From IMG/VR virus record IMGVR_UViG_3300017714_000019, positions 1 to 48,074 of that record: 48,074 nt of DNA; one strand, written 5' to 3'. Source of the DNA: a virus. A program made the translations under genes and the position numbers. How positions within the stretch are numbered: the stretch's first letter is position 1; the number at the start of each line of letters is the position of its first letter. The notes under the pieces were generated by a model, which saw only the letters and a list, made by a program, of their open reading frames with translations, was not told where the DNA came from and did not search any database. Positions 1 to 48,074 of the stretch are shown here, piece by piece.

Positions 1-2427
1 GCCGTTGATAACAACGTCGCTGTCAAACATAAAGTCGCCAGCAATATATCCACCACCATCAAATCGGAATGATCCATAGTCAGCAGATTGAATTTCCCAA
101 ACACCAGTTTCACTATTCACTGCAAAGGTGGGTTCATCAGTTGCTTCAAAGTGGACAGAACTAGCAACATTCAATGTGCTATTGAAATCGCAAGCAGCAG
201 TAACTGTTAAGATACCACCAAACTCAGCATTACCTGAGGTTGTATGAATCTCTGACTTAACTGTGCCAGAACCATTCTGGAATTGTAATGACTTAGAAGC
301 ACCATGGAGCACCATCGTATCGTCGAAACGAGATGTGCTATGAACGCGAAGAGTGCTATCTACATCTAATAGACCACCAATATTAACCGCACCAGTGATT
401 CCAACACCACCAGCAACAACCAAATCACCAGTTGTATTAGTTGTAGATGCAGTACCAGTTGTAAGTTTTAGATTACCTGCAATGATACCAGAGTCAGTGC
501 CACTAAAGACTTCATTAGTATTTGTAGCAGCATGAAGGAAGCGGAAACCGCCAGCATGGGCACCCAGATCAGCATAATCAGTATCCCAACCAAAGAAACC
601 TAAGCGTGCTTCACTATCATAATAGTTGAATTCAATACCACGATCTAAGTTGTCATCAGTTGTAGGTACAGTATCACCACCAAGCAGAATGGTGACATCA
701 TCTACAGTCAGTTGTGTAGAGTTGACTGTAGTTGTAGTACCATCAATCTGAAGATTGCCATGAATACGAACAAGACCAGTGATTGCACGATCATCACCTG
801 GATCAAGATGCATAGTTGCATCAGTAGTGCCAAGGTAGTTTGCCTGGAATCTATAATCTTCTACATGAACTTTACCCGCTGCTTCTGACGCACTAATCTG
901 TACGGTATCTTCGGCAGTAATAATAATGTTGCTAGATCCAGAACCAGCATTGGTTGTCAGAATATTAAAGTTTCTATTTGTGGCAGTATCCTGAGTTAAC
1001 TGGAGGGTAAGGTTACCATCCCCAGTTTTATCCAGTGTCTGATTAACATCGCCGTCAAGATTAATGTCAGGGTCAGAGAAATACGACCGTACGTTAACAT
1101 CAAGTTCGCCAGCTCCGCCGTCCCCCGTATTGTTAGCGCCAACAAGTAGATTGCCGCTTGTATCATTAACTTTGAGATAGTTAAGATAATTGAATCCTCT
1201 GTATCCAGTGGTTGCAGTAAGTTCTTGATCAAGTTCAAAATCTTCTTTTGTATTTCCATCAGCAAAAGAAACTCTATTATTCTGTAGTTGTGTATTATCA
1301 ACGCCAACAGCAGCAATAGTTACATGTCCGTTGCTGTCAACATCGAAATCTTCTTGTGCGAAAGATGCAAGTCCTTTCTGCTCTACTAATGCAGCACCGA
1401 GATATCTCCATCCACCAGCATCTGTAGCATCAGTATGAGTTGGAGCACCACCACCAGCAGCGATTCCTGTGATTGCTTGATATACTTTACTACTATCTTC
1501 AATAATATTATATCTAACATACGTTGTACCTGCTGCATATGCCGCATACTTACTACCCTCGGTAGCAGTAGCAATAGGTACGTTTGTTGAACTTGTCAGT
1601 CTACCATATTGATCAACTGTATATTTTGATGCGTTAACAGTTTCTGTGCCAAATGGTTCGTTGCTAGATCCAAGAGCATCAACTGATGTGAGAGATTCTG
1701 TATTGTAATCACCAGGAACAACCAACGTTGGAATAAGATTGATTGTTGGATCGCCAGCAACACCAGATCCGTTATCAATCTGAATTGTAGTAGCAGTACC
1801 AAGAATACTTCTGGTAACCATATTACCAGCACTTGCTCTACTGATAAAACCAGTTGAATTAAGACCAGCAACAGCAACCAGATCAAGGTCATATGGTTGA
1901 GCAGAAGAACCTTCTACAGTACCATCGAGATTGTAATCTGCAATAGATGAGGGGTTTGAAGCATTTATAATCCTACCTTTTTGGTCAACTGTGACCTTTG
2001 TATAGGTTGCAGTTACAGAAGCATCACCTGCATTGTAGTGAGGAAGAGATGAAAGACGTGCTAATTCTGCTACTAAGTTGAGGTTAGTTGAACCATCAAA
2101 AGTTCCTGCAGCAGTAACATCAGTCGTTAACTGAATCTGTCGAGTTGTAGATAATCTTTGTGAGGTGGAAGCATTACCGATCAGAGTTGCGGTGATTGTA
2201 CCTGCAGAAAAATTACCATCTGCATCTCTTTGTACAAGAGTATTTGCAGTTGCGGTAGTTGCTTCAACAGGTCGAGAATATCGTAAACTATTCCACGCGC
2301 TAACACCATCTCCAATTTTGAACCGACCCGTGTCGAGTTCGACTCCAAGTTCACCTTGTGCCAGAGTAGGGTTGGAGTTGACCCATTCCTGAGCGCCACC
2401 TCTTCTTAGTTGAATTCTATTTGCCAT
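1..2427 (-). CDS. Tail fibre-like protein, 3' end outside window (partial)
   Basis: An uninterrupted frame of 809 codons runs from ATG at 2427 off the left edge with no stop. The first ~50 residues (LRRGGAQEW, NPTLAQGELGVELDTG, KIGDGVSAW) match the major tropism determinant N-terminal (Mtd_N) domain, which attaches receptor-binding proteins to phage particles. Later segments are marine phage fibre modules: a QIQLTTDVTAAGTFDGS repeat-like stretch, an LTVDDVTILLGG/RGIEFNYY/LGFFGWD segment, and TGDLVVAGGVGITGAVNIGG, likely beta-rich trimeric shaft. The gene follows its own terminator and late promoter, so it is expressed separately from the baseplate genes. The C-terminal tip that would contact the host lies outside the window. 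Fibre identity is well supported by domain type; the receptor is unknown. Confidence 0.8.
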   Translation of the reverse strand, partial: MANRIQLRRGGAQEWVNSNPTLAQGELGVELDTGRFKIGDGVSAWNSLRYSRPVEATTATANTLVQRDADGNFSAGTITATLIGNASTSQRLSTTRQIQLTTDVTAAGTFDGSTNLNLVAELARLSSLPHYNAGDASVTATYTKVTVDQKGRIINASNPSSIADYNLDGTVEGSSAQPYDLDLVAVAGLNSTGFISRASAGNMVTRSILGTATTIQIDNGSGVAGDPTINLIPTLVVPGDYNTESLTSVDALGSSNEPFGTETVNASKYTVDQYGRLTSSTNVPIATATEGSKYAAYAAGTTYVRYNIIEDSSKVYQAITGIAAGGGAPTHTDATDAGGWRYLGAALVEQKGLASFAQEDFDVDSNGHVTIAAVGVDNTQLQNNRVSFADGNTKEDFELDQELTATTGYRGFNYLNYLKVNDTSGNLLVGANNTGDGGAGELDVNVRSYFSDPDINLDGDVNQTLDKTGDGNLTLQLTQDTATNRNFNILTTNAGSGSSNIIITAEDTVQISASEAAGKVHVEDYRFQANYLGTTDATMHLDPGDDRAITGLVRIHGNLQIDGTTTTVNSTQLTVDDVTILLGGDTVPTTDDNLDRGIEFNYYDSEARLGFFGWDTDYADLGAHAGGFRFLHAATNTNEVFSGTDSGIIAGNLKLTTGTASTTNTTGDLVVAGGVGITGAVNIGGLLDVDSTLRVHSTSRFDDTMVLHGASKSLQFQNGSGTVKSEIHTTSGNAEFGGILTVTAACDFNSTLNVASSVHFEATDEPTFAVNSETGVWEIQSADYGSFRFDGGGYIAGDFMFDSDVVING

Positions 2428-2463
2428 TTTTTACGACAACTCTATAAGATTATGCTTCCAAGT

Positions 2464-2471
2464 TATTTATG
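2464..2471 (-). promoter_or_regulatory. T4-type late promoter upstream of tail fibre
   Basis: The minus strand reads CATAAATA, 36 bases upstream of the tail-fibre ATG at 2427. It matches the T4 late -10 element TATAAATA in seven of eight positions. It comes directly after a terminator, as expected for an independent late transcript. Confidence 0.65.
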
Positions 2472-2476
2472 TCATT

Positions 2477-2497
2477 AAAAAGGGGGCAGTTGCCCCC
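2477..2497 (-). terminator. Rho-independent terminator after the DUF4815/coiled-coil operon
   Basis: On the minus strand GGGGGC-AACT-GCCCCC forms a six-pair GC stem with a tetraloop followed by TTTTTAAT. It begins five bases after the stop codon at 2503 and closes the structural operon before the tail-fibre late promoter. Confidence 0.85.
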
Positions 2498-2502
2498 AAG
2501 TC

Positions 2503-2721
2503 TTATTCTGCGGTTTCTTCTTCCACTTCTTCGGGAGTATCCGACATAGTTTCTTCAGGATTGTAATATTGAAGTGTCTCGATAGCACCTTGAAGTTTCA
2601 ATGCTGTCGTTTCATTCTCACGAATTTTAGCAGCAAGTTGTTGGGTTTCTACTTGAATCGTCTTCAATTTTTCTTGGAATTGCACCAACATATCAGGTTG
2701 AGAAACTTTTTCAATCGTCAT
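2503..2721 (-). CDS. Small acidic-tailed coiled-coil protein (72 aa)
   Basis: Not a named family that I recognise. Residues ~10-50 form a heptad-like helix (QFQEKLKTIQVETQQLAAKI...) predicted to coil; the last ~20 residues are strongly acidic (EEVEEETAE). No signal peptide or membrane segment. It starts three bases after the stop of the 76-aa gene and ends at the terminator, so it is the last gene of the structural operon. A helical bundle or adaptor between the 2,429-aa protein and the fibre, or an assembly chaperone, would fit its size and position, but this is inference. Confidence 0.75.
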   Translation of the reverse strand: MTIEKVSQPDMLVQFQEKLKTIQVETQQLAAKIRENETTALKLQGAIETLQYYNPEETMSDTPEEVEEETAE

Positions 2722-2724
2722 AAT

Positions 2725-2955
2725 TTAACCTTTTTGATTTTGAACTAACGTTAGTAAAAGTGACTTGATATCACTCATCTCAGACTTTAGCACATCAACA
2801 TCGTTTTGTAAAGTCTTTTCTTGCTCCTTCTTTCTTTTTTCAGATTCAATCCTAAGCATGTACTTTTCATATTCAGTTTTGCTGACAAGTTCAATGGAGC
2901 CAGACTCTTCGTCCATTCTCCATTGATCATGTCCTTCAATATGTAATTTACTCAT
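2725..2955 (-). CDS. Small coiled-coil protein (76 aa)
   Basis: Unrecognised family. The N-terminal 30 residues are polar (HIEGHDQWRMDEESG), followed by a long charged helix of about 45 residues (EKYMLRIESEKRKKEQEKT..., LKSEMSDIKSLLLTLVQNQ) with heptad spacing. Its ATG shares one base with the TAA of the 2,429-aa gene (TAATG), so translation is probably coupled to that structural protein. The next coiled-coil gene follows after three bases. Possibly a minor virion component or a folding factor for a large neighbour. Confidence 0.75.
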   Translation of the reverse strand: MSKLHIEGHDQWRMDEESGSIELVSKTEYEKYMLRIESEKRKKEQEKTLQNDVDVLKSEMSDIKSLLLTLVQNQKG

Positions 2956-5900
2956 TATGCAGCAAGAGCGATAGCACGTAGATCTTGGATTACTGGTGAA
3001 TATGCCTGGTTTGCAGAAACAAACAGAATCTTAATTTGATACTGCTTGAACTTAATTCCATCAACCTCATACTCATAATCTCTGAATGTTTCAATATCAG
3101 TTGCTTCAGGAGTACCATCAGCAGGTTCTGGGAAATATTCAAATCCAAAGGTTTCGATTGAATCGTTAGAATCATCAGGAAGCACTCTATATAGTACCTT
3201 AATTTCAGTGTCTATCGGTCGGTTTGCCGTAAACAATAACTTGATGGCACCAGATGGATTAGTCAGTTCTGCAATCTTAGAAATATAGACTGCTTCATGA
3301 GGATCGCCCTTAGCAAGTCTAGCATTATCAGGATTAGACGGAGAGTTAATTCTATTACCAGTTGTAATGATAGAGAATCTATCAGTATCAATGATAGGAG
3401 ATAGATTATCTACTGTCGTTTCCATGGTAATATCCATTCTAAACGACTTAGCACCCGCCAGTTCATTCTGTTCGTTAATTTCCGAAGCGATTAGCATAGG
3501 AGTATCGAAGTAGTTGTCCTCTGATAGATCAAGATCAAAGAACTCACCAGTATTAACGAAAGAATTCTGAAGCATAGAAGTTCCATCATTGATAGATGTG
3601 CCAGAAATCATATTTGCACGAGCACTGATACTCGTCTTAGGCAGAATCATCGTAGTAATAGAAGGTGCGATGATGCTATACATGATGTTCTTAGTAGCAA
3701 AAATTTCTTCTCCACCACCAAGAATACCTTGAGAAGCAATCTTGCCCGTTTCAAGTTCATATGTATCTAGAGTTGGATTAACAATAGATGTATGAGTTTT
3801 ATTGATAAGAGTCAAAGGTACACCATCTAAGTTGTAGCATTCTACTACCGATTCACTAGCATGACTTACTCCAGTAGTACCAGAAGTTCCACGACCACTA
3901 GACTTAAGGGTAATAGTTTTACCATCAGAACTAATTGACTCATACTCCATAATTTCATCTTCAATCTTCAAGTATCCTGGATTATCAGTACCAATTGAAA
4001 GACCATTGACGATCTTATGGAATGCTGTTGCATCATTTACTGACAAAGACAAACCTGTTGCATCAACTGCAGCAGTCAATGTAGTGTCAGCAATCTCTGA
4101 GATTGCACCTTCAATAATGACATTATTGTCGGGGTCATGCATACCATGATTAGATTGATATACTCTGACGCGTTTTTGAGTGCTAGCAAAATTGATTGTA
4201 GCATCAATAAACGAATCTGAGATTGCAGAAGATTCAACAGCATCACCAGCGTAAGTAATTGCTACGCCAGTATTATGCGCTCTAGTAGTTCCTGAAGTTG
4301 CACCAGTAATATTCTCACCAGCAGTGAATGGTTTGGATGCATATCTAACATTCAAAACACCAGTTCCTGAATCATAACTAACTACTTCAGCAGTGGCACC
4401 AGATGTAGCACCTGTTACAACTTCACCATCAGTAGAACCAACAGGACCAGTAAATGATCCACTACCAGTAGTTGTGATAGCTGCAGTAGTTTTAGAAGAA
4501 ACCAAACGATAAGTAACATCACTACCAGTATCTTCACCTTGCTGGAATGTACCAGTAACATCCCTAACATTTAGAATTACACTACCTGAAGTAGTTGTGA
4601 CTGAAGCAATCGTACCCTCTGCCAAAGATGTCTTCTGATAAATTCTAGCACCAATAGTATAAGGTAGTGTTCCTGAATTCAAATTCAGAGACAATAGTGG
4701 ATTTAGAGTTTCGATAGCATCGATATCAAGATCATCAATACCTTCATTACCAACATCAAGATCTGAATTATTCAAGACAAGTCTACCAGCTACTCCTGGT
4801 GTAAACTTCGCTCTATAAATTTGGAACTTAAGATCTTCATACTGGTCAGCAGTCCAAGTAGATGCGTTCTGAGATTTAAAGAGAACACCAGCATAAGGTT
4901 GTTCGGAGATTGTTCGATCCCCTTCAATTGTTGTTTCACCCATTCTAGAGATCCAAACTTGATATTCATTAGAGTCTGAGAACAAAGCAAAACAATGTTC
5001 AATAGACTGAGGAATAAAGATTGGTGCCGAGAAGGTAAATCTAGTAGCAACCGCACCAGTTTCTGAGATGTTTACATCATCAGGTTCAACTGTAATATCA
5101 GCAAAAGGTAGGATGGTTGTGGTTGGATAACCATTCTCCATGGTTCTAATTTGCATATTGATAGGAACTCTCGCATCTTTACTACGGAAGTAAACATCAA
5201 CACTAGTTAAGAACATTCCACCCTTTGTACCAATAATAAAGGATTGTGCCAGGGGATCCCACCAACCAACTTGTCTGGTTGATGTTCTTGTAGAACGAAC
5301 TGTTCTACGTTGAGTAACTGTATCTCTAACAATGGCAGCATTTCTAACTGCAACGACATTTCTACGAATTCTACGCAGAGTACCAGATGCAGTAAATTCA
5401 ACTTCACCCGCTGATGCAACTGCACCTGGAATTCTAGAGTCCTTAGGTTCACTTGTCATACGGAGAGTATGTGTTCCAGTTCTCCAACGTGGATTGTTAT
5501 CTCTACGTGGTGGTGGAATAAAGAAGTTGCCTCTATACTTACCATATCTGTCAGTAATATGTCTACGACGTTGCACAACTGCGCGTGCGCCTGAAGTCAT
5601 ACCAATCAGAACTTCTCCGACCTGCATGTTTCCACGATAACGACCATTTTTTCTTCCACGGAAAGCAAGAGCAGCAACGTTATGGTTGATAACATTAGTA
5701 TTAGCAGAATATGATGAAGGCAGTGGTTCATCATCGTATGGGTTGTAAGCAACACCAGTAGTTGATCTGTACCAGTTATCAGGGCGAAGACACTTAAAGC
5801 GACACTTACTCCTACTACCTCTAATTGTCTCACCAGGTTGGAATGGTGTGGAATTAGTTCTATTATCTGTTGCTGGGTTCTTAATAACCTCAATAATTTT

Positions 5901-8900
5901 AGGTGTTACGTATTTTGTAATATTGTGCTTACCGAAGTAACAATAGAATCTAGTTCTAGGTTTCATCCTAGTTGCAGTGATTCTAATATTTCTAGACCTC
6001 ATCCAGAAGATTGCCGTTTGTGAGACAACACTATCACCCATATTACGACGTGTAATTCTAGGTACAACCCTAGTTCTAACACCTCGTCTAACTTGACGAC
6101 GGGTTACTCTTACTGTTCTCCTCTCTAGAGTTGCACGTCCTCTACCCCAAGCAGAACGCTGACCAGAGTTCCATCTTCTTCTACGAATATTTCTTCTTCC
6201 TCTCCATGTAGTTCTCCAAGAACCCCACTGAATAGGAGCAAAACCTCTTGCATTTGTGCGAAGTCTCCTACGAGTTGCTAAGAAGTTACCTTCAATTCTG
6301 GTAACTCTTGTAGGCAATCGTCTAGTGGATACCCAGTCATCAGAAGCAGGGAGACAAACAATGTTACCAATAAACGCAAAGACGTTGAATGGATTAACAT
6401 TTTCAACACGAGATGCATAAGGTTGATCGACAATGACTACCTCTTCATATGGCAAAGTTACCAGAGGTCTTACATCATCATCATCACCTTCTGCTTGATA
6501 GTCAACATTACTACTTAAAGTATCATTAATCTCAAGTGGGAAGTTGGTTGTATAGTGTGAGGCACGAGCAATGCCGTCTTCAAAATCCAATGCAGCATTA
6601 TAATCTTCATTGTCAGTATCAGACTTAGAATGATCTGTAAAGTCATCAACGATGAAACCATTTTTCAGTCTACTCTTACCATCAGCATCCAAAACTTCTG
6701 TGCTAATAGTATCAGACTCCAACATATTCAATGAAGTGTAATATTCAACCTGATCGAGTCTCTTCTCTAGCGCACCAATATCACGCATGGTAAAACGCTT
6801 ATTATCAGATGCTTGAATCTCAACATCTTCATCTGGATCGAAACCATAAGGTGCATATGTCAGGGTTGCCAGAAGCATACCTGTTTCTAGATCATCAGGT
6901 TCCTCAGGATTTTCTGATGGAAGACCTTTAACGACTTCAAATTCACCATCTTGATCGATAAAGATCTTATCGATTCTACCAATATACCAGGAGAAATCAC
7001 ATCTAAAGTTAGAGTTATCCTCAGGAATATCAAGAAGAGTTGCAGAAGGAGAACCTGATGTTGGGAATACTCTGGACTTAAAGTCTAGACTAGAACATGT
7101 AATAAATGCAGGATCTAAAAGTGTACCTGAACCATAATTGTAAAGATTGGGAATACCAGGACGGAAATCAAGATAATCTGAAAGGTATAGACCTTCATAG
7201 AATGGAACGTCTGAATAATCAATGTTCTGATATGATCCACCAGCAAAATAATCACCACCAGCACCATGGGTGAAGTAGTCCATGACTACCATCACTTTTC
7301 TGATTGGTTTAACAACTCCCTTTCTTCTTTTGAGTGTTGCTGTTCTATACATATAATTCGTTTGACCATTATACATGTCATAACGATCTGTGATTGGTTT
7401 AGAACCAGTAATAACAGATGTTGCCGAGTCATCAACAATAGCACTAATTGCTGTGTTGTTACTATCAAAACCAGTTAAAGTTTCGCCAATTTGGAATATG
7501 CCACTCAAGATGACCATACTTAGTTTTAAATTGGTAGAATTGAAATCAATAACTCTACCCGTTGCACCAGAAGTAGAACCAGTTACAATACTACCAGTTG
7601 CAAAGAAGACAGGTTCAACCAGAGTAACAGAAGGAACTACAGGATCATTTGCATCATCAGATTCGTAGATTTCATGAATCTTAAATCCATCAACTACACC
7701 AAGAGAGATCTCATCATCTTCAATTCTAGTACCAAAGATATTTGAATATGCAAGACCATAGAGTTGCTTATCTCTATTCTCGATAGTTCTGACTACTTTA
7801 TGGCACCACATTTGTTGAAGTGTCTTAGTCTTCTTCTCGGTAACATTTTTAGAGAGAGAAGCAGTAATCTTAACACTGGTAATATTTGCCAGGTTGGCAA
7901 TTGTAATTGTACTCTGTTCAGCATTTAGAGTAGTGTATCCAATATTAGCGGCATTAGAAATGCCTGTCAAAATGGGAACATTACTACCTACAGGATAAGT
8001 TCCATTAGTTCCAGCAAGAACTGTACAAGTTACATTTTCATTACTGATACTCTCGAACTGCTGGTTATCAGGAAGAGTCTCGGAGACAGAATCACTAGCA
8101 CCCGCTTGAACACTCTTAGCATCAAACGTTCTTCTTACAACACAAGATTCGTCAGAAATACTAGCAACATATGGTTTGGGCATAGGAGTCAGAAGATCTC
8201 CCTCCTCAATTGCCTCTAGTTTTGCTCTCTTTCTAATCAAACCATTATATGTTCCTGCATCAGGTGCCGCACTACCTGCACCAGGTGTTACATCAACTGT
8301 TTGCTCACCAAAATCAAAGATTGTACTAGGATTACCTGATGTTAGATTACTAGGATCAACTTTATCAACATCAACAAATTTATCAGCACTAAAGAAGATT
8401 CTATCGCCTGCCCTAAGGTCTCTGGCAAAATTAGAATTTAGACCCGTAATTTTTTCAGCAGAACCAGTTGCATCATATGTAAAGGTAGTACCTTGAATAG
8501 TTTGCTCATCCTTGAGTCCAAAATCTGCAGTAAATTCAATAACAGCACTGCCTTCATCTCTAGCAAGTATCTGCCTTGCATCGGATAGTTTATAAGGATA
8601 TACAATCTCAATAGTATCAAGATCAAGACCATCAACAGTTAGCATTTCACCCTGTTGGAATGATCCTTCAATTTCATAAACATCCATATGGTTTGCTGAT
8701 GAAATTGCATCAACAATATAACCTTTGGTTCCAGAAGTTTTACCAACAATTTGAGAACCAGCAACAACACTTTGACTAGTTGATAACTGAATTCTAGTGA
8801 ACATCTGAATATCAAACATATATGTTCGATATAAATTATCTGCTTGCGTAGCAAAAGAACCATCAGTTGCATCTACAAACTGATAACCTGCTGCTCTTGC

Positions 8901-10244
8901 AAAACCAATTCTATTTCCAGCAGCAGTTCCAGGAGTTGTAGTATATGTGTCACGCAATTCTATAGTTTGATATGCATTAGTGAGACTATCTCCAGATAGA
9001 TTCAGATGACCAAACGTATTATTGACATCATTATAGTTACCCAAACGACAAGAGACGATTGAGTTTTCTTTTGATAAGAACGTTCTAGGTTTTAGAGTGT
9101 CTACATATGTGGAAGAAATGGTAGATACTCGATATCCCTTAACGTATGCCGTACCAGGACTAAATTCAATTGTATATAAACTTTCTGCAGCAGTGTTACC
9201 ACTTTCAGTAGTTTCTCCAGCTTCGTAGACACCATTATTGAAACCATCACTAAGACACTCTCTAACAGCAATGTCAAAATCTTGAACTACATAGTCACCA
9301 GATTCTTCATAGGTTCTAAGTGCAAATGTCTTTTCCAGTTCATCGTATGCACTTCTCGTAAGAATCTCTTCAATAGTATCTCCATTAATACGGAGTAGTT
9401 CAATAAAATCTTTATCAGCATCATCATCAAGAAGTTTCTTGATTAAGTTTGTAGTGATTCTGAATCGGTGAGAACCAGGAGCAGCATAATTAGATGTGCC
9501 TGCAGCGTTATCATTGAGTGATAGGTCATCTTCAGGAGTAACAATAGATTCTAAAATTTCGAGACCAATTCTATACTCAGGAGAAGAACCATACTGATCG
9601 AGTAGAATATACTGATATGGTACATCTACAAAGAAACCGCGAATATAATATACACCTTCTTGTACGTAAGCAACTGAACCTACCTGAAGTGCTTCAGTAG
9701 GAAGAAGTTGAGCAAAAGGAGAACCAATTTCAATCAAAGTAGAACCGAAAGTAATTTCGGTATCTGTAATCAATTGCTCATTGTTCTGGAAAGTGATCTG
9801 TGATTCTACTGCTTCTTCATCAGCAGTTTCTTGGTCATCACCAGAGGTTAGATATTTGACATAAATTGTGATGTAACCTTTAGTTGAGTTTGCTCCCGAA
9901 AGAGTAAACAGAACTTTAGCACGAACTCCAGTAGTAAGACCTTCAATAATCTTTCCTTCAAGTTGAGACCTATAGTCTTCAACGTTAGCGCCAAGGAAAG
10001 ACTCTTGAAGTAAAATTGCTGCTACATTTAAATCATAACCAACTTGACCAGGGATAACCATCGAACCCTCTTTAAAGAGGTGAGATCCCATGTTCTCAAC
10101 TTGATTTTGCAGAATAGTCTGCATCGTAGTAAGTTCTCTCGCCTGAATAGGATATCCAGGACGGAACAATACTCGATAAAAATTCTTATCCTTATCGAAA
10201 TCGTCGTAGTAAGGTGTAACGTTGAGATTGGTATTTTGTGCCAT
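2955..10244 (-). CDS. DUF4815-type giant virion structural protein (2,429 aa)
   Basis: The N-terminus (NLNVTPYYDDFD, FYRVLFRPGYPIQARELTTMQ, NMGSHLFKEGSMV) is the conserved DUF4815 region of large structural proteins in marine T4-like phages. Residues roughly 400-1000 contain several GxTSGAxGxV segments. Residues about 1300-1650 are extraordinarily Arg-rich, with runs such as RRNIRRRRW and VTRRQVRRGVRTR. At about residue 1661 the DPLAQSF motif opens a second conserved block (FLTSVDVYFRSK, QIRTMENGYPTT). The C-terminal third is beta-rich and Gly/Thr-rich. The gene follows gp8 with a TAATG overlap and occupies the place of T4 genes 9-10, so a peripheral baseplate or fibre-anchoring role is likely. 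No enzyme motif is visible. Confidence 0.9.
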   Translation of the reverse strand: MAQNTNLNVTPYYDDFDKDKNFYRVLFRPGYPIQARELTTMQTILQNQVENMGSHLFKEGSMVIPGQVGYDLNVAAILLQESFLGANVEDYRSQLEGKIIEGLTTGVRAKVLFTLSGANSTKGYITIYVKYLTSGDDQETADEEAVESQITFQNNEQLITDTEITFGSTLIEIGSPFAQLLPTEALQVGSVAYVQEGVYYIRGFFVDVPYQYILLDQYGSSPEYRIGLEILESIVTPEDDLSLNDNAAGTSNYAAPGSHRFRITTNLIKKLLDDDADKDFIELLRINGDTIEEILTRSAYDELEKTFALRTYEESGDYVVQDFDIAVRECLSDGFNNGVYEAGETTESGNTAAESLYTIEFSPGTAYVKGYRVSTISSTYVDTLKPRTFLSKENSIVSCRLGNYNDVNNTFGHLNLSGDSLTNAYQTIELRDTYTTTPGTAAGNRIGFARAAGYQFVDATDGSFATQADNLYRTYMFDIQMFTRIQLSTSQSVVAGSQIVGKTSGTKGYIVDAISSANHMDVYEIEGSFQQGEMLTVDGLDLDTIEIVYPYKLSDARQILARDEGSAVIEFTADFGLKDEQTIQGTTFTYDATGSAEKITGLNSNFARDLRAGDRIFFSADKFVDVDKVDPSNLTSGNPSTIFDFGEQTVDVTPGAGSAAPDAGTYNGLIRKRAKLEAIEEGDLLTPMPKPYVASISDESCVVRRTFDAKSVQAGASDSVSETLPDNQQFESISNENVTCTVLAGTNGTYPVGSNVPILTGISNAANIGYTTLNAEQSTITIANLANITSVKITASLSKNVTEKKTKTLQQMWCHKVVRTIENRDKQLYGLAYSNIFGTRIEDDEISLGVVDGFKIHEIYESDDANDPVVPSVTLVEPVFFATGSIVTGSTSGATGRVIDFNSTNLKLSMVILSGIFQIGETLTGFDSNNTAISAIVDDSATSVITGSKPITDRYDMYNGQTNYMYRTATLKRRKGVVKPIRKVMVVMDYFTHGAGGDYFAGGSYQNIDYSDVPFYEGLYLSDYLDFRPGIPNLYNYGSGTLLDPAFITCSSLDFKSRVFPTSGSPSATLLDIPEDNSNFRCDFSWYIGRIDKIFIDQDGEFEVVKGLPSENPEEPDDLETGMLLATLTYAPYGFDPDEDVEIQASDNKRFTMRDIGALEKRLDQVEYYTSLNMLESDTISTEVLDADGKSRLKNGFIVDDFTDHSKSDTDNEDYNAALDFEDGIARASHYTTNFPLEINDTLSSNVDYQAEGDDDDVRPLVTLPYEEVVIVDQPYASRVENVNPFNVFAFIGNIVCLPASDDWVSTRRLPTRVTRIEGNFLATRRRLRTNARGFAPIQWGSWRTTWRGRRNIRRRRWNSGQRSAWGRGRATLERRTVRVTRRQVRRGVRTRVVPRITRRNMGDSVVSQTAIFWMRSRNIRITATRMKPRTRFYCYFGKHNITKYVTPKIIEVIKNPATDNRTNSTPFQPGETIRGSRSKCRFKCLRPDNWYRSTTGVAYNPYDDEPLPSSYSANTNVINHNVAALAFRGRKNGRYRGNMQVGEVLIGMTSGARAVVQRRRHITDRYGKYRGNFFIPPPRRDNNPRWRTGTHTLRMTSEPKDSRIPGAVASAGEVEFTASGTLRRIRRNVVAVRNAAIVRDTVTQRRTVRSTRTSTRQVGWWDPLAQSFIIGTKGGMFLTSVDVYFRSKDARVPINMQIRTMENGYPTTTILPFADITVEPDDVNISETGAVATRFTFSAPIFIPQSIEHCFALFSDSNEYQVWISRMGETTIEGDRTISEQPYAGVLFKSQNASTWTADQYEDLKFQIYRAKFTPGVAGRLVLNNSDLDVGNEGIDDLDIDAIETLNPLLSLNLNSGTLPYTIGARIYQKTSLAEGTIASVTTTSGSVILNVRDVTGTFQQGEDTGSDVTYRLVSSKTTAAITTTGSGSFTGPVGSTDGEVVTGATSGATAEVVSYDSGTGVLNVRYASKPFTAGENITGATSGTTRAHNTGVAITYAGDAVESSAISDSFIDATINFASTQKRVRVYQSNHGMHDPDNNVIIEGAISEIADTTLTAAVDATGLSLSVNDATAFHKIVNGLSIGTDNPGYLKIEDEIMEYESISSDGKTITLKSSGRGTSGTTGVSHASESVVECYNLDGVPLTLINKTHTSIVNPTLDTYELETGKIASQGILGGGEEIFATKNIMYSIIAPSITTMILPKTSISARANMISGTSINDGTSMLQNSFVNTGEFFDLDLSEDNYFDTPMLIASEINEQNELAGAKSFRMDITMETTVDNLSPIIDTDRFSIITTGNRINSPSNPDNARLAKGDPHEAVYISKIAELTNPSGAIKLLFTANRPIDTEIKVLYRVLPDDSNDSIETFGFEYFPEPADGTPEATDIETFRDYEYEVDGIKFKQYQIKILFVSANQAYSPVIQDLRAIALAA

Positions 10245-11776
10245 TAGAATTCGATTACGATTTTGATGTCTTCTACCTGGTCGTTTGCACGACTGATTGC
10301 TCGTCTATTATCTATATAAACAACCTGACCGCTGTTTGACTTAATTTCAGGTTTCGCATATCCATTATTAAATTTCATGCCCAAGTCATATTCGGTGTTG
10401 TTGATTGTCCTAGAAGACGAATTAGGAACTTCGGGGAAAGCAACATCGGGTTGACCAGCAGCACCAGACGTTGCGCCACTAATGACGTTTGATCCATCAA
10501 ACTCATTCTGTGTACCAGTAACTTCAGGGAAAATACCATCGACAGAATTCTGATAATACTTCAGAACTTTAGTTGTGGGATTCCAAGAAATAACACGACC
10601 ACGAGCAGTAACGTTGGTTCCACCAACGACACGAGTTTGTGTAATAATTTCATCAGGAACATAATTACCTTGGAATGTTGGAGAGAAGATGATTGCCTTG
10701 CCTGCAGAAACTGTAAGGTCAGAAATCAATTCTTCAGTACCAAACTTCAATGGGTTGGTGATTAGACCAATACGACGATAGTCGTTATCGATCGGGAAAT
10801 CTCCAGCACCTTCATCATATGAAAGTTTAGCGTTGATCATAACTCGGAAAGCACCAAGTTCAACAACGGATTCGGCACCATGTCCACTTGGAGGTGGAAT
10901 GACGACATCAACTTCACCTGCAGTTCCTGTTCCAATACCTGTTACAGCGTTGACACTAATTTTACCGAAGGTATAACCAGTACCACCTGATGTAACTGTT
11001 GCAGCAGTGATTTTACCACCATCAACAACAATAGAAACACGACCACCAGTTCCGTCACCATTGATAGCAACGTTATCATATGTGCCGTTATTGTAACCAG
11101 CACCAGCAGAGTTGATTACAACTGTATCAATTTCACCAGCAACTGCGTTTGTTCTAACCGCATCATTAGTGAAAACGGGCATGTAATCATTAGAGAAGAA
11201 TTTCAGAACGGATGCAACTGGGATAGTATACATATACTTCCAGCGATAACCATCTCCAGTTGTAATAATAGATGTAGAAGTACCAGTAGGTTCAATAGTA
11301 GAGGGTTTTCCGTTAGGATCCGAAGGTGATGTTCCGTTGTAAATGCACTTGTATACTTGATACTGAGAGTTTACAACGTAAAAATCCGAATCATAAAGTT
11401 TGGTAGCACCAGAGGAAGCAGTTTTTGAAGGGGAATAATCATGGCGATACATATCGTATGTAAAACCAAGACCACCAGTAGTTTCTTCAGGAGAAACCCA
11501 GTCAATACGACGAACAACCTGAATTGTATCCGAAGCGAGGACTCTCTTCAGAGAAATCATGTCATCGTAAGAATCCGAAAATTGAGAAAATGAATCTACC
11601 GCCTGTGGTGGTGAATTTTCATTGTCCCAACTTTGAGGTCTTCCAATAAACAAATATACTCGATCCCTAGAAGTTCCTGCCGCATCGTCACTTTGAGTGG
11701 CAACGGGACCTTCCAGAGATTTGATGAATTTCTTCGCAGAAAAAATTCTAAATTGATCAGTTAATAGAGCTGCCAT
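10244..11776 (-). CDS. 8: Baseplate wedge subunit gp8
   Basis: The 510-aa product resembles cyanophage gp8: the start LLTDQFRIFSAKKFIKSLEG, residues 38-55 (DRVYLFIGRPQSWDNENSP), 108-115 (DMYRHDYS), 139-150 (YQVYKCIYNG) and 175-201 (DGYRWKYMYTIPVASV..., NDYMPV). T4 gp8 has 334 residues; much of the excess is a Gly-rich insertion at about 215-300 (GAGYNNGTYDN, GGTGYTFG) plus a GATSGA segment near 440. gp8 forms part of the baseplate wedge with gp7, gp10, gp53, gp6 and gp25. A late promoter lies 27 bases upstream, and AGGA near the ATG can act as the ribosome-binding site. The stop overlaps the start of the 2,429-aa gene by one base. Confidence 0.88.
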   Translation of the reverse strand: MAALLTDQFRIFSAKKFIKSLEGPVATQSDDAAGTSRDRVYLFIGRPQSWDNENSPPQAVDSFSQFSDSYDDMISLKRVLASDTIQVVRRIDWVSPEETTGGLGFTYDMYRHDYSPSKTASSGATKLYDSDFYVVNSQYQVYKCIYNGTSPSDPNGKPSTIEPTGTSTSIITTGDGYRWKYMYTIPVASVLKFFSNDYMPVFTNDAVRTNAVAGEIDTVVINSAGAGYNNGTYDNVAINGDGTGGRVSIVVDGGKITAATVTSGGTGYTFGKISVNAVTGIGTGTAGEVDVVIPPPSGHGAESVVELGAFRVMINAKLSYDEGAGDFPIDNDYRRIGLITNPLKFGTEELISDLTVSAGKAIIFSPTFQGNYVPDEIITQTRVVGGTNVTARGRVISWNPTTKVLKYYQNSVDGIFPEVTGTQNEFDGSNVISGATSGAAGQPDVAFPEVPNSSSRTINNTEYDLGMKFNNGYAKPEIKSNSGQVVYIDNRRAISRANDQVEDIKIVIEF

Positions 11777-11803
11777 TTCCTAAGGGATTATTGTCCTCTT
11801 GTT

Positions 11804-11811
11804 TATTTATG
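11804..11811 (-). promoter_or_regulatory. T4-type late promoter upstream of gp8
   Basis: The minus strand reads CATAAATA, 27 bases before the gp8 ATG at 11776. It overlaps the TAA stop codon (11807-11809) of the preceding 1,408-aa gene. Confidence 0.65.
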
Positions 11812-14800
11812 AAGGTTGTGAGCGAACAATTGTTTGATAGTCAATACTCTTGATTCTATAACGCGCACCACCTGTACCAAGAACATCCTCTCCACCCAAA
11901 ATTGCATATGCTGTAGCACCAGATCCAGTGGTATCTGATGCATTATTAGCAAATGTAATCGTTGGATGCGTTTGGTATGTACCATCAACTGACTGAACAA
12001 TTCCGTATCCACCATTGGTAATAGTGAGAGATTCAACTTGATCTCCAGCAGTTGTCATATTTACTGTTGCAGTTGCCTCAATATCTCCTATATTTTCAAT
12101 ACCAACTGTTGGAACAGCACTATAGTTAGTTCCCGAGTCTTGAATATAGAAATCTACAATTGTTCCTTTATCAGAGAACTCATACAAGAATCCATTGATA
12201 CCAACGTTTGTATCGCCAGTATTGTATGGTGATATATCCTGAACCACAAGAATTGAATTGACGGGATCCCAAGAAACGACAGTTCCTTGAACACCCGAAG
12301 TTTGTCCTGTAATAACTTCATTAACACTAAAGTTCTGACCATTAGTATTATTAGCATCTAGTTTAATCGTCAGAAGTCCAACATGAGGAACACCCTCTGC
12401 TAATCCACCTGCAGTAACGATAGTTGCATATTTGAATGGAATAGAACCATCTTTAATGTTGTCACCAACTTGGAACAGGGTAGTGTTCTGACCACCTTGA
12501 GTTTCTTCAATACCATATTTAGAGTCTCTTCCACCTTCACCAGGTTCGCCCAAAACAATACCACCATCAAGATTGATTTGATTTTCGTATTCGGTGGAAG
12601 TATTTACTAGATCCGCAATACCATCTCCCAAGAATGTTCCAGGGTTATTTGGATCTTCATTCTCATCGTTATCCTCAAACTTACTATTGGCAAGTGCAGA
12701 TAAAGGTTCAGTGAGGGTTTTAATTTCTTCTCCAGATGCAGTAAGAATGACGTGAGGCAGTTGTGCCGCAGTAGTGCTGCTATACAATCCAGCATCAAAC
12801 TGAACGATACTATCATCAGTTGATGGGAGACCAGCATCAATAAATGCTAGTTCATCAACTTCAAAGGTAACTAAAAGTTCTTTGGTAGTAGAATTCCAAT
12901 CATAAACCTTAGCAACTTTGTTAGATGAGCTCTCAACCCTACGGATAACTCTATCACCGACATTAAAGTTGTATGTGGAAATTCCGTCAGAGTCTACTTG
13001 AACACTATCTAAGATGATACGTTGATCGTAGTTAAAATTAACTCCTCTGGTTAATCCAGAGAACTTACCATTTGCTTTAGAAGTATATGCAATGGTTTCT
13101 GTTCCTAGTAAGAGTTCACCTGATCCAGGGAAAGCAGAGGTATCAGAAACAAAAATATCAGTATCACTAGTAGTAACATTTTTAGTAATACCAGTAAGAT
13201 ATCTAATACCAGAATTGAACGCCTGTCTTGATCTAGTTTTTCTCTTAAGATTTACAATTTTAGTAAAGATGATATTTGGAGAAGATGTATAACCTCTACC
13301 AGGATCGGTAACTTCAATACTACTTAATTGACCTTGATTGATATTAGCAACTGCTTTTGCACCAGTACCACCTCCTCCACTAATCAAAACAAACGGAGAT
13401 TCCTGATAAAACTCACCAGCATCTGAAATATTAATACTAGTAACTTTACCTGTTGCGTCAATCTCAGCAGCACCTGATGCACCACCACCGCCGCCACCTT
13501 GGAAAATAAGATTTGGTGGAGTCTGATAACCAGACCCTGCTTGTATCAGTGATAGACCTGTGATTGTTTGAACGACGGCACTTCCAATAGCACCAGATCC
13601 TTCCCCACCTAAAATTTTGACATTAGCATCCCCAAAATAGTTATCTCCTTTTTGAGTCATTCTGACATAGGAGACAGTTCCATCGTTATTCAAAATTACA
13701 TCACCCTTTGCTTGGGTTGGGAATATTTGACTGAATGCAGGAACTAGATCACCCTCAAACAAAGGAGTGCCATAAAAAGTTGGACCAATTGCATATGGAT
13801 ATACAGGATTTCCACTGCCATCCTCGGTCATAAAATATGCATATGTTCCATTAGGATATTCTGGAGTTACGCCAAATTTGCCGTTATGAGCATCTAGTGT
13901 ACCAACTGAACCATCGTAAATATAGTCTTGTACTAAGTCACCAAGAATATAATTTTCAACAACAACCCTAAGACCAAGACCAGGAGTTGTGTAACCAAAC
14001 ACATACAGATCTTGTGGTGCGTCTACAGGAACTAAGAATCTCATCTCACGCTGAGATGCAAGAGTGAATTGACTAAGGTATTGAGAATATGTTACTTCGG
14101 CACCATCTATGTAATAAGTTGCAAAATGAGATTCTGAATAAAGGTAAGTAGTATCCCCAATAATAGGAGGAGCACCTACATGCCAACCATCTTCTTGAGT
14201 TGCAAAGAACAAATGTTCAGAATCATTTGTAGAATCATCTTGATTGAATACGTATGTATTACCCCTCTCTAACAATAGGAACGACGGGCGAGAACCATCG
14301 AAGAGAAATTCTCCATTAGAGACAGTAACAGCAAAGGTAGTCGTACTCCCATCACTTACATCATCTCTAGCACCAGGCAACTCAAGAGTTGTTCTGAGAC
14401 GGAATGAAGATACTTCTTTAGCTACAGCATTACTAGCATTGTAACCCCAAGGACCATAAATTGGATATCCATCATAAGACATACCAATAATCTTAGAGTG
14501 TCCATCTACATGCCTACTTAAATCAATAGTTGATGCATCGTTTGCATCAGACTGATAAAAATCTCTAACATAATAATCATTTTCAGGTCTCTCTTCTTCC
14601 TCAGTTTCAGTGCTGAGAACCATATACCCTTCATCGCCTTCATAACCAGACATGTAACGATGGAACTGGCAATGATAATATATTCTATTAACCTCATCCT
14701 CATTCTGAATGAAGATTGCTTGATAGATATTTTCATAATCAGCAGCGGGTGCTGCTGAGGCACCAGTGCTTGAATAATATAGAGTGCCATTATTCAATGC

Positions 14801-16033
14801 ACCATCTTGGGTTGTACTAAACTGCATGGGATGTCCATGGGGACCTGCAGAGTTACTAGAATCTGATTGATTCCAGTTGATTAGATAATTCTTTTGTACC
14901 CTAATATTTTGAGGAGCCATGTAATAGACTCCAGGAGCAAAGTCTCCAAACTCATCTGCCTCTGGTCCAAAATCAATATAGAATACACCATTAGTGAATA
15001 CTACAGGATCGCCATCAATTCTAAAATTAAATCCATTAGATCCAATAACTTGATCATTGGATTCAAATGTTGATTGTACCTGCCTTAAATAAATTCTTGT
15101 GATAGATCCATTATTATCTCTAACTATCTTTGAAATGATCCCGTTGGCATTACCACCAATTTCATCAACAGATCTACCTACCTCAACAGATCCAATAGTT
15201 TCATCCAAGAAACTAACATTGAGCATGATATTATCAAACTCAACTTTTACATTCCAAGTAAATTGCTCTAGATCTCCCCATTGGAAGACACCATTTGAAT
15301 TAGAAAATTCATTGATGGTGTGACTACTACCATAATATGCAATATTATTTTCTACAATAACATCGTTAGTATCACTATTTTTTACATAGGGAAACTTAAC
15401 TGTGTCAATAGCAAATCCAGGGGTTGCTCCGCCATCACCACCCCAATCTGGTGTGTGTAACAACCCACCATTTGAAAGAATGCCAACTACCTTATCATTC
15501 TGAAAGTCTCTAGAACCTACAAAAGGAACATCTTTACCGCCTCGGTAAATGAATGTCTGATTGAAAGTTCTGTCAAGTAATGGACCACCGCCAGGTGCTG
15601 CTTCTGCTAGTGACCAAGTGGGTTTGGGATGATTGTCTGCAACGATTGTTAGGCGATCATTCCTCTTATCATTCGTAATCCCAAAAAGACCTGAAGTTGG
15701 CGAATTAGGATGTGTCTGCCAAATTCTATTGATATCAAAAGAGTTGATAACGTTAGGAGTTTCTTGCTGAGGTGTAATCTGAAGTCTCAGAGGGTCATAC
15801 CCTCTACCTCTTTCAAGAACTCTAACGTGAATAATTTTTCCAGAGTCTTCATCGATAATAGGATAAAGAAGTGCTTCTGTATCTGGAGTTCCACATCCGT
15901 CAACAGTTAATCTTGGAGGATCAGTAGGATCATACCCACTACCACCATTGTTTACTTTTACTGCGCGAACACCGAAAATCTCATCAAAGATTGGTTCGAT
16001 TACTGCACCAGATCCAGGAACTGTTCTTGCCAT
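11807..16033 (-). CDS. YHYH-domain and cupredoxin-like structural protein (1,408 aa)
   Basis: Large mosaic virion protein. The N-terminus holds GGSGY/GRGY beta repeats. Residues ~375-475 form a cupredoxin-like unit with His401 (GHPMQF) and Cys455-x2-His458-x2-Met461. A YHYH-type domain follows, with DGYPIYGPWGY at 521-531 and NGKFGVTPEYPNGTYAYF at 717-734. Inserted at ~584-690 is a second beta unit that keeps the VPVDAPQDLYVF strand pattern but lacks the Cys/His/Met set. Residues ~790-920 carry more GSGYQTPPNLIF-type repeats, and near 1260 there is a GQTSGVQGTVVSWD segment. It lies six bases after the 414-aa gene and just before gp8, so baseplate or short-fibre location is likely. No T4 counterpart is obvious. 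Confidence 0.88.
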   Translation of the reverse strand: MARTVPGSGAVIEPIFDEIFGVRAVKVNNGGSGYDPTDPPRLTVDGCGTPDTEALLYPIIDEDSGKIIHVRVLERGRGYDPLRLQITPQQETPNVINSFDINRIWQTHPNSPTSGLFGITNDKRNDRLTIVADNHPKPTWSLAEAAPGGGPLLDRTFNQTFIYRGGKDVPFVGSRDFQNDKVVGILSNGGLLHTPDWGGDGGATPGFAIDTVKFPYVKNSDTNDVIVENNIAYYGSSHTINEFSNSNGVFQWGDLEQFTWNVKVEFDNIMLNVSFLDETIGSVEVGRSVDEIGGNANGIISKIVRDNNGSITRIYLRQVQSTFESNDQVIGSNGFNFRIDGDPVVFTNGVFYIDFGPEADEFGDFAPGVYYMAPQNIRVQKNYLINWNQSDSSNSAGPHGHPMQFSTTQDGALNNGTLYYSSTGASAAPAADYENIYQAIFIQNEDEVNRIYYHCQFHRYMSGYEGDEGYMVLSTETEEEERPENDYYVRDFYQSDANDASTIDLSRHVDGHSKIIGMSYDGYPIYGPWGYNASNAVAKEVSSFRLRTTLELPGARDDVSDGSTTTFAVTVSNGEFLFDGSRPSFLLLERGNTYVFNQDDSTNDSEHLFFATQEDGWHVGAPPIIGDTTYLYSESHFATYYIDGAEVTYSQYLSQFTLASQREMRFLVPVDAPQDLYVFGYTTPGLGLRVVVENYILGDLVQDYIYDGSVGTLDAHNGKFGVTPEYPNGTYAYFMTEDGSGNPVYPYAIGPTFYGTPLFEGDLVPAFSQIFPTQAKGDVILNNDGTVSYVRMTQKGDNYFGDANVKILGGEGSGAIGSAVVQTITGLSLIQAGSGYQTPPNLIFQGGGGGGASGAAEIDATGKVTSINISDAGEFYQESPFVLISGGGGTGAKAVANINQGQLSSIEVTDPGRGYTSSPNIIFTKIVNLKRKTRSRQAFNSGIRYLTGITKNVTTSDTDIFVSDTSAFPGSGELLLGTETIAYTSKANGKFSGLTRGVNFNYDQRIILDSVQVDSDGISTYNFNVGDRVIRRVESSSNKVAKVYDWNSTTKELLVTFEVDELAFIDAGLPSTDDSIVQFDAGLYSSTTAAQLPHVILTASGEEIKTLTEPLSALANSKFEDNDENEDPNNPGTFLGDGIADLVNTSTEYENQINLDGGIVLGEPGEGGRDSKYGIEETQGGQNTTLFQVGDNIKDGSIPFKYATIVTAGGLAEGVPHVGLLTIKLDANNTNGQNFSVNEVITGQTSGVQGTVVSWDPVNSILVVQDISPYNTGDTNVGINGFLYEFSDKGTIVDFYIQDSGTNYSAVPTVGIENIGDIEATATVNMTTAGDQVESLTITNGGYGIVQSVDGTYQTHPTITFANNASDTTGSGATAYAILGGEDVLGTGGARYRIKSIDYQTIVRSQPS

Positions 16034-16039
16034 TTATCG

Positions 16040-17284
16040 TTAACTTACAACGTTAATAGAGCCTTGCATTGCTGCATGGATTGTACACTGGTAATATAAA
16101 GTATTGGGAGCGTCAAGAGGAACAGTCCAATAAAGAACGTTTGTTCCACTACCACTTTGACCCGCAGTATAAGGATTACCTGCTAATCCCTGAGTGCTTT
16201 GAATACGGAATGGATGAGCACCACCCTGAATGCTATTGTCAAAAGCATAAGTAAATCCTCTATAAACATAGAGGTCTGGATCATTTGCTGTCGAAGAGAA
16301 TCCAGGACCATTAAAAGTAAAGTCTGAAGTTCCATTAGCATTTACTTCCCACCAGACCATAGGACTGCGAGTAACAATCCAATCAGAACCATTCCAGAAT
16401 AGTGAATCGCCCTGTGTGGGATTCCCAAACTGAGCAGTACCCGACATGTCACTATCACTAAGGGCAGCGAATGTAGTAGGGATAGTTCCACTAAAGGCAA
16501 TCGTAATTACATCACCAGAAATGGTTGTTGTAATGTCAGTTCCACCAGTAAATGTTACACTATCACTCTGAGAGTCAGCAGTTACAGAACCAGTGTCAGC
16601 ATTCAAAGTTTGGAATACATTAACACTAGAAAGACCTGAGTCATCATCTGCAGGCAACCATTTACCACCAGAGGTACTCCACTTCAGAACCTGACCATTA
16701 GTAGGTGCTGTAGTTGTAGTATCAATGTCAGACAATAGATTGACACTGGAGTATTCAGTGATCAACTTTGCACGAACATCTCCAGTACCACCAGCAGTAA
16801 TATTGATGTTTACATAGGGGTTATCATCACCATCAACAGTATAGTAGTAACCAGGATATGTTGCTGCTGCAGGAGCAGCACCAATAGTTGAGAATTCATT
16901 TTTATATTGTAAAACACCACTAACATCTAGTATGTTTGTGCCACCATCAAAAGTAGCAGTGGCAGTTCCATAACTAAGAATGATATCACCAGTGCCATTT
17001 GGGTTAATGGTAATGTCACCATTAGAAGCACTGATAATACTATTACCATTAACATCTAAAGACGAGGTTAGAGTGCCTAAGTCTGCTGGTTCAAATTGAG
17101 AACCAGTAAACTTAAGAACCTGATTCAACGCAGGACTAGAAACTGATAATTGCGTACTACTTCCATTACCAATCGATGCGTATAATTCATCGAAGTTGGA
17201 ATTAATAATCTGACCGCCAGCACGCAAGGTTGAACCTGTGTTGTCGTTGGCGGTCGAACCAACGTTAATAGCCTGCTTAGACAT
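16040..17284 (-). CDS. Structural protein with C-terminal cupredoxin-like domain (414 aa)
   Basis: The N-terminus (AINVGSTANDNTGSTLRAGG, INSNFDELYASIG) is the NxG-ND-TGxxLR-NFxELY attachment motif common in marine phage fibre and baseplate-associated proteins. The centre is Thr/Ser/Gly-rich and beta-type. The last ~95 residues read as a cupredoxin fold: YVYRGFTYAFDN, then His357 (HPFRIQS), then VPLDAPNTLYYQC with Cys400-x2-His403-x2-Met406 and the closing strand GSINVVS. This reproduces the His, Cys, His, Met order of type 1 copper sites. A late promoter overlaps the end of the preceding giant gene, and GAGCAAG before the ATG is a weak ribosome-binding site. A virion appendage is likely; metal binding is unproven. 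Confidence 0.85.
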   Translation of the reverse strand: MSKQAINVGSTANDNTGSTLRAGGQIINSNFDELYASIGNGSSTQLSVSSPALNQVLKFTGSQFEPADLGTLTSSLDVNGNSIISASNGDITINPNGTGDIILSYGTATATFDGGTNILDVSGVLQYKNEFSTIGAAPAAATYPGYYYTVDGDDNPYVNINITAGGTGDVRAKLITEYSSVNLLSDIDTTTTAPTNGQVLKWSTSGGKWLPADDDSGLSSVNVFQTLNADTGSVTADSQSDSVTFTGGTDITTTISGDVITIAFSGTIPTTFAALSDSDMSGTAQFGNPTQGDSLFWNGSDWIVTRSPMVWWEVNANGTSDFTFNGPGFSSTANDPDLYVYRGFTYAFDNSIQGGAHPFRIQSTQGLAGNPYTAGQSGSGTNVLYWTVPLDAPNTLYYQCTIHAAMQGSINVVS

Positions 17285-17307
17285 TACTTGCTCAGTTTAT
17301 TTTTAGT

Positions 17308-17315
17308 TATTTATG
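17308..17315 (-). promoter_or_regulatory. T4-type late promoter upstream of the 414-aa gene
   Basis: The minus strand reads CATAAATA, 23 bases before the ATG at 17284, and overlaps the TAA (17311-17313) that ends the giant gene. Confidence 0.65.
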
Positions 17316-20300
17316 AGAGTTCTGGATCAACCAATTCCTCGCCATAGTCAGCAAGGTTTGGTGCAGTCCAATCATCAGGGACACTAGTCTCAACATCGAT
17401 AGTAGAAACTTGATATCCAGAACCTGGTGCAGAAAGTTCAATACCAGCAACACCGATCAGTGGTACGATTTCTGCACCAGATCCTGTGATGGACGATGCA
17501 ACAATCGCGGGTTTGGAGGTAAATCCAGATCCACCAGCAGTGACTCTAACCGAGTCGATGAATTGAGAAGTGAGCGTGGTTGTTGCATCTGCATCTCTAC
17601 CAAAGACTGATCCAAGATAATCGAAGGTGATCAGCGAATTGGAAGATTCGATGATAGCAACTTCTCTATCCGAGGTCTCTCCCTGGATACTGATAAGGTC
17701 ACCCGCTTCGATAGAAGGAACAACTTCAGCAGCGTCAACGTCTGCTTCAGAACCAACGTAGGAGAATGCAACGAATGTAGAACCTACGCGAGGGATTTCT
17801 GAGAAGATGATTCTAGAACCAACAACTTCAAAACCAACACCAGGTTCCTGAATAACACCATTGAGCGAGACAATGATATTATTTTCAGGTCGAATCGTTG
17901 TGGACTGAACGCCATCCGTGAGCGTAAGTGAGTAGAACACATCATTACGCTTAAGGTTGAATGACTGACGCAAGGAATCAAACTCAAACGAGATATCATC
18001 CAGTTGTCTCAGTTTACCAACATAGAATCCTGTGAACGATGCTCCAGGTTCAGGTGCTTCTGTGAACTGAATTTGATCGGAGAACGCGGTGAATGCGTTA
18101 GTAGCACCAGGTGGTTGCAGAATACCATTGATGAAGATAAGAAGGTGTCCAGCAGGATCTGGAAGGTACTGAGTGCCATTACCAGTACTGAGTTTGAAGT
18201 TCGTAGTCGTACCATCAAATCCTCTGAAGAATCTCTTGACTCTTCCCTTGAGTACATCGCGATCGAGGATAATAGACTTATGTCCATTAGGTCCGACGAT
18301 GCCATCTTTTTCTGAGAATGTGCCGCGAATATCAGCAAGATAAAGTCTCTTAGTACCACCAATTGTCTGGATGTTTTGGATACGCCCAGAAGCAGCACCA
18401 GCGTTAGTAACAATCGTACTAATTGTTGCATAACCGACTGGGAAGTCGCCGCCGATGGTGCCATAATCACCAACAAAATCACCCAGAGTAAGTGACCCCT
18501 CAACCATCTTCACGTAAACATAGTTGTTATCAAGATCAACACCAGTGATAATGCCGTAGACATTACTGACCTGACCACCAGAGACAACTTTGTAAAGTCG
18601 ATTGCCTTCTGTGAAATTGTTAAGGACAACACCTTGAGAGGTAATGACTGATATCTGCAATCTCTGATGACCACTAGAACCAATACGATCACCAACACCA
18701 AGTTCTAAACCTGCATAACTTTGAAGGTCGAGATAAACTCTAGATGTACTTGGGTATACGACCGAAGTTGTCTCGAAGGTGCCCGTAAGACCTTCAGTAT
18801 CAACTGTCAACTTACCACCAGTATTTGCAAGAACTGCTGCATTATTGTTGAAGAGCGTGATAGGAGTTGCTGTATTACCGCTAGTATATCCCTTGAATGG
18901 AATATCGGTAATGAAAGTACCTCTGAAATCGATGATATGAATTCTATCTTCGATTGCACTAATTTGCGCGGTGGTAGTGTTTGTAGCACCCTCAATAGTG
19001 TCTGTGATTGCCCACGTACCTGCTGTTACAGCAACATCAAGATACTTGAAGTTTTCATCTTCATGGAACCCGTAAACAACGCCTGTGATTGCTGCATCAC
19101 CTTGCTTCTGAACGACTTCGTTCATTGTATAAGGACCATCAGTGATGTCACCATCAATTCGGAATCTCTTATAAACTTTAGCAATAAGACCCTCATTTAG
19201 CGTATTAGTCTTAAGTTCTGCATAACTTCCTGAGTAGGAACCATAGAAGTATTCAGTCTGAGCAATTCCACCTAGAAGTCCTGTTGGGATATTTCTAGTT
19301 CCATAGGTATATGTTGGAATTGTAATTCCACTATTATCACTAAAGGTATTGACATGATTGGTGTTACCCAGTTGCTCTTTTACAATACCCAACAGATATC
19401 TAATACTTCTTCTGATAGATTCTGATGTGTAGTCTGCAGCAGCAGTAGAATCGTAGAAGGTATATGTTGTGGTTTGAGGTGAAGGATTTGTCAAGGAGTT
19501 ATCAAGAGACTCCGACATCCAACCAATCATAGAATTAAGAATCAATTGCTTGATATTGTATTCAGTATTGGAGAAGAATGTCTCACCAGAAGCAGCAACA
19601 TATGGATCAAGTTCGCCCTTATTAAGTTTTGCACCCCAGAGATATATCCCATTACTACCAGTTCCAGTAAACGATTCTTGTCCAGAATTATTAAGAAGTT
19701 GGATTTTATGCTGTAGTGTAGAGAATCCAAAACCAAATTCGCCCGTGATATAAACACGATACCAACCATCACCATATGGAATCACACCAGCGCCATTATT
19801 AAAGATAGTCTCTACATCAAATGTGAGGTTATTAGAAGTATTAGCACCATTGATAGCAGAATTGACAATCGTAAGTGAATCACCTACATCATAAGCAATA
19901 CCATCATTATTAATAGTAACGACTGCTGTATTAGGAGCGTTCTCATGATCAATCGTGACATCAAAGGTTGCACCAGTACCGACTGCAGCACCAAGTGCTG
20001 ATAGACCCGTGTATGTGCCAGTCATTGCTGCAATGGTGGTGACATTGATGTTTGCAATTGTCTTAACACCCTCTTGCTCAACTCTGATAGCACCACCAGG
20101 TTGGAAGAGACTTCCCTTGGTTCCAACATCCATATTGAATGAGAAGAACGCCCTTTGCTCTCCCGCTGTGCCAGGATCAAGAATATATTCAAACTTGACT
20201 CTTTCATATTCTGCTTCTTTTACGAAGAACGATAAAGTGTACTTCTGAAGAGCAGTAATAGAACCAGTATCAAACGATTCTGTGCCAGTGTCAAATGTAA

Positions 20301-23300
20301 CACTATCAGTATCAAATGTTTCTAGTTGGGTGAGATTATAATCTCTAGATCTAGTGTGAACATTATTTGAAGTAGTATCTCTGAGTTTATCTGCTGTCAG
20401 ACTTCCATCAGGTCCCACTATCGCATCTGCGGTATGGAAAGTACCAGCACCAGTCCAGTTAGTGTCAAAGTCTTCGGGGTTTGTCCAAAGATTAGTTCCA
20501 GGAATCTCAGCATCAATCAGAGAGGTAATAGTATCAGCAGTATCTCTAGTGCGTACATTACCAGGATTGTTATACCAATCAAACGTAGTACCAGTGCTAG
20601 AAGTGGTTGCTGTGGTTGTGGATTGGCGACCAGTTAGAACTTCAGAAGAAGTGAAGGCAGTACCACCAAGTCTAACGCCAAGATATAGGATCGAAGCATC
20701 TTCATCCCACTCAAGAACCTTGTAGTATCCACCACCAGTACCACCAATGACCAATTCACCGATAGTAAAGTTTCCAGAAGCACTAGTTACAACAACCTTT
20801 GTGGCAGTTTGCTTGTCATCAGTATCTGTTGTGATTAGATCATGAACAACATTCTTGGTGATTTCATCAACGAATGTGTCATAACTCCAAGAACCGAAAC
20901 CAAACTGAGAATTAACAATCTGTTGAAGTTCAGTATCATAGTAGTTCTGATTATACAGAATGTTCTTGGATGCAGATCTTGCAGTCTGACCAGCAGGTGC
21001 AATAATACCAAGACCGATATCAACCAATTCACGGAAGCGATATACAACCTGATTGATGTCTATAGTCGCTTCAGTGTCGATGTAAGGAGTTTCAGTGGTA
21101 TACAGAGCAGCATAGTCGCCTGTTGTAGGTGTAGCACCTTGAGCAAGAAGATTATTCTTGATTGCAAACTCGCCAATAGTCTTAATTTGCTCAAAGGCAT
21201 ATAGAGTTGGGAGAAGTTCTTCTTCAATATGATTCAAGTGATTGTTGCTATCCAGATACAATCTGAACACGTCAATCGTAGCATTTGATCCACCAGTCTG
21301 AAGATCAGAGAGGATAGCACGGATTATAAGTTTGATATCTCTTTCACACTTACTTAACCCAGTAGAACCAGGATATACAAATGCTTGGAAGTTTACATTA
21401 TTCAGTTGATAAGTAAATTCTGCTGTAGTAAGACCTGTGATCTCTTCAGCAATATAATCTCTGTTGAAGTAAACACGATCTGCAGCAACCGCAAAGTCAT
21501 CAGAAGTAGGTGCTAAAGCATCATTCAGTGTGGTAACTAAGGTGTCAATAGCACCTCTAACATCAGCACAATTGATAGATGTGGTAACCGCACCTGTTGA
21601 TGCACTTACGAATGTATGACCAACTTGAGGTAGGTGTGATATAGAGTTTGCAGTTGCACTTACGAACAAGTGAGCATTACCAGAAGCACTTCCACTATTA
21701 CCTACGTTAATCGTAATTGTAGTATTAGTTACTGCACTAATTGATCTGGATGTACCAGATGCAGGGTCAGTAGAGCGTGGATAAGTTTGTGGTGCAGAAT
21801 GACCATCAGAATCACAAGTAAAGGTCAGAGAATTGTCAGTAATGACAACGCCCATTCCTACCTCTAAATTATGATCTCCGATGCTCAATACAAGTTCGCC
21901 AGATGCTGCATTGTAAGTAGTGCCAGTTCCAGCAGTAAAGGTTTGGTTAGGACCAGACTTATTGATATCAAGAGTAATTGTTGTGTCAGTTACTGATTCG
22001 ATACGAAGATCTCTACCTGAAGAATAATCACCAGGGCGAGGATATGTGTGCTGAGTTGCATTACTATCCATCGCACATGTCATTGTGATGGAATTGTCAG
22101 CAAGTTTTACATAAGAACCAACTTTCAGTGAGTGCGATCCAATAGTAATAACGGAAAGACCATCTGCAGGATCGTAAGTAACATTAGTTGGTGTGAAACT
22201 AGAGGAAGTTCCATCGTCAGTAATACCCCAATCACCAGTGATAATTGCATCTGTATTATCAGTAGTCAAATCTCCAGTAATCGCTTGCTTCATGTAATGA
22301 GCGAGACGATTGTGTGCGTAGATGGAGAACTGGATTTGGTTTCCAATGTGGACCAGTGCGTTGTTGCTATCGAGATAGAACTTAGCAGCACGAATCGTTC
22401 TATAATTTCCACCAATCTCAATATCATTAATGATCTCAGCAATGATTAGTCTGAGGTCAGTCTTGCATCTGTCTGTGCCAGAACCAGAACCATCTGCATT
22501 TCCAGGAATCTCAGAAGCAAGATCGGGATATCTCTGCAGAAGATCATAAGATGTTTTGTCAATAATTGCAGAAGTATTCAGACGGAGCAGATTAGCAGCA
22601 TCTCTAAATCTATACTTACCATCGGTATCGATTTGATTTGTATAGATGATGTCATTTGTTTGATCCGAGTATGTAATTGTAAACGGAACTTCAAGGTAGG
22701 CATCAACTGTAGCACCAACATATTCATAAGTGGGTTGTGATTTAGTGATCGTTCCGAGATGATCTACAGGAGAAGCAAGATTTGCATTTTCTAAAGTATC
22801 GGTGACGATATCTAGAAGTGTACTTGCTGTACCATAAACATCAGCACAATCGAACGTGTTGTAATCAACAACTGTAATTGCATCAGTATCAACGCTTACA
22901 AATGTGTGTGCATATTGCTGACCAGCAGGAGAAGCACCAACATCAATTGTAAACGTATTTGTGGTGTGAGCAGTAATAGGAAGAACTCTTCTGGAAGCAC
23001 GAGTATCAGAAGTTCTAGGATGTGCTAGTTCTCTATCATTACCATCACTAGTACAGGTAAATCTAATTGATTCATCTGCGATAGTAATTGCATCACCTTG
23101 CTTAATAATCGAACCTGAGACTGCAGAGACAAACGTGTGAGCGTAGTTTCCACCTGCCTTAACAGCACCATTACCACCAATTAACTCATCACGAACAAAG
23201 GTATGAACCGATGTATTTGAAGAACTTGGCATCGCGATGGTGATAGTTCCATCTCTATAAGTGATTGCATTTGCAGCAGCACTAACGAAGGTGTGAATAG

Positions 23301-26300
23301 AGTTCACTGCAGTACCACCAGGACCAACATTAACTGTGTATGTGTCAGGAGTGATTGCACTAATTCTCAACCATCTGCCACTGAAAGGATCAGTGCTTCT
23401 TGGATATGTGTGATTGGTGTAGTTATTATCTTGATCACATGTAAATGTAAGTGCGTCATCTTCAACGCGAATCTTATCGCCAACAGACCAACCATGAGCG
23501 ATCTGACTAACTGTAATTCTAGCGTCACCATTACCACCAGATACTGTCAGAACATCGGTCTTAGAGTATCCAGTACCAGCATTGGTAACTGCGTACTCAA
23601 CAATATCTCCTGTACCACTGCCAACTGAAGTGATGCTAATAATTGCACCACTACCAGTACCACCAGTCAAGGCAACGTTGGTCGCTGTAGCATATCCAGT
23701 ACCGATTGTAGTAACCGCAGAGTTACTGATAGTACCCTTCAGAGCGGTAAGAACAAGAACACCTGTTGTAGCGTTATACGTTGCAGTACTTACATCGTGA
23801 CTAGAACCATTATTTAAGATCGGGAGCGATGTATCATAGTTACCATCGCCAGAGCGAGGATATGAGTGCTCAGTTCCATTACTATCAGTGGCACAGGTCC
23901 ATGTCAAAGATTCATTCTGAAGTTTAATAGAAGTTCCAGGTCTGAGTTCGTGATCACCAATCGTTAATACTGTTCTGTTAGTGTTGGGATCATAAGTTGC
24001 AGCACTAACTGTATAGTAGTCATCCAGAGAAGTACCAATAGGAATATCAAACGTATTAGTAGTAACGTTGGAGATCTTCAACCATCCCAAGGAACCAGGA
24101 TCGCTTCTTCTAGGATATGTCTTATTAAGAGTATTGCCATCACTAGTACAGGAGAATGTCAAACCATTATTAACGATTTGAACCTTATCACCATTGGAGT
24201 AACCATGATTTGAAATTGTAAGAGTCATGACTCCTGTTGTGGCAGTATAAGTTGCACCTGTTGGCGTACTAGTTGTGGGACCAACTAAACCATGAGATGC
24301 ACTGGTTAGAACCATGTCACCCGTAGCGGCATCATAAGTTGCACCAGTAGGAGTGAATACTTTTATTGCAACGCCAACATTAACTGTAATTGTAGTAGCA
24401 GTCTCTGCAGTAATAGCAAGAGCTTGACCAGATGCAGGATCGCTAGAACGTGGATAACCAGTTTGTAATGTATTATTATCGGCATCGCAAGTGAAGACTA
24501 CACCACCATCAGCAATAGTAACTGTATTGGAAGTTGTTAAACTATGAGATCCAATCTCAATAACCAGAACACCTGTTGCAGGATTATATGTTGTTCCTGA
24601 TGCAGCAGTAAAGGTTCCAGATGCTCCACCACCAGCAGTAATTGCATTAGTAACACCACTTACAAAGGTATGAACACCAGCAGGATAAGAAGAATCCGTG
24701 ATAGTTGCATCAGTCAACTGCTTCAGACCATGATCTCCCTGAGTATCCCAAATATCATTAGTGATAATATATTCAGCAATCTCTTTTACCTTATCAAATA
24801 CCCAAACAGATTCTTTAATTTCACTTTCAACATGACTTAGTGTAATTGGATTGACTGCTCTGTTGACATACAAAGCAGCAGCATCCCAAATGTGACTATT
24901 GCTACCATTTTCAAGGTCGGAAATAAGTGCGTCAAGAACATCGCGAATGTCGTCTTCACAAGCAATTTCGCCTGTTGGAACTGTGAAGTATGGGAACTTC
25001 TCTTTCATCAGATACACCGCTTCATTAGCGATATAATCTTTGTTTCTTCTGATAAGACCCGCAGCATCATAGTAACGTTGAGTTACCTTAACCAAAGAAC
25101 CTCTAGTTAGAGATGTTGCACGAATTGCATCATTATTAAAGAACTCTCCAGCAGTGAAAGATTCAGTACCAGACCAATCTTCAATATAAGTTGCTGCATC
25201 AGCACCATCGAAGTGGATGAGCAGAACTGCATTAGAGTCACCTTGGAAGATGCCCTGCTGAGGAGTAAATGCATCAGTGTATCGTGCATTTGTAGAAACT
25301 CTCACTTCATCGATATGACCATTGAAGAAGTCGCCATCCGCAATGGTAGCACCAATTCTTAGGGGTTTTGTGGAACCATAATCATTACCATCAACATAAT
25401 TACTCGAACCATCCAAAGCACCATTTACGTATACCTTTGTGGTTCCAGAAGACTTGACTAAAGCAACATGATACCAAGTATCTACGGCAAGAGTAGTAGT
25501 ACCACTCCATACAACCAAGTTGTTAACGAAATACTTCAGATTTGTGCCATCAAGGTACAAGTAAGGAGAAAGTTCTGTGCCTGTAGTTCTAAAGTCAATG
25601 ATTGCTTTCGCACCAGTAACATTTGCAGGTCTAATGTAGCACTCGATTGTAAAATCAGTAGTTCCGAATCCAAACTCAGTGGAAGTAGGAACTGAAACAT
25701 AATCGCCCGTACCATCCAAAAGCAATGAGGTGGTTCCGAATCTCTTTTGGTCTACATCTAGTTGTGCATTACCATTAAAGGTTGCATGATGATAATCTTC
25801 ACCAGTACCTTTTGATCTACCAACTTTTCCAAGATAGATCGTTTGATCAGCAGGTGCATAACCAACAACTTCTGCTTTTGTATCATCGGTTCTAATTACC
25901 TGTCCTTGTCTGAACAGACCATCACCACGAAGTTTATTGAATGTCAGTTTTCTGCTATATGCAGGTTCTGAAACTTGGAAGTCTCCAACATTGTTACCAT
26001 ATTCAAACTTATAATTACGAATGGTTTCATTGTCCAGCAAAGCACCTGTAGCATTATCATAAGTTATGATGTTGTTGCTGATAGGTTCTGTTGAGGGGAA
26101 CTTAATATCATATGGTGTCAGATTATCATCAAAGTCTAGAATGCTTACTTGTGAAGTAGCAATATCATCAAGAATGATATTAGGATACGTTACAGATGCA
26201 ATTCTGTTGAACAATAGACCGAAGAAGTTAGAACCTTCAGAAATTTCAAAGGATCCTGAGTCAGTGTTAGTAATTGGATCTGAATAAGATTGAGAAGTTT

Positions 26301-29300
26301 GAACTTCAACAACAACTCCAGACTGAAGACCAATGATGATGTCTCCATCTTCAATTGAATAAAGACCAGGTGTAGACTGATAAGTACCGATAATCTTACT
26401 CAGAGTCATTGTATTTGTTACTGAGATTTCAGTCTTATAGACAGGAGTGTCTTCTAAATGACTTTGGGCAGCAGTATTATTAACACCTCTGATAACTTCG
26501 ATTGTAGTTGCATCAGTTCCTTGAGTGATATTGACAATTTCAAACAACTCAGGACCCATCTGATATTTCTTACCGATTACAAACTCGCCATCAGCAACAG
26601 GTGCATCATCGTCAGTATTAGCAACCTTTCTAGCAACAACCTCAAAGATTGTAGTTGCAAGTCCAACACCAAATCTGAGTTGAGAAATAGGAGTCTCTTG
26701 ACCTCTTTCAAGGTTAACTTGCTCAACGATTGCACGATCATCATCAAAGTTTCTAACTGTTTCACCGAAGACAAACAGACCAAGATTTGAAACCGAAGTA
26801 GAAGTTGCAAAGATTGCGTTGAATCCAGTAACATTCGCAGTTACAAACTCGTCAGTTATAAATCCAGTATTACCAGAACCAAGATCCGAATAGAAACCTC
26901 TGATGACATTGCCATCGACTTGAGTTACTGTGAATCTAGAGATTGTTGTAGAACCAACAATGACATTACCGACATTAGGGAAGATACCACTAATATTGTT
27001 AAATGTAAGGTCAATTAGAGGTTTTGGTGTGAATGTAATAGTGATATAACGAACACTTGCTGGTGGTTGTGGGGGTTCAGCAAATACCAAGAGGTTGTCA
27101 ATAACATTGAATGCTGTTCCTGGTGTTTGAACAACACCATTCAAGATAATCATCAACTGATTCTCGTTGGCAATAATAGATTGCTGACTAACTGATAGTG
27201 GGAATGCAGTTTCAATACCATCAAAAAGTTGGTCGATATTATCAAGAGTTTGAACTGTCGAGGTCAGAATGTTCTCTGAGGAGGTCAGTCGCTTCTGACG
27301 GAACAGAACTTCAGTATTGTTGAACTCGGAATAGATAGGTTCGACAAGAGCAAAGTTCTGAATATTAGGAACAATCGCTTCTTGTGCAAGTTCAACGGAC
27401 TTGGTGATTTGGAAAGTAGTCTCTTTGTTAGGAATAAATCCATAATCATCTATACTAAGTTCTCCAAAAACTTTAAATGATGCAGGGTGAACATTCTTGA
27501 TAAGAATATCCTTCCACTCATTGATAGAAACTGCAGAACGAACTGCATAAGAGAAGTCTTGATAATAGTAAGAGTCTTGAATTTTCTGAACAATCTCAGA
27601 AGGTTTACCAACATCATCAGTAAATTGACCAGTTGTCTTGGTAATAGAACCAATTTCAAGAACACCTTTAGCAATCTTAAGGTCTGCGATAATACCAGAA
27701 GACTTAGAGATCACACCAGTAATTGATTGACCTACTAAGAAGTTGCCAGTGTAATCAACAATCTTGACAATTCTAGGTCCAACCTGCCAACCATTATTGG
27801 TCGAGATATAACCAGTTGCTGTAGCATTCTCAATAGTGGTGCCCTGATAAACCAGTTCACCCTCTAAGAAAGTAGAAGTGATTACATTTGCTTTAGCAAC
27901 ACCACCAAATGCAGTTGTCAATACCTGTTGACGACCAGTACCATTATTAACAAAAGTGATGGCATCACCCAGTTCAGCATTAGAAGAACTAATAGCAAGT
28001 TTTAATTGATCATCTTCAAGAGAATTTGCTGCACCTGCAATAGCATAATAAGTGGTAGATCCGTTCAATCTACCCAGAGCACCAGAAGAAAGTGGATACT
28101 CAGCACCATCACCAGTGTCTACAACATTCAGAGTGACTTCAGATCCATTTACAATACCATGAGGGAATGCAAATTGCAGAAGACCCAAGTCAATATTAAC
28201 AACATAGTTGAAAGAAGATTTCAGTGAAATAGTAGGTTCAGAAGAATATCCAGAACCAGAATCTTTAACAATGATATCACTTAGTCTGCCATTCTGAACT
28301 ACTGCTTCTGCTACAGCATTAGATCCACCACCACCTGTAATTACAACAGCAGGTGCCTGTGTATATCCAGAACCAGGATCGGATACTGTAATACTCTCAA
28401 GAATAGAAGTAGAGTTAAGTTGTGCGTTAATTGGGAATGTGATCTCAGGACGCAGAGTGTAGTCATGAGGATAATCATAACCGAAGTTATTATTCTTAAG
28501 TCTCTTGATCTTACCAACGCTATCTCCTCTAGTGAAGATTGATGCGCCAGTACCAAAAGGAGGAATGACAACTACAATTTCAGCACCAGAACCAGTTGCA
28601 CCAACACCAAGAATGCCATCAATTGCTTCAATATCAACGGTTGCAGTTGTGTATCCTGTGCCAGGAGATGTCACTGCAACTGCTTGAATCTGACCAGAGA
28701 TTGTATTACCCTCATCATCTTGACCATCGGCAACTGTAATTTGTACAAAACCGCCTTCGCCATCGCCAGAAATAGGTACACTATTATAAGTTCCTACCGC
28801 ATATTCAGTACCAGGATCATTAATTTGAACTCTTTCAATATTTCTGTTAGAAACAATATTGCTAACAACAGGCAATCTTGTATAGAAACCACCAGAGTTT
28901 ACGATTCTAACAGCAGAAATAGAACCAACTGCTTTCTTAGAACTTGTAGCATAAGATGCTGTACTGATTTCACCAACACCCTCTGGTTCATTAAGTAAGA
29001 GGAAACTGAATGTATCTGCACCAGTTGTGATCGTAGCACCTGAAACACTAGTGATATCAAAAATGCCTGCATAAGGAGAATCTACAACATCAAGATAACT
29101 TCCAGAGATGACAGGAGAATCGGCACCAGTTCTAGATGGATCGAAGTAATAAGAGATGTTAGTAACAATACCTCTATCAACTTTCAATGAAATTGTGGAC
29201 TTAGCATTGGATCCAGGATTACCAGGAGTGCCAACACGTTCAATAGAGTTGAAAGAATACTCCAATTTGTAAAGGTTATCCTTCGAGAAAGACAAGTTAG

Positions 29301-32300
29301 ATCCCAACATTGTGGAATGACTAACATCAAAGATATAATTATGTCCATAGTACATCTTCAGGGTTGGAGACTTAACAAAGATGCCAACATTTCCAATACC
29401 ATTTAATGCAGGAGATGTGGTGGCAACTGCAGGCAACTTATAAGTAAATTCAACAGGACTTACAATTGTATTGGTAGTAAATGATCCATTATATTCCGAG
29501 GTTCCAGTAAGAACATTGCCATCGACAAAGATGTTCTCGCCCTGTCTCAGATAATGCTTAGAATTAGTAACAACATAGACTTCATCAGTATTTGCAACAG
29601 CAGTTACTTGTAGGATACTAGTAAGATTAGTTACAATCGTAATCTTAGATACTCCAGTCAAATTAGTGATTGTTGCAACATTATTGTCGGCGTTGAGACT
29701 AAAATCACCAGAATCAAGAGTAATTACAGAACCAACTGCGAAAGAAGAAGATCCAGAAAGTTCATCAATTCGGATAACGTAATCATCGGTAGAATATGGT
29801 TTGAACAATCCAAACTGATCTAGATTATTAGTACCACCAGAAGGTGCATTATATGCAGATAGATCAATTGCAAATGTACCAACACTAGGATTGAAACCTA
29901 CCTGAGCAAAAGTATACCCTGTAATTTCATTGCTAGTACTAACTACAGGACCAACAATTCCATATGTAGATTGCTCACTAAATTGCTCGAATTTTAGATA
30001 ACCAGTGTTAAGATCATTTGTCCAAGAATTATTATTGATCGCAACATAAATGTTGGTGGCATCTTGCCTTACAACATAACCAGAATTGACAAATGCATCA
30101 GAATTATTATAAAGAACTACTTTAGAATTAGTTATTGCCTCAAATGATTGATTGATAGTGAGTTTTTGAACATTATCAATCTTAATAGTATTAGTAGGTT
30201 TGAAATAATACCTATCTTTAACAATTGCCGAAATCTTCAGTTTCTGAGAACCAGGAGATGGAACTGTCGCAGTTCTAGAACTCCAAAGGTCTACAACTGG
30301 TTCCAAAGTCTCAGTATCTTGAGCTAGTGAAGTAGATACATCATTATAGTCTAGAGTTTGCAGACCTACTGCACCTAGAGTGTAATCACTAGTTGTATTT
30401 GTAAGATCGAACGAAGAAAGAGATCCTGCAGTACGAACAAAACCAGTTTTTGTATTTGTTCTCTCTGTAATTGTTCCAAGTCTGTCAGAATCAGAATTCT
30501 TATCAACTTTTAGGGTAAATCCTTCATAATCGATATAATCATATTGTTGTGTATTTGTTGTGAACCATGCAGTATCAGTCCAAGCATATGCCTGAGCAAA
30601 CTGACCACTTGCAGGATATGCAGTAACATCCGAAGGAACTGATGGGTTGAGTGCTCTGTTCTTGAGACGAATATTATCTGCATAGAACTGACCCTGTTCA
30701 TTAGAACGGAATGTTCCTGCTACTCCATCTCTTCCAGGAATATTACCAATATGAAGATCTTTGTTAGCTAGAGTAACATTTGCAACAGATCCAGAGAAAA
30801 CTACATTTCCATTTACATATGCAGCAAATGTACTACCAGTCTTTTTAATACCAATAAACTGCCAAGAATTGTCAGCAAACATGTTTGACAATCCAGACTG
30901 AAGAGAAGTAACTGCAGAATTGATAGGAGTTGTATTTTCGGTAATTACCAAATTCAACTTACCAGTTGAGACATCATAATACAACCAGATACCACCAGTA
31001 GCACCGCTAGCATCACCAACGGCAAGTAAAGTATGCTGTGTCTGACTATAATCACCATTTCCTGCATAATACTTGTACAACATGAACTCAAGAGTCCAAT
31101 CATCGTCAAGTTTACTTCCTAGTTGACTTGAAGGGATCTTAAGTGCAGCATTTGCCCAATCTCCTGTACTACCGATAGTAGCGACATCGAAGGTAAGATT
31201 ATCAGCACCACTAGCACCAAGATTGGCATCAGTAATAGTAAATGTGTCATTTACAAGATAGTTAGTACCAGGATTATCGATATCGATAGATGTACCACCA
31301 TCAGTTTCAACTGTAATTGTGAATGATGCACTGGCACCAGATGCACTAGTTGTTGTATATTTTGACGAATCAATTTCGTATGTTCCTGCTGCTCTAGCAA
31401 GACTGACACTAGCAACATCAAATTTAAATGATTCTGCTCCACCACTACCAAGATTAGCATCTGGGATTGTGATGGTTTCATCTACTGCATAACCAGAACC
31501 ATCTTCTGGAATTGCCGAGATTGTTCCATTACCTGAACCATCGACAACAATTGTGAATGTAGCATTTGTACCACTACCATCTGTAGTGTAATCAGAAGCA
31601 CCAATATTATATGTTCCTGCTGTTCTCTGATTAGTTCTAGTAGCAACATCGAATGTAAGTGGGGATGCGCCGCCACTACCAAGATTAGCATCTAGGATTG
31701 TGATAGTTTCATCTACGGCAAATCCAGAACCACCAGTAACAACACTAGCTGTACAATTACCAGATCCATCAACAACTACTGAGAAAGTAGCACCGCTACC
31801 GCTAGCATCAGTAGTGTAATCGGAAGCACTGATACTATATGTTCCTTGAGATCTTTGAGTTGTAATAGAAGCAACATCAAAGGATAGGTTTTCGGCACCC
31901 GCATTACCTAGATTGGAATCTGCGATTGTGATAGTATCGTTGATTGCATAACCAGATCCACCATTTGTAATGGTGATTGTTGCAGCACCCGCTCCATCAA
32001 CAACAACTGAAAATTCAGCTCCAGTACCAGATGCACTAGTTTCTGAGTATTGTGATGAATTAATTGTATATGTTCCTGCTGTTCTAACATCAGTAATGTC
32101 AGAGACATCAAAGACTAAATCAGCAGCACCACCATTACCAAGTGCGGTATCAGGAACTGTAATCTGTTCATTGAGTACAAAAGCAGAACCAGGAGCACTA
32201 ATAGTGATACCTGTTATCGCACCACTGACATCAACAGCAATCGTGAAAGTTGCGCCTGCACCACTACCATCTGTAGTGTAATCAGAAGCACCAATATTAT

Positions 32301-35300
32301 AAGAACCAGCAACTCTATTTGAATCTGTAGTGCCGCCAGTAACAGCAAGCACTTTACCAATAATTCCTTGATTAATGGTATCTACAGTTACGATATCACC
32401 CAGTGTACCATTATCAAGGGTATCAAGTGTTAGAACCTTACCAATGATGCCATTATCAATAGTGTCAGTTGTTACGATTTCTCCATAACTATCATCAATA
32501 TTATCTACTCCACGAACTCTTCCAGTAAGAGCATCGTCTGCTTTAATCTTTGCAACACCATCTTCAATATCAAGTGATTCTTCACCAAAAGTTCCAATAA
32601 GAACTGTTGGGGTGTAATGGTTTGCAATATCTGTAGCAGTGTCATCTGCAAAGGTTAAGATGAACTCATTTCTGTTCCAAGAAGTTTGACCAGCAAGATA
32701 TACATCACCTGAGTTATCAGTTGCCATACCATAGACTGAAGCACCCTCAACATTATTAATGGTGAAGTCTGTGCTAGTTCTCTTAAGGAAAGTGCCGTCA
32801 TACTTGAGTTTTACATTCTCAATAATCTTATGACCAGTGGTGTCATTAATCTTTGTGAATGCAATATTCAGATCATTGAAGATATCAATATTGGAAACAG
32901 GAGCAAGTTCGATTGTACTTCCAGTAACATATCTCTTGTTCCAGATAATAGTACCAGCAGTATTAAATTTACCAACCCAGAAACTATCTCTAGTCGTACC
33001 ATCACTCTTAAGAGTTAATGTAGCACTGATATAGAATTCATTATATTCATCACAGGCAAGACTTGTATTACCGAATGAATAAACACTATTAACAACTTGC
33101 TTAATGAATGCAACTGCAATTGCATTTGTAGTTAATAATACCTTACCAAAAGCAACATTTACATTAGTAGAGGAATCGGTATCTGCTGTTTCTAGAGTAA
33201 AGTAGATATCAGTACCAACTATCTTCAATGCTGTTAGTTTTTCAGAAGCATTTGCAGAAGACAACTTTCTCTTAATTGCAAAGTTGCCATTCATATCGAT
33301 AGATGCGATAAATGCATCATAAGGATTACCAGAATTAGTATTCGTAAATCCACCAATGATGAATCTAGTATCAGAATATTTTTCTAGTGATGTAATGTGA
33401 TCTGCACGAGTAGCACCAGAAATACCAGCATATGCTTTCTGCCATTCTAGTGTTGCACTGAGACCATTAACATCTTCGACATATTTGGCAAGCATGATGT
33501 CAGGATTATATGCATCAACAACCTGACTATTGGGTTTAGTTAGTCCAGCAACCCAAACCTGATTTCCATCAACATAAAGTTTAACAAATTCGGTATAATC
33601 AAGACCAGTAGTATTGACAAGTGTTTTCTGCCATTCAATTGTGCCATTTGCAGAGAATTTTGCAACAAATGCCACATCAGTATCATCAGCAGCATTTTTA
33701 GTGGTGCCACAGACATACGATTTTTTATCATCAGTTACAACAATGTCATTAACTTTAGTGTTATCATTGTTTTCCAACAAACCAACAAAGTAATCTGTCT
33801 TTTTAAAGATCTGAGGATGCGAGAGAATAATTCTAGGATCTTGAGTATATCCATTACCAGAACTAACGATATTAACTTTATCAATAGAACCAACAGAAGT
33901 TACTACTGCCTCAAGAGAAGCAGATGTTCCGTCACCATCAATAACAATGGTAGGAGGAATGTCAGTATTGTATCCAGAACCAGTTTGAGTAATTACAATC
34001 TCTTCAATACCCTTGTATTGTCTGACAACGAACTCTTTGTTCGTATTTGCCATAATAGGTGTGTAATCAGCAAAGATTCTATCTCCGACTGCTAAGTTAT
34101 GAGGTACACTAGTTGTAATTTTACCAAAACTTACGCCACTAAGATTTTCAAAGTTGTATGAACTAATTGTTTCTCCAAGAATTCTAGAGACTCTAGCAGA
34201 AACGCCGAGACCATCGGTATCAGTATTATCGAAGACCAATCTGTCATCAACTTGATAGTTGATACCAGGATTTTCAATTGAGAATCCAGTAACAGATGCA
34301 TCTTCAAATTTAGTAATTGTTTCAACTTCAATATCAACTTTAGAATCTTCTTTAACCTTGGGGAAATAGTCAAACAATTGTAAAGGAGATTCTTCAAAGA
34401 CTTGATCTGGATCTTGAGTTTCTGCAGAATCTATAACACCATCTCTGTTTTCATCTTCTACTTCAAACAAAAGAATATCACCATCTTCTAGTGATAGAGA
34501 ATTTGTTGAGGCATTTGGAATTCTAGGAACGTCAATATCGACGTTTTCATAAGGATCGCGATATCTAACAACCCCAGTAGGAATATTTTGCTGAGTTGCG
34601 TTAGCATCTAGATTCCATTTATCAACAATAGAATTAAAACTTGGACCCAGTACATAAGGGAATACTGGATTACCTACTGCCGTAGCATCAATAGTTACAA
34701 AATAAACGTATCGACCCTCAGGAAACTCAGGTGTCTTACAGAAACGACCATTATATTGGTCGAGATCTCCTAGGTTGAAAACATACTCATAATCTTCAAT
34801 AAATGTTCCAGCACTATCAGTACTTAATTCAGGACCATCGTTTCTGACAGGACTGATATTAGTAGTCGCATCAAAGATCAAAGATTCTTTAATTCTATAA
34901 GAAGTCAGAAGTCTTCTAAGTGTAGACGATTGATCGGTAGGATCTTCATATCCGTAAGGACCATAGATCGGATTACCATCAAATGCCCAACCGATAATAG
35001 GAGAGTGCTCTAAGGACTCGTCTTCTTCTTCCAATTCTCCTGCAGAGGTTAGGGTCATGTTATCCCCAAGAACATACCTCAGTCTTTGGGGATTAGATAC
35101 ATGAGCATACTCACCACCATACTGGTTATTAAATCCTTCAAAAACTGAACCTTTAGCAGCATCAAATGTTGATGTGGACTGAAGGTTATAGTTCCATTGG
35201 AAAATATTAGCAGTAAATTCTGCAAATTCACCAACTGAAGTTAAATTGATCAGAGTAGTACCCTGAACATAACCAATACCTCTGTTTACGATTTCAATTC

Positions 35301-38300
35301 CAGTAACTCTTCCTGCATTCTCACCATCAATATCAATAGTTGCTCTGGCAATAGCACCAAAACCTTCACCTTGGATTTGAATTTCTGGTGCAGTAGTGTA
35401 TCCACTACCACCATTAATGATAGCAACCGAAATGATTCTTCCGTTACTTACAATAGGTTGAGCAACAGCACCAGAACCAGAAGTAATTGAAATCTCTGGA
35501 ATAGAAGTATAACTAGAACCTCCAGATTCTACGCTAATTGATTTGATCGGACCTCTAACTGCTGCATTAGCAGTAGCACCATTGCCGCCACCACCAACAA
35601 TAGAGATTAAAGGTTGTGACGTGTAGTCAACTCCACCATCATTGATAAGGATTCTTGATACAACACCTTTGGTAATAATTGCCGTCGCAGTAGCACCAGC
35701 ACCACCGCCACCAACGATAGAGACTAGAGGAGACTCAGTGTACCCAGAACCGCCTGCAGTAACGTCGATAGAGGAGATAGAACCATTGACAACAACAGAT
35801 GCTACAGCACCAGTACCACCGCCACCAACTACACTAATAGAAGGTGGGAATGCAGCATCATAACCCTGACCTACGTTAACAACATCAATACCTGTCAGAG
35901 AACCAAAGGTTTTGGAAACATTAGACTTATAAGACCAAATTGAGACACCATTAATCCAAGTTCCAATAGGACCAGGATTGATAGCATTTTTTGTAGAAAT
36001 TGTAGCAGAAACTCTAGGGAAACGATTCAGTTTTCTCTGGTTTCCAGGCAGAAGTGCAGATCCTGGAAAAGGTCCAATATTATAGTTAGGAATACCCGTA
36101 GATGCAACATAAACGTAGTTATCATTGAAAAATGTATTCTGTACGTTTGTAGTATATGGACCAATTGCATTTAAAACTGCAGAGTTGGTAGATTTTCCTT
36201 TGTTAAGGTCAATAGAAACAAGAATATTACCCTGAGGTGCAATTACACCAGGTTGTGGCAATTGATATTGGAATATATTAGTACTATCTCTAGATGTAAC
36301 TAAGAATGTTCCGTTATAGATGATTGGGTTTGCACCATAGATGGTAACTTGGTCTCCAACCAAGACACCATGATCATTGGTACAAGTAACAGTAGCAATA
36401 TCATTATTAAATGCAATGTTATCAACTTCAATCAGTTTTTTAACATTATACAACCAAGTTGTTAATTCAGAAGTATCAGAAGTACCACCTAACTTGGAAA
36501 TAGTTAATTTATCACCAGGAAGGTAATAAGAACCAGTATCTGTCAATGTTGTTTGATCTGCATCAACAATACCAACAACATTCAACTGAACTTCAGTATC
36601 AGTTCCTTTGTTAATGTATACTCTAAAGTTAGAGGTGACTTCTGTTGCAGCATCCCAAACTTGAGCATTACTATTATCTTCACCACGAGTACACTCAATA
36701 AACTGGTTCAGAGACTTTTCTTTATACTGAACGACTTCTGTGTCACCAATTAGGAACTGACCATTTCTCTCAGGCCATCCAACAGTAGAGTCAACTGTAA
36801 TAATGGTGTCTTCTGCATCAAGAGGTTCAGCAAGTTTAGTTTTATATGGAACAGTGAAAACACCTTCAATAGTTTCTTCGGAAAGAACTAATTCGTAAAT
36901 TGTAAAGGTGGATGTATTAATAGCAATATAGTTTTCAACTAGAGCAGTTGCTTCTGAAATGTTAGCATCTGCAATGTCTGCATCTTGACTTAAGATACCA
37001 TCTCTAATATTTGCAGGATTTCCACTAACTAAAGTTGCACGCAGAACTGTGTCAATAGACCAAGTAGATGCTGATGGTTTGATAATTTGATCTTTAGGAT
37101 AAGAAACACTGATGTTCTCACCATAAAGAAGTTTAAAGAGATATGAAATACTGAAAGATGTACCTTTAGATTGATAGAAATCTCTAACAGTCTTAATTGC
37201 TGTTCTTACATCAATTGATTTATAATCAAGTTCTGGGATATCTGGTAGATATTGCTCAGTATATTTGTCAAGTAGTCTCTTAACAAACAAAGAGTCTAGG
37301 CATTTGATTTCTGTTTCAACATCTGCTGCCATTGCCATGGTATTATTTGAAAATACCGCATTTCCATCTTCAGTATACTTAGTGATACCACTTGCAGCTC
37401 TTGCACAATTCAGGAACTGAGACTTAGAATATCCAGAACCAGATTTGTTAATAGAATAACCAGTTACCTCATTAAGACCAATAGTAACTGATGCTTTAGC
37501 AGTTGGAGGATCTTGAATGAAAAGTGTTGGGGGGAAGGCAGCACTATATCCACTACCAAAGTCAGTGATATTAATATCGGTAATTTGACCATTGAAAATG
37601 GACGCTACTGCTGCAGCACCTGTTCCACCATTGTCTCTGTTATCTACGATATAAACAGAGGGGACATTATCATATCCAGATCCACCACTAAGAAGATCGA
37701 CTCCAATGACTCTACCATCTCCATCAACTCTGGTTTGTAAAACTTGAGCACCAGTAGGATCAACAATTGCAATTCTAGGTACTTCGGTATATCCCTGACC
37801 TCTATTCAGAATTTGAATCTCTGTAACTACACCATTAGTAAGTACAGACCTAAAACTTGCTCTAATTGCATCATTGCCAGTGGGTTCATCAACATATACA
37901 ACAGGAGCAGTAGTATATCCACTACCACCATCAGTTACAGTGATTGTACCTGTGATCTGACCAGAACCGATAGTAGGTGTTTGGAGTTTGGCACCACCAG
38001 GTTGCTTAAATGTAACTCTAGGATCGAAAGTGTATCCACTACCAGAACTAGTAATTTTTAAGGAACTTACGCTGCCATTAGTTACTTCAGCAGTAATTCC
38101 AGCAACCAAGGAACCCTCTCTAGTGGGTTGTTCAATTTCTACTACAGGTGGGTTTGTATCACTATATCCTAAACCACCATCAAGCAGTGAAATAGTCTTA
38201 ACACCATTGATAAGAGCAGTGGCAGAACCACCAGAACCTGCAACAGAACTAACGCTTACCTTAGGAGGATAATCAAATTGATATCCCGAACCAGTCTCGC

Positions 38301-39252
38301 TATTGGAGATAGAAGTGAGTTCGCCACTATTATTGATGCGAGCATATCCAAGTGCTCCAACACCAAAAGATGGAATAGGTGCTTCAATCGAATATAAAGA
38401 AAGGATCTTACCTTTCAAAGGTGGTACTTCAAAAATAAACAGACTACCATCAATAAAAAATTCTTGCCTAGGAGCAAGCAACTTGTTATCGTAAATAGCA
38501 ATTACAAACTCATCAGTAATTGGTTCGTATACCTCTCCATTACGAGTAAGTGTAAATTGGTTTTGACCTTCTCCAAAAGATCCAGAAATATCATCCAAAG
38601 CGATGATACTATTCTCAATGAATCCTTTTTGGAAGAAGATATAAGTCTGATCAGTGGAATCAGACGGAGTTCTTACTCTTGGTGCTGTAGTGAATGTAAT
38701 AGTTGTACCACTAACCTGATAATCAACATCAGGATACAAAATTTTACCATAAAGACTTACAATCAAAAACTGAGATTGTGGAGGAGTGATGGGATTACCA
38801 AGACTCAGTAATTGAAAAGTTTGAGTTACTCCATCAAAAGCATCAATAAGGTTTTCTAGAGTAGTCCATTTTACTCTAACCTGTTCATACGAAATACCAG
38901 CACTCAATGCAATGTTAGGAGAACTAGTTGTCGTTTCATAATAAATTATTTCGTCGCCAATTAGAACTGTGCCATTTCTCTCAAGAAATTTGTCAACACT
39001 TTCTACAACAATTGTTTCTGAATCTGCAGCAATTGATTCTACTAGTTTTGTGGCACCATCAAGAATACTAACATCGAGTTTATCGATATTTAAGTATTCA
39101 AGAAAATTATTAATAATATTTTGACCTAATCCAGTCTTTTCTTGTGATCTGTAGTAATATTCTACAAATTTGACAAGCAAAGGGTATTCAGACCCAATGA
39201 AGTCGGGAGCCTTAGCCGCGATTGATTGAGAGACCTTATTTACGTTATTCAT
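17311..39252 (-). CDS. Giant multidomain virion protein (7,313 aa) in the gp7 position
   Basis: One unbroken frame of about 22 kb. Order by residue: an N-terminal region with EYPLLVKFVEYYYRSQ; about nine GSGY beta repeats to ~620; a mixed region with DFYQSKGTSFSISYLFKLLYG near 700; more GSGY repeats ~1120-1310; a YHYH-type domain with DGNPIYGPYGY at ~1425; a beta-propeller-like section ~1817-2208; five tandem 77-aa repeats ~2313-2696; LamG 1 at ~2697-2870; a unit shared with gp8 at ~3475-3575; LamG 2 at ~4487-4695; three helical modules and seven YPR repeats between ~4720 and 6040; and C-terminal LNGVIQEPG-type units. It follows gp6 by four bases, where T4 has gene 7 (1,032 aa). A gp7 relation cannot be shown by reading alone. 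It probably forms a baseplate-peripheral, glycan-binding structure. Confidence 0.92.
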   Translation of the reverse strand: MNNVNKVSQSIAAKAPDFIGSEYPLLVKFVEYYYRSQEKTGLGQNIINNFLEYLNIDKLDVSILDGATKLVESIAADSETIVVESVDKFLERNGTVLIGDEIIYYETTTSSPNIALSAGISYEQVRVKWTTLENLIDAFDGVTQTFQLLSLGNPITPPQSQFLIVSLYGKILYPDVDYQVSGTTITFTTAPRVRTPSDSTDQTYIFFQKGFIENSIIALDDISGSFGEGQNQFTLTRNGEVYEPITDEFVIAIYDNKLLAPRQEFFIDGSLFIFEVPPLKGKILSLYSIEAPIPSFGVGALGYARINNSGELTSISNSETGSGYQFDYPPKVSVSSVAGSGGSATALINGVKTISLLDGGLGYSDTNPPVVEIEQPTREGSLVAGITAEVTNGSVSSLKITSSGSGYTFDPRVTFKQPGGAKLQTPTIGSGQITGTITVTDGGSGYTTAPVVYVDEPTGNDAIRASFRSVLTNGVVTEIQILNRGQGYTEVPRIAIVDPTGAQVLQTRVDGDGRVIGVDLLSGGSGYDNVPSVYIVDNRDNGGTGAAAVASIFNGQITDINITDFGSGYSAAFPPTLFIQDPPTAKASVTIGLNEVTGYSINKSGSGYSKSQFLNCARAASGITKYTEDGNAVFSNNTMAMAADVETEIKCLDSLFVKRLLDKYTEQYLPDIPELDYKSIDVRTAIKTVRDFYQSKGTSFSISYLFKLLYGENISVSYPKDQIIKPSASTWSIDTVLRATLVSGNPANIRDGILSQDADIADANISEATALVENYIAINTSTFTIYELVLSEETIEGVFTVPYKTKLAEPLDAEDTIITVDSTVGWPERNGQFLIGDTEVVQYKEKSLNQFIECTRGEDNSNAQVWDAATEVTSNFRVYINKGTDTEVQLNVVGIVDADQTTLTDTGSYYLPGDKLTISKLGGTSDTSELTTWLYNVKKLIEVDNIAFNNDIATVTCTNDHGVLVGDQVTIYGANPIIYNGTFLVTSRDSTNIFQYQLPQPGVIAPQGNILVSIDLNKGKSTNSAVLNAIGPYTTNVQNTFFNDNYVYVASTGIPNYNIGPFPGSALLPGNQRKLNRFPRVSATISTKNAINPGPIGTWINGVSIWSYKSNVSKTFGSLTGIDVVNVGQGYDAAFPPSISVVGGGGTGAVASVVVNGSISSIDVTAGGSGYTESPLVSIVGGGGAGATATAIITKGVVSRILINDGGVDYTSQPLISIVGGGGNGATANAAVRGPIKSISVESGGSSYTSIPEISITSGSGAVAQPIVSNGRIISVAIINGGSGYTTAPEIQIQGEGFGAIARATIDIDGENAGRVTGIEIVNRGIGYVQGTTLINLTSVGEFAEFTANIFQWNYNLQSTSTFDAAKGSVFEGFNNQYGGEYAHVSNPQRLRYVLGDNMTLTSAGELEEEDESLEHSPIIGWAFDGNPIYGPYGYEDPTDQSSTLRRLLTSYRIKESLIFDATTNISPVRNDGPELSTDSAGTFIEDYEYVFNLGDLDQYNGRFCKTPEFPEGRYVYFVTIDATAVGNPVFPYVLGPSFNSIVDKWNLDANATQQNIPTGVVRYRDPYENVDIDVPRIPNASTNSLSLEDGDILLFEVEDENRDGVIDSAETQDPDQVFEESPLQLFDYFPKVKEDSKVDIEVETITKFEDASVTGFSIENPGINYQVDDRLVFDNTDTDGLGVSARVSRILGETISSYNFENLSGVSFGKITTSVPHNLAVGDRIFADYTPIMANTNKEFVVRQYKGIEEIVITQTGSGYNTDIPPTIVIDGDGTSASLEAVVTSVGSIDKVNIVSSGNGYTQDPRIILSHPQIFKKTDYFVGLLENNDNTKVNDIVVTDDKKSYVCGTTKNAADDTDVAFVAKFSANGTIEWQKTLVNTTGLDYTEFVKLYVDGNQVWVAGLTKPNSQVVDAYNPDIMLAKYVEDVNGLSATLEWQKAYAGISGATRADHITSLEKYSDTRFIIGGFTNTNSGNPYDAFIASIDMNGNFAIKRKLSSANASEKLTALKIVGTDIYFTLETADTDSSTNVNVAFGKVLLTTNAIAVAFIKQVVNSVYSFGNTSLACDEYNEFYISATLTLKSDGTTRDSFWVGKFNTAGTIIWNKRYVTGSTIELAPVSNIDIFNDLNIAFTKINDTTGHKIIENVKLKYDGTFLKRTSTDFTINNVEGASVYGMATDNSGDVYLAGQTSWNRNEFILTFADDTATDIANHYTPTVLIGTFGEESLDIEDGVAKIKADDALTGRVRGVDNIDDSYGEIVTTDTIDNGIIGKVLTLDTLDNGTLGDIVTVDTINQGIIGKVLAVTGGTTDSNRVAGSYNIGASDYTTDGSGAGATFTIAVDVSGAITGITISAPGSAFVLNEQITVPDTALGNGGAADLVFDVSDITDVRTAGTYTINSSQYSETSASGTGAEFSVVVDGAGAATITITNGGSGYAINDTITIADSNLGNAGAENLSFDVASITTQRSQGTYSISASDYTTDASGSGATFSVVVDGSGNCTASVVTGGSGFAVDETITILDANLGSGGASPLTFDVATRTNQRTAGTYNIGASDYTTDGSGTNATFTIVVDGSGNGTISAIPEDGSGYAVDETITIPDANLGSGGAESFKFDVASVSLARAAGTYEIDSSKYTTTSASGASASFTITVETDGGTSIDIDNPGTNYLVNDTFTITDANLGASGADNLTFDVATIGSTGDWANAALKIPSSQLGSKLDDDWTLEFMLYKYYAGNGDYSQTQHTLLAVGDASGATGGIWLYYDVSTGKLNLVITENTTPINSAVTSLQSGLSNMFADNSWQFIGIKKTGSTFAAYVNGNVVFSGSVANVTLANKDLHIGNIPGRDGVAGTFRSNEQGQFYADNIRLKNRALNPSVPSDVTAYPASGQFAQAYAWTDTAWFTTNTQQYDYIDYEGFTLKVDKNSDSDRLGTITERTNTKTGFVRTAGSLSSFDLTNTTSDYTLGAVGLQTLDYNDVSTSLAQDTETLEPVVDLWSSRTATVPSPGSQKLKISAIVKDRYYFKPTNTIKIDNVQKLTINQSFEAITNSKVVLYNNSDAFVNSGYVVRQDATNIYVAINNNSWTNDLNTGYLKFEQFSEQSTYGIVGPVVSTSNEITGYTFAQVGFNPSVGTFAIDLSAYNAPSGGTNNLDQFGLFKPYSTDDYVIRIDELSGSSSFAVGSVITLDSGDFSLNADNNVATITNLTGVSKITIVTNLTSILQVTAVANTDEVYVVTNSKHYLRQGENIFVDGNVLTGTSEYNGSFTTNTIVSPVEFTYKLPAVATTSPALNGIGNVGIFVKSPTLKMYYGHNYIFDVSHSTMLGSNLSFSKDNLYKLEYSFNSIERVGTPGNPGSNAKSTISLKVDRGIVTNISYYFDPSRTGADSPVISGSYLDVVDSPYAGIFDITSVSGATITTGADTFSFLLLNEPEGVGEISTASYATSSKKAVGSISAVRIVNSGGFYTRLPVVSNIVSNRNIERVQINDPGTEYAVGTYNSVPISGDGEGGFVQITVADGQDDEGNTISGQIQAVAVTSPGTGYTTATVDIEAIDGILGVGATGSGAEIVVVIPPFGTGASIFTRGDSVGKIKRLKNNNFGYDYPHDYTLRPEITFPINAQLNSTSILESITVSDPGSGYTQAPAVVITGGGGSNAVAEAVVQNGRLSDIIVKDSGSGYSSEPTISLKSSFNYVVNIDLGLLQFAFPHGIVNGSEVTLNVVDTGDGAEYPLSSGALGRLNGSTTYYAIAGAANSLEDDQLKLAISSSNAELGDAITFVNNGTGRQQVLTTAFGGVAKANVITSTFLEGELVYQGTTIENATATGYISTNNGWQVGPRIVKIVDYTGNFLVGQSITGVISKSSGIIADLKIAKGVLEIGSITKTTGQFTDDVGKPSEIVQKIQDSYYYQDFSYAVRSAVSINEWKDILIKNVHPASFKVFGELSIDDYGFIPNKETTFQITKSVELAQEAIVPNIQNFALVEPIYSEFNNTEVLFRQKRLTSSENILTSTVQTLDNIDQLFDGIETAFPLSVSQQSIIANENQLMIILNGVVQTPGTAFNVIDNLLVFAEPPQPPASVRYITITFTPKPLIDLTFNNISGIFPNVGNVIVGSTTISRFTVTQVDGNVIRGFYSDLGSGNTGFITDEFVTANVTGFNAIFATSTSVSNLGLFVFGETVRNFDDDRAIVEQVNLERGQETPISQLRFGVGLATTIFEVVARKVANTDDDAPVADGEFVIGKKYQMGPELFEIVNITQGTDATTIEVIRGVNNTAAQSHLEDTPVYKTEISVTNTMTLSKIIGTYQSTPGLYSIEDGDIIIGLQSGVVVEVQTSQSYSDPITNTDSGSFEISEGSNFFGLLFNRIASVTYPNIILDDIATSQVSILDFDDNLTPYDIKFPSTEPISNNIITYDNATGALLDNETIRNYKFEYGNNVGDFQVSEPAYSRKLTFNKLRGDGLFRQGQVIRTDDTKAEVVGYAPADQTIYLGKVGRSKGTGEDYHHATFNGNAQLDVDQKRFGTTSLLLDGTGDYVSVPTSTEFGFGTTDFTIECYIRPANVTGAKAIIDFRTTGTELSPYLYLDGTNLKYFVNNLVVWSGTTTLAVDTWYHVALVKSSGTTKVYVNGALDGSSNYVDGNDYGSTKPLRIGATIADGDFFNGHIDEVRVSTNARYTDAFTPQQGIFQGDSNAVLLIHFDGADAATYIEDWSGTESFTAGEFFNNDAIRATSLTRGSLVKVTQRYYDAAGLIRRNKDYIANEAVYLMKEKFPYFTVPTGEIACEDDIRDVLDALISDLENGSNSHIWDAAALYVNRAVNPITLSHVESEIKESVWVFDKVKEIAEYIITNDIWDTQGDHGLKQLTDATITDSSYPAGVHTFVSGVTNAITAGGGASGTFTAASGTTYNPATGVLVIEIGSHSLTTSNTVTIADGGVVFTCDADNNTLQTGYPRSSDPASGQALAITAETATTITVNVGVAIKVFTPTGATYDAATGDMVLTSASHGLVGPTTSTPTGATYTATTGVMTLTISNHGYSNGDKVQIVNNGLTFSCTSDGNTLNKTYPRRSDPGSLGWLKISNVTTNTFDIPIGTSLDDYYTVSAATYDPNTNRTVLTIGDHELRPGTSIKLQNESLTWTCATDSNGTEHSYPRSGDGNYDTSLPILNNGSSHDVSTATYNATTGVLVLTALKGTISNSAVTTIGTGYATATNVALTGGTGSGAIISITSVGSGTGDIVEYAVTNAGTGYSKTDVLTVSGGNGDARITVSQIAHGWSVGDKIRVEDDALTFTCDQDNNYTNHTYPRSTDPFSGRWLRISAITPDTYTVNVGPGGTAVNSIHTFVSAAANAITYRDGTITIAMPSSSNTSVHTFVRDELIGGNGAVKAGGNYAHTFVSAVSGSIIKQGDAITIADESIRFTCTSDGNDRELAHPRTSDTRASRRVLPITAHTTNTFTIDVGASPAGQQYAHTFVSVDTDAITVVDYNTFDCADVYGTASTLLDIVTDTLENANLASPVDHLGTITKSQPTYEYVGATVDAYLEVPFTITYSDQTNDIIYTNQIDTDGKYRFRDAANLLRLNTSAIIDKTSYDLLQRYPDLASEIPGNADGSGSGTDRCKTDLRLIIAEIINDIEIGGNYRTIRAAKFYLDSNNALVHIGNQIQFSIYAHNRLAHYMKQAITGDLTTDNTDAIITGDWGITDDGTSSSFTPTNVTYDPADGLSVITIGSHSLKVGSYVKLADNSITMTCAMDSNATQHTYPRPGDYSSGRDLRIESVTDTTITLDINKSGPNQTFTAGTGTTYNAASGELVLSIGDHNLEVGMGVVITDNSLTFTCDSDGHSAPQTYPRSTDPASGTSRSISAVTNTTITINVGNSGSASGNAHLFVSATANSISHLPQVGHTFVSASTGAVTTSINCADVRGAIDTLVTTLNDALAPTSDDFAVAADRVYFNRDYIAEEITGLTTAEFTYQLNNVNFQAFVYPGSTGLSKCERDIKLIIRAILSDLQTGGSNATIDVFRLYLDSNNHLNHIEEELLPTLYAFEQIKTIGEFAIKNNLLAQGATPTTGDYAALYTTETPYIDTEATIDINQVVYRFRELVDIGLGIIAPAGQTARSASKNILYNQNYYDTELQQIVNSQFGFGSWSYDTFVDEITKNVVHDLITTDTDDKQTATKVVVTSASGNFTIGELVIGGTGGGYYKVLEWDEDASILYLGVRLGGTAFTSSEVLTGRQSTTTATTSSTGTTFDWYNNPGNVRTRDTADTITSLIDAEIPGTNLWTNPEDFDTNWTGAGTFHTADAIVGPDGSLTADKLRDTTSNNVHTRSRDYNLTQLETFDTDSVTFDTGTESFDTGSITALQKYTLSFFVKEAEYERVKFEYILDPGTAGEQRAFFSFNMDVGTKGSLFQPGGAIRVEQEGVKTIANINVTTIAAMTGTYTGLSALGAAVGTGATFDVTIDHENAPNTAVVTINNDGIAYDVGDSLTIVNSAINGANTSNNLTFDVETIFNNGAGVIPYGDGWYRVYITGEFGFGFSTLQHKIQLLNNSGQESFTGTGSNGIYLWGAKLNKGELDPYVAASGETFFSNTEYNIKQLILNSMIGWMSESLDNSLTNPSPQTTTYTFYDSTAAADYTSESIRRSIRYLLGIVKEQLGNTNHVNTFSDNSGITIPTYTYGTRNIPTGLLGGIAQTEYFYGSYSGSYAELKTNTLNEGLIAKVYKRFRIDGDITDGPYTMNEVVQKQGDAAITGVVYGFHEDENFKYLDVAVTAGTWAITDTIEGATNTTTAQISAIEDRIHIIDFRGTFITDIPFKGYTSGNTATPITLFNNNAAVLANTGGKLTVDTEGLTGTFETTSVVYPSTSRVYLDLQSYAGLELGVGDRIGSSGHQRLQISVITSQGVVLNNFTEGNRLYKVVSGGQVSNVYGIITGVDLDNNYVYVKMVEGSLTLGDFVGDYGTIGGDFPVGYATISTIVTNAGAASGRIQNIQTIGGTKRLYLADIRGTFSEKDGIVGPNGHKSIILDRDVLKGRVKRFFRGFDGTTTNFKLSTGNGTQYLPDPAGHLLIFINGILQPPGATNAFTAFSDQIQFTEAPEPGASFTGFYVGKLRQLDDISFEFDSLRQSFNLKRNDVFYSLTLTDGVQSTTIRPENNIIVSLNGVIQEPGVGFEVVGSRIIFSEIPRVGSTFVAFSYVGSEADVDAAEVVPSIEAGDLISIQGETSDREVAIIESSNSLITFDYLGSVFGRDADATTTLTSQFIDSVRVTAGGSGFTSKPAIVASSITGSGAEIVPLIGVAGIELSAPGSGYQVSTIDVETSVPDDWTAPNLADYGEELVDPELS
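21600..24680 (-). repeat. Seven YPR-type protein repeats inside the giant gene
   Basis: Seven diverged copies of one unit occur at about residues 4858-5884. Each has a strand, a CxxDxN-like loop, a conserved YPRxxDPxSG-type turn (HPR in one copy), then TxTTITxxVG and usually AHTFVSA. The turns map near 24440, 24105, 23850, 23390, 23015, 22030 and 21770. I do not know a named domain for it. Confidence 0.8.
25170..25795 (-). other. LamG/concanavalin-like domain 2 of the giant protein
   Basis: Residues ~4487-4695 follow the LamG pattern: GTTSLLLDGTGDYVSVP, FTIECYIRP, TWYHVALVKSSGTTKVYVNG, KPLRIGA, FNGHIDEVRVS. This is a carbohydrate- or ligand-binding beta sandwich in other proteins. Confidence 0.85.
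30645..31165 (-). other. LamG-like domain 1 of the giant protein
   Basis: Residues ~2697-2870 show DDWTLEFMLYKYY, GIWLYYDVSTGKLNLVI, SWQFIGIKKTGSTFAAYVNG, LHIGNIPGR and FYADNIRLKNRAL, the strand order of LamG-type lectin domains. It directly follows the tandem 77-aa repeats. Confidence 0.75.
31165..32316 (-). repeat. Five tandem ~77-aa repeats in the giant gene
   Basis: Residues ~2313-2696 contain five consecutive copies of a unit of about 230 bp. Each starts AGTYxIxASxYTTD, then SGAxATFTIVVDGSG, a GSGYAVDETITI strand, DANLGSGGA and FDVAT. A 41-bp stretch is identical at 31571-31611 and 32261-32301, exactly 690 bp or three units apart, which points to fairly recent duplication. Confidence 0.88.
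32630..33805 (-). other. Beta-propeller-like section of the giant protein
   Basis: Residues ~1817-2208 contain repeated blades of the SBBP type: DIVVTDDKKSYVCG, DVAFVAKFSANGTIEWQKTL, RFIIGGFTN, DAFIASIDMNGN, DSFWVGKFNTAGTIIWNKRY, DNSGDVYLAGQTSW. The order of an observation strand, then a D-x-F/A-V-A-K-F and a G-T-I-x-W strand is typical of such propellers. Confidence 0.7.
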
Positions 39253-39256
39253 CTAA

Positions 39257-41356
39257 TTAGAAACAACTATTAGTGAGAGAACCTGAGTTATCGATGGGAG
39301 GAATAGTGATCAATGTGGGTCGTTGATCGAACTCTCCTGGCGTCAAACTATTTAGTGGTATGGTGGGAGGTGGAGTTGTGCCGATAGGGGCAACTGTAAT
39401 GTCTGGAGTTACGATATTGATAATTGTTCCAGGAGTTGTTGCAGGAATAGTTGCGTTATTTCTAGGAATGAAATTAATAGGAAGTATCATGTCTAATGGA
39501 AGTCCAGATCCAGGTGTTTCATCGACAATTGTGCCGATACCAGTGATAGCATCTGTAATAATAATATTGGCATTATCTGGGATATTAGATCCAGTACCGA
39601 TTAGATTTACAGGACCGAAACAAACTTGTCCTGTATCATAATTAACAGTGCCCGCAGCATTATCGGTGTATACCTTTTTGTTACCTGTATTATAGAACGT
39701 TCTCAAGAGTCCGTAACCATCATCTTCAAACTGCTGGTCTACACCAGGTCTATCATATGTTCTAAACTTGCCAGAGAGGATCACAGGTTCCTTATAGCAC
39801 TTCGTAGTGGTATTACCACCGCTACCATCACCATTGCCGTTGCCTGGATCACCATCTCCGCCGCCATCATCATCACCATCAGAACTAGGAGAACTATTAT
39901 ACAGACCAGAACCAATAGAAACACAATATGTGTTAGTTTGATTAGTTGCTGGTGAAATATACTTCAGAAGTGTAGTCTGGACAGAAACATCACTTATACA
40001 CTTATTTGCAAGTCCAATTGCTTTTTGGAAGGAGTTTGCTCTGAATGTGGAGTTGAAGTTATTAATCTCTGTTTGAATTGCCCAATCTTGAACAGAAGTC
40101 TGAATGTCAGTCTTAATACTAGAAGAGTTAGAACCGCATCCAGTATCATATTGAGCAAAAATCTTATTATAAATGTACATATCATCAGGATCTACGACGA
40201 TTGGGTCAATAGACGCCATCGCATATTTCCTCAAAAGACCAGAAACCTCTCTTTTAGTTGCTACGTTGAGATTAGTTCCAGTTTTTGTTTCAATTGCAAC
40301 ATATACTTTACCATATACAGGAGGATTTAATGAATCTCCCCCATATGCCACAACTGATGCAGCATTGTTGTATAGTTTTTTAGTTAAGATAGCATAATCT
40401 TGTGCTGTAACTGCTCGGTTTTGAGCAGAAAAGAATCTAGGTGCGCTATATTTGATTGATTCAATAGTTTCTGCACCTTTACCTTGCTGAGAATTCTCAA
40501 TAACAGTAATTTTAACGGAAGCAGGAGAGTATGTTCTGTTATTATTATCAATAACTTTACCAATAAATGAGAATGTCCTAATTTCATTAGCAGTCGGACC
40601 ATTCGTCACCATATATTCAAGATCAATAACTTCACCATCGTTCAAAGATCTACCAATAACACCATCACCAAATCTAAGTTGGTATCTCATATCTTCCGTT
40701 TCAAATAGGAAGTAGATACGAGTAGATGCATCGAGAGCAGTAATGTTATCAACTACATTATATAAATCGGATGAAGTCGAAGATTCGTTTGCTCTCACTC
40801 TCACTGATAGAGTAGTAGTGTCTACATTTTGAGCAGGAACGATATAATTTTGATTTGCAAATGTATTTACAACATAAGAGTAGTTAATTACATTTCCTTC
40901 ACGTATAACCAACTTATCAAAGGTTGCTATACCAGTTTGGGAATCAACAGTTGCAGTGACATTGTTTAGTACGTTCCAAACATAATTGCCACCAGTTGCT
41001 ATAGAACCCTTTTTGAGAACAACTGTACTTGGGTATGATCCATTTACAAGAGAAGTTTGAACTTCAATCTTAACACATGCCTTTGCAGTTGCAATAGATG
41101 TTGGAGTGTAGTTTAATAGTTTCGCAACTGCGACAACATTGTCTCTGACAGTTGAAGAATTTAGAAATACTTCATTCAGTGCCATGTTAGCATTGAACGA
41201 CGTATAGTACGTATTAAACGCCAGCATATCAACTAGATACGACAGGGTTGAACCATCAAAGTCGTAGTCTGTAAATTCTGATCGGGTTCTTAGATATGCT
41301 TTGATTGATGCCTTGATGTCATCAAAATCTAAAGCAGTTAGATTATTTGGTTGCAT
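39257..41356 (-). CDS. 6: Baseplate wedge subunit gp6
   Basis: The 699-aa product begins QPNNLTALDFDDIKASIKAYL and continues with SYLVDMLAFNTYYTSFNANM and NEVFLNSSTVRDNVVAVAKL, the conserved gp6 N-terminus of T4-like cyanophages. Central signatures are RYQLRFGDGVIGR and the RFFSAQNRAVTAQDY block. T4 gp6 has 660 residues; gp6 dimers close the inner baseplate ring around the hub. Residues ~488-515 form an acidic Gly/Asp linker (SDGDDDGGGDGDPGNGNG), and the last ~70 residues are Pro/Thr/Ile-rich, both unusual additions. The ATG overlaps the gp25 stop by one base (TAATG), coupling two proteins that work together. The giant gene begins four bases after its stop. Confidence 0.9.
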   Translation of the reverse strand: MQPNNLTALDFDDIKASIKAYLRTRSEFTDYDFDGSTLSYLVDMLAFNTYYTSFNANMALNEVFLNSSTVRDNVVAVAKLLNYTPTSIATAKACVKIEVQTSLVNGSYPSTVVLKKGSIATGGNYVWNVLNNVTATVDSQTGIATFDKLVIREGNVINYSYVVNTFANQNYIVPAQNVDTTTLSVRVRANESSTSSDLYNVVDNITALDASTRIYFLFETEDMRYQLRFGDGVIGRSLNDGEVIDLEYMVTNGPTANEIRTFSFIGKVIDNNNRTYSPASVKITVIENSQQGKGAETIESIKYSAPRFFSAQNRAVTAQDYAILTKKLYNNAASVVAYGGDSLNPPVYGKVYVAIETKTGTNLNVATKREVSGLLRKYAMASIDPIVVDPDDMYIYNKIFAQYDTGCGSNSSSIKTDIQTSVQDWAIQTEINNFNSTFRANSFQKAIGLANKCISDVSVQTTLLKYISPATNQTNTYCVSIGSGLYNSSPSSDGDDDGGGDGDPGNGNGDGSGGNTTTKCYKEPVILSGKFRTYDRPGVDQQFEDDGYGLLRTFYNTGNKKVYTDNAAGTVNYDTGQVCFGPVNLIGTGSNIPDNANIIITDAITGIGTIVDETPGSGLPLDMILPINFIPRNNATIPATTPGTIINIVTPDITVAPIGTTPPPTIPLNSLTPGEFDQRPTLITIPPIDNSGSLTNSCF

Positions 41357-41775
41357 TATTCAGGTCTCTGTAAAACAAACGTGATTGTTTCGACAATTGG
41401 TAACCCTACTATTCGATACTCAACGAAAATATTTAATTTGTTACCCTCATAGATTGGTGTAACAATAACTTTGGAGAGTTGTACTCTGGGTTCATACTGA
41501 TTAATTGTATTTATGATCTCATCCTTGACTGCATCTGCAGTAAAAGGATCCAGGGGTTCAAATAGTAAACTATTTACCCTAGATCCTTTGTTTGGTTGAA
41601 ATGGTTTTTCACCAGGAACGGTTAAAACTAAATTTTTAATTGCCTGTTTAATGGCGTTATCGTTACTTACGGATGATACATCATCAGTAAAAGGATTTTT
41701 CAACAAACCTACACTAATATCTTTAAATCCTTTAGATTTGGTAAATTGTTGTCCTGTTATCTCCTTTAACGCCAT
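41356..41775 (-). CDS. 25: Baseplate wedge subunit gp25
   Basis: At 139 aa it is close to T4 gp25 (132 aa), a lysozyme-like-fold protein that links wedge to sheath initiation. The family core is present: AIKQAIKNLVLTVPGEKPFQ, GSRVNSLLFEP, and the diagnostic EPR motif at residues 95-97 within NQYEPRVQL. The C-terminus has the strand pair NKLNIFVEYRI/ETITFVLQR. A late promoter lies 22 bases upstream, overlapping the previous stop codon. The stop shares a base with the gp6 start. Confidence 0.93.
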   Translation of the reverse strand: MALKEITGQQFTKSKGFKDISVGLLKNPFTDDVSSVSNDNAIKQAIKNLVLTVPGEKPFQPNKGSRVNSLLFEPLDPFTADAVKDEIINTINQYEPRVQLSKVIVTPIYEGNKLNIFVEYRIVGLPIVETITFVLQRPE

Positions 41776-41797
41776 TTAAATACAGATCAGTCCGTAT

Positions 41798-41805
41798 TAT
41801 TTATC
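41798..41805 (-). promoter_or_regulatory. T4-type late promoter upstream of gp25
   Basis: The minus strand reads GATAAATA, 22 bases before the gp25 ATG at 41775. It overlaps the TAA (41801-41803) of the 48-aa gene. Confidence 0.6.
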
Positions 41806-41947
41806 GCCCTTGACCCCGATAACGCTTCTTAGCATTATTACGACTGGTTGAAGCATATTTTGTATGCTGTCCTGTACCTTGTCGAGTCTTCTTAGGTTTT
41901 GACTCAATCATCAAATTACCATTTAAAGACTTTGAACGTGTTGCCAT
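41801..41947 (-). CDS. Small, very basic conserved protein (48 aa)
   Basis: The 48 residues contain about 14 Lys/Arg (RSKSLNGNLM, SKPKKTRQGTGQHTK, NNAKKRYRGQGR). I recognise similar short proteins next to gp25 in cyanophages, but no function is established. The start at 41947 is chosen because TAGGAG lies seven bases upstream; an in-frame ATG at 42001 would overlap the PAAR gene and has no such site. It begins two bases after the PAAR-like gene ends. The charge suggests nucleic-acid binding or a disordered assembly factor, which is inference. Confidence 0.8.
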   Translation of the reverse strand: MATRSKSLNGNLMIESKPKKTRQGTGQHTKYASTSRNNAKKRYRGQGR

Positions 41948-41949
41948 AA

Positions 41950-42501
41950 TTAAACTCCTACAAATACATTTGGACTGCAACCACCAACCAAGGATAAACA
42001 TGGAAATGGTCCAGCACCCGTCATTGTTCCGAAAGGGTCACAAAATCTACCGAGTGGTCTTTTATTTACAAAGACAGTTTTAGAAGTAGCGTGTAAGACT
42101 CTAGGATGACCAACTTTCAACTCTCTTGGACTAGTAGCACCTAAGGTGCAATGCCATGCTGGTGTTGGTAATGTTACAAAACATTTATCAGATACTGAAG
42201 TCGTTGTGAACATTACAACCGTTGGATGTGGAATCAGCGCATCCTTATCGAGTATTGGAAACAACTTGTTAATTATAACATTCGTTATTGGAGGTGTCAA
42301 TGGGGTTTGGGGATGTGGTGCCCAAGTACATACAGGTTCATTGCTAATGACAGGCACCTTACTGATTGTTTCTGTTAGGGGTTGGTGTGGGCAATCGGGC
42401 AGCGTTCCTCCACCATGACCTGGATGAAATGTACACCCAAACCCCTTTCCATGCCCACTGCATGTGCCCATATACAATGCTGCTCCCAATATACTAGGCA
42501 T
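41950..42501 (-). CDS. PAAR-like baseplate spike tip protein (183 aa)
   Basis: The protein is rich in Gly, Pro, His and Cys. The N-terminus has SGHGKGFGCTFHPGHGGG and DCPHQP; the C-terminal half has GHPRVLHATSKTVFVNKRPLG, RFCDPFG and GGCSPNVFVG, matching the V-x-VNxRPx-R-x-D pattern of PAAR proteins. PAAR proteins bind zinc through His/Cys at the apex and sharpen the central spike (T4 gp5.4, type VI VgrG tips). At 183 aa it is longer than minimal PAAR (about 95 aa), with a Pro/Thr-rich middle. The ATG overlaps the stop of the 836-aa gene (TAATG). The gene 5 hub is not in the window. The fold assignment is moderately sure. Confidence 0.68.
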   Translation of the reverse strand: MPSILGAALYMGTCSGHGKGFGCTFHPGHGGGTLPDCPHQPLTETISKVPVISNEPVCTWAPHPQTPLTPPITNVIINKLFPILDKDALIPHPTVVMFTTTSVSDKCFVTLPTPAWHCTLGATSPRELKVGHPRVLHATSKTVFVNKRPLGRFCDPFGTMTGAGPFPCLSLVGGCSPNVFVGV

Positions 42502-45011
42502 TAGTTTGCATACCCCTCATCGTATGGATTACCATAAGCTTCTGTTGCCGCAGTTACTCTTGATGCTGATCCTGTTAGATTATTAAACATTGGAATAGTT
42601 CCTGTTGCAACCCAGTTTTGGCAACCAGGTCCTAAAAGTGGTGATAGTAAGTATGATCTAGTGATATTTTCAGAACTTCCATCAGGATTATTTGTTGTTT
42701 GATTCACAGGTGGTGAAACTACAGGAGATGGACATGTTGCAATGCCGCATCCAGTAGTTTCCATATTGCATTTTAGAGTCACATTGATGTCAGTTTTAGT
42801 TCTAGTATCAGGAACGTACTGTTTCATTAGATATTTAGTGTTTGTTGAGGCATATGGTAGGTTTGAAAGTGACCCAATACAAGTTTCGACTAAATTTTCG
42901 TCGTAATTTGCGATTTCTGGGACAACTTCTTGCGTTTGTCCGTACCATAAGTCCCTTCGAGACTGAATATCAGAGTCTCTTCCGTCATTCATGACCTTTT
43001 TGAAGTCAGTAGTCATATTTTCGATGTTATTCAGGTGATCATAGTCATATCTAACCGTATATTCAGCAACTAATGGGTCCATATCCTCTCTTTTGTTCAA
43101 TCTTTGCTGCACTACCTCATTTCTTTCCCTCGTAAAGTCCTTTTTAACGTCAATTTTTGCGGGACTTGTCGTAAGAATCATTTCTTGTGGCGTAGAATTC
43201 GATGTGCGCTTCATTGAACTGCGGATTTGTGGGTCTACATCGGGAATAGTACGCAATAAGTAGTCGTCAAGTTCATCTGAAGACGCTGCAGAGTACCCAG
43301 CATTCCGTATTGTTTCCGTTTTTTCCTTAAATTGGTTGAAAACCCAGAGAAATGGCGGAGTTGTTGAACTATAACCGCTACCTTGATCAATAATATTAAC
43401 ACCAGTAAGCACACCATCCGTAAAAATACCTACAACTCTTGCTTGTGTACCACCAGATGAGAAGGGTACATTGATAGTAAGGATAGGATCATCCTTAAGT
43501 TTATCCCAACCAGACCCTCCATCATTAATTGTAACCCCAGTTACCTGACCATTTGTAACTATACCCGTTGCATCGGGTTGAATTGACTCTGAAAATGTAT
43601 TAGGTGCTTCAGCATCTTGACTCACAGTCTGGAATTGTACAGATTTATTCCTAAATTCATACAATCCAATCAATTGTGCGCGGTCCTTAATACCAAACCC
43701 TGCTGAAACAGTTACAACATGACTACGATTTGAAGTATATTGACCATCTTTTGTGAAAACTGATCCCGATCCATCAAGATATACTACATGATACTTAAAG
43801 TTTTCAAGATCTGTATGGAATGTTCGTGTGATATTGTGTCCATTTAATGTATCACCAACACGAAGACGATCAAATCCAGTATCACCTTCAGTAACCTGTC
43901 GTGGTCCTACTGCAGTGATCTTAACATTCATAGTAAGTGTGACAACACTACTATCAAGAAGTGTTATATCATATGATAATTGATAAACCTCATTCACTGC
44001 ATACCCTGTTCCTGCTCCAACTATCTCAAGTACATTCCATCTAGTGCCACTGAATACCTGTGTGTCCTCATCATAGATTGGTGTAATCTGTACTTTAATC
44101 CTAAAACCTGTTTTAGTTGGTAAGGAATCCATTGTAAAGATATTAAAATCAAAAAATCCAGAGTCATCAACATCAGTCCATGGATTTTGTGGTGAATCAT
44201 ATGCTATACCATATGCATTTGAAGGGTCATATACATCTTGATACGTAGTACCATCATATGAAAATGAAAAATCAGTTACTCCATTAGGTATAGTTGTAGA
44301 AAATTGATTATATTCAAGTACTACTTTCGGACTATTAGTGTCAATAGCAAATAATGTTGGATGAGGACAATCTGCATCACCTGTATAATCTTGCTCATCA
44401 GAACTATAATCTAAGATCATCTCTGCTGGTACACATGGTACAGAACTACAGGGAATACATCTTGTCCCACTATCTTGTGTACTAGTTGATGTACCAGGTG
44501 TGTCAGGTACAGGTGGCGTTGCAGTAGGGTTTCCTGGTGTACTTGCACCTGTACTAGTGGTTACGCTATTCTCTTGCTCCAAGTAGTAACATGGGATACC
44601 AACAGTGCCGCCCCGACTTGAGGCATCATACAAATATGAAAACCATGCATCACTTAAAAGATAATCAAATGATAATTGAAAAGGTACATAAGCATAATAA
44701 TATGTGCCCTCACCTGCAAAAAATGAATATGCATTTGATCCAGCGCCTGGTGCTGATAGTTTTCCACAATGAGATGATGGTGGTGCATCATATGCTACAC
44801 TACTAGTCCCTCTATTAGAGTCTGGTGGTTCTACAAATACACTATCATACATGACCGCATTATCTTCACGATCTGGTATATTATAATTTGTGCCCCTTAT
44901 CTCGTATGGTGGATATTCGATGAATTCAACCGACGATCCACCTGTTGGCCTGTGGTTCGGTGAGCACGGCGGTGAAGCACCAAATTCATTATTTGGATCC
45001 TTGCATCCCAT
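42501..45011 (-). CDS. Large Cys-containing virion structural protein (836 aa)
   Basis: No named family recognised. The N-terminal ~200 residues are Pro/Ser/Tyr-rich with scattered Cys pairs (GCKDPNNEFG, SPPCSPNH, RCIPCSSVPCVP) and a Thr/Pro/Ser linker near 155-180. The middle is beta-rich and carries GAGTGYAVNEVYQLSYD, GGSGWDKL and DQGSGYSSTTPPFLWVF, the GSGY module found also in the giant, the 1,408-aa protein and gp8. Residues ~580-720 are charged and helical (RERNEVVQQRLNKREDMD). It is coupled to the PAAR-like gene by TAATG and overlaps the upstream 78-aa gene by 23 bases. Position next to PAAR and gp25 argues for a baseplate component. Confidence 0.85.
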   Translation of the reverse strand: MGCKDPNNEFGASPPCSPNHRPTGGSSVEFIEYPPYEIRGTNYNIPDREDNAVMYDSVFVEPPDSNRGTSSVAYDAPPSSHCGKLSAPGAGSNAYSFFAGEGTYYYAYVPFQLSFDYLLSDAWFSYLYDASSRGGTVGIPCYYLEQENSVTTSTGASTPGNPTATPPVPDTPGTSTSTQDSGTRCIPCSSVPCVPAEMILDYSSDEQDYTGDADCPHPTLFAIDTNSPKVVLEYNQFSTTIPNGVTDFSFSYDGTTYQDVYDPSNAYGIAYDSPQNPWTDVDDSGFFDFNIFTMDSLPTKTGFRIKVQITPIYDEDTQVFSGTRWNVLEIVGAGTGYAVNEVYQLSYDITLLDSSVVTLTMNVKITAVGPRQVTEGDTGFDRLRVGDTLNGHNITRTFHTDLENFKYHVVYLDGSGSVFTKDGQYTSNRSHVVTVSAGFGIKDRAQLIGLYEFRNKSVQFQTVSQDAEAPNTFSESIQPDATGIVTNGQVTGVTINDGGSGWDKLKDDPILTINVPFSSGGTQARVVGIFTDGVLTGVNIIDQGSGYSSTTPPFLWVFNQFKEKTETIRNAGYSAASSDELDDYLLRTIPDVDPQIRSSMKRTSNSTPQEMILTTSPAKIDVKKDFTRERNEVVQQRLNKREDMDPLVAEYTVRYDYDHLNNIENMTTDFKKVMNDGRDSDIQSRRDLWYGQTQEVVPEIANYDENLVETCIGSLSNLPYASTNTKYLMKQYVPDTRTKTDINVTLKCNMETTGCGIATCPSPVVSPPVNQTTNNPDGSSENITRSYLLSPLLGPGCQNWVATGTIPMFNNLTGSASRVTAATEAYGNPYDEGYAN

Positions 45012-45225
45012 TCTCTAATACCTCTAGTCTCTTGTAGATTAAATCGTAATTCTCTTTTATATTTAAGTATTCTTCAGTCTCTCTTGGACGATACATTACC
45101 TTATCTGGTGTTGGTATATTCTGTACATACTTCTCAATGTGCTCAACTCTCTCCCCTAACTTAACTACAATCCCTACTAACATCTCATATGCTGTAGTTA
45201 ATTCCCTAAACTCTTCCTCATTCAT
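44989..45225 (-). CDS. Coiled-coil protein (78 aa), unknown
   Basis: Unrecognised. Two helical stretches flank a Pro-containing linker: FRELTTAYEMLVGIVVKLGE, then VEHIEKYVQ, IPTPDKV, and NLIKENYDLIYKRLEVLE-like heptads. The ATG at 45225 is used; a TTG at 45234 is also open but is only two bases from the AAGGAG at 45237-45242, whereas the ATG is 11 bases away. It overlaps the AbrB-like gene by eight bases and the 836-aa gene by 23, so it bridges the small-gene block and the virion module. It may belong functionally to either. Confidence 0.72.
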   Translation of the reverse strand: MNEEEFRELTTAYEMLVGIVVKLGERVEHIEKYVQNIPTPDKVMYRPRETEEYLNIKENYDLIYKRLEVLENGMQGSK

Positions 45226-45391
45226 CAGTTGCAATTCTCCTTAATGTGAATGCTGTGTTGTCTTCTGACATATCATACTCTAATTCGGTCCCAATGTCCC
45301 ATCCCAATTCCTCACATACTTCATGGGGAATATTAAGAATTAAATCACCAAAATCATCCTCTTCTAAAATTGTTGTGAATCTTTGAGACAT
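45218..45391 (-). CDS. AbrB/MazE-like swapped-hairpin protein (57 aa)
   Basis: Translation gives MSQRFTTILEEDDFGDLILN, then IPHEVCEELGWDIGTELEYD, then NTAFTLRRIATDE. The pattern strand - D-L-x-L-x-IP-x-E-V-x-E-E-LGW-x-x-G-T-E-L - strand is the SpoVT/AbrB (MazE) DNA-binding hairpin; similar short proteins recur in T4-like cyanophages. AbrB-type proteins dimerise and bind AT-rich DNA as transition-state regulators or antitoxins. No toxin partner is evident next to it. It starts three bases after the 72-aa gene and overlaps the 78-aa gene by eight bases, so it is inside an operon driven by the promoter at 45799-45828. Confidence 0.78.
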   Translation of the reverse strand: MSQRFTTILEEDDFGDLILNIPHEVCEELGWDIGTELEYDMSEDNTAFTLRRIATDE

Positions 45392-45394
45392 AAC

Positions 45395-45613
45395 TTACAT
45401 ACGATTAATTACCTGAGGGTTATCTGACAGATGTTCTGCTTTCCACTCAACCCATAGTGTATATAGATCTTCTACAACTTGAGATGCATACGCAGAGGCA
45501 TAATAGTCTGCACACTCATACATCCTAGGGTCTAGAAACGACTCTAACCTTATCAATTGCTCAATTGCCCATACACGAGTCTCTTGGCGCTCTACGCGAG
45601 TCTTAGCATCCAT
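45395..45613 (-). CDS. Unknown small protein (72 aa)
   Basis: Unrecognised. The sequence is mainly helical and charged (TRVERQETRVWAIEQLIRLE) with an aromatic middle (YECADYYASAYASQ, LYTLWVEWKAEH). No membrane segment. GAGG six bases before the ATG is a clear ribosome-binding site. It is the first gene after a 185-base leader containing an AT-rich palindrome, and it is followed after three bases by the AbrB-like gene. Confidence 0.75.
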   Translation of the reverse strand: MDAKTRVERQETRVWAIEQLIRLESFLDPRMYECADYYASAYASQVVEDLYTLWVEWKAEHLSDNPQVINRM

Positions 45614-45798
45614 TTTTTACCTCAGAAATTTTTTTAGATATGCCTTCAAGTATTATTGAATAATATCTCAAGGGTCTGGGAACCTTTGTAGGTTAGGGTA
45701 GTGGCTTGTTTTATATTTACGGGGGCCAATATAACTGCCTATATGACATTTAGCACTGCCTCTAAGTGTTACTCACAGGTCCTCCGATTACCTCTGCT
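45614..45798 (-). promoter_or_regulatory. Long leader with AT-rich palindrome before the AbrB-like operon
   Basis: No coding frame of note. The 185 bases between the -10 element and the first ATG contain a perfect 15-base AT palindrome TATTATT-G-AATAATA at 45651-45665 and a small AACCT/AGGTT inverted repeat near 45691. The palindrome lies 38 bases upstream of the 72-aa gene start and could be an operator. Confidence 0.4.
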
Positions 45799-45828
45799 AT
45801 TATACACTAACCTCTGCTGATTTGTCAA
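45799..45828 (-). promoter_or_regulatory. Sigma70-type promoter for the 72-aa/AbrB-like operon
   Basis: The minus strand reads TTGACA (45823-45828), an 18-base spacer, and TATAAT (45799-45804): both consensus hexamers are perfect. It overlaps the 3' end of the 67-aa gene and points into the 45614-45798 leader. Confidence 0.8.
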
Positions 45829-46003
45829 CTATCTCCCAGTACCATCCGATAGTCTTGATGTAATCAAACGTAGACATTCTCGGAGTATTTGGGTAACTAT
45901 CTCCCCGAGAGTTTCTAACACCATCGACATACTTCTCAAGGTCATAGACACTTAAGAATGTTGCTCTAAGTGTCTCTGTGTTGTCGTAGATAATGTATTG
46001 CAT
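45800..46003 (-). CDS. Unknown small protein (67 aa)
   Basis: Unrecognised. It begins MQYIIYDNTETLRATFLSVY and has DLEKYVDGVRNSRGD and FDYIKTIGWYWEIVD, suggesting a compact alpha/beta fold rich in aromatics. No membrane segment or known motif. It has its own sigma70-type promoter about 45 bases upstream and no recognisable Shine-Dalgarno sequence. The next promoter is embedded in its last codons. Probably an early host-takeover gene by location and promoter class, which is inference. Confidence 0.72.
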   Translation of the reverse strand: MQYIIYDNTETLRATFLSVYDLEKYVDGVRNSRGDSYPNTPRMSTFDYIKTIGWYWEIVDKSAEVSV

Positions 46004-46047
46004 AAGTCTTGAAGATACTAGAGGTGTTTCTGAACCCTTGCAGTGTT

Positions 46048-46076
46048 ATTGTACCATCTATTTGATAGTTTGTCAA
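46048..46076 (-). promoter_or_regulatory. Sigma70-type promoter for the 67-aa gene
   Basis: The minus strand reads TTGACA (46071-46076), a 17-base spacer, TACAAT (46048-46053). Predicted transcript start is near 46041, giving a leader of about 38 bases to the ATG at 46003. Confidence 0.8.
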
Positions 46077-46077
46077 G

Positions 46078-46104
46078 TGCCCCTGTATGACACTCAGAGG
46101 GGCA
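46078..46104 (-). other. Hairpin between the 86-aa gene and the next promoter
   Basis: TGCCCCT (46078-46084) and AGGGGCA (46098-46104) form a seven-pair stem with a 13-base loop. No T-tract follows on the minus strand, so it is not a classic terminator. It abuts the -35 element at 46071-46076 and could be an attenuating hairpin or an operator. The rest of 46105-46227 holds no gene that I can support. Confidence 0.45.
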
Positions 46105-46227
46105 ATGATAAGCAATGGTGATGTGAGTATTCTCCGAGTGATTTAGAGGGGTTGACATCTGTTAGAGAACGTGCTAAGACTACAATTAGTGGAGACATTT
46201 AGAGAGGTATTAAACACACATAATAGT

Positions 46228-46488
46228 TTATTTAATGTTTTCCACAACTTCCGCAATATCTGTGGAAAACTTATCTTTAGGGAGATAATCATTGTTTACT
46301 ACGTGTTGCCACTGATTAGGGTAGACACATAAACAAACTTGACGGATTGCAGATTTAGCATGTTCCGCTTCTGCACTAGGTTTCTCATACTCTCTAATAC
46401 AAATGGTGATATAATCATCTGAGATGAAGTTAACATAACCATGGAAGTCTTGGTAGGTAACTATTTGTCCTTTAGTGAAATGCTTCAT
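46228..46488 (-). CDS. Conserved cyanophage small protein (86 aa)
   Basis: The start MKHFTKGQIVTYQDFHGYVN and the following FISDDYITICIREYEKPS recall a family found repeatedly in T4-like cyanophages; function unknown. The pattern of short strands (GQIVTY, GYVNFIS, YITICI, QVCLCVYPNQW) suggests a small SH3-like beta barrel, which is my inference. It has two Cys in CLCV. There is no Shine-Dalgarno sequence; instead a TTTTCCACA box ends one base before the ATG. Two more such boxes lie in its last codons. The hairpin at 46078 follows downstream. Confidence 0.82.
   Translation of the reverse strand: MKHFTKGQIVTYQDFHGYVNFISDDYITICIREYEKPSAEAEHAKSAIRQVCLCVYPNQWQHVVNNDYLPKDKFSTDIAEVVENIK
46238..46269. 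promoter_or_regulatory. Inverted pair of cyanobacterial-type DnaA boxes
   Basis: TTTTCCACA occurs at 46238-46246 and its reverse complement TGTGGAAAA at 46261-46269, with arms of ten bases (GTTTTCCACA) and a 14-base spacer. TTTTCCACA is the DnaA box reported for cyanobacterial origins. The pair lies inside the 3' end of the 86-aa gene. Confidence 0.45.
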
Positions 46489-46500
46489 CTGTGGAAAACT
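46487..46500. promoter_or_regulatory. Third DnaA-like box at the start codon of the 86-aa gene
   Basis: ATCTGTGGAAAACT is a 14-base direct repeat of 46258-46271. On the minus strand TTTTCCACA ends one base before the ATG at 46488, where a ribosome-binding site would be expected. Confidence 0.45.
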
Positions 46501-46522
46501 CTATGGAATTGTTATGTATTAG

Positions 46523-46663
46523 TTAGAAGGATATTTTGAATTCATTCTTTACATCAGGACGCATGAAGTCTGCTGAGGTTTGTAATGAATCAGCAATGAA
46601 AGTTCTTGCATTGTCGTTAGTGTATACTAGAGCAGCAATGAGACAGATAGCAATGAATTTCAT
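46523..46663 (-). CDS. Tiny membrane/exported protein (46 aa), conserved in cyanophages
   Basis: Starts MKFIAICLIAALVYTNDNAR and continues TFIADSLQTSADFMRP. Residues 2-14 are hydrophobic after a single Lys, like a short membrane anchor or lipoprotein-less signal sequence. I recognise this short family from T4-like cyanophages; function unknown. The start at 46663 is preferred to an upstream in-frame start at 46717, because that one would lie inside the terminator of the gene before. No Shine-Dalgarno sequence is visible. Confidence 0.78.
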   Translation of the reverse strand: MKFIAICLIAALVYTNDNARTFIADSLQTSADFMRPDVKNEFKISF

Positions 46664-46690
46664 AAAATGATGAGTAAAAGAATGATTGAA

Positions 46691-46717
46691 TAAAAGCGGG
46701 CATAGATTGATGCCCAC
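46691..46717 (-). terminator. Rho-independent terminator after the 113-aa gene
   Basis: On the minus strand GTGGGCAT-CAATCT-ATGCCCGC forms an eight-pair stem (one G-U) with a six-base loop, followed by TTTTATT. It starts 16 bases after the stop at 46734. Confidence 0.8.
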
Positions 46718-46733
46718 TCCTTCTTAGTTTTAA

Positions 46734-47075
46734 TCATGCGAAGACATAACCATTAGAGAATTCTTCTGTAGTGAATACTTTCTTATCACCCAATTGTCCA
46801 GTGAACTTTCTTACAAACCACTTGTAATTCTTTTGGAATACACCTTCACCAGCGATGCAGAACTCATCACATAAGGCGTTCAATCGTGATTTGGTTGTAT
46901 TAGACTGCCAACCACCATCATAGATTGTCATGCTATCTTCATCGATAGTTGCAATTTGATTGCCGTGGAGATAGATGAAACTAACGCCTTCAATCGTGAT
47001 CACCTGAGTGTTACCTGATTTCCAATCTTGGTTTGCTTGGATAGCAGCGTTCATTTGAGTTTCGATCTTACGCAT
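46734..47075 (-). CDS. Conserved cyanophage protein (113 aa), unknown function
   Basis: Begins MRKIETQMNAAIQANQDWKS and contains VSFIYLHGNQIATIDE, IYDGGWQSNTTKSRLNALCD and KNYKWFVRKF. I recognise the MRKIExQMNxAI family as frequent in cyanophages and other marine phages, with no assigned role. The fold looks alpha/beta: an N-terminal helix, a beta meander with a WQSNTTKSRLN turn, then basic strands. It is a single-gene unit with its own sigma70-type promoter and terminator. The 5' leader lacks a Shine-Dalgarno and is pyrimidine-rich. Confidence 0.85.
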   Translation of the reverse strand: MRKIETQMNAAIQANQDWKSGNTQVITIEGVSFIYLHGNQIATIDEDSMTIYDGGWQSNTTKSRLNALCDEFCIAGEGVFQKNYKWFVRKFTGQLGDKKVFTTEEFSNGYVFA

Positions 47076-47121
47076 GATGAGAGAGAAGAGGTTTTAGCGG
47101 TTTCGTTTCCCGCTTGTCTGT

Positions 47122-47149
47122 ATTGTAGCAGTTTTGGGAGCGTTGCCAA
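47122..47149 (-). promoter_or_regulatory. Sigma70-type promoter for the 113-aa gene
   Basis: The minus strand reads TTGGCA (47144-47149), a 16-base spacer and TACAAT (47122-47127). The predicted start near 47115 leaves a leader of about 40 bases. Confidence 0.65.
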
Positions 47150-47185
47150 CGTGCTGACCCGATATTGGGTACAGTTGTCCGATTG

Positions 47186-47317
47186 TCACATGGCATCGAT
47201 CTGGCGTTGGATCTTTTCGTTCCTTTCGTTAATTGTATTCACCAAGGACGAATCTAACAATCCAATGAGTAAGTTAGCACCACAGATAACGATGATAGCA
47301 GCAAGAGCAATACGCAT
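47186..47317 (-). CDS. Tiny single-span membrane protein (43 aa)
   Basis: The frame from ATG 47317 to TGA 47186 reads MRIALAAIIVICGANLLIGL, then LDSSLVNTINERNEKIQRQI and DAM. Residues 3-21 form one hydrophobic helix; the rest is a charged amphipathic tail. It fills the gap between two accepted genes in the common orientation, which supports it despite its size. No Shine-Dalgarno; the start region CTTTCATCATGCGTA nearly equals that of the 113-aa gene. Function unknown; small membrane proteins near lysis or host-interaction genes are common in phages. Confidence 0.65.
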   Translation of the reverse strand: MRIALAAIIVICGANLLIGLLDSSLVNTINERNEKIQRQIDAM

Positions 47318-47356
47318 GATGAAAGAGTTAGATAAGGAACGGAATTAGGTTAGAGT

Positions 47357-47536
47357 TTACATACCATTCATATACTCATGTAACTCAGCAAAGTATTGCT
47401 CTTCAGTGTCAAATGAACGACCATGAATAACACATGGGAACGTATGCTTTTGAAACATAGTGGAAGCGACTTGGCAGTCTTGCTTATCATAACCCATTTC
47501 GATTAGGGTATCAACGTAAGGGTTGGAAGTAGTCAT
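47357..47536 (-). CDS. Small protein with UBA-like helix pattern (59 aa)
   Basis: From ATG 47536 the product starts MTTSNPYVDTLIEMGYDKQD and continues CQVASTMFQKHTFPCVIHG and SFDTEEQYFAELHEYMNG. Residues 7-25 fit the first two helices of a UBA domain around the MGY loop, but this may be coincidence. Longer starts are open at 47596 (eight-base overlap with the previous stop) and 47638; neither has a clear ribosome-binding site, and the N-terminal extension looks less protein-like. The three Cys/His residues CVIH and C25-like positions form no recognised metal site. Confidence 0.65.
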   Translation of the reverse strand: MTTSNPYVDTLIEMGYDKQDCQVASTMFQKHTFPCVIHGRSFDTEEQYFAELHEYMNGM

Positions 47537-47588
47537 AGGTTTGTATAAAGAAAGGTTTGAGAGTTGTGTGAGAGAGTCGTTAAACAGA

Positions 47589-47795
47589 TCAATCATTTGC
47601 TGCTTCACAATATACATCATAGAAGCAATCAAAGGCATCTAAATCACCTGCAAAAGAGTTGATTTGTGCCTGGTCACATACCCAATCAAACGCCATATCA
47701 ACGTCGGCACCTGTTTCCATCACAAAGGATTGCAGACCGCGAAGTGCATCGACGAATTTGGAGTTGTTGAGAAGCATTGGATTTGTTTTGTTCAT
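47589..47795 (-). CDS. Unknown acidic protein (68 aa)
   Basis: Unrecognised. The sequence (MNKTNPMLLNNSKFVDALRG, FVMETGADVDMAFDWVCDQA, DLDAFDCFYDVYCEAAND) is helical and acidic with three Cys, and could be a small helix bundle. Its ATG overlaps the stop of the upstream gene by four bases (ATGA), a standard translational-coupling arrangement. Acidic small proteins are often phage inhibitors of host enzymes, but nothing here identifies a target. Confidence 0.72.
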   Translation of the reverse strand: MNKTNPMLLNNSKFVDALRGLQSFVMETGADVDMAFDWVCDQAQINSFAGDLDAFDCFYDVYCEAAND

Positions 47796-48074
47796 GATTG
47801 TATTATTGCAGATTTTGGGGTGATTTTCAAGGGTTTTTGTGCCAGTTCCCCGCCTGGTTTTCTGGATAAAAGATCCCAGATCATTTCGTTCATCTCATCA
47901 GCATCGATCTCAGGATCATTCCATGCCACGCCGTCTTCAGTCTTGCCTAGCATCCGACCGATCTGCCCATCTGTCATGCAACGCACGAACTTATCCCATG
48001 GGGTCTCCAGACCCTCGCGATAGATCACACACGCCTTTGCAGTGTTGTAAAGGAACTCATCGTTTGAGATCCAC
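47792..48074 (-). CDS. Unknown protein, 5' end outside window (partial)
   Basis: The frame is open to the right edge: WISNDEFLYNTAKACVIYRE precedes GLETPWDKFVRCM, DGQIGRMLGKTEDGVAWND, EMNEMIWDLLSRKPGG and ends at TGA 47792. A GTG at 48028 could start a 78-aa version, but the coding pattern continues upstream without a stop, so the true start is probably outside. No family recognised. It is coupled to the 68-aa gene by a four-base overlap. Confidence 0.68.
   Translation of the reverse strand, partial: WISNDEFLYNTAKACVIYREGLETPWDKFVRCMTDGQIGRMLGKTEDGVAWNDPEIDADEMNEMIWDLLSRKPGGELAQKPLKITPKSAIIQS

Follow-up and report, generated by a model that had tools for sequence, protein, structure and literature searches.

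A giant protein of marine T4-like cyanophages as a probable counterpart of the baseplate wedge protein gp7, with a three-piece core and large added modules

Can a single phage gene of about 22 kb be genuine, and what would its product do in the virion? The question is raised by a virus record of 48,074 nucleotides (IMG/VR IMGVR_UViG_3300017714_000019), referred to below in its full length as the window, in which the open reading frame listing contains one frame on the minus strand (17311..39252) that begins with ATG and encodes 7,313 amino acids. The predicted protein has a mass of 780 kDa and a pI of 4.4. A preliminary description, drawn from the sequence, had proposed a single unbroken gene several times larger than that of T4 gp7, lying in the slot of gp7 between gp6 and the gp8 cluster. 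The size comparison holds (7,313 vs. 1,032 amino acids), and the frame has the properties of a gene. Its sole stop codon is the terminal one, with 197 to 953 stops in each of the five other frames. The GC content by codon position is steady and coding-like from end to end, and the gene contains no Ns. In a stretch of 1,560 codons toward the N-terminus, comparison with a close IMG/VR contig gives a dN/dS of approximately 0.1 (0.082/0.767), and a second nearby IMG/VR contig, compared over 1,224 codons that are likewise N-terminal, gives ~0.1 again. The protein is colinear over 92–94% of its length with the products of single genes from the isolated phages S-P4, P-SSM4, and P-RSM4, which cover 6,848, 6,800, and 6,727 of its 7,313 residues, respectively. 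Because of this colinearity and the dN/dS of about 0.1, the frame is a true gene and not a chance occurrence.

The sequence was taken from a virus contig of metagenomic origin that has internal repeats, circumstances that would favor misassembly or fusion of adjacent genes as the origin of the extraordinary length. This origin is given almost no credence, however, since the three isolates possess full-length colinear genes, which effectively rule it out, and the gene is under purifying selection. In addition, 25 IMG/VR contigs with the same C-terminus carry unbroken frames of 6,064–9,244 amino acids, making an assembly join or a frameshift, the outcome that the preliminary description had named as fatal to its claim, very unlikely. 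Misassembly could plausibly have affected only the copy number of one tandem array (residues 2308–2693, described below).

The neighborhood of the gene is that of a baseplate operon, and the proposed slot is borne out by matches of the flanking genes to PHROG families. The order in the window is gp25 – gp6 – giant gene – gp9 – GC399 – gp8 – VrlC, and the same order is found in S-P4, P-SSM4, P-RSM4, and S-SM1. The baseplate wedge genes gp25 (41356..41775, minus strand; phrog_261) and gp6 (39257..41356, minus; phrog_219) precede the giant gene, with gp6 directly upstream and its product a predicted partner of the giant protein. The gene for the tail-fiber connector gp9 (16040..17284, minus; phrog_677) lies directly downstream, followed by those for the wedge protein gp8 (10244..11776, minus; phrog_438) and for VrlC, a protein of 2,429 amino acids (2955..10244, minus) that takes its name from its syntenic counterparts in the isolates. 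Between gp9 and gp8 lies the gene for another wedge protein (phrog_708). Elsewhere in the window, a 183-amino acid PAAR-type protein whose middle part is long relative to the family profile is encoded at 41950–42501, between gp25 and a phrog_719 wedge protein, and a fiber-like structural protein (phrog_697) of at least 809 amino acids, truncated by the contig end, occupies positions 1–2427.

The giant protein belongs to a family that is already known from hundreds of isolated phages and is in part annotated as gp7. Each third of the protein is matched, with an E-value of 0, by the profile phrog_701, which has 6,136 columns and the label ‘virion structural protein’; together with the colinearity noted above, this extends similarity to the family along the whole chain. 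Searches with the first and the last 1,000 residues match 483 and 315 phage records, respectively, nearly all of them T4-like phages of Synechococcus and Prochlorococcus. The cyanophage family corresponds to phrog_701 and to gene clusters T4-GC969, 397, and 643. An isolate protein of nearly equal length, P-SSM4 gp7 (7,312 amino acids; AAX46881.1, AY940168 57144–79082, T4-GC 397), is designated ‘gp7 baseplate wedge initiator’ in GenBank, and the gp7 name appears in some other records as well. It resembles the giant protein in operon position, colinearity, and possession of all three core elements described below, with 63–70% identity in the conserved parts, but differs in repeat content around residues 2240–2700 and 4700–6400. 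S-P4 gp047 (7,041 amino acids; ‘virion structural protein’, T4-GC969) is likewise colinear, with 72% identity over the first 2,240 amino acids, and compared with it the giant protein has an additional block of 453 residues (2241–2693). The P-RSM4 homolog has 6,603 amino acids, and that of S-SM1, SSM1_102 (T4-GC969), shares the core order but is shorter at 6,180. Larger relatives are found among IMG/VR contigs, namely G013 (9,240–9,243 amino acids), G014 (9,244), G022 (8,458), G005 (8,384), and G010 (8,209), placing 7,313 residues in the middle of the family range and not at its upper end. Database labels for the family vary: phrog_701 is filed under ‘head and packaging’, while synteny and the gp7 core point to ‘tail’, and the S-SCSM2R homolog (PQ898602, 60123–75641) is called a ‘large exoprotein involved in heme utilization or adhesion’, which is misleading for a baseplate wedge protein.

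Is the gp7 name, applied here and there to the family, justified? A plain BLASTP comparison of T4 gp7 with the giant protein gives no match, and it is from profile and structure comparisons that the gp7 identity suggested by the preliminary description draws its support. Three short conserved elements of the giant protein follow the order of the C-terminal core of T4 gp7; each was compared by sequence on its own. The first, E1, is an N-terminal helical segment (residues 6–50; 39103..39237, minus; HMM E-value of 3.7e-25 in the window), proposed to correspond to T4 gp7 residues ~643–690, part of the gp6–gp7 core bundle. The second, E2 or the KGT segment (residues 648–737; 37042..37311, minus), is overlapped at residues 674–723 by the Pfam family PF23786 (Baseplate_wedge) and is equivalent to T4 gp7 ~731–760. 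The third, E3, contains the motif YYQxFSY...HPA (residues 3884–3954; 27391..27603, minus; HMM E-value of 1.7e-35 in the window) and corresponds to T4 gp7 ~864–890. A search for gp7 similarity in the first ~1,000 residues, as had been suggested, therefore meets E1 and E2, but E3 lies far beyond that range, near residue 3,900.

The case for equivalence is strong for E2 and moderate for E3, judged by sequence comparison. Profiles of the window family and the T4 gp7 family align at the KGT segment with an E-value of 1.1e-6 (hhalign). HMMs for E2 and E3 were built from non-T4 homologs and run against T4 gp7, with 200 shuffled T4 gp7 sequences as the control. The E2 HMM matches T4 gp7 at 732–758 with an E-value of 5.1e-8 (best shuffle 0.17), and as it contains no window-like sequence, this match constitutes an independent test. 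The E3 HMM matches an HPxG segment at 864–890, following KGT as the T4 order requires, with an E-value of 8.5e-4 and values down to 3.9e-5 among T4 relatives (best shuffle 0.33). Smaller homologs also connect to T4 gp7, which matches phrog_26741 (the 503-amino acid Stenotrophomonas type) with an E-value of 1.7e-5 and phrog_17744 (the Sinorhizobium type) with 3.6e-4. For E1 the correspondence is proposed through such small homologs only: the E1 HMM by itself is non-significant against T4 gp7 (best E-value among T4 relatives 0.18), and contiguous profile alignment of the region to the T4 family is obtained only via phiM19 and phrog_17744, the T4 gp7 family profile phrog_964 matching phiM19 gp93 over T4 columns 643–832 (E-value of 8.9e-7).

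Searches against structures point in the same direction. When two family profiles were searched against PDB sequences, gp7 ranked first both times and at the same segment, with weak E-values of 0.031 and 0.14. A phmmer search of PDB sequences with the raw giant protein returned no gp7, its lone match being an RcGTA head spike in the C-terminal region. Foldseek, run with a model of a natural 896-amino acid homolog, produced only two PDB matches with values under 1e-3. Both fall in baseplate entries that include gp7, one from T4 (5iv5) and one from Klebsiella KP1 (9f4a), and the matched chains have lengths expected for gp7. The model itself is poor (mean pLDDT 53, TM about 0.08) and the match rests on short local segments; owing to this low confidence the result is regarded as support and not proof. 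An AlphaFold model of residues 1–800 of the giant protein, in which the β-rich part is confident and the helical core (E1, E2) is of low confidence, gave no PDB match below 1e-3 in Foldseek. The Pfam families PF21428, PF21427, and PF21456 (Gp7_helical, Gp7_5th, and Gp7_6th) are found in T4 gp7 only, being absent from the giant protein and from five other homologs scanned, and the giant protein is not assigned to the T4-type gp7 subfamily that these domains define.

A gp7 core in cyanophages, as proposed here, contradicts a published account that cyano- and pelagimyophages lack T4 gp7 and apparently use VrlC in its stead (PMC7029224). On that account the giant protein would be a mere adhesin or fiber hung on the baseplate, a role to which the surface-type character of several of its domains would be suited. 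The distribution of the core elements speaks against such a loss of gp7, which is considered highly improbable: the VrlC of the window lacks E1, E2, and E3 (E-values of about 1 or no match), whereas the giant protein has all three with E-values of 1e-22 to 1e-37. Moreover, a short gp7-core gene coexists with a VrlC gene in Sinorhizobium phage phiM19 and in Stenotrophomonas phage IME-SM1. VrlC was rejected as the gp7 substitute on its motif content, and it is concluded that the shortness and dispersal of its core caused gp7 to be overlooked in cyanophages.

How dispersed the core has become is evident from a series of homologs of increasing size (503, 896, 1,007, 4,446, 6,180, 7,313, and 9,240 amino acids), in which E1, E2, and E3 are always found in this order and the gene always directly follows gp6. 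The spacing can be expressed as the numbers of residues before E1, between E1 and E2, between E2 and E3, and after E3. In the short proteins these are 7, 10, 252, and 58 for IME-SM1 gp109 (503 amino acids), 11, 96, 383, and 211 for Melnitz-3 gene 161 (896), and 10, 2, 796, and 1 for phiM19 gp93 (1,007). These three proteins, which link to the giants through their shared core elements and operon position, are 7- to 15-fold shorter than the giant protein and have few inserted modules. The values are 34, 94, 2,342, and 1,787 for P-HM1 (4,446 amino acids); 5, 604, 2,706, and 2,662 for S-SM1; 5, 605, 2,708, and 3,083 for P-RSM4; 6, 599, 2,703, and 3,531 for S-P4; 6, 605, 2,801, and 3,697 for P-SSM4; 6, 598, 3,147, and 3,359 for the window protein; and 8, 613, 2,870, and 5,548 for G013, whose frame was read whole, contains all three elements, and owes its extra length mostly to the region past E3. 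Growth has taken place at three fixed places, with the stretch past E3 the most variable. T4 gp7 (1,032 amino acids; PDB 5iv5, 5hx2) has its elements ordered alike, at 664–675 (weak), 732–758, and 864–890 (spacing 664, 57, 106, and 142), and its gene also follows gp6, but 663 residues of extra domains precede the core and the loops are short. The marine and short homologs begin at E1; in the giant protein almost nothing precedes the core, and large insertions interrupt and follow it.

The added sequence consists of repeats, detected by self-comparison of the protein in chunks, and of domains, detected by Pfam cut-offs. Between E1 and E2 lies a first block of GSGY β-repeats (residues ~305–615; 37408..38340, minus; AlphaFold pLDDT about 90), and a second block follows E2 (residues ~1110–1340; 35233..35925, minus). 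Next are a YHYH domain (residues 1352–1526; 34675..35199, minus; PF14240, E-value of 1.1e-32) and a probable β-propeller (residues ~1840–2235; 32548..33735, minus), the latter recognized from a weak SBBP match (E-value of 0.018) and a repeat pattern seen by eye. Tandem repeats of ~75 amino acids (residues 2308–2693; 31174..32331, minus) are missing at this place in S-P4. A first Laminin_G/ConA-like domain is placed approximately at residues ~2694–2850 (30703..31173, minus), from a second PF13385 stretch with boundaries drawn by eye, and a Laminin_G_3/ConA-like domain lies beyond E3 at residues 4513–4657 (25282..25716, minus; PF13385, E-value of 1.6e-25). A variable repeat region (residues 4719–6035; 21148..25098, minus), the least conserved relative to the isolates, includes three related modules (4719–4834, 5548–5662, and 5912–6035) interleaved with β repeats, and the chain ends in a conserved C-terminal region (residues 6485–7313; 17314..19800, minus) with 63% identity to P-SSM4. 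The many adhesion-type folds that had been claimed for the protein are thus partly confirmed, the YHYH and Laminin_G/ConA domains passing Pfam cut-offs and GSGY repeats being numerous, but the β-propeller has only its weak match.

Several of these modules have relatives in other virion proteins. The GSGY repeats (residues ~305–615, 1110–1340, 1730–1815, and 3520–3690) produce cross-matches to phrog_460 (‘head closure Hc2’) across many proteins of the window; the label probably comes with the repeat and is unfit for transfer to these proteins. The tandem array has a DNA period of 228 bp and falls inside the 453-residue block that S-P4 lacks there. The VrlC proteins of P-RSM4 and S-TIM4, as well as further virion proteins, contain similar repeats, which may therefore move between such structural genes. 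Residues 6487–6547 (19612–19794, minus) match the RcGTA head spike fiber Rcc01080 (6tb9, E-value of 1.8e-7), a shared attachment or spike module.

The giant protein is very probably the marine cyanophage form of T4 gp7, a small three-piece wedge core to which thousands of surface-type residues have been added. One member of the family has been reported as a virion component: using mass spectrometry on purified S-SM1 virions, Sullivan et al. (PMC3037559) detected T4-GC969, the cluster number borne by SSM1_102. In S-CREM2, ORF122 (1,937 codons by its coordinates), a candidate counterpart by its position, directly follows a gene called ‘baseplate wedge protein, inner’ and was detected with 91 unique peptides and 27% coverage (PMC10665884). 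T4 gp7 is present in one copy per wedge, binds gp6, gp8, gp9, and gp10, and has one domain that swings outward during the hexagon-to-star change (PMC3004832). By extension, the retained E1, E2, and E3, in T4 order, would seat the giant chain in the wedge beside gp6, within the gp6–gp7 core bundle, and one copy per wedge would give six copies with a total mass of about 4.7 MDa. The approximately 600, 3,150, and 3,360 residues of β-rich, lectin-like, and repetitive modules between and after the core pieces may loop outward as a baseplate skirt, which would mount fibers (gp9 being encoded next door) and touch the host surface, an adhesive role suggested by the types of domain present. An analogy is provided by gp17 of Vibrio phage XM1 (242 amino acids), described as a T4 gp7 ortholog with an N-terminal helix-turn-helix in the core bundle and with tail spikes anchored at a loop and a C-terminal tail (PMC10457771). 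This minimal protein, likened to the giant by its published description and not by sequence, has spikes that are separate proteins; in the giant, surface modules would instead be fused to the loops and tail of the core.

A core split into three distant pieces, along with the alternation of conserved and variable blocks, might also suggest that the chain is made whole and then processed, leaving the wedge core and outer modules as separate chains. Even so, a packed three-piece core would still require that all fragments be retained, and a search of limited depth found no processing signal; this course of events is held to be improbable. For the single-chain gp7, a broader scheme may be offered tentatively, with somewhat less than even confidence. 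Marine T4-like phages may have turned the wedge scaffold into a one-chain skirt in which fixed loops of the gp7 core have taken up adhesin and repeat modules, with the core itself remaining functional across gaps of 3,000 residues. The outer modules would then form an evolving host-contact surface, doing work that separate spike or short-fiber proteins perform elsewhere.

The literature searched, an incomplete sample, yielded no prior description of the giant proteins, the three-piece core, or the insertion sites. In a phage group that is among the commonest in the ocean, giant gp7 genes account for about a tenth of the genome, and most copies are labeled merely ‘virion structural protein’ or ‘hypothetical protein’. 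The putative three-piece T4 gp7 core inside these proteins provides a testable model of the cyanophage baseplate and marks the inserted modules as possible sites of host contact.

Follow-up and report, generated by a model that had tools for sequence, protein, structure and literature searches.

A window of viral DNA (IMG/VR record IMGVR_UViG_3300017714_000019, positions 1 to 48,074, analysed here over its whole length of 48,074 nucleotides) carries a cluster of exact copies of the cyanobacterial DnaA box TTTTCCACA around a small gene of 86 amino acids, which raises the question of what purpose such boxes serve in a phage genome. The original prediction, made from the sequence of the window, held that they could be a phage replication start, a sponge for host DnaA or an operator by which DnaA controls the 86-aa gene. 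The window, whose genes include gp6, gp25, PAAR, wedge and small-gene families as in T4-like cyanomyoviruses, is a portion of the genome of such a phage (Kyanoviridae), its nearest isolates being S-CAM8, S-RIM12 and Syn33 (~80% identity). An ORF of 7313 aa (17311-39252, - strand) probably encodes a giant tail protein.

Exact DnaA boxes and a core element in the window

The three exact TTTTCCACA boxes first reported, starting at 46238 (+), 46261 (-) and 46490 (-) and spanning 261 bp, were verified at these coordinates, and the last of them indeed lies one base from the ATG (46488, - strand) of the 86-aa gene (Table 1). The estimate that chance would yield fewer than one exact box in the window also holds (0.82 +/- 0.88 computed); four are present, a count reached in 1 of 100 shuffles, the one at 44760 (+) having been overlooked. 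One-mismatch boxes show no enrichment in the window (12 versus 19.6 expected), so that the clustering is limited to the exact motif. By themselves, these window statistics are weak evidence for a box cluster; judged by the comparative evidence presented below, the cluster is non-random, and the earlier observation of it was correct and understated.

Table 1. Features of the box locus and its surroundings in the window
Feature	Position	Strand	Remarks
DnaA box A, exact TTTTCCACA	46490..46498	-	core offset -801
DnaA box B, exact TTTTCCACA, first inverted-pair arm	46261..46269	-	core offset -572
DnaA box C, exact TTTTCCACA, second inverted-pair arm	46238..46246	+	core offset -549
DnaA box D, exact TTTTCCACA, within baseplate wedge gene	44760..44768	+	core offset +929
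Inverted pair GTTTTCCACA-N14-TGTGGAAAAC	46237..46270	.	arms 23 bp start to start
Core element CCTAACCTACAAAGGT	45682..45697	-	single copy per genome
Extended core CACTACCCTAACCTACAAAGGTTCCC, noncoding, near-invariant	45678-45703	-	sequence conservation
AT-rich stretch GTAAATATAAAAC just upstream of core	45708..45720	-	sequence
113-aa gene, PF23790 Kyano_Gp96 / T4-GC_637	46734..47075	-	family match
86-aa gene, T4-GC_383 / phrog_522	46228..46488	-	family match
67-aa gene, phrog_718, between box pair and core	45800..46003	-	family match
Baseplate wedge subunit, phrog_719, first long gene downstream of box locus	42501..45011	-	family match
PAAR protein, T4 gp5.4-like	41950..42501	-	family match
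gp25 baseplate wedge	41356..41775	-	family match
gp6 baseplate wedge	39257..41356	-	family match

A further element accompanies the boxes: the noncoding stretch that holds the core, located 550-570 bp downstream of the box pair, is conserved to a degree exceeding that of the pair. The extended core is immediately preceded by TAAATATAAAA, the AAAA at -15 to -12 upstream of the core is conserved at 89-98%, and the GTAAATATAAAAC stretch resembles a T4-type late promoter. Of 21 isolate genomes, 17 contain CCTAACCTACAAAGGT as a single copy; the two host genomes WH7803 and RCC307 have none. The stretch around the core is matched by 283 phage records, and in every locus with gp25 in reach (82/82) the core precedes gp25 and shares its strand. 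A search of window positions 44900-48074 against Rfam gave no credible match. The core was also considered as an RNA structure and rejected as such: it holds only an invariant 4-bp stem without covariation and so looks like a DNA site, probably one read by a phage protein.

Conservation of the locus in isolates and environmental phages

Relatives of the window were collected through the 86-aa gene (T4-GC_383, phrog_522), a route blind to the boxes, and DNA similarity supplied a few more. Syn33, S-CAM8, S-CAM22, S-IOM18, S-MbCM100, S-RS29, S-RIM2 and S-RIM8 have the three boxes in exact form at near-constant spacing, and the offset of box A from the core is kept (-799 to -804) in Syn33, S-CAM8, S-CAM22, S-IOM18, S-RS29 and S-RIM2. 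The inverted pair is retained in ACG-2014b, S-RIM14 and Syn30 and appears with wider spacing and an overlapping second box in S-SM1, Syn19 and S-SSM5, while Syn9 has a box pair at 52565/52589. The locus is placed at about 46.6-47.3 kb in Syn33, 33.3-34.1 kb in S-IOM18 and 52.6-53.5 kb in Syn9. Box D has counterparts at a similar offset in ACG-2014b, S-RIM8 and S-SM1 (+937 to +958 from the core in relatives). Exact boxes total 2 to 8 per isolate genome (155-217 kb); in the 17 isolate genomes with a core, which are related by descent and so not independent samples, 51 of 86 exact boxes fall within 1.5 kb of it versus 1.49 expected. Their recurrent offsets in these 17 genomes are near -800, -571, -548 and about +940, and the isolates sharing boxes at fixed core offsets come from many genera. 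P-HM2, P-RSM6 and ACG-2014f have neither the box locus nor the core, and S-TIM4 has the core and a T4-GC_383 homologue (3773-3912 of the stretch examined) with no exact boxes nearby. In S-PM2, a genome without the core, three exact boxes lie in 34 bp (19231-19264) over two annotated tRNA genes. Conservation in related phages, proposed as a check on the boxes, is thus borne out: close relatives that keep the gene also keep the boxes, which supports a function for the boxes and not a link to the gene.

The proposal that the boxes are a DnaA operator for the 86-aa gene is not supported by this comparison, in which each is found in the absence of the other. The inverted pair overlaps the final codons of the gene in the window, and roughly half of the relatives have it outside the gene; S-MbCM100 and S-RS29 keep the pair unaltered although their gene stops before it. 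In many phages the arrays adjoin gp25 and no homologue of the gene was found nearby; conversely, S-TIM4, ACG-2014f, S-PM2 and P-HM2 have the gene but no boxes at the site. Distinct pairs followed downstream by the core number 46, and in 21 of them a stop codon lies 0-4 codons ahead of the pair; the six box codons are invariant in 18 full-length genes (major-codon share 1.00 versus 0.67 at other amino-acid-conserved codons). This set of pairs and genes was chosen partly by pair presence, and the isolates provide the cleaner comparison. Since the boxes persist past stop codons and elsewhere without the gene, an operator function is unlikely, and the 86-aa gene appears to be a neighbour of the boxes rather than their purpose.

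When IMG/VR was scanned for exact boxes in inverted pairs, at least 120 stretches matched. Among the matches listed, inverted pairs lie upstream of gp25/gp6 in 52 of 52 loci with the gene in reach and direct pairs in 19 of 19, that is, 71 of 71 for both arrangements. Controls behave differently: among the matches listed, gp25/gp6 was found in 0 of 120 stretches for the reversed motif of the same composition and in 1 of 120 for pairs of the E. coli-type TTATCCACA, a motif that is itself essentially absent at the site in both the pair scan and the loci chosen by gp25. The control scan is dominated by the motif ACACCTTTT-N10-AAAAGGTGT at spacing 19 (75 pairs), which resembles a shared repressor operator. 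The gp25 proteins of all IMG/VR pair sets form 39 clusters at 70% identity and 12 at 50%, and the distance from array to gp25 ranges from 2.2 to 9.1 kb with differing genes in between. PF23790 Kyano_Gp96 / T4-GC_637 is the most frequent named neighbour of box arrays in other phages. Flanking the pairs are 130 copies of the exact box and at most 11 of any one-mismatch variant. A viral contig of GC 0.60 without T4-like hits carries seven exact boxes in 116 bp (6064-6179), likely the origin of another phage or plasmid.

The reverse approach, in which loci were chosen by gp25, used subsets of the gp25 alignment, the first alignment being too diverse for scanning. It yielded 84 exact boxes 3-7 kb upstream of gp25 and none between -2 and +8 kb. 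A box cluster is found upstream in 12 of 21 Kyano-type loci and downstream in 0 of 48; the corresponding counts for a second, more distant gp25 set are 3 of 13 and 0 of 36. The remaining loci with enough upstream DNA (9/21 Kyano-type, 10/13 other) have no exact-box cluster, and variant boxes in these cluster-negative loci give no consistent substitute motif.

Start-to-start spacings in inverted and direct pairs are mostly 11-15, 20-25 and 31-35. Over 56 dereplicated arrays of 2-8 boxes each, selected for a close pair and not for phase or place, the best spacing period is 10.5 bp (R 0.87, n=45 for inverted pairs; R 0.83, n=54 for direct pairs) and everted pairs show comparable phasing; the boxes are phased on the DNA helix, with its repeat of ~10.5 bp. 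AT content near the arrays is 0.61-0.67 versus 0.61-0.65 in the surroundings, with no marked AT-rich unwinding element on average, and local AT-rich runs occur near the arrays of Kyanoviridae. GC skew (raw and two-arc; Syn33, S-IOM18, Syn9 and S-RIM8) is uninformative, with no break at the locus in these genomes, whose genes lie mostly on one strand.

Candidate readers and functions of the boxes

TTTTCCACA is the DnaA box of Synechococcus elongatus PCC 7942, Anabaena PCC 7120 and Cyanothece ATCC 51142, and binding of DnaA to it in vitro has been reported for Cyanothece (PMC4674748, PMC3480399). Clusters of the exact motif are what a DnaA origin is expected to contain, by a consensus that comes from other cyanobacteria and may differ in WH7803. 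This host encodes a DnaA in which domain IV retains DHTTV, a motif present in structure 1J1V of E. coli domain IV. Its thrC-dnaN region holds only the imperfect boxes TTTTCCACG and TTTTCCCCA, so that the preference of host DnaA is assumed from other cyanobacteria. Away from dnaN, WH7803 has an inverted exact pair 44 bp apart (1819368/1819412) and RCC307 a direct exact pair 33 bp apart (474410/474443); with spacings that are multiples of 11, these are possible unrecognised host DnaA sites.

A phage-encoded protein other than DnaA might read the same 9-mer, as initiator or regulator. Such a reader would suit the arrays found in T4-likes of unidentified hosts (GC 0.30-0.45) and a core that is phage-specific; we nevertheless think it unlikely, as the boxes are identical to the documented cyanobacterial DnaA consensus, every one-mismatch variant is rare and no protein with PF08299 (DnaA domain IV) was found in 21 phage genomes. 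It is similarly improbable that the locus is a regulatory element in which DnaA, or DnaA roadblocks, would govern transcription into the baseplate operon, for instance as an early/late switch, with the core as promoter or leader. The arrangement of everything on one strand upstream of gp25, the AT-rich late-promoter-like stretch before the core and the position of box A beside the start codon in many relatives would all agree with it, but the distance to gp25 and the genes in between vary, the boxes lie within, between and after genes, and boxes and 86-aa gene each occur in the absence of the other.

The sponge, too, must be judged quite unlikely. Boxes titrating host DnaA as phage copies build up would halt host replication, like datA in E. 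coli, and the clusters of exact, high-affinity-type boxes would be apt for this; exact boxes number only 14 in the 2.37-Mb genome of WH7803, a total that the boxes of a few dozen phage genomes would exceed. However, a sponge has no need of a single-copy core alongside and would have only 2-8 boxes per phage genome at its disposal, and lytic T4-likes are able to shut down the host chromosome or break it down. A hairpin in the RNA of the 86-aa gene, serving as terminator, attenuator or processing site, was rejected as the main explanation of the inverted pair and is very improbable: folding of its 9-11 bp stem is more favourable than in shuffled sequences (z about -2.4 to -3.0), but direct and everted pairs, unable to form such a hairpin, phase comparably, the arms never covary and remain exactly TTTTCCACA, and no T-run follows the pair. 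As for chance or coding constraint, the box count of the window by itself is just mildly unusual; the recurrence at fixed offsets, the stop codons before the pair, the codon invariance and the constant position upstream of gp25 refute this explanation, which retains a negligible probability.

Boxes and core together are best read as a conserved non-coding cis-acting locus, apparently composed of two to eight exact boxes in helical register and a single-copy 16-bp core upstream of the gp25-gp6 operon. We hold, with moderate confidence, that this locus is most likely the primary phage replication origin, acting via host DnaA. Of the functions originally proposed, a replication start is the best supported, given the fixed site, the phased boxes, the single-copy core, the lack of motA and asiA in cyanomyoviruses (PMC2984593) and the single theta origin predicted for Syn9 (as cited in PMC2984593). 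Syn9 carries the box-core locus, and on the simplest reading the locus would be the predicted Syn9-type theta origin, which host DnaA would open. The host protein, bound to the phased boxes, would melt adjacent DNA, where the phage helicase/primase (gp41/gp61) would be loaded for a first, theta-type round, to be followed by recombination-dependent replication. From sequence comparison we infer each part of this scheme, namely DnaA binding, unwinding, helicase loading, origin activity and the part played by the core.

Relation to known origins and implications for T4-like phages

Outside the phages, E. coli datA/DARS provide examples of DnaA-box clusters that are not origins and affect DnaA supply; unlike the phage locus, they are chromosomal. 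The closest parallel is cyanobacterial oriC, with its clusters of TTTTCCACA in non-coding DNA (PMC3480399, PMC4674748), from which the phage locus differs in not lying beside dnaN, in having an extra invariant core but no known unwinding element, and in being a candidate origin only. T4 has several origins, of which oriF and oriG use MotA-dependent R-loops without DnaA (PMC3016281). These are early origins of a T4-type replication system, as proposed for the phage locus, but their function depends on MotA middle promoters together with an unwinding element downstream, and cyanomyoviruses are without motA (PMC2984593). T4 oriE, a repeat-bearing origin distinct from the R-loop origins (PMC3016281), is likewise located upstream of the PAAR (5.4)/gp6 genes; in contrast to the phage locus, with its 9-bp boxes at variable phased spacings, it sits in gene 5 and has evenly spaced 12-nt iterons that are not DnaA boxes. 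These iterons were rejected as homologues, the repeats detected at that T4 site being in-frame 24-bp coding repeats of gene 5. One such in-frame repeat lies near oriE at T4 79402-79569, and the published oriE 'iterons' may be gene 5 coding repeats. No mapped cyanomyovirus replication origin was found in the open-licence literature, nor anything relevant there on cyanophages and DnaA or DnaA boxes; the association may have been noticed earlier elsewhere.

We tentatively propose that marine T4-likes, comprising the cyanophages and several distant lineages, might share an undescribed origin type made of phased host-DnaA boxes and a phage-specific 16-bp core, in a syntenic position before gp25-gp6. 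The locus offers a precise site in 17 sequenced isolates, several of them grown on Synechococcus WH7803. If the proposal is true, the shared origin type would stand in place of T4's MotA/R-loop origins and couple lytic replication to the host initiator, and T4-type phages would be able to switch between R-loop and DnaA-based initiation. Cyanomyoviruses are among the most abundant viruses of the ocean, and the activity of cyanobacterial DnaA follows light and the cell cycle; phages replicating in this way would depend on host DnaA, which could bear on the dependence of infection on light and growth state.
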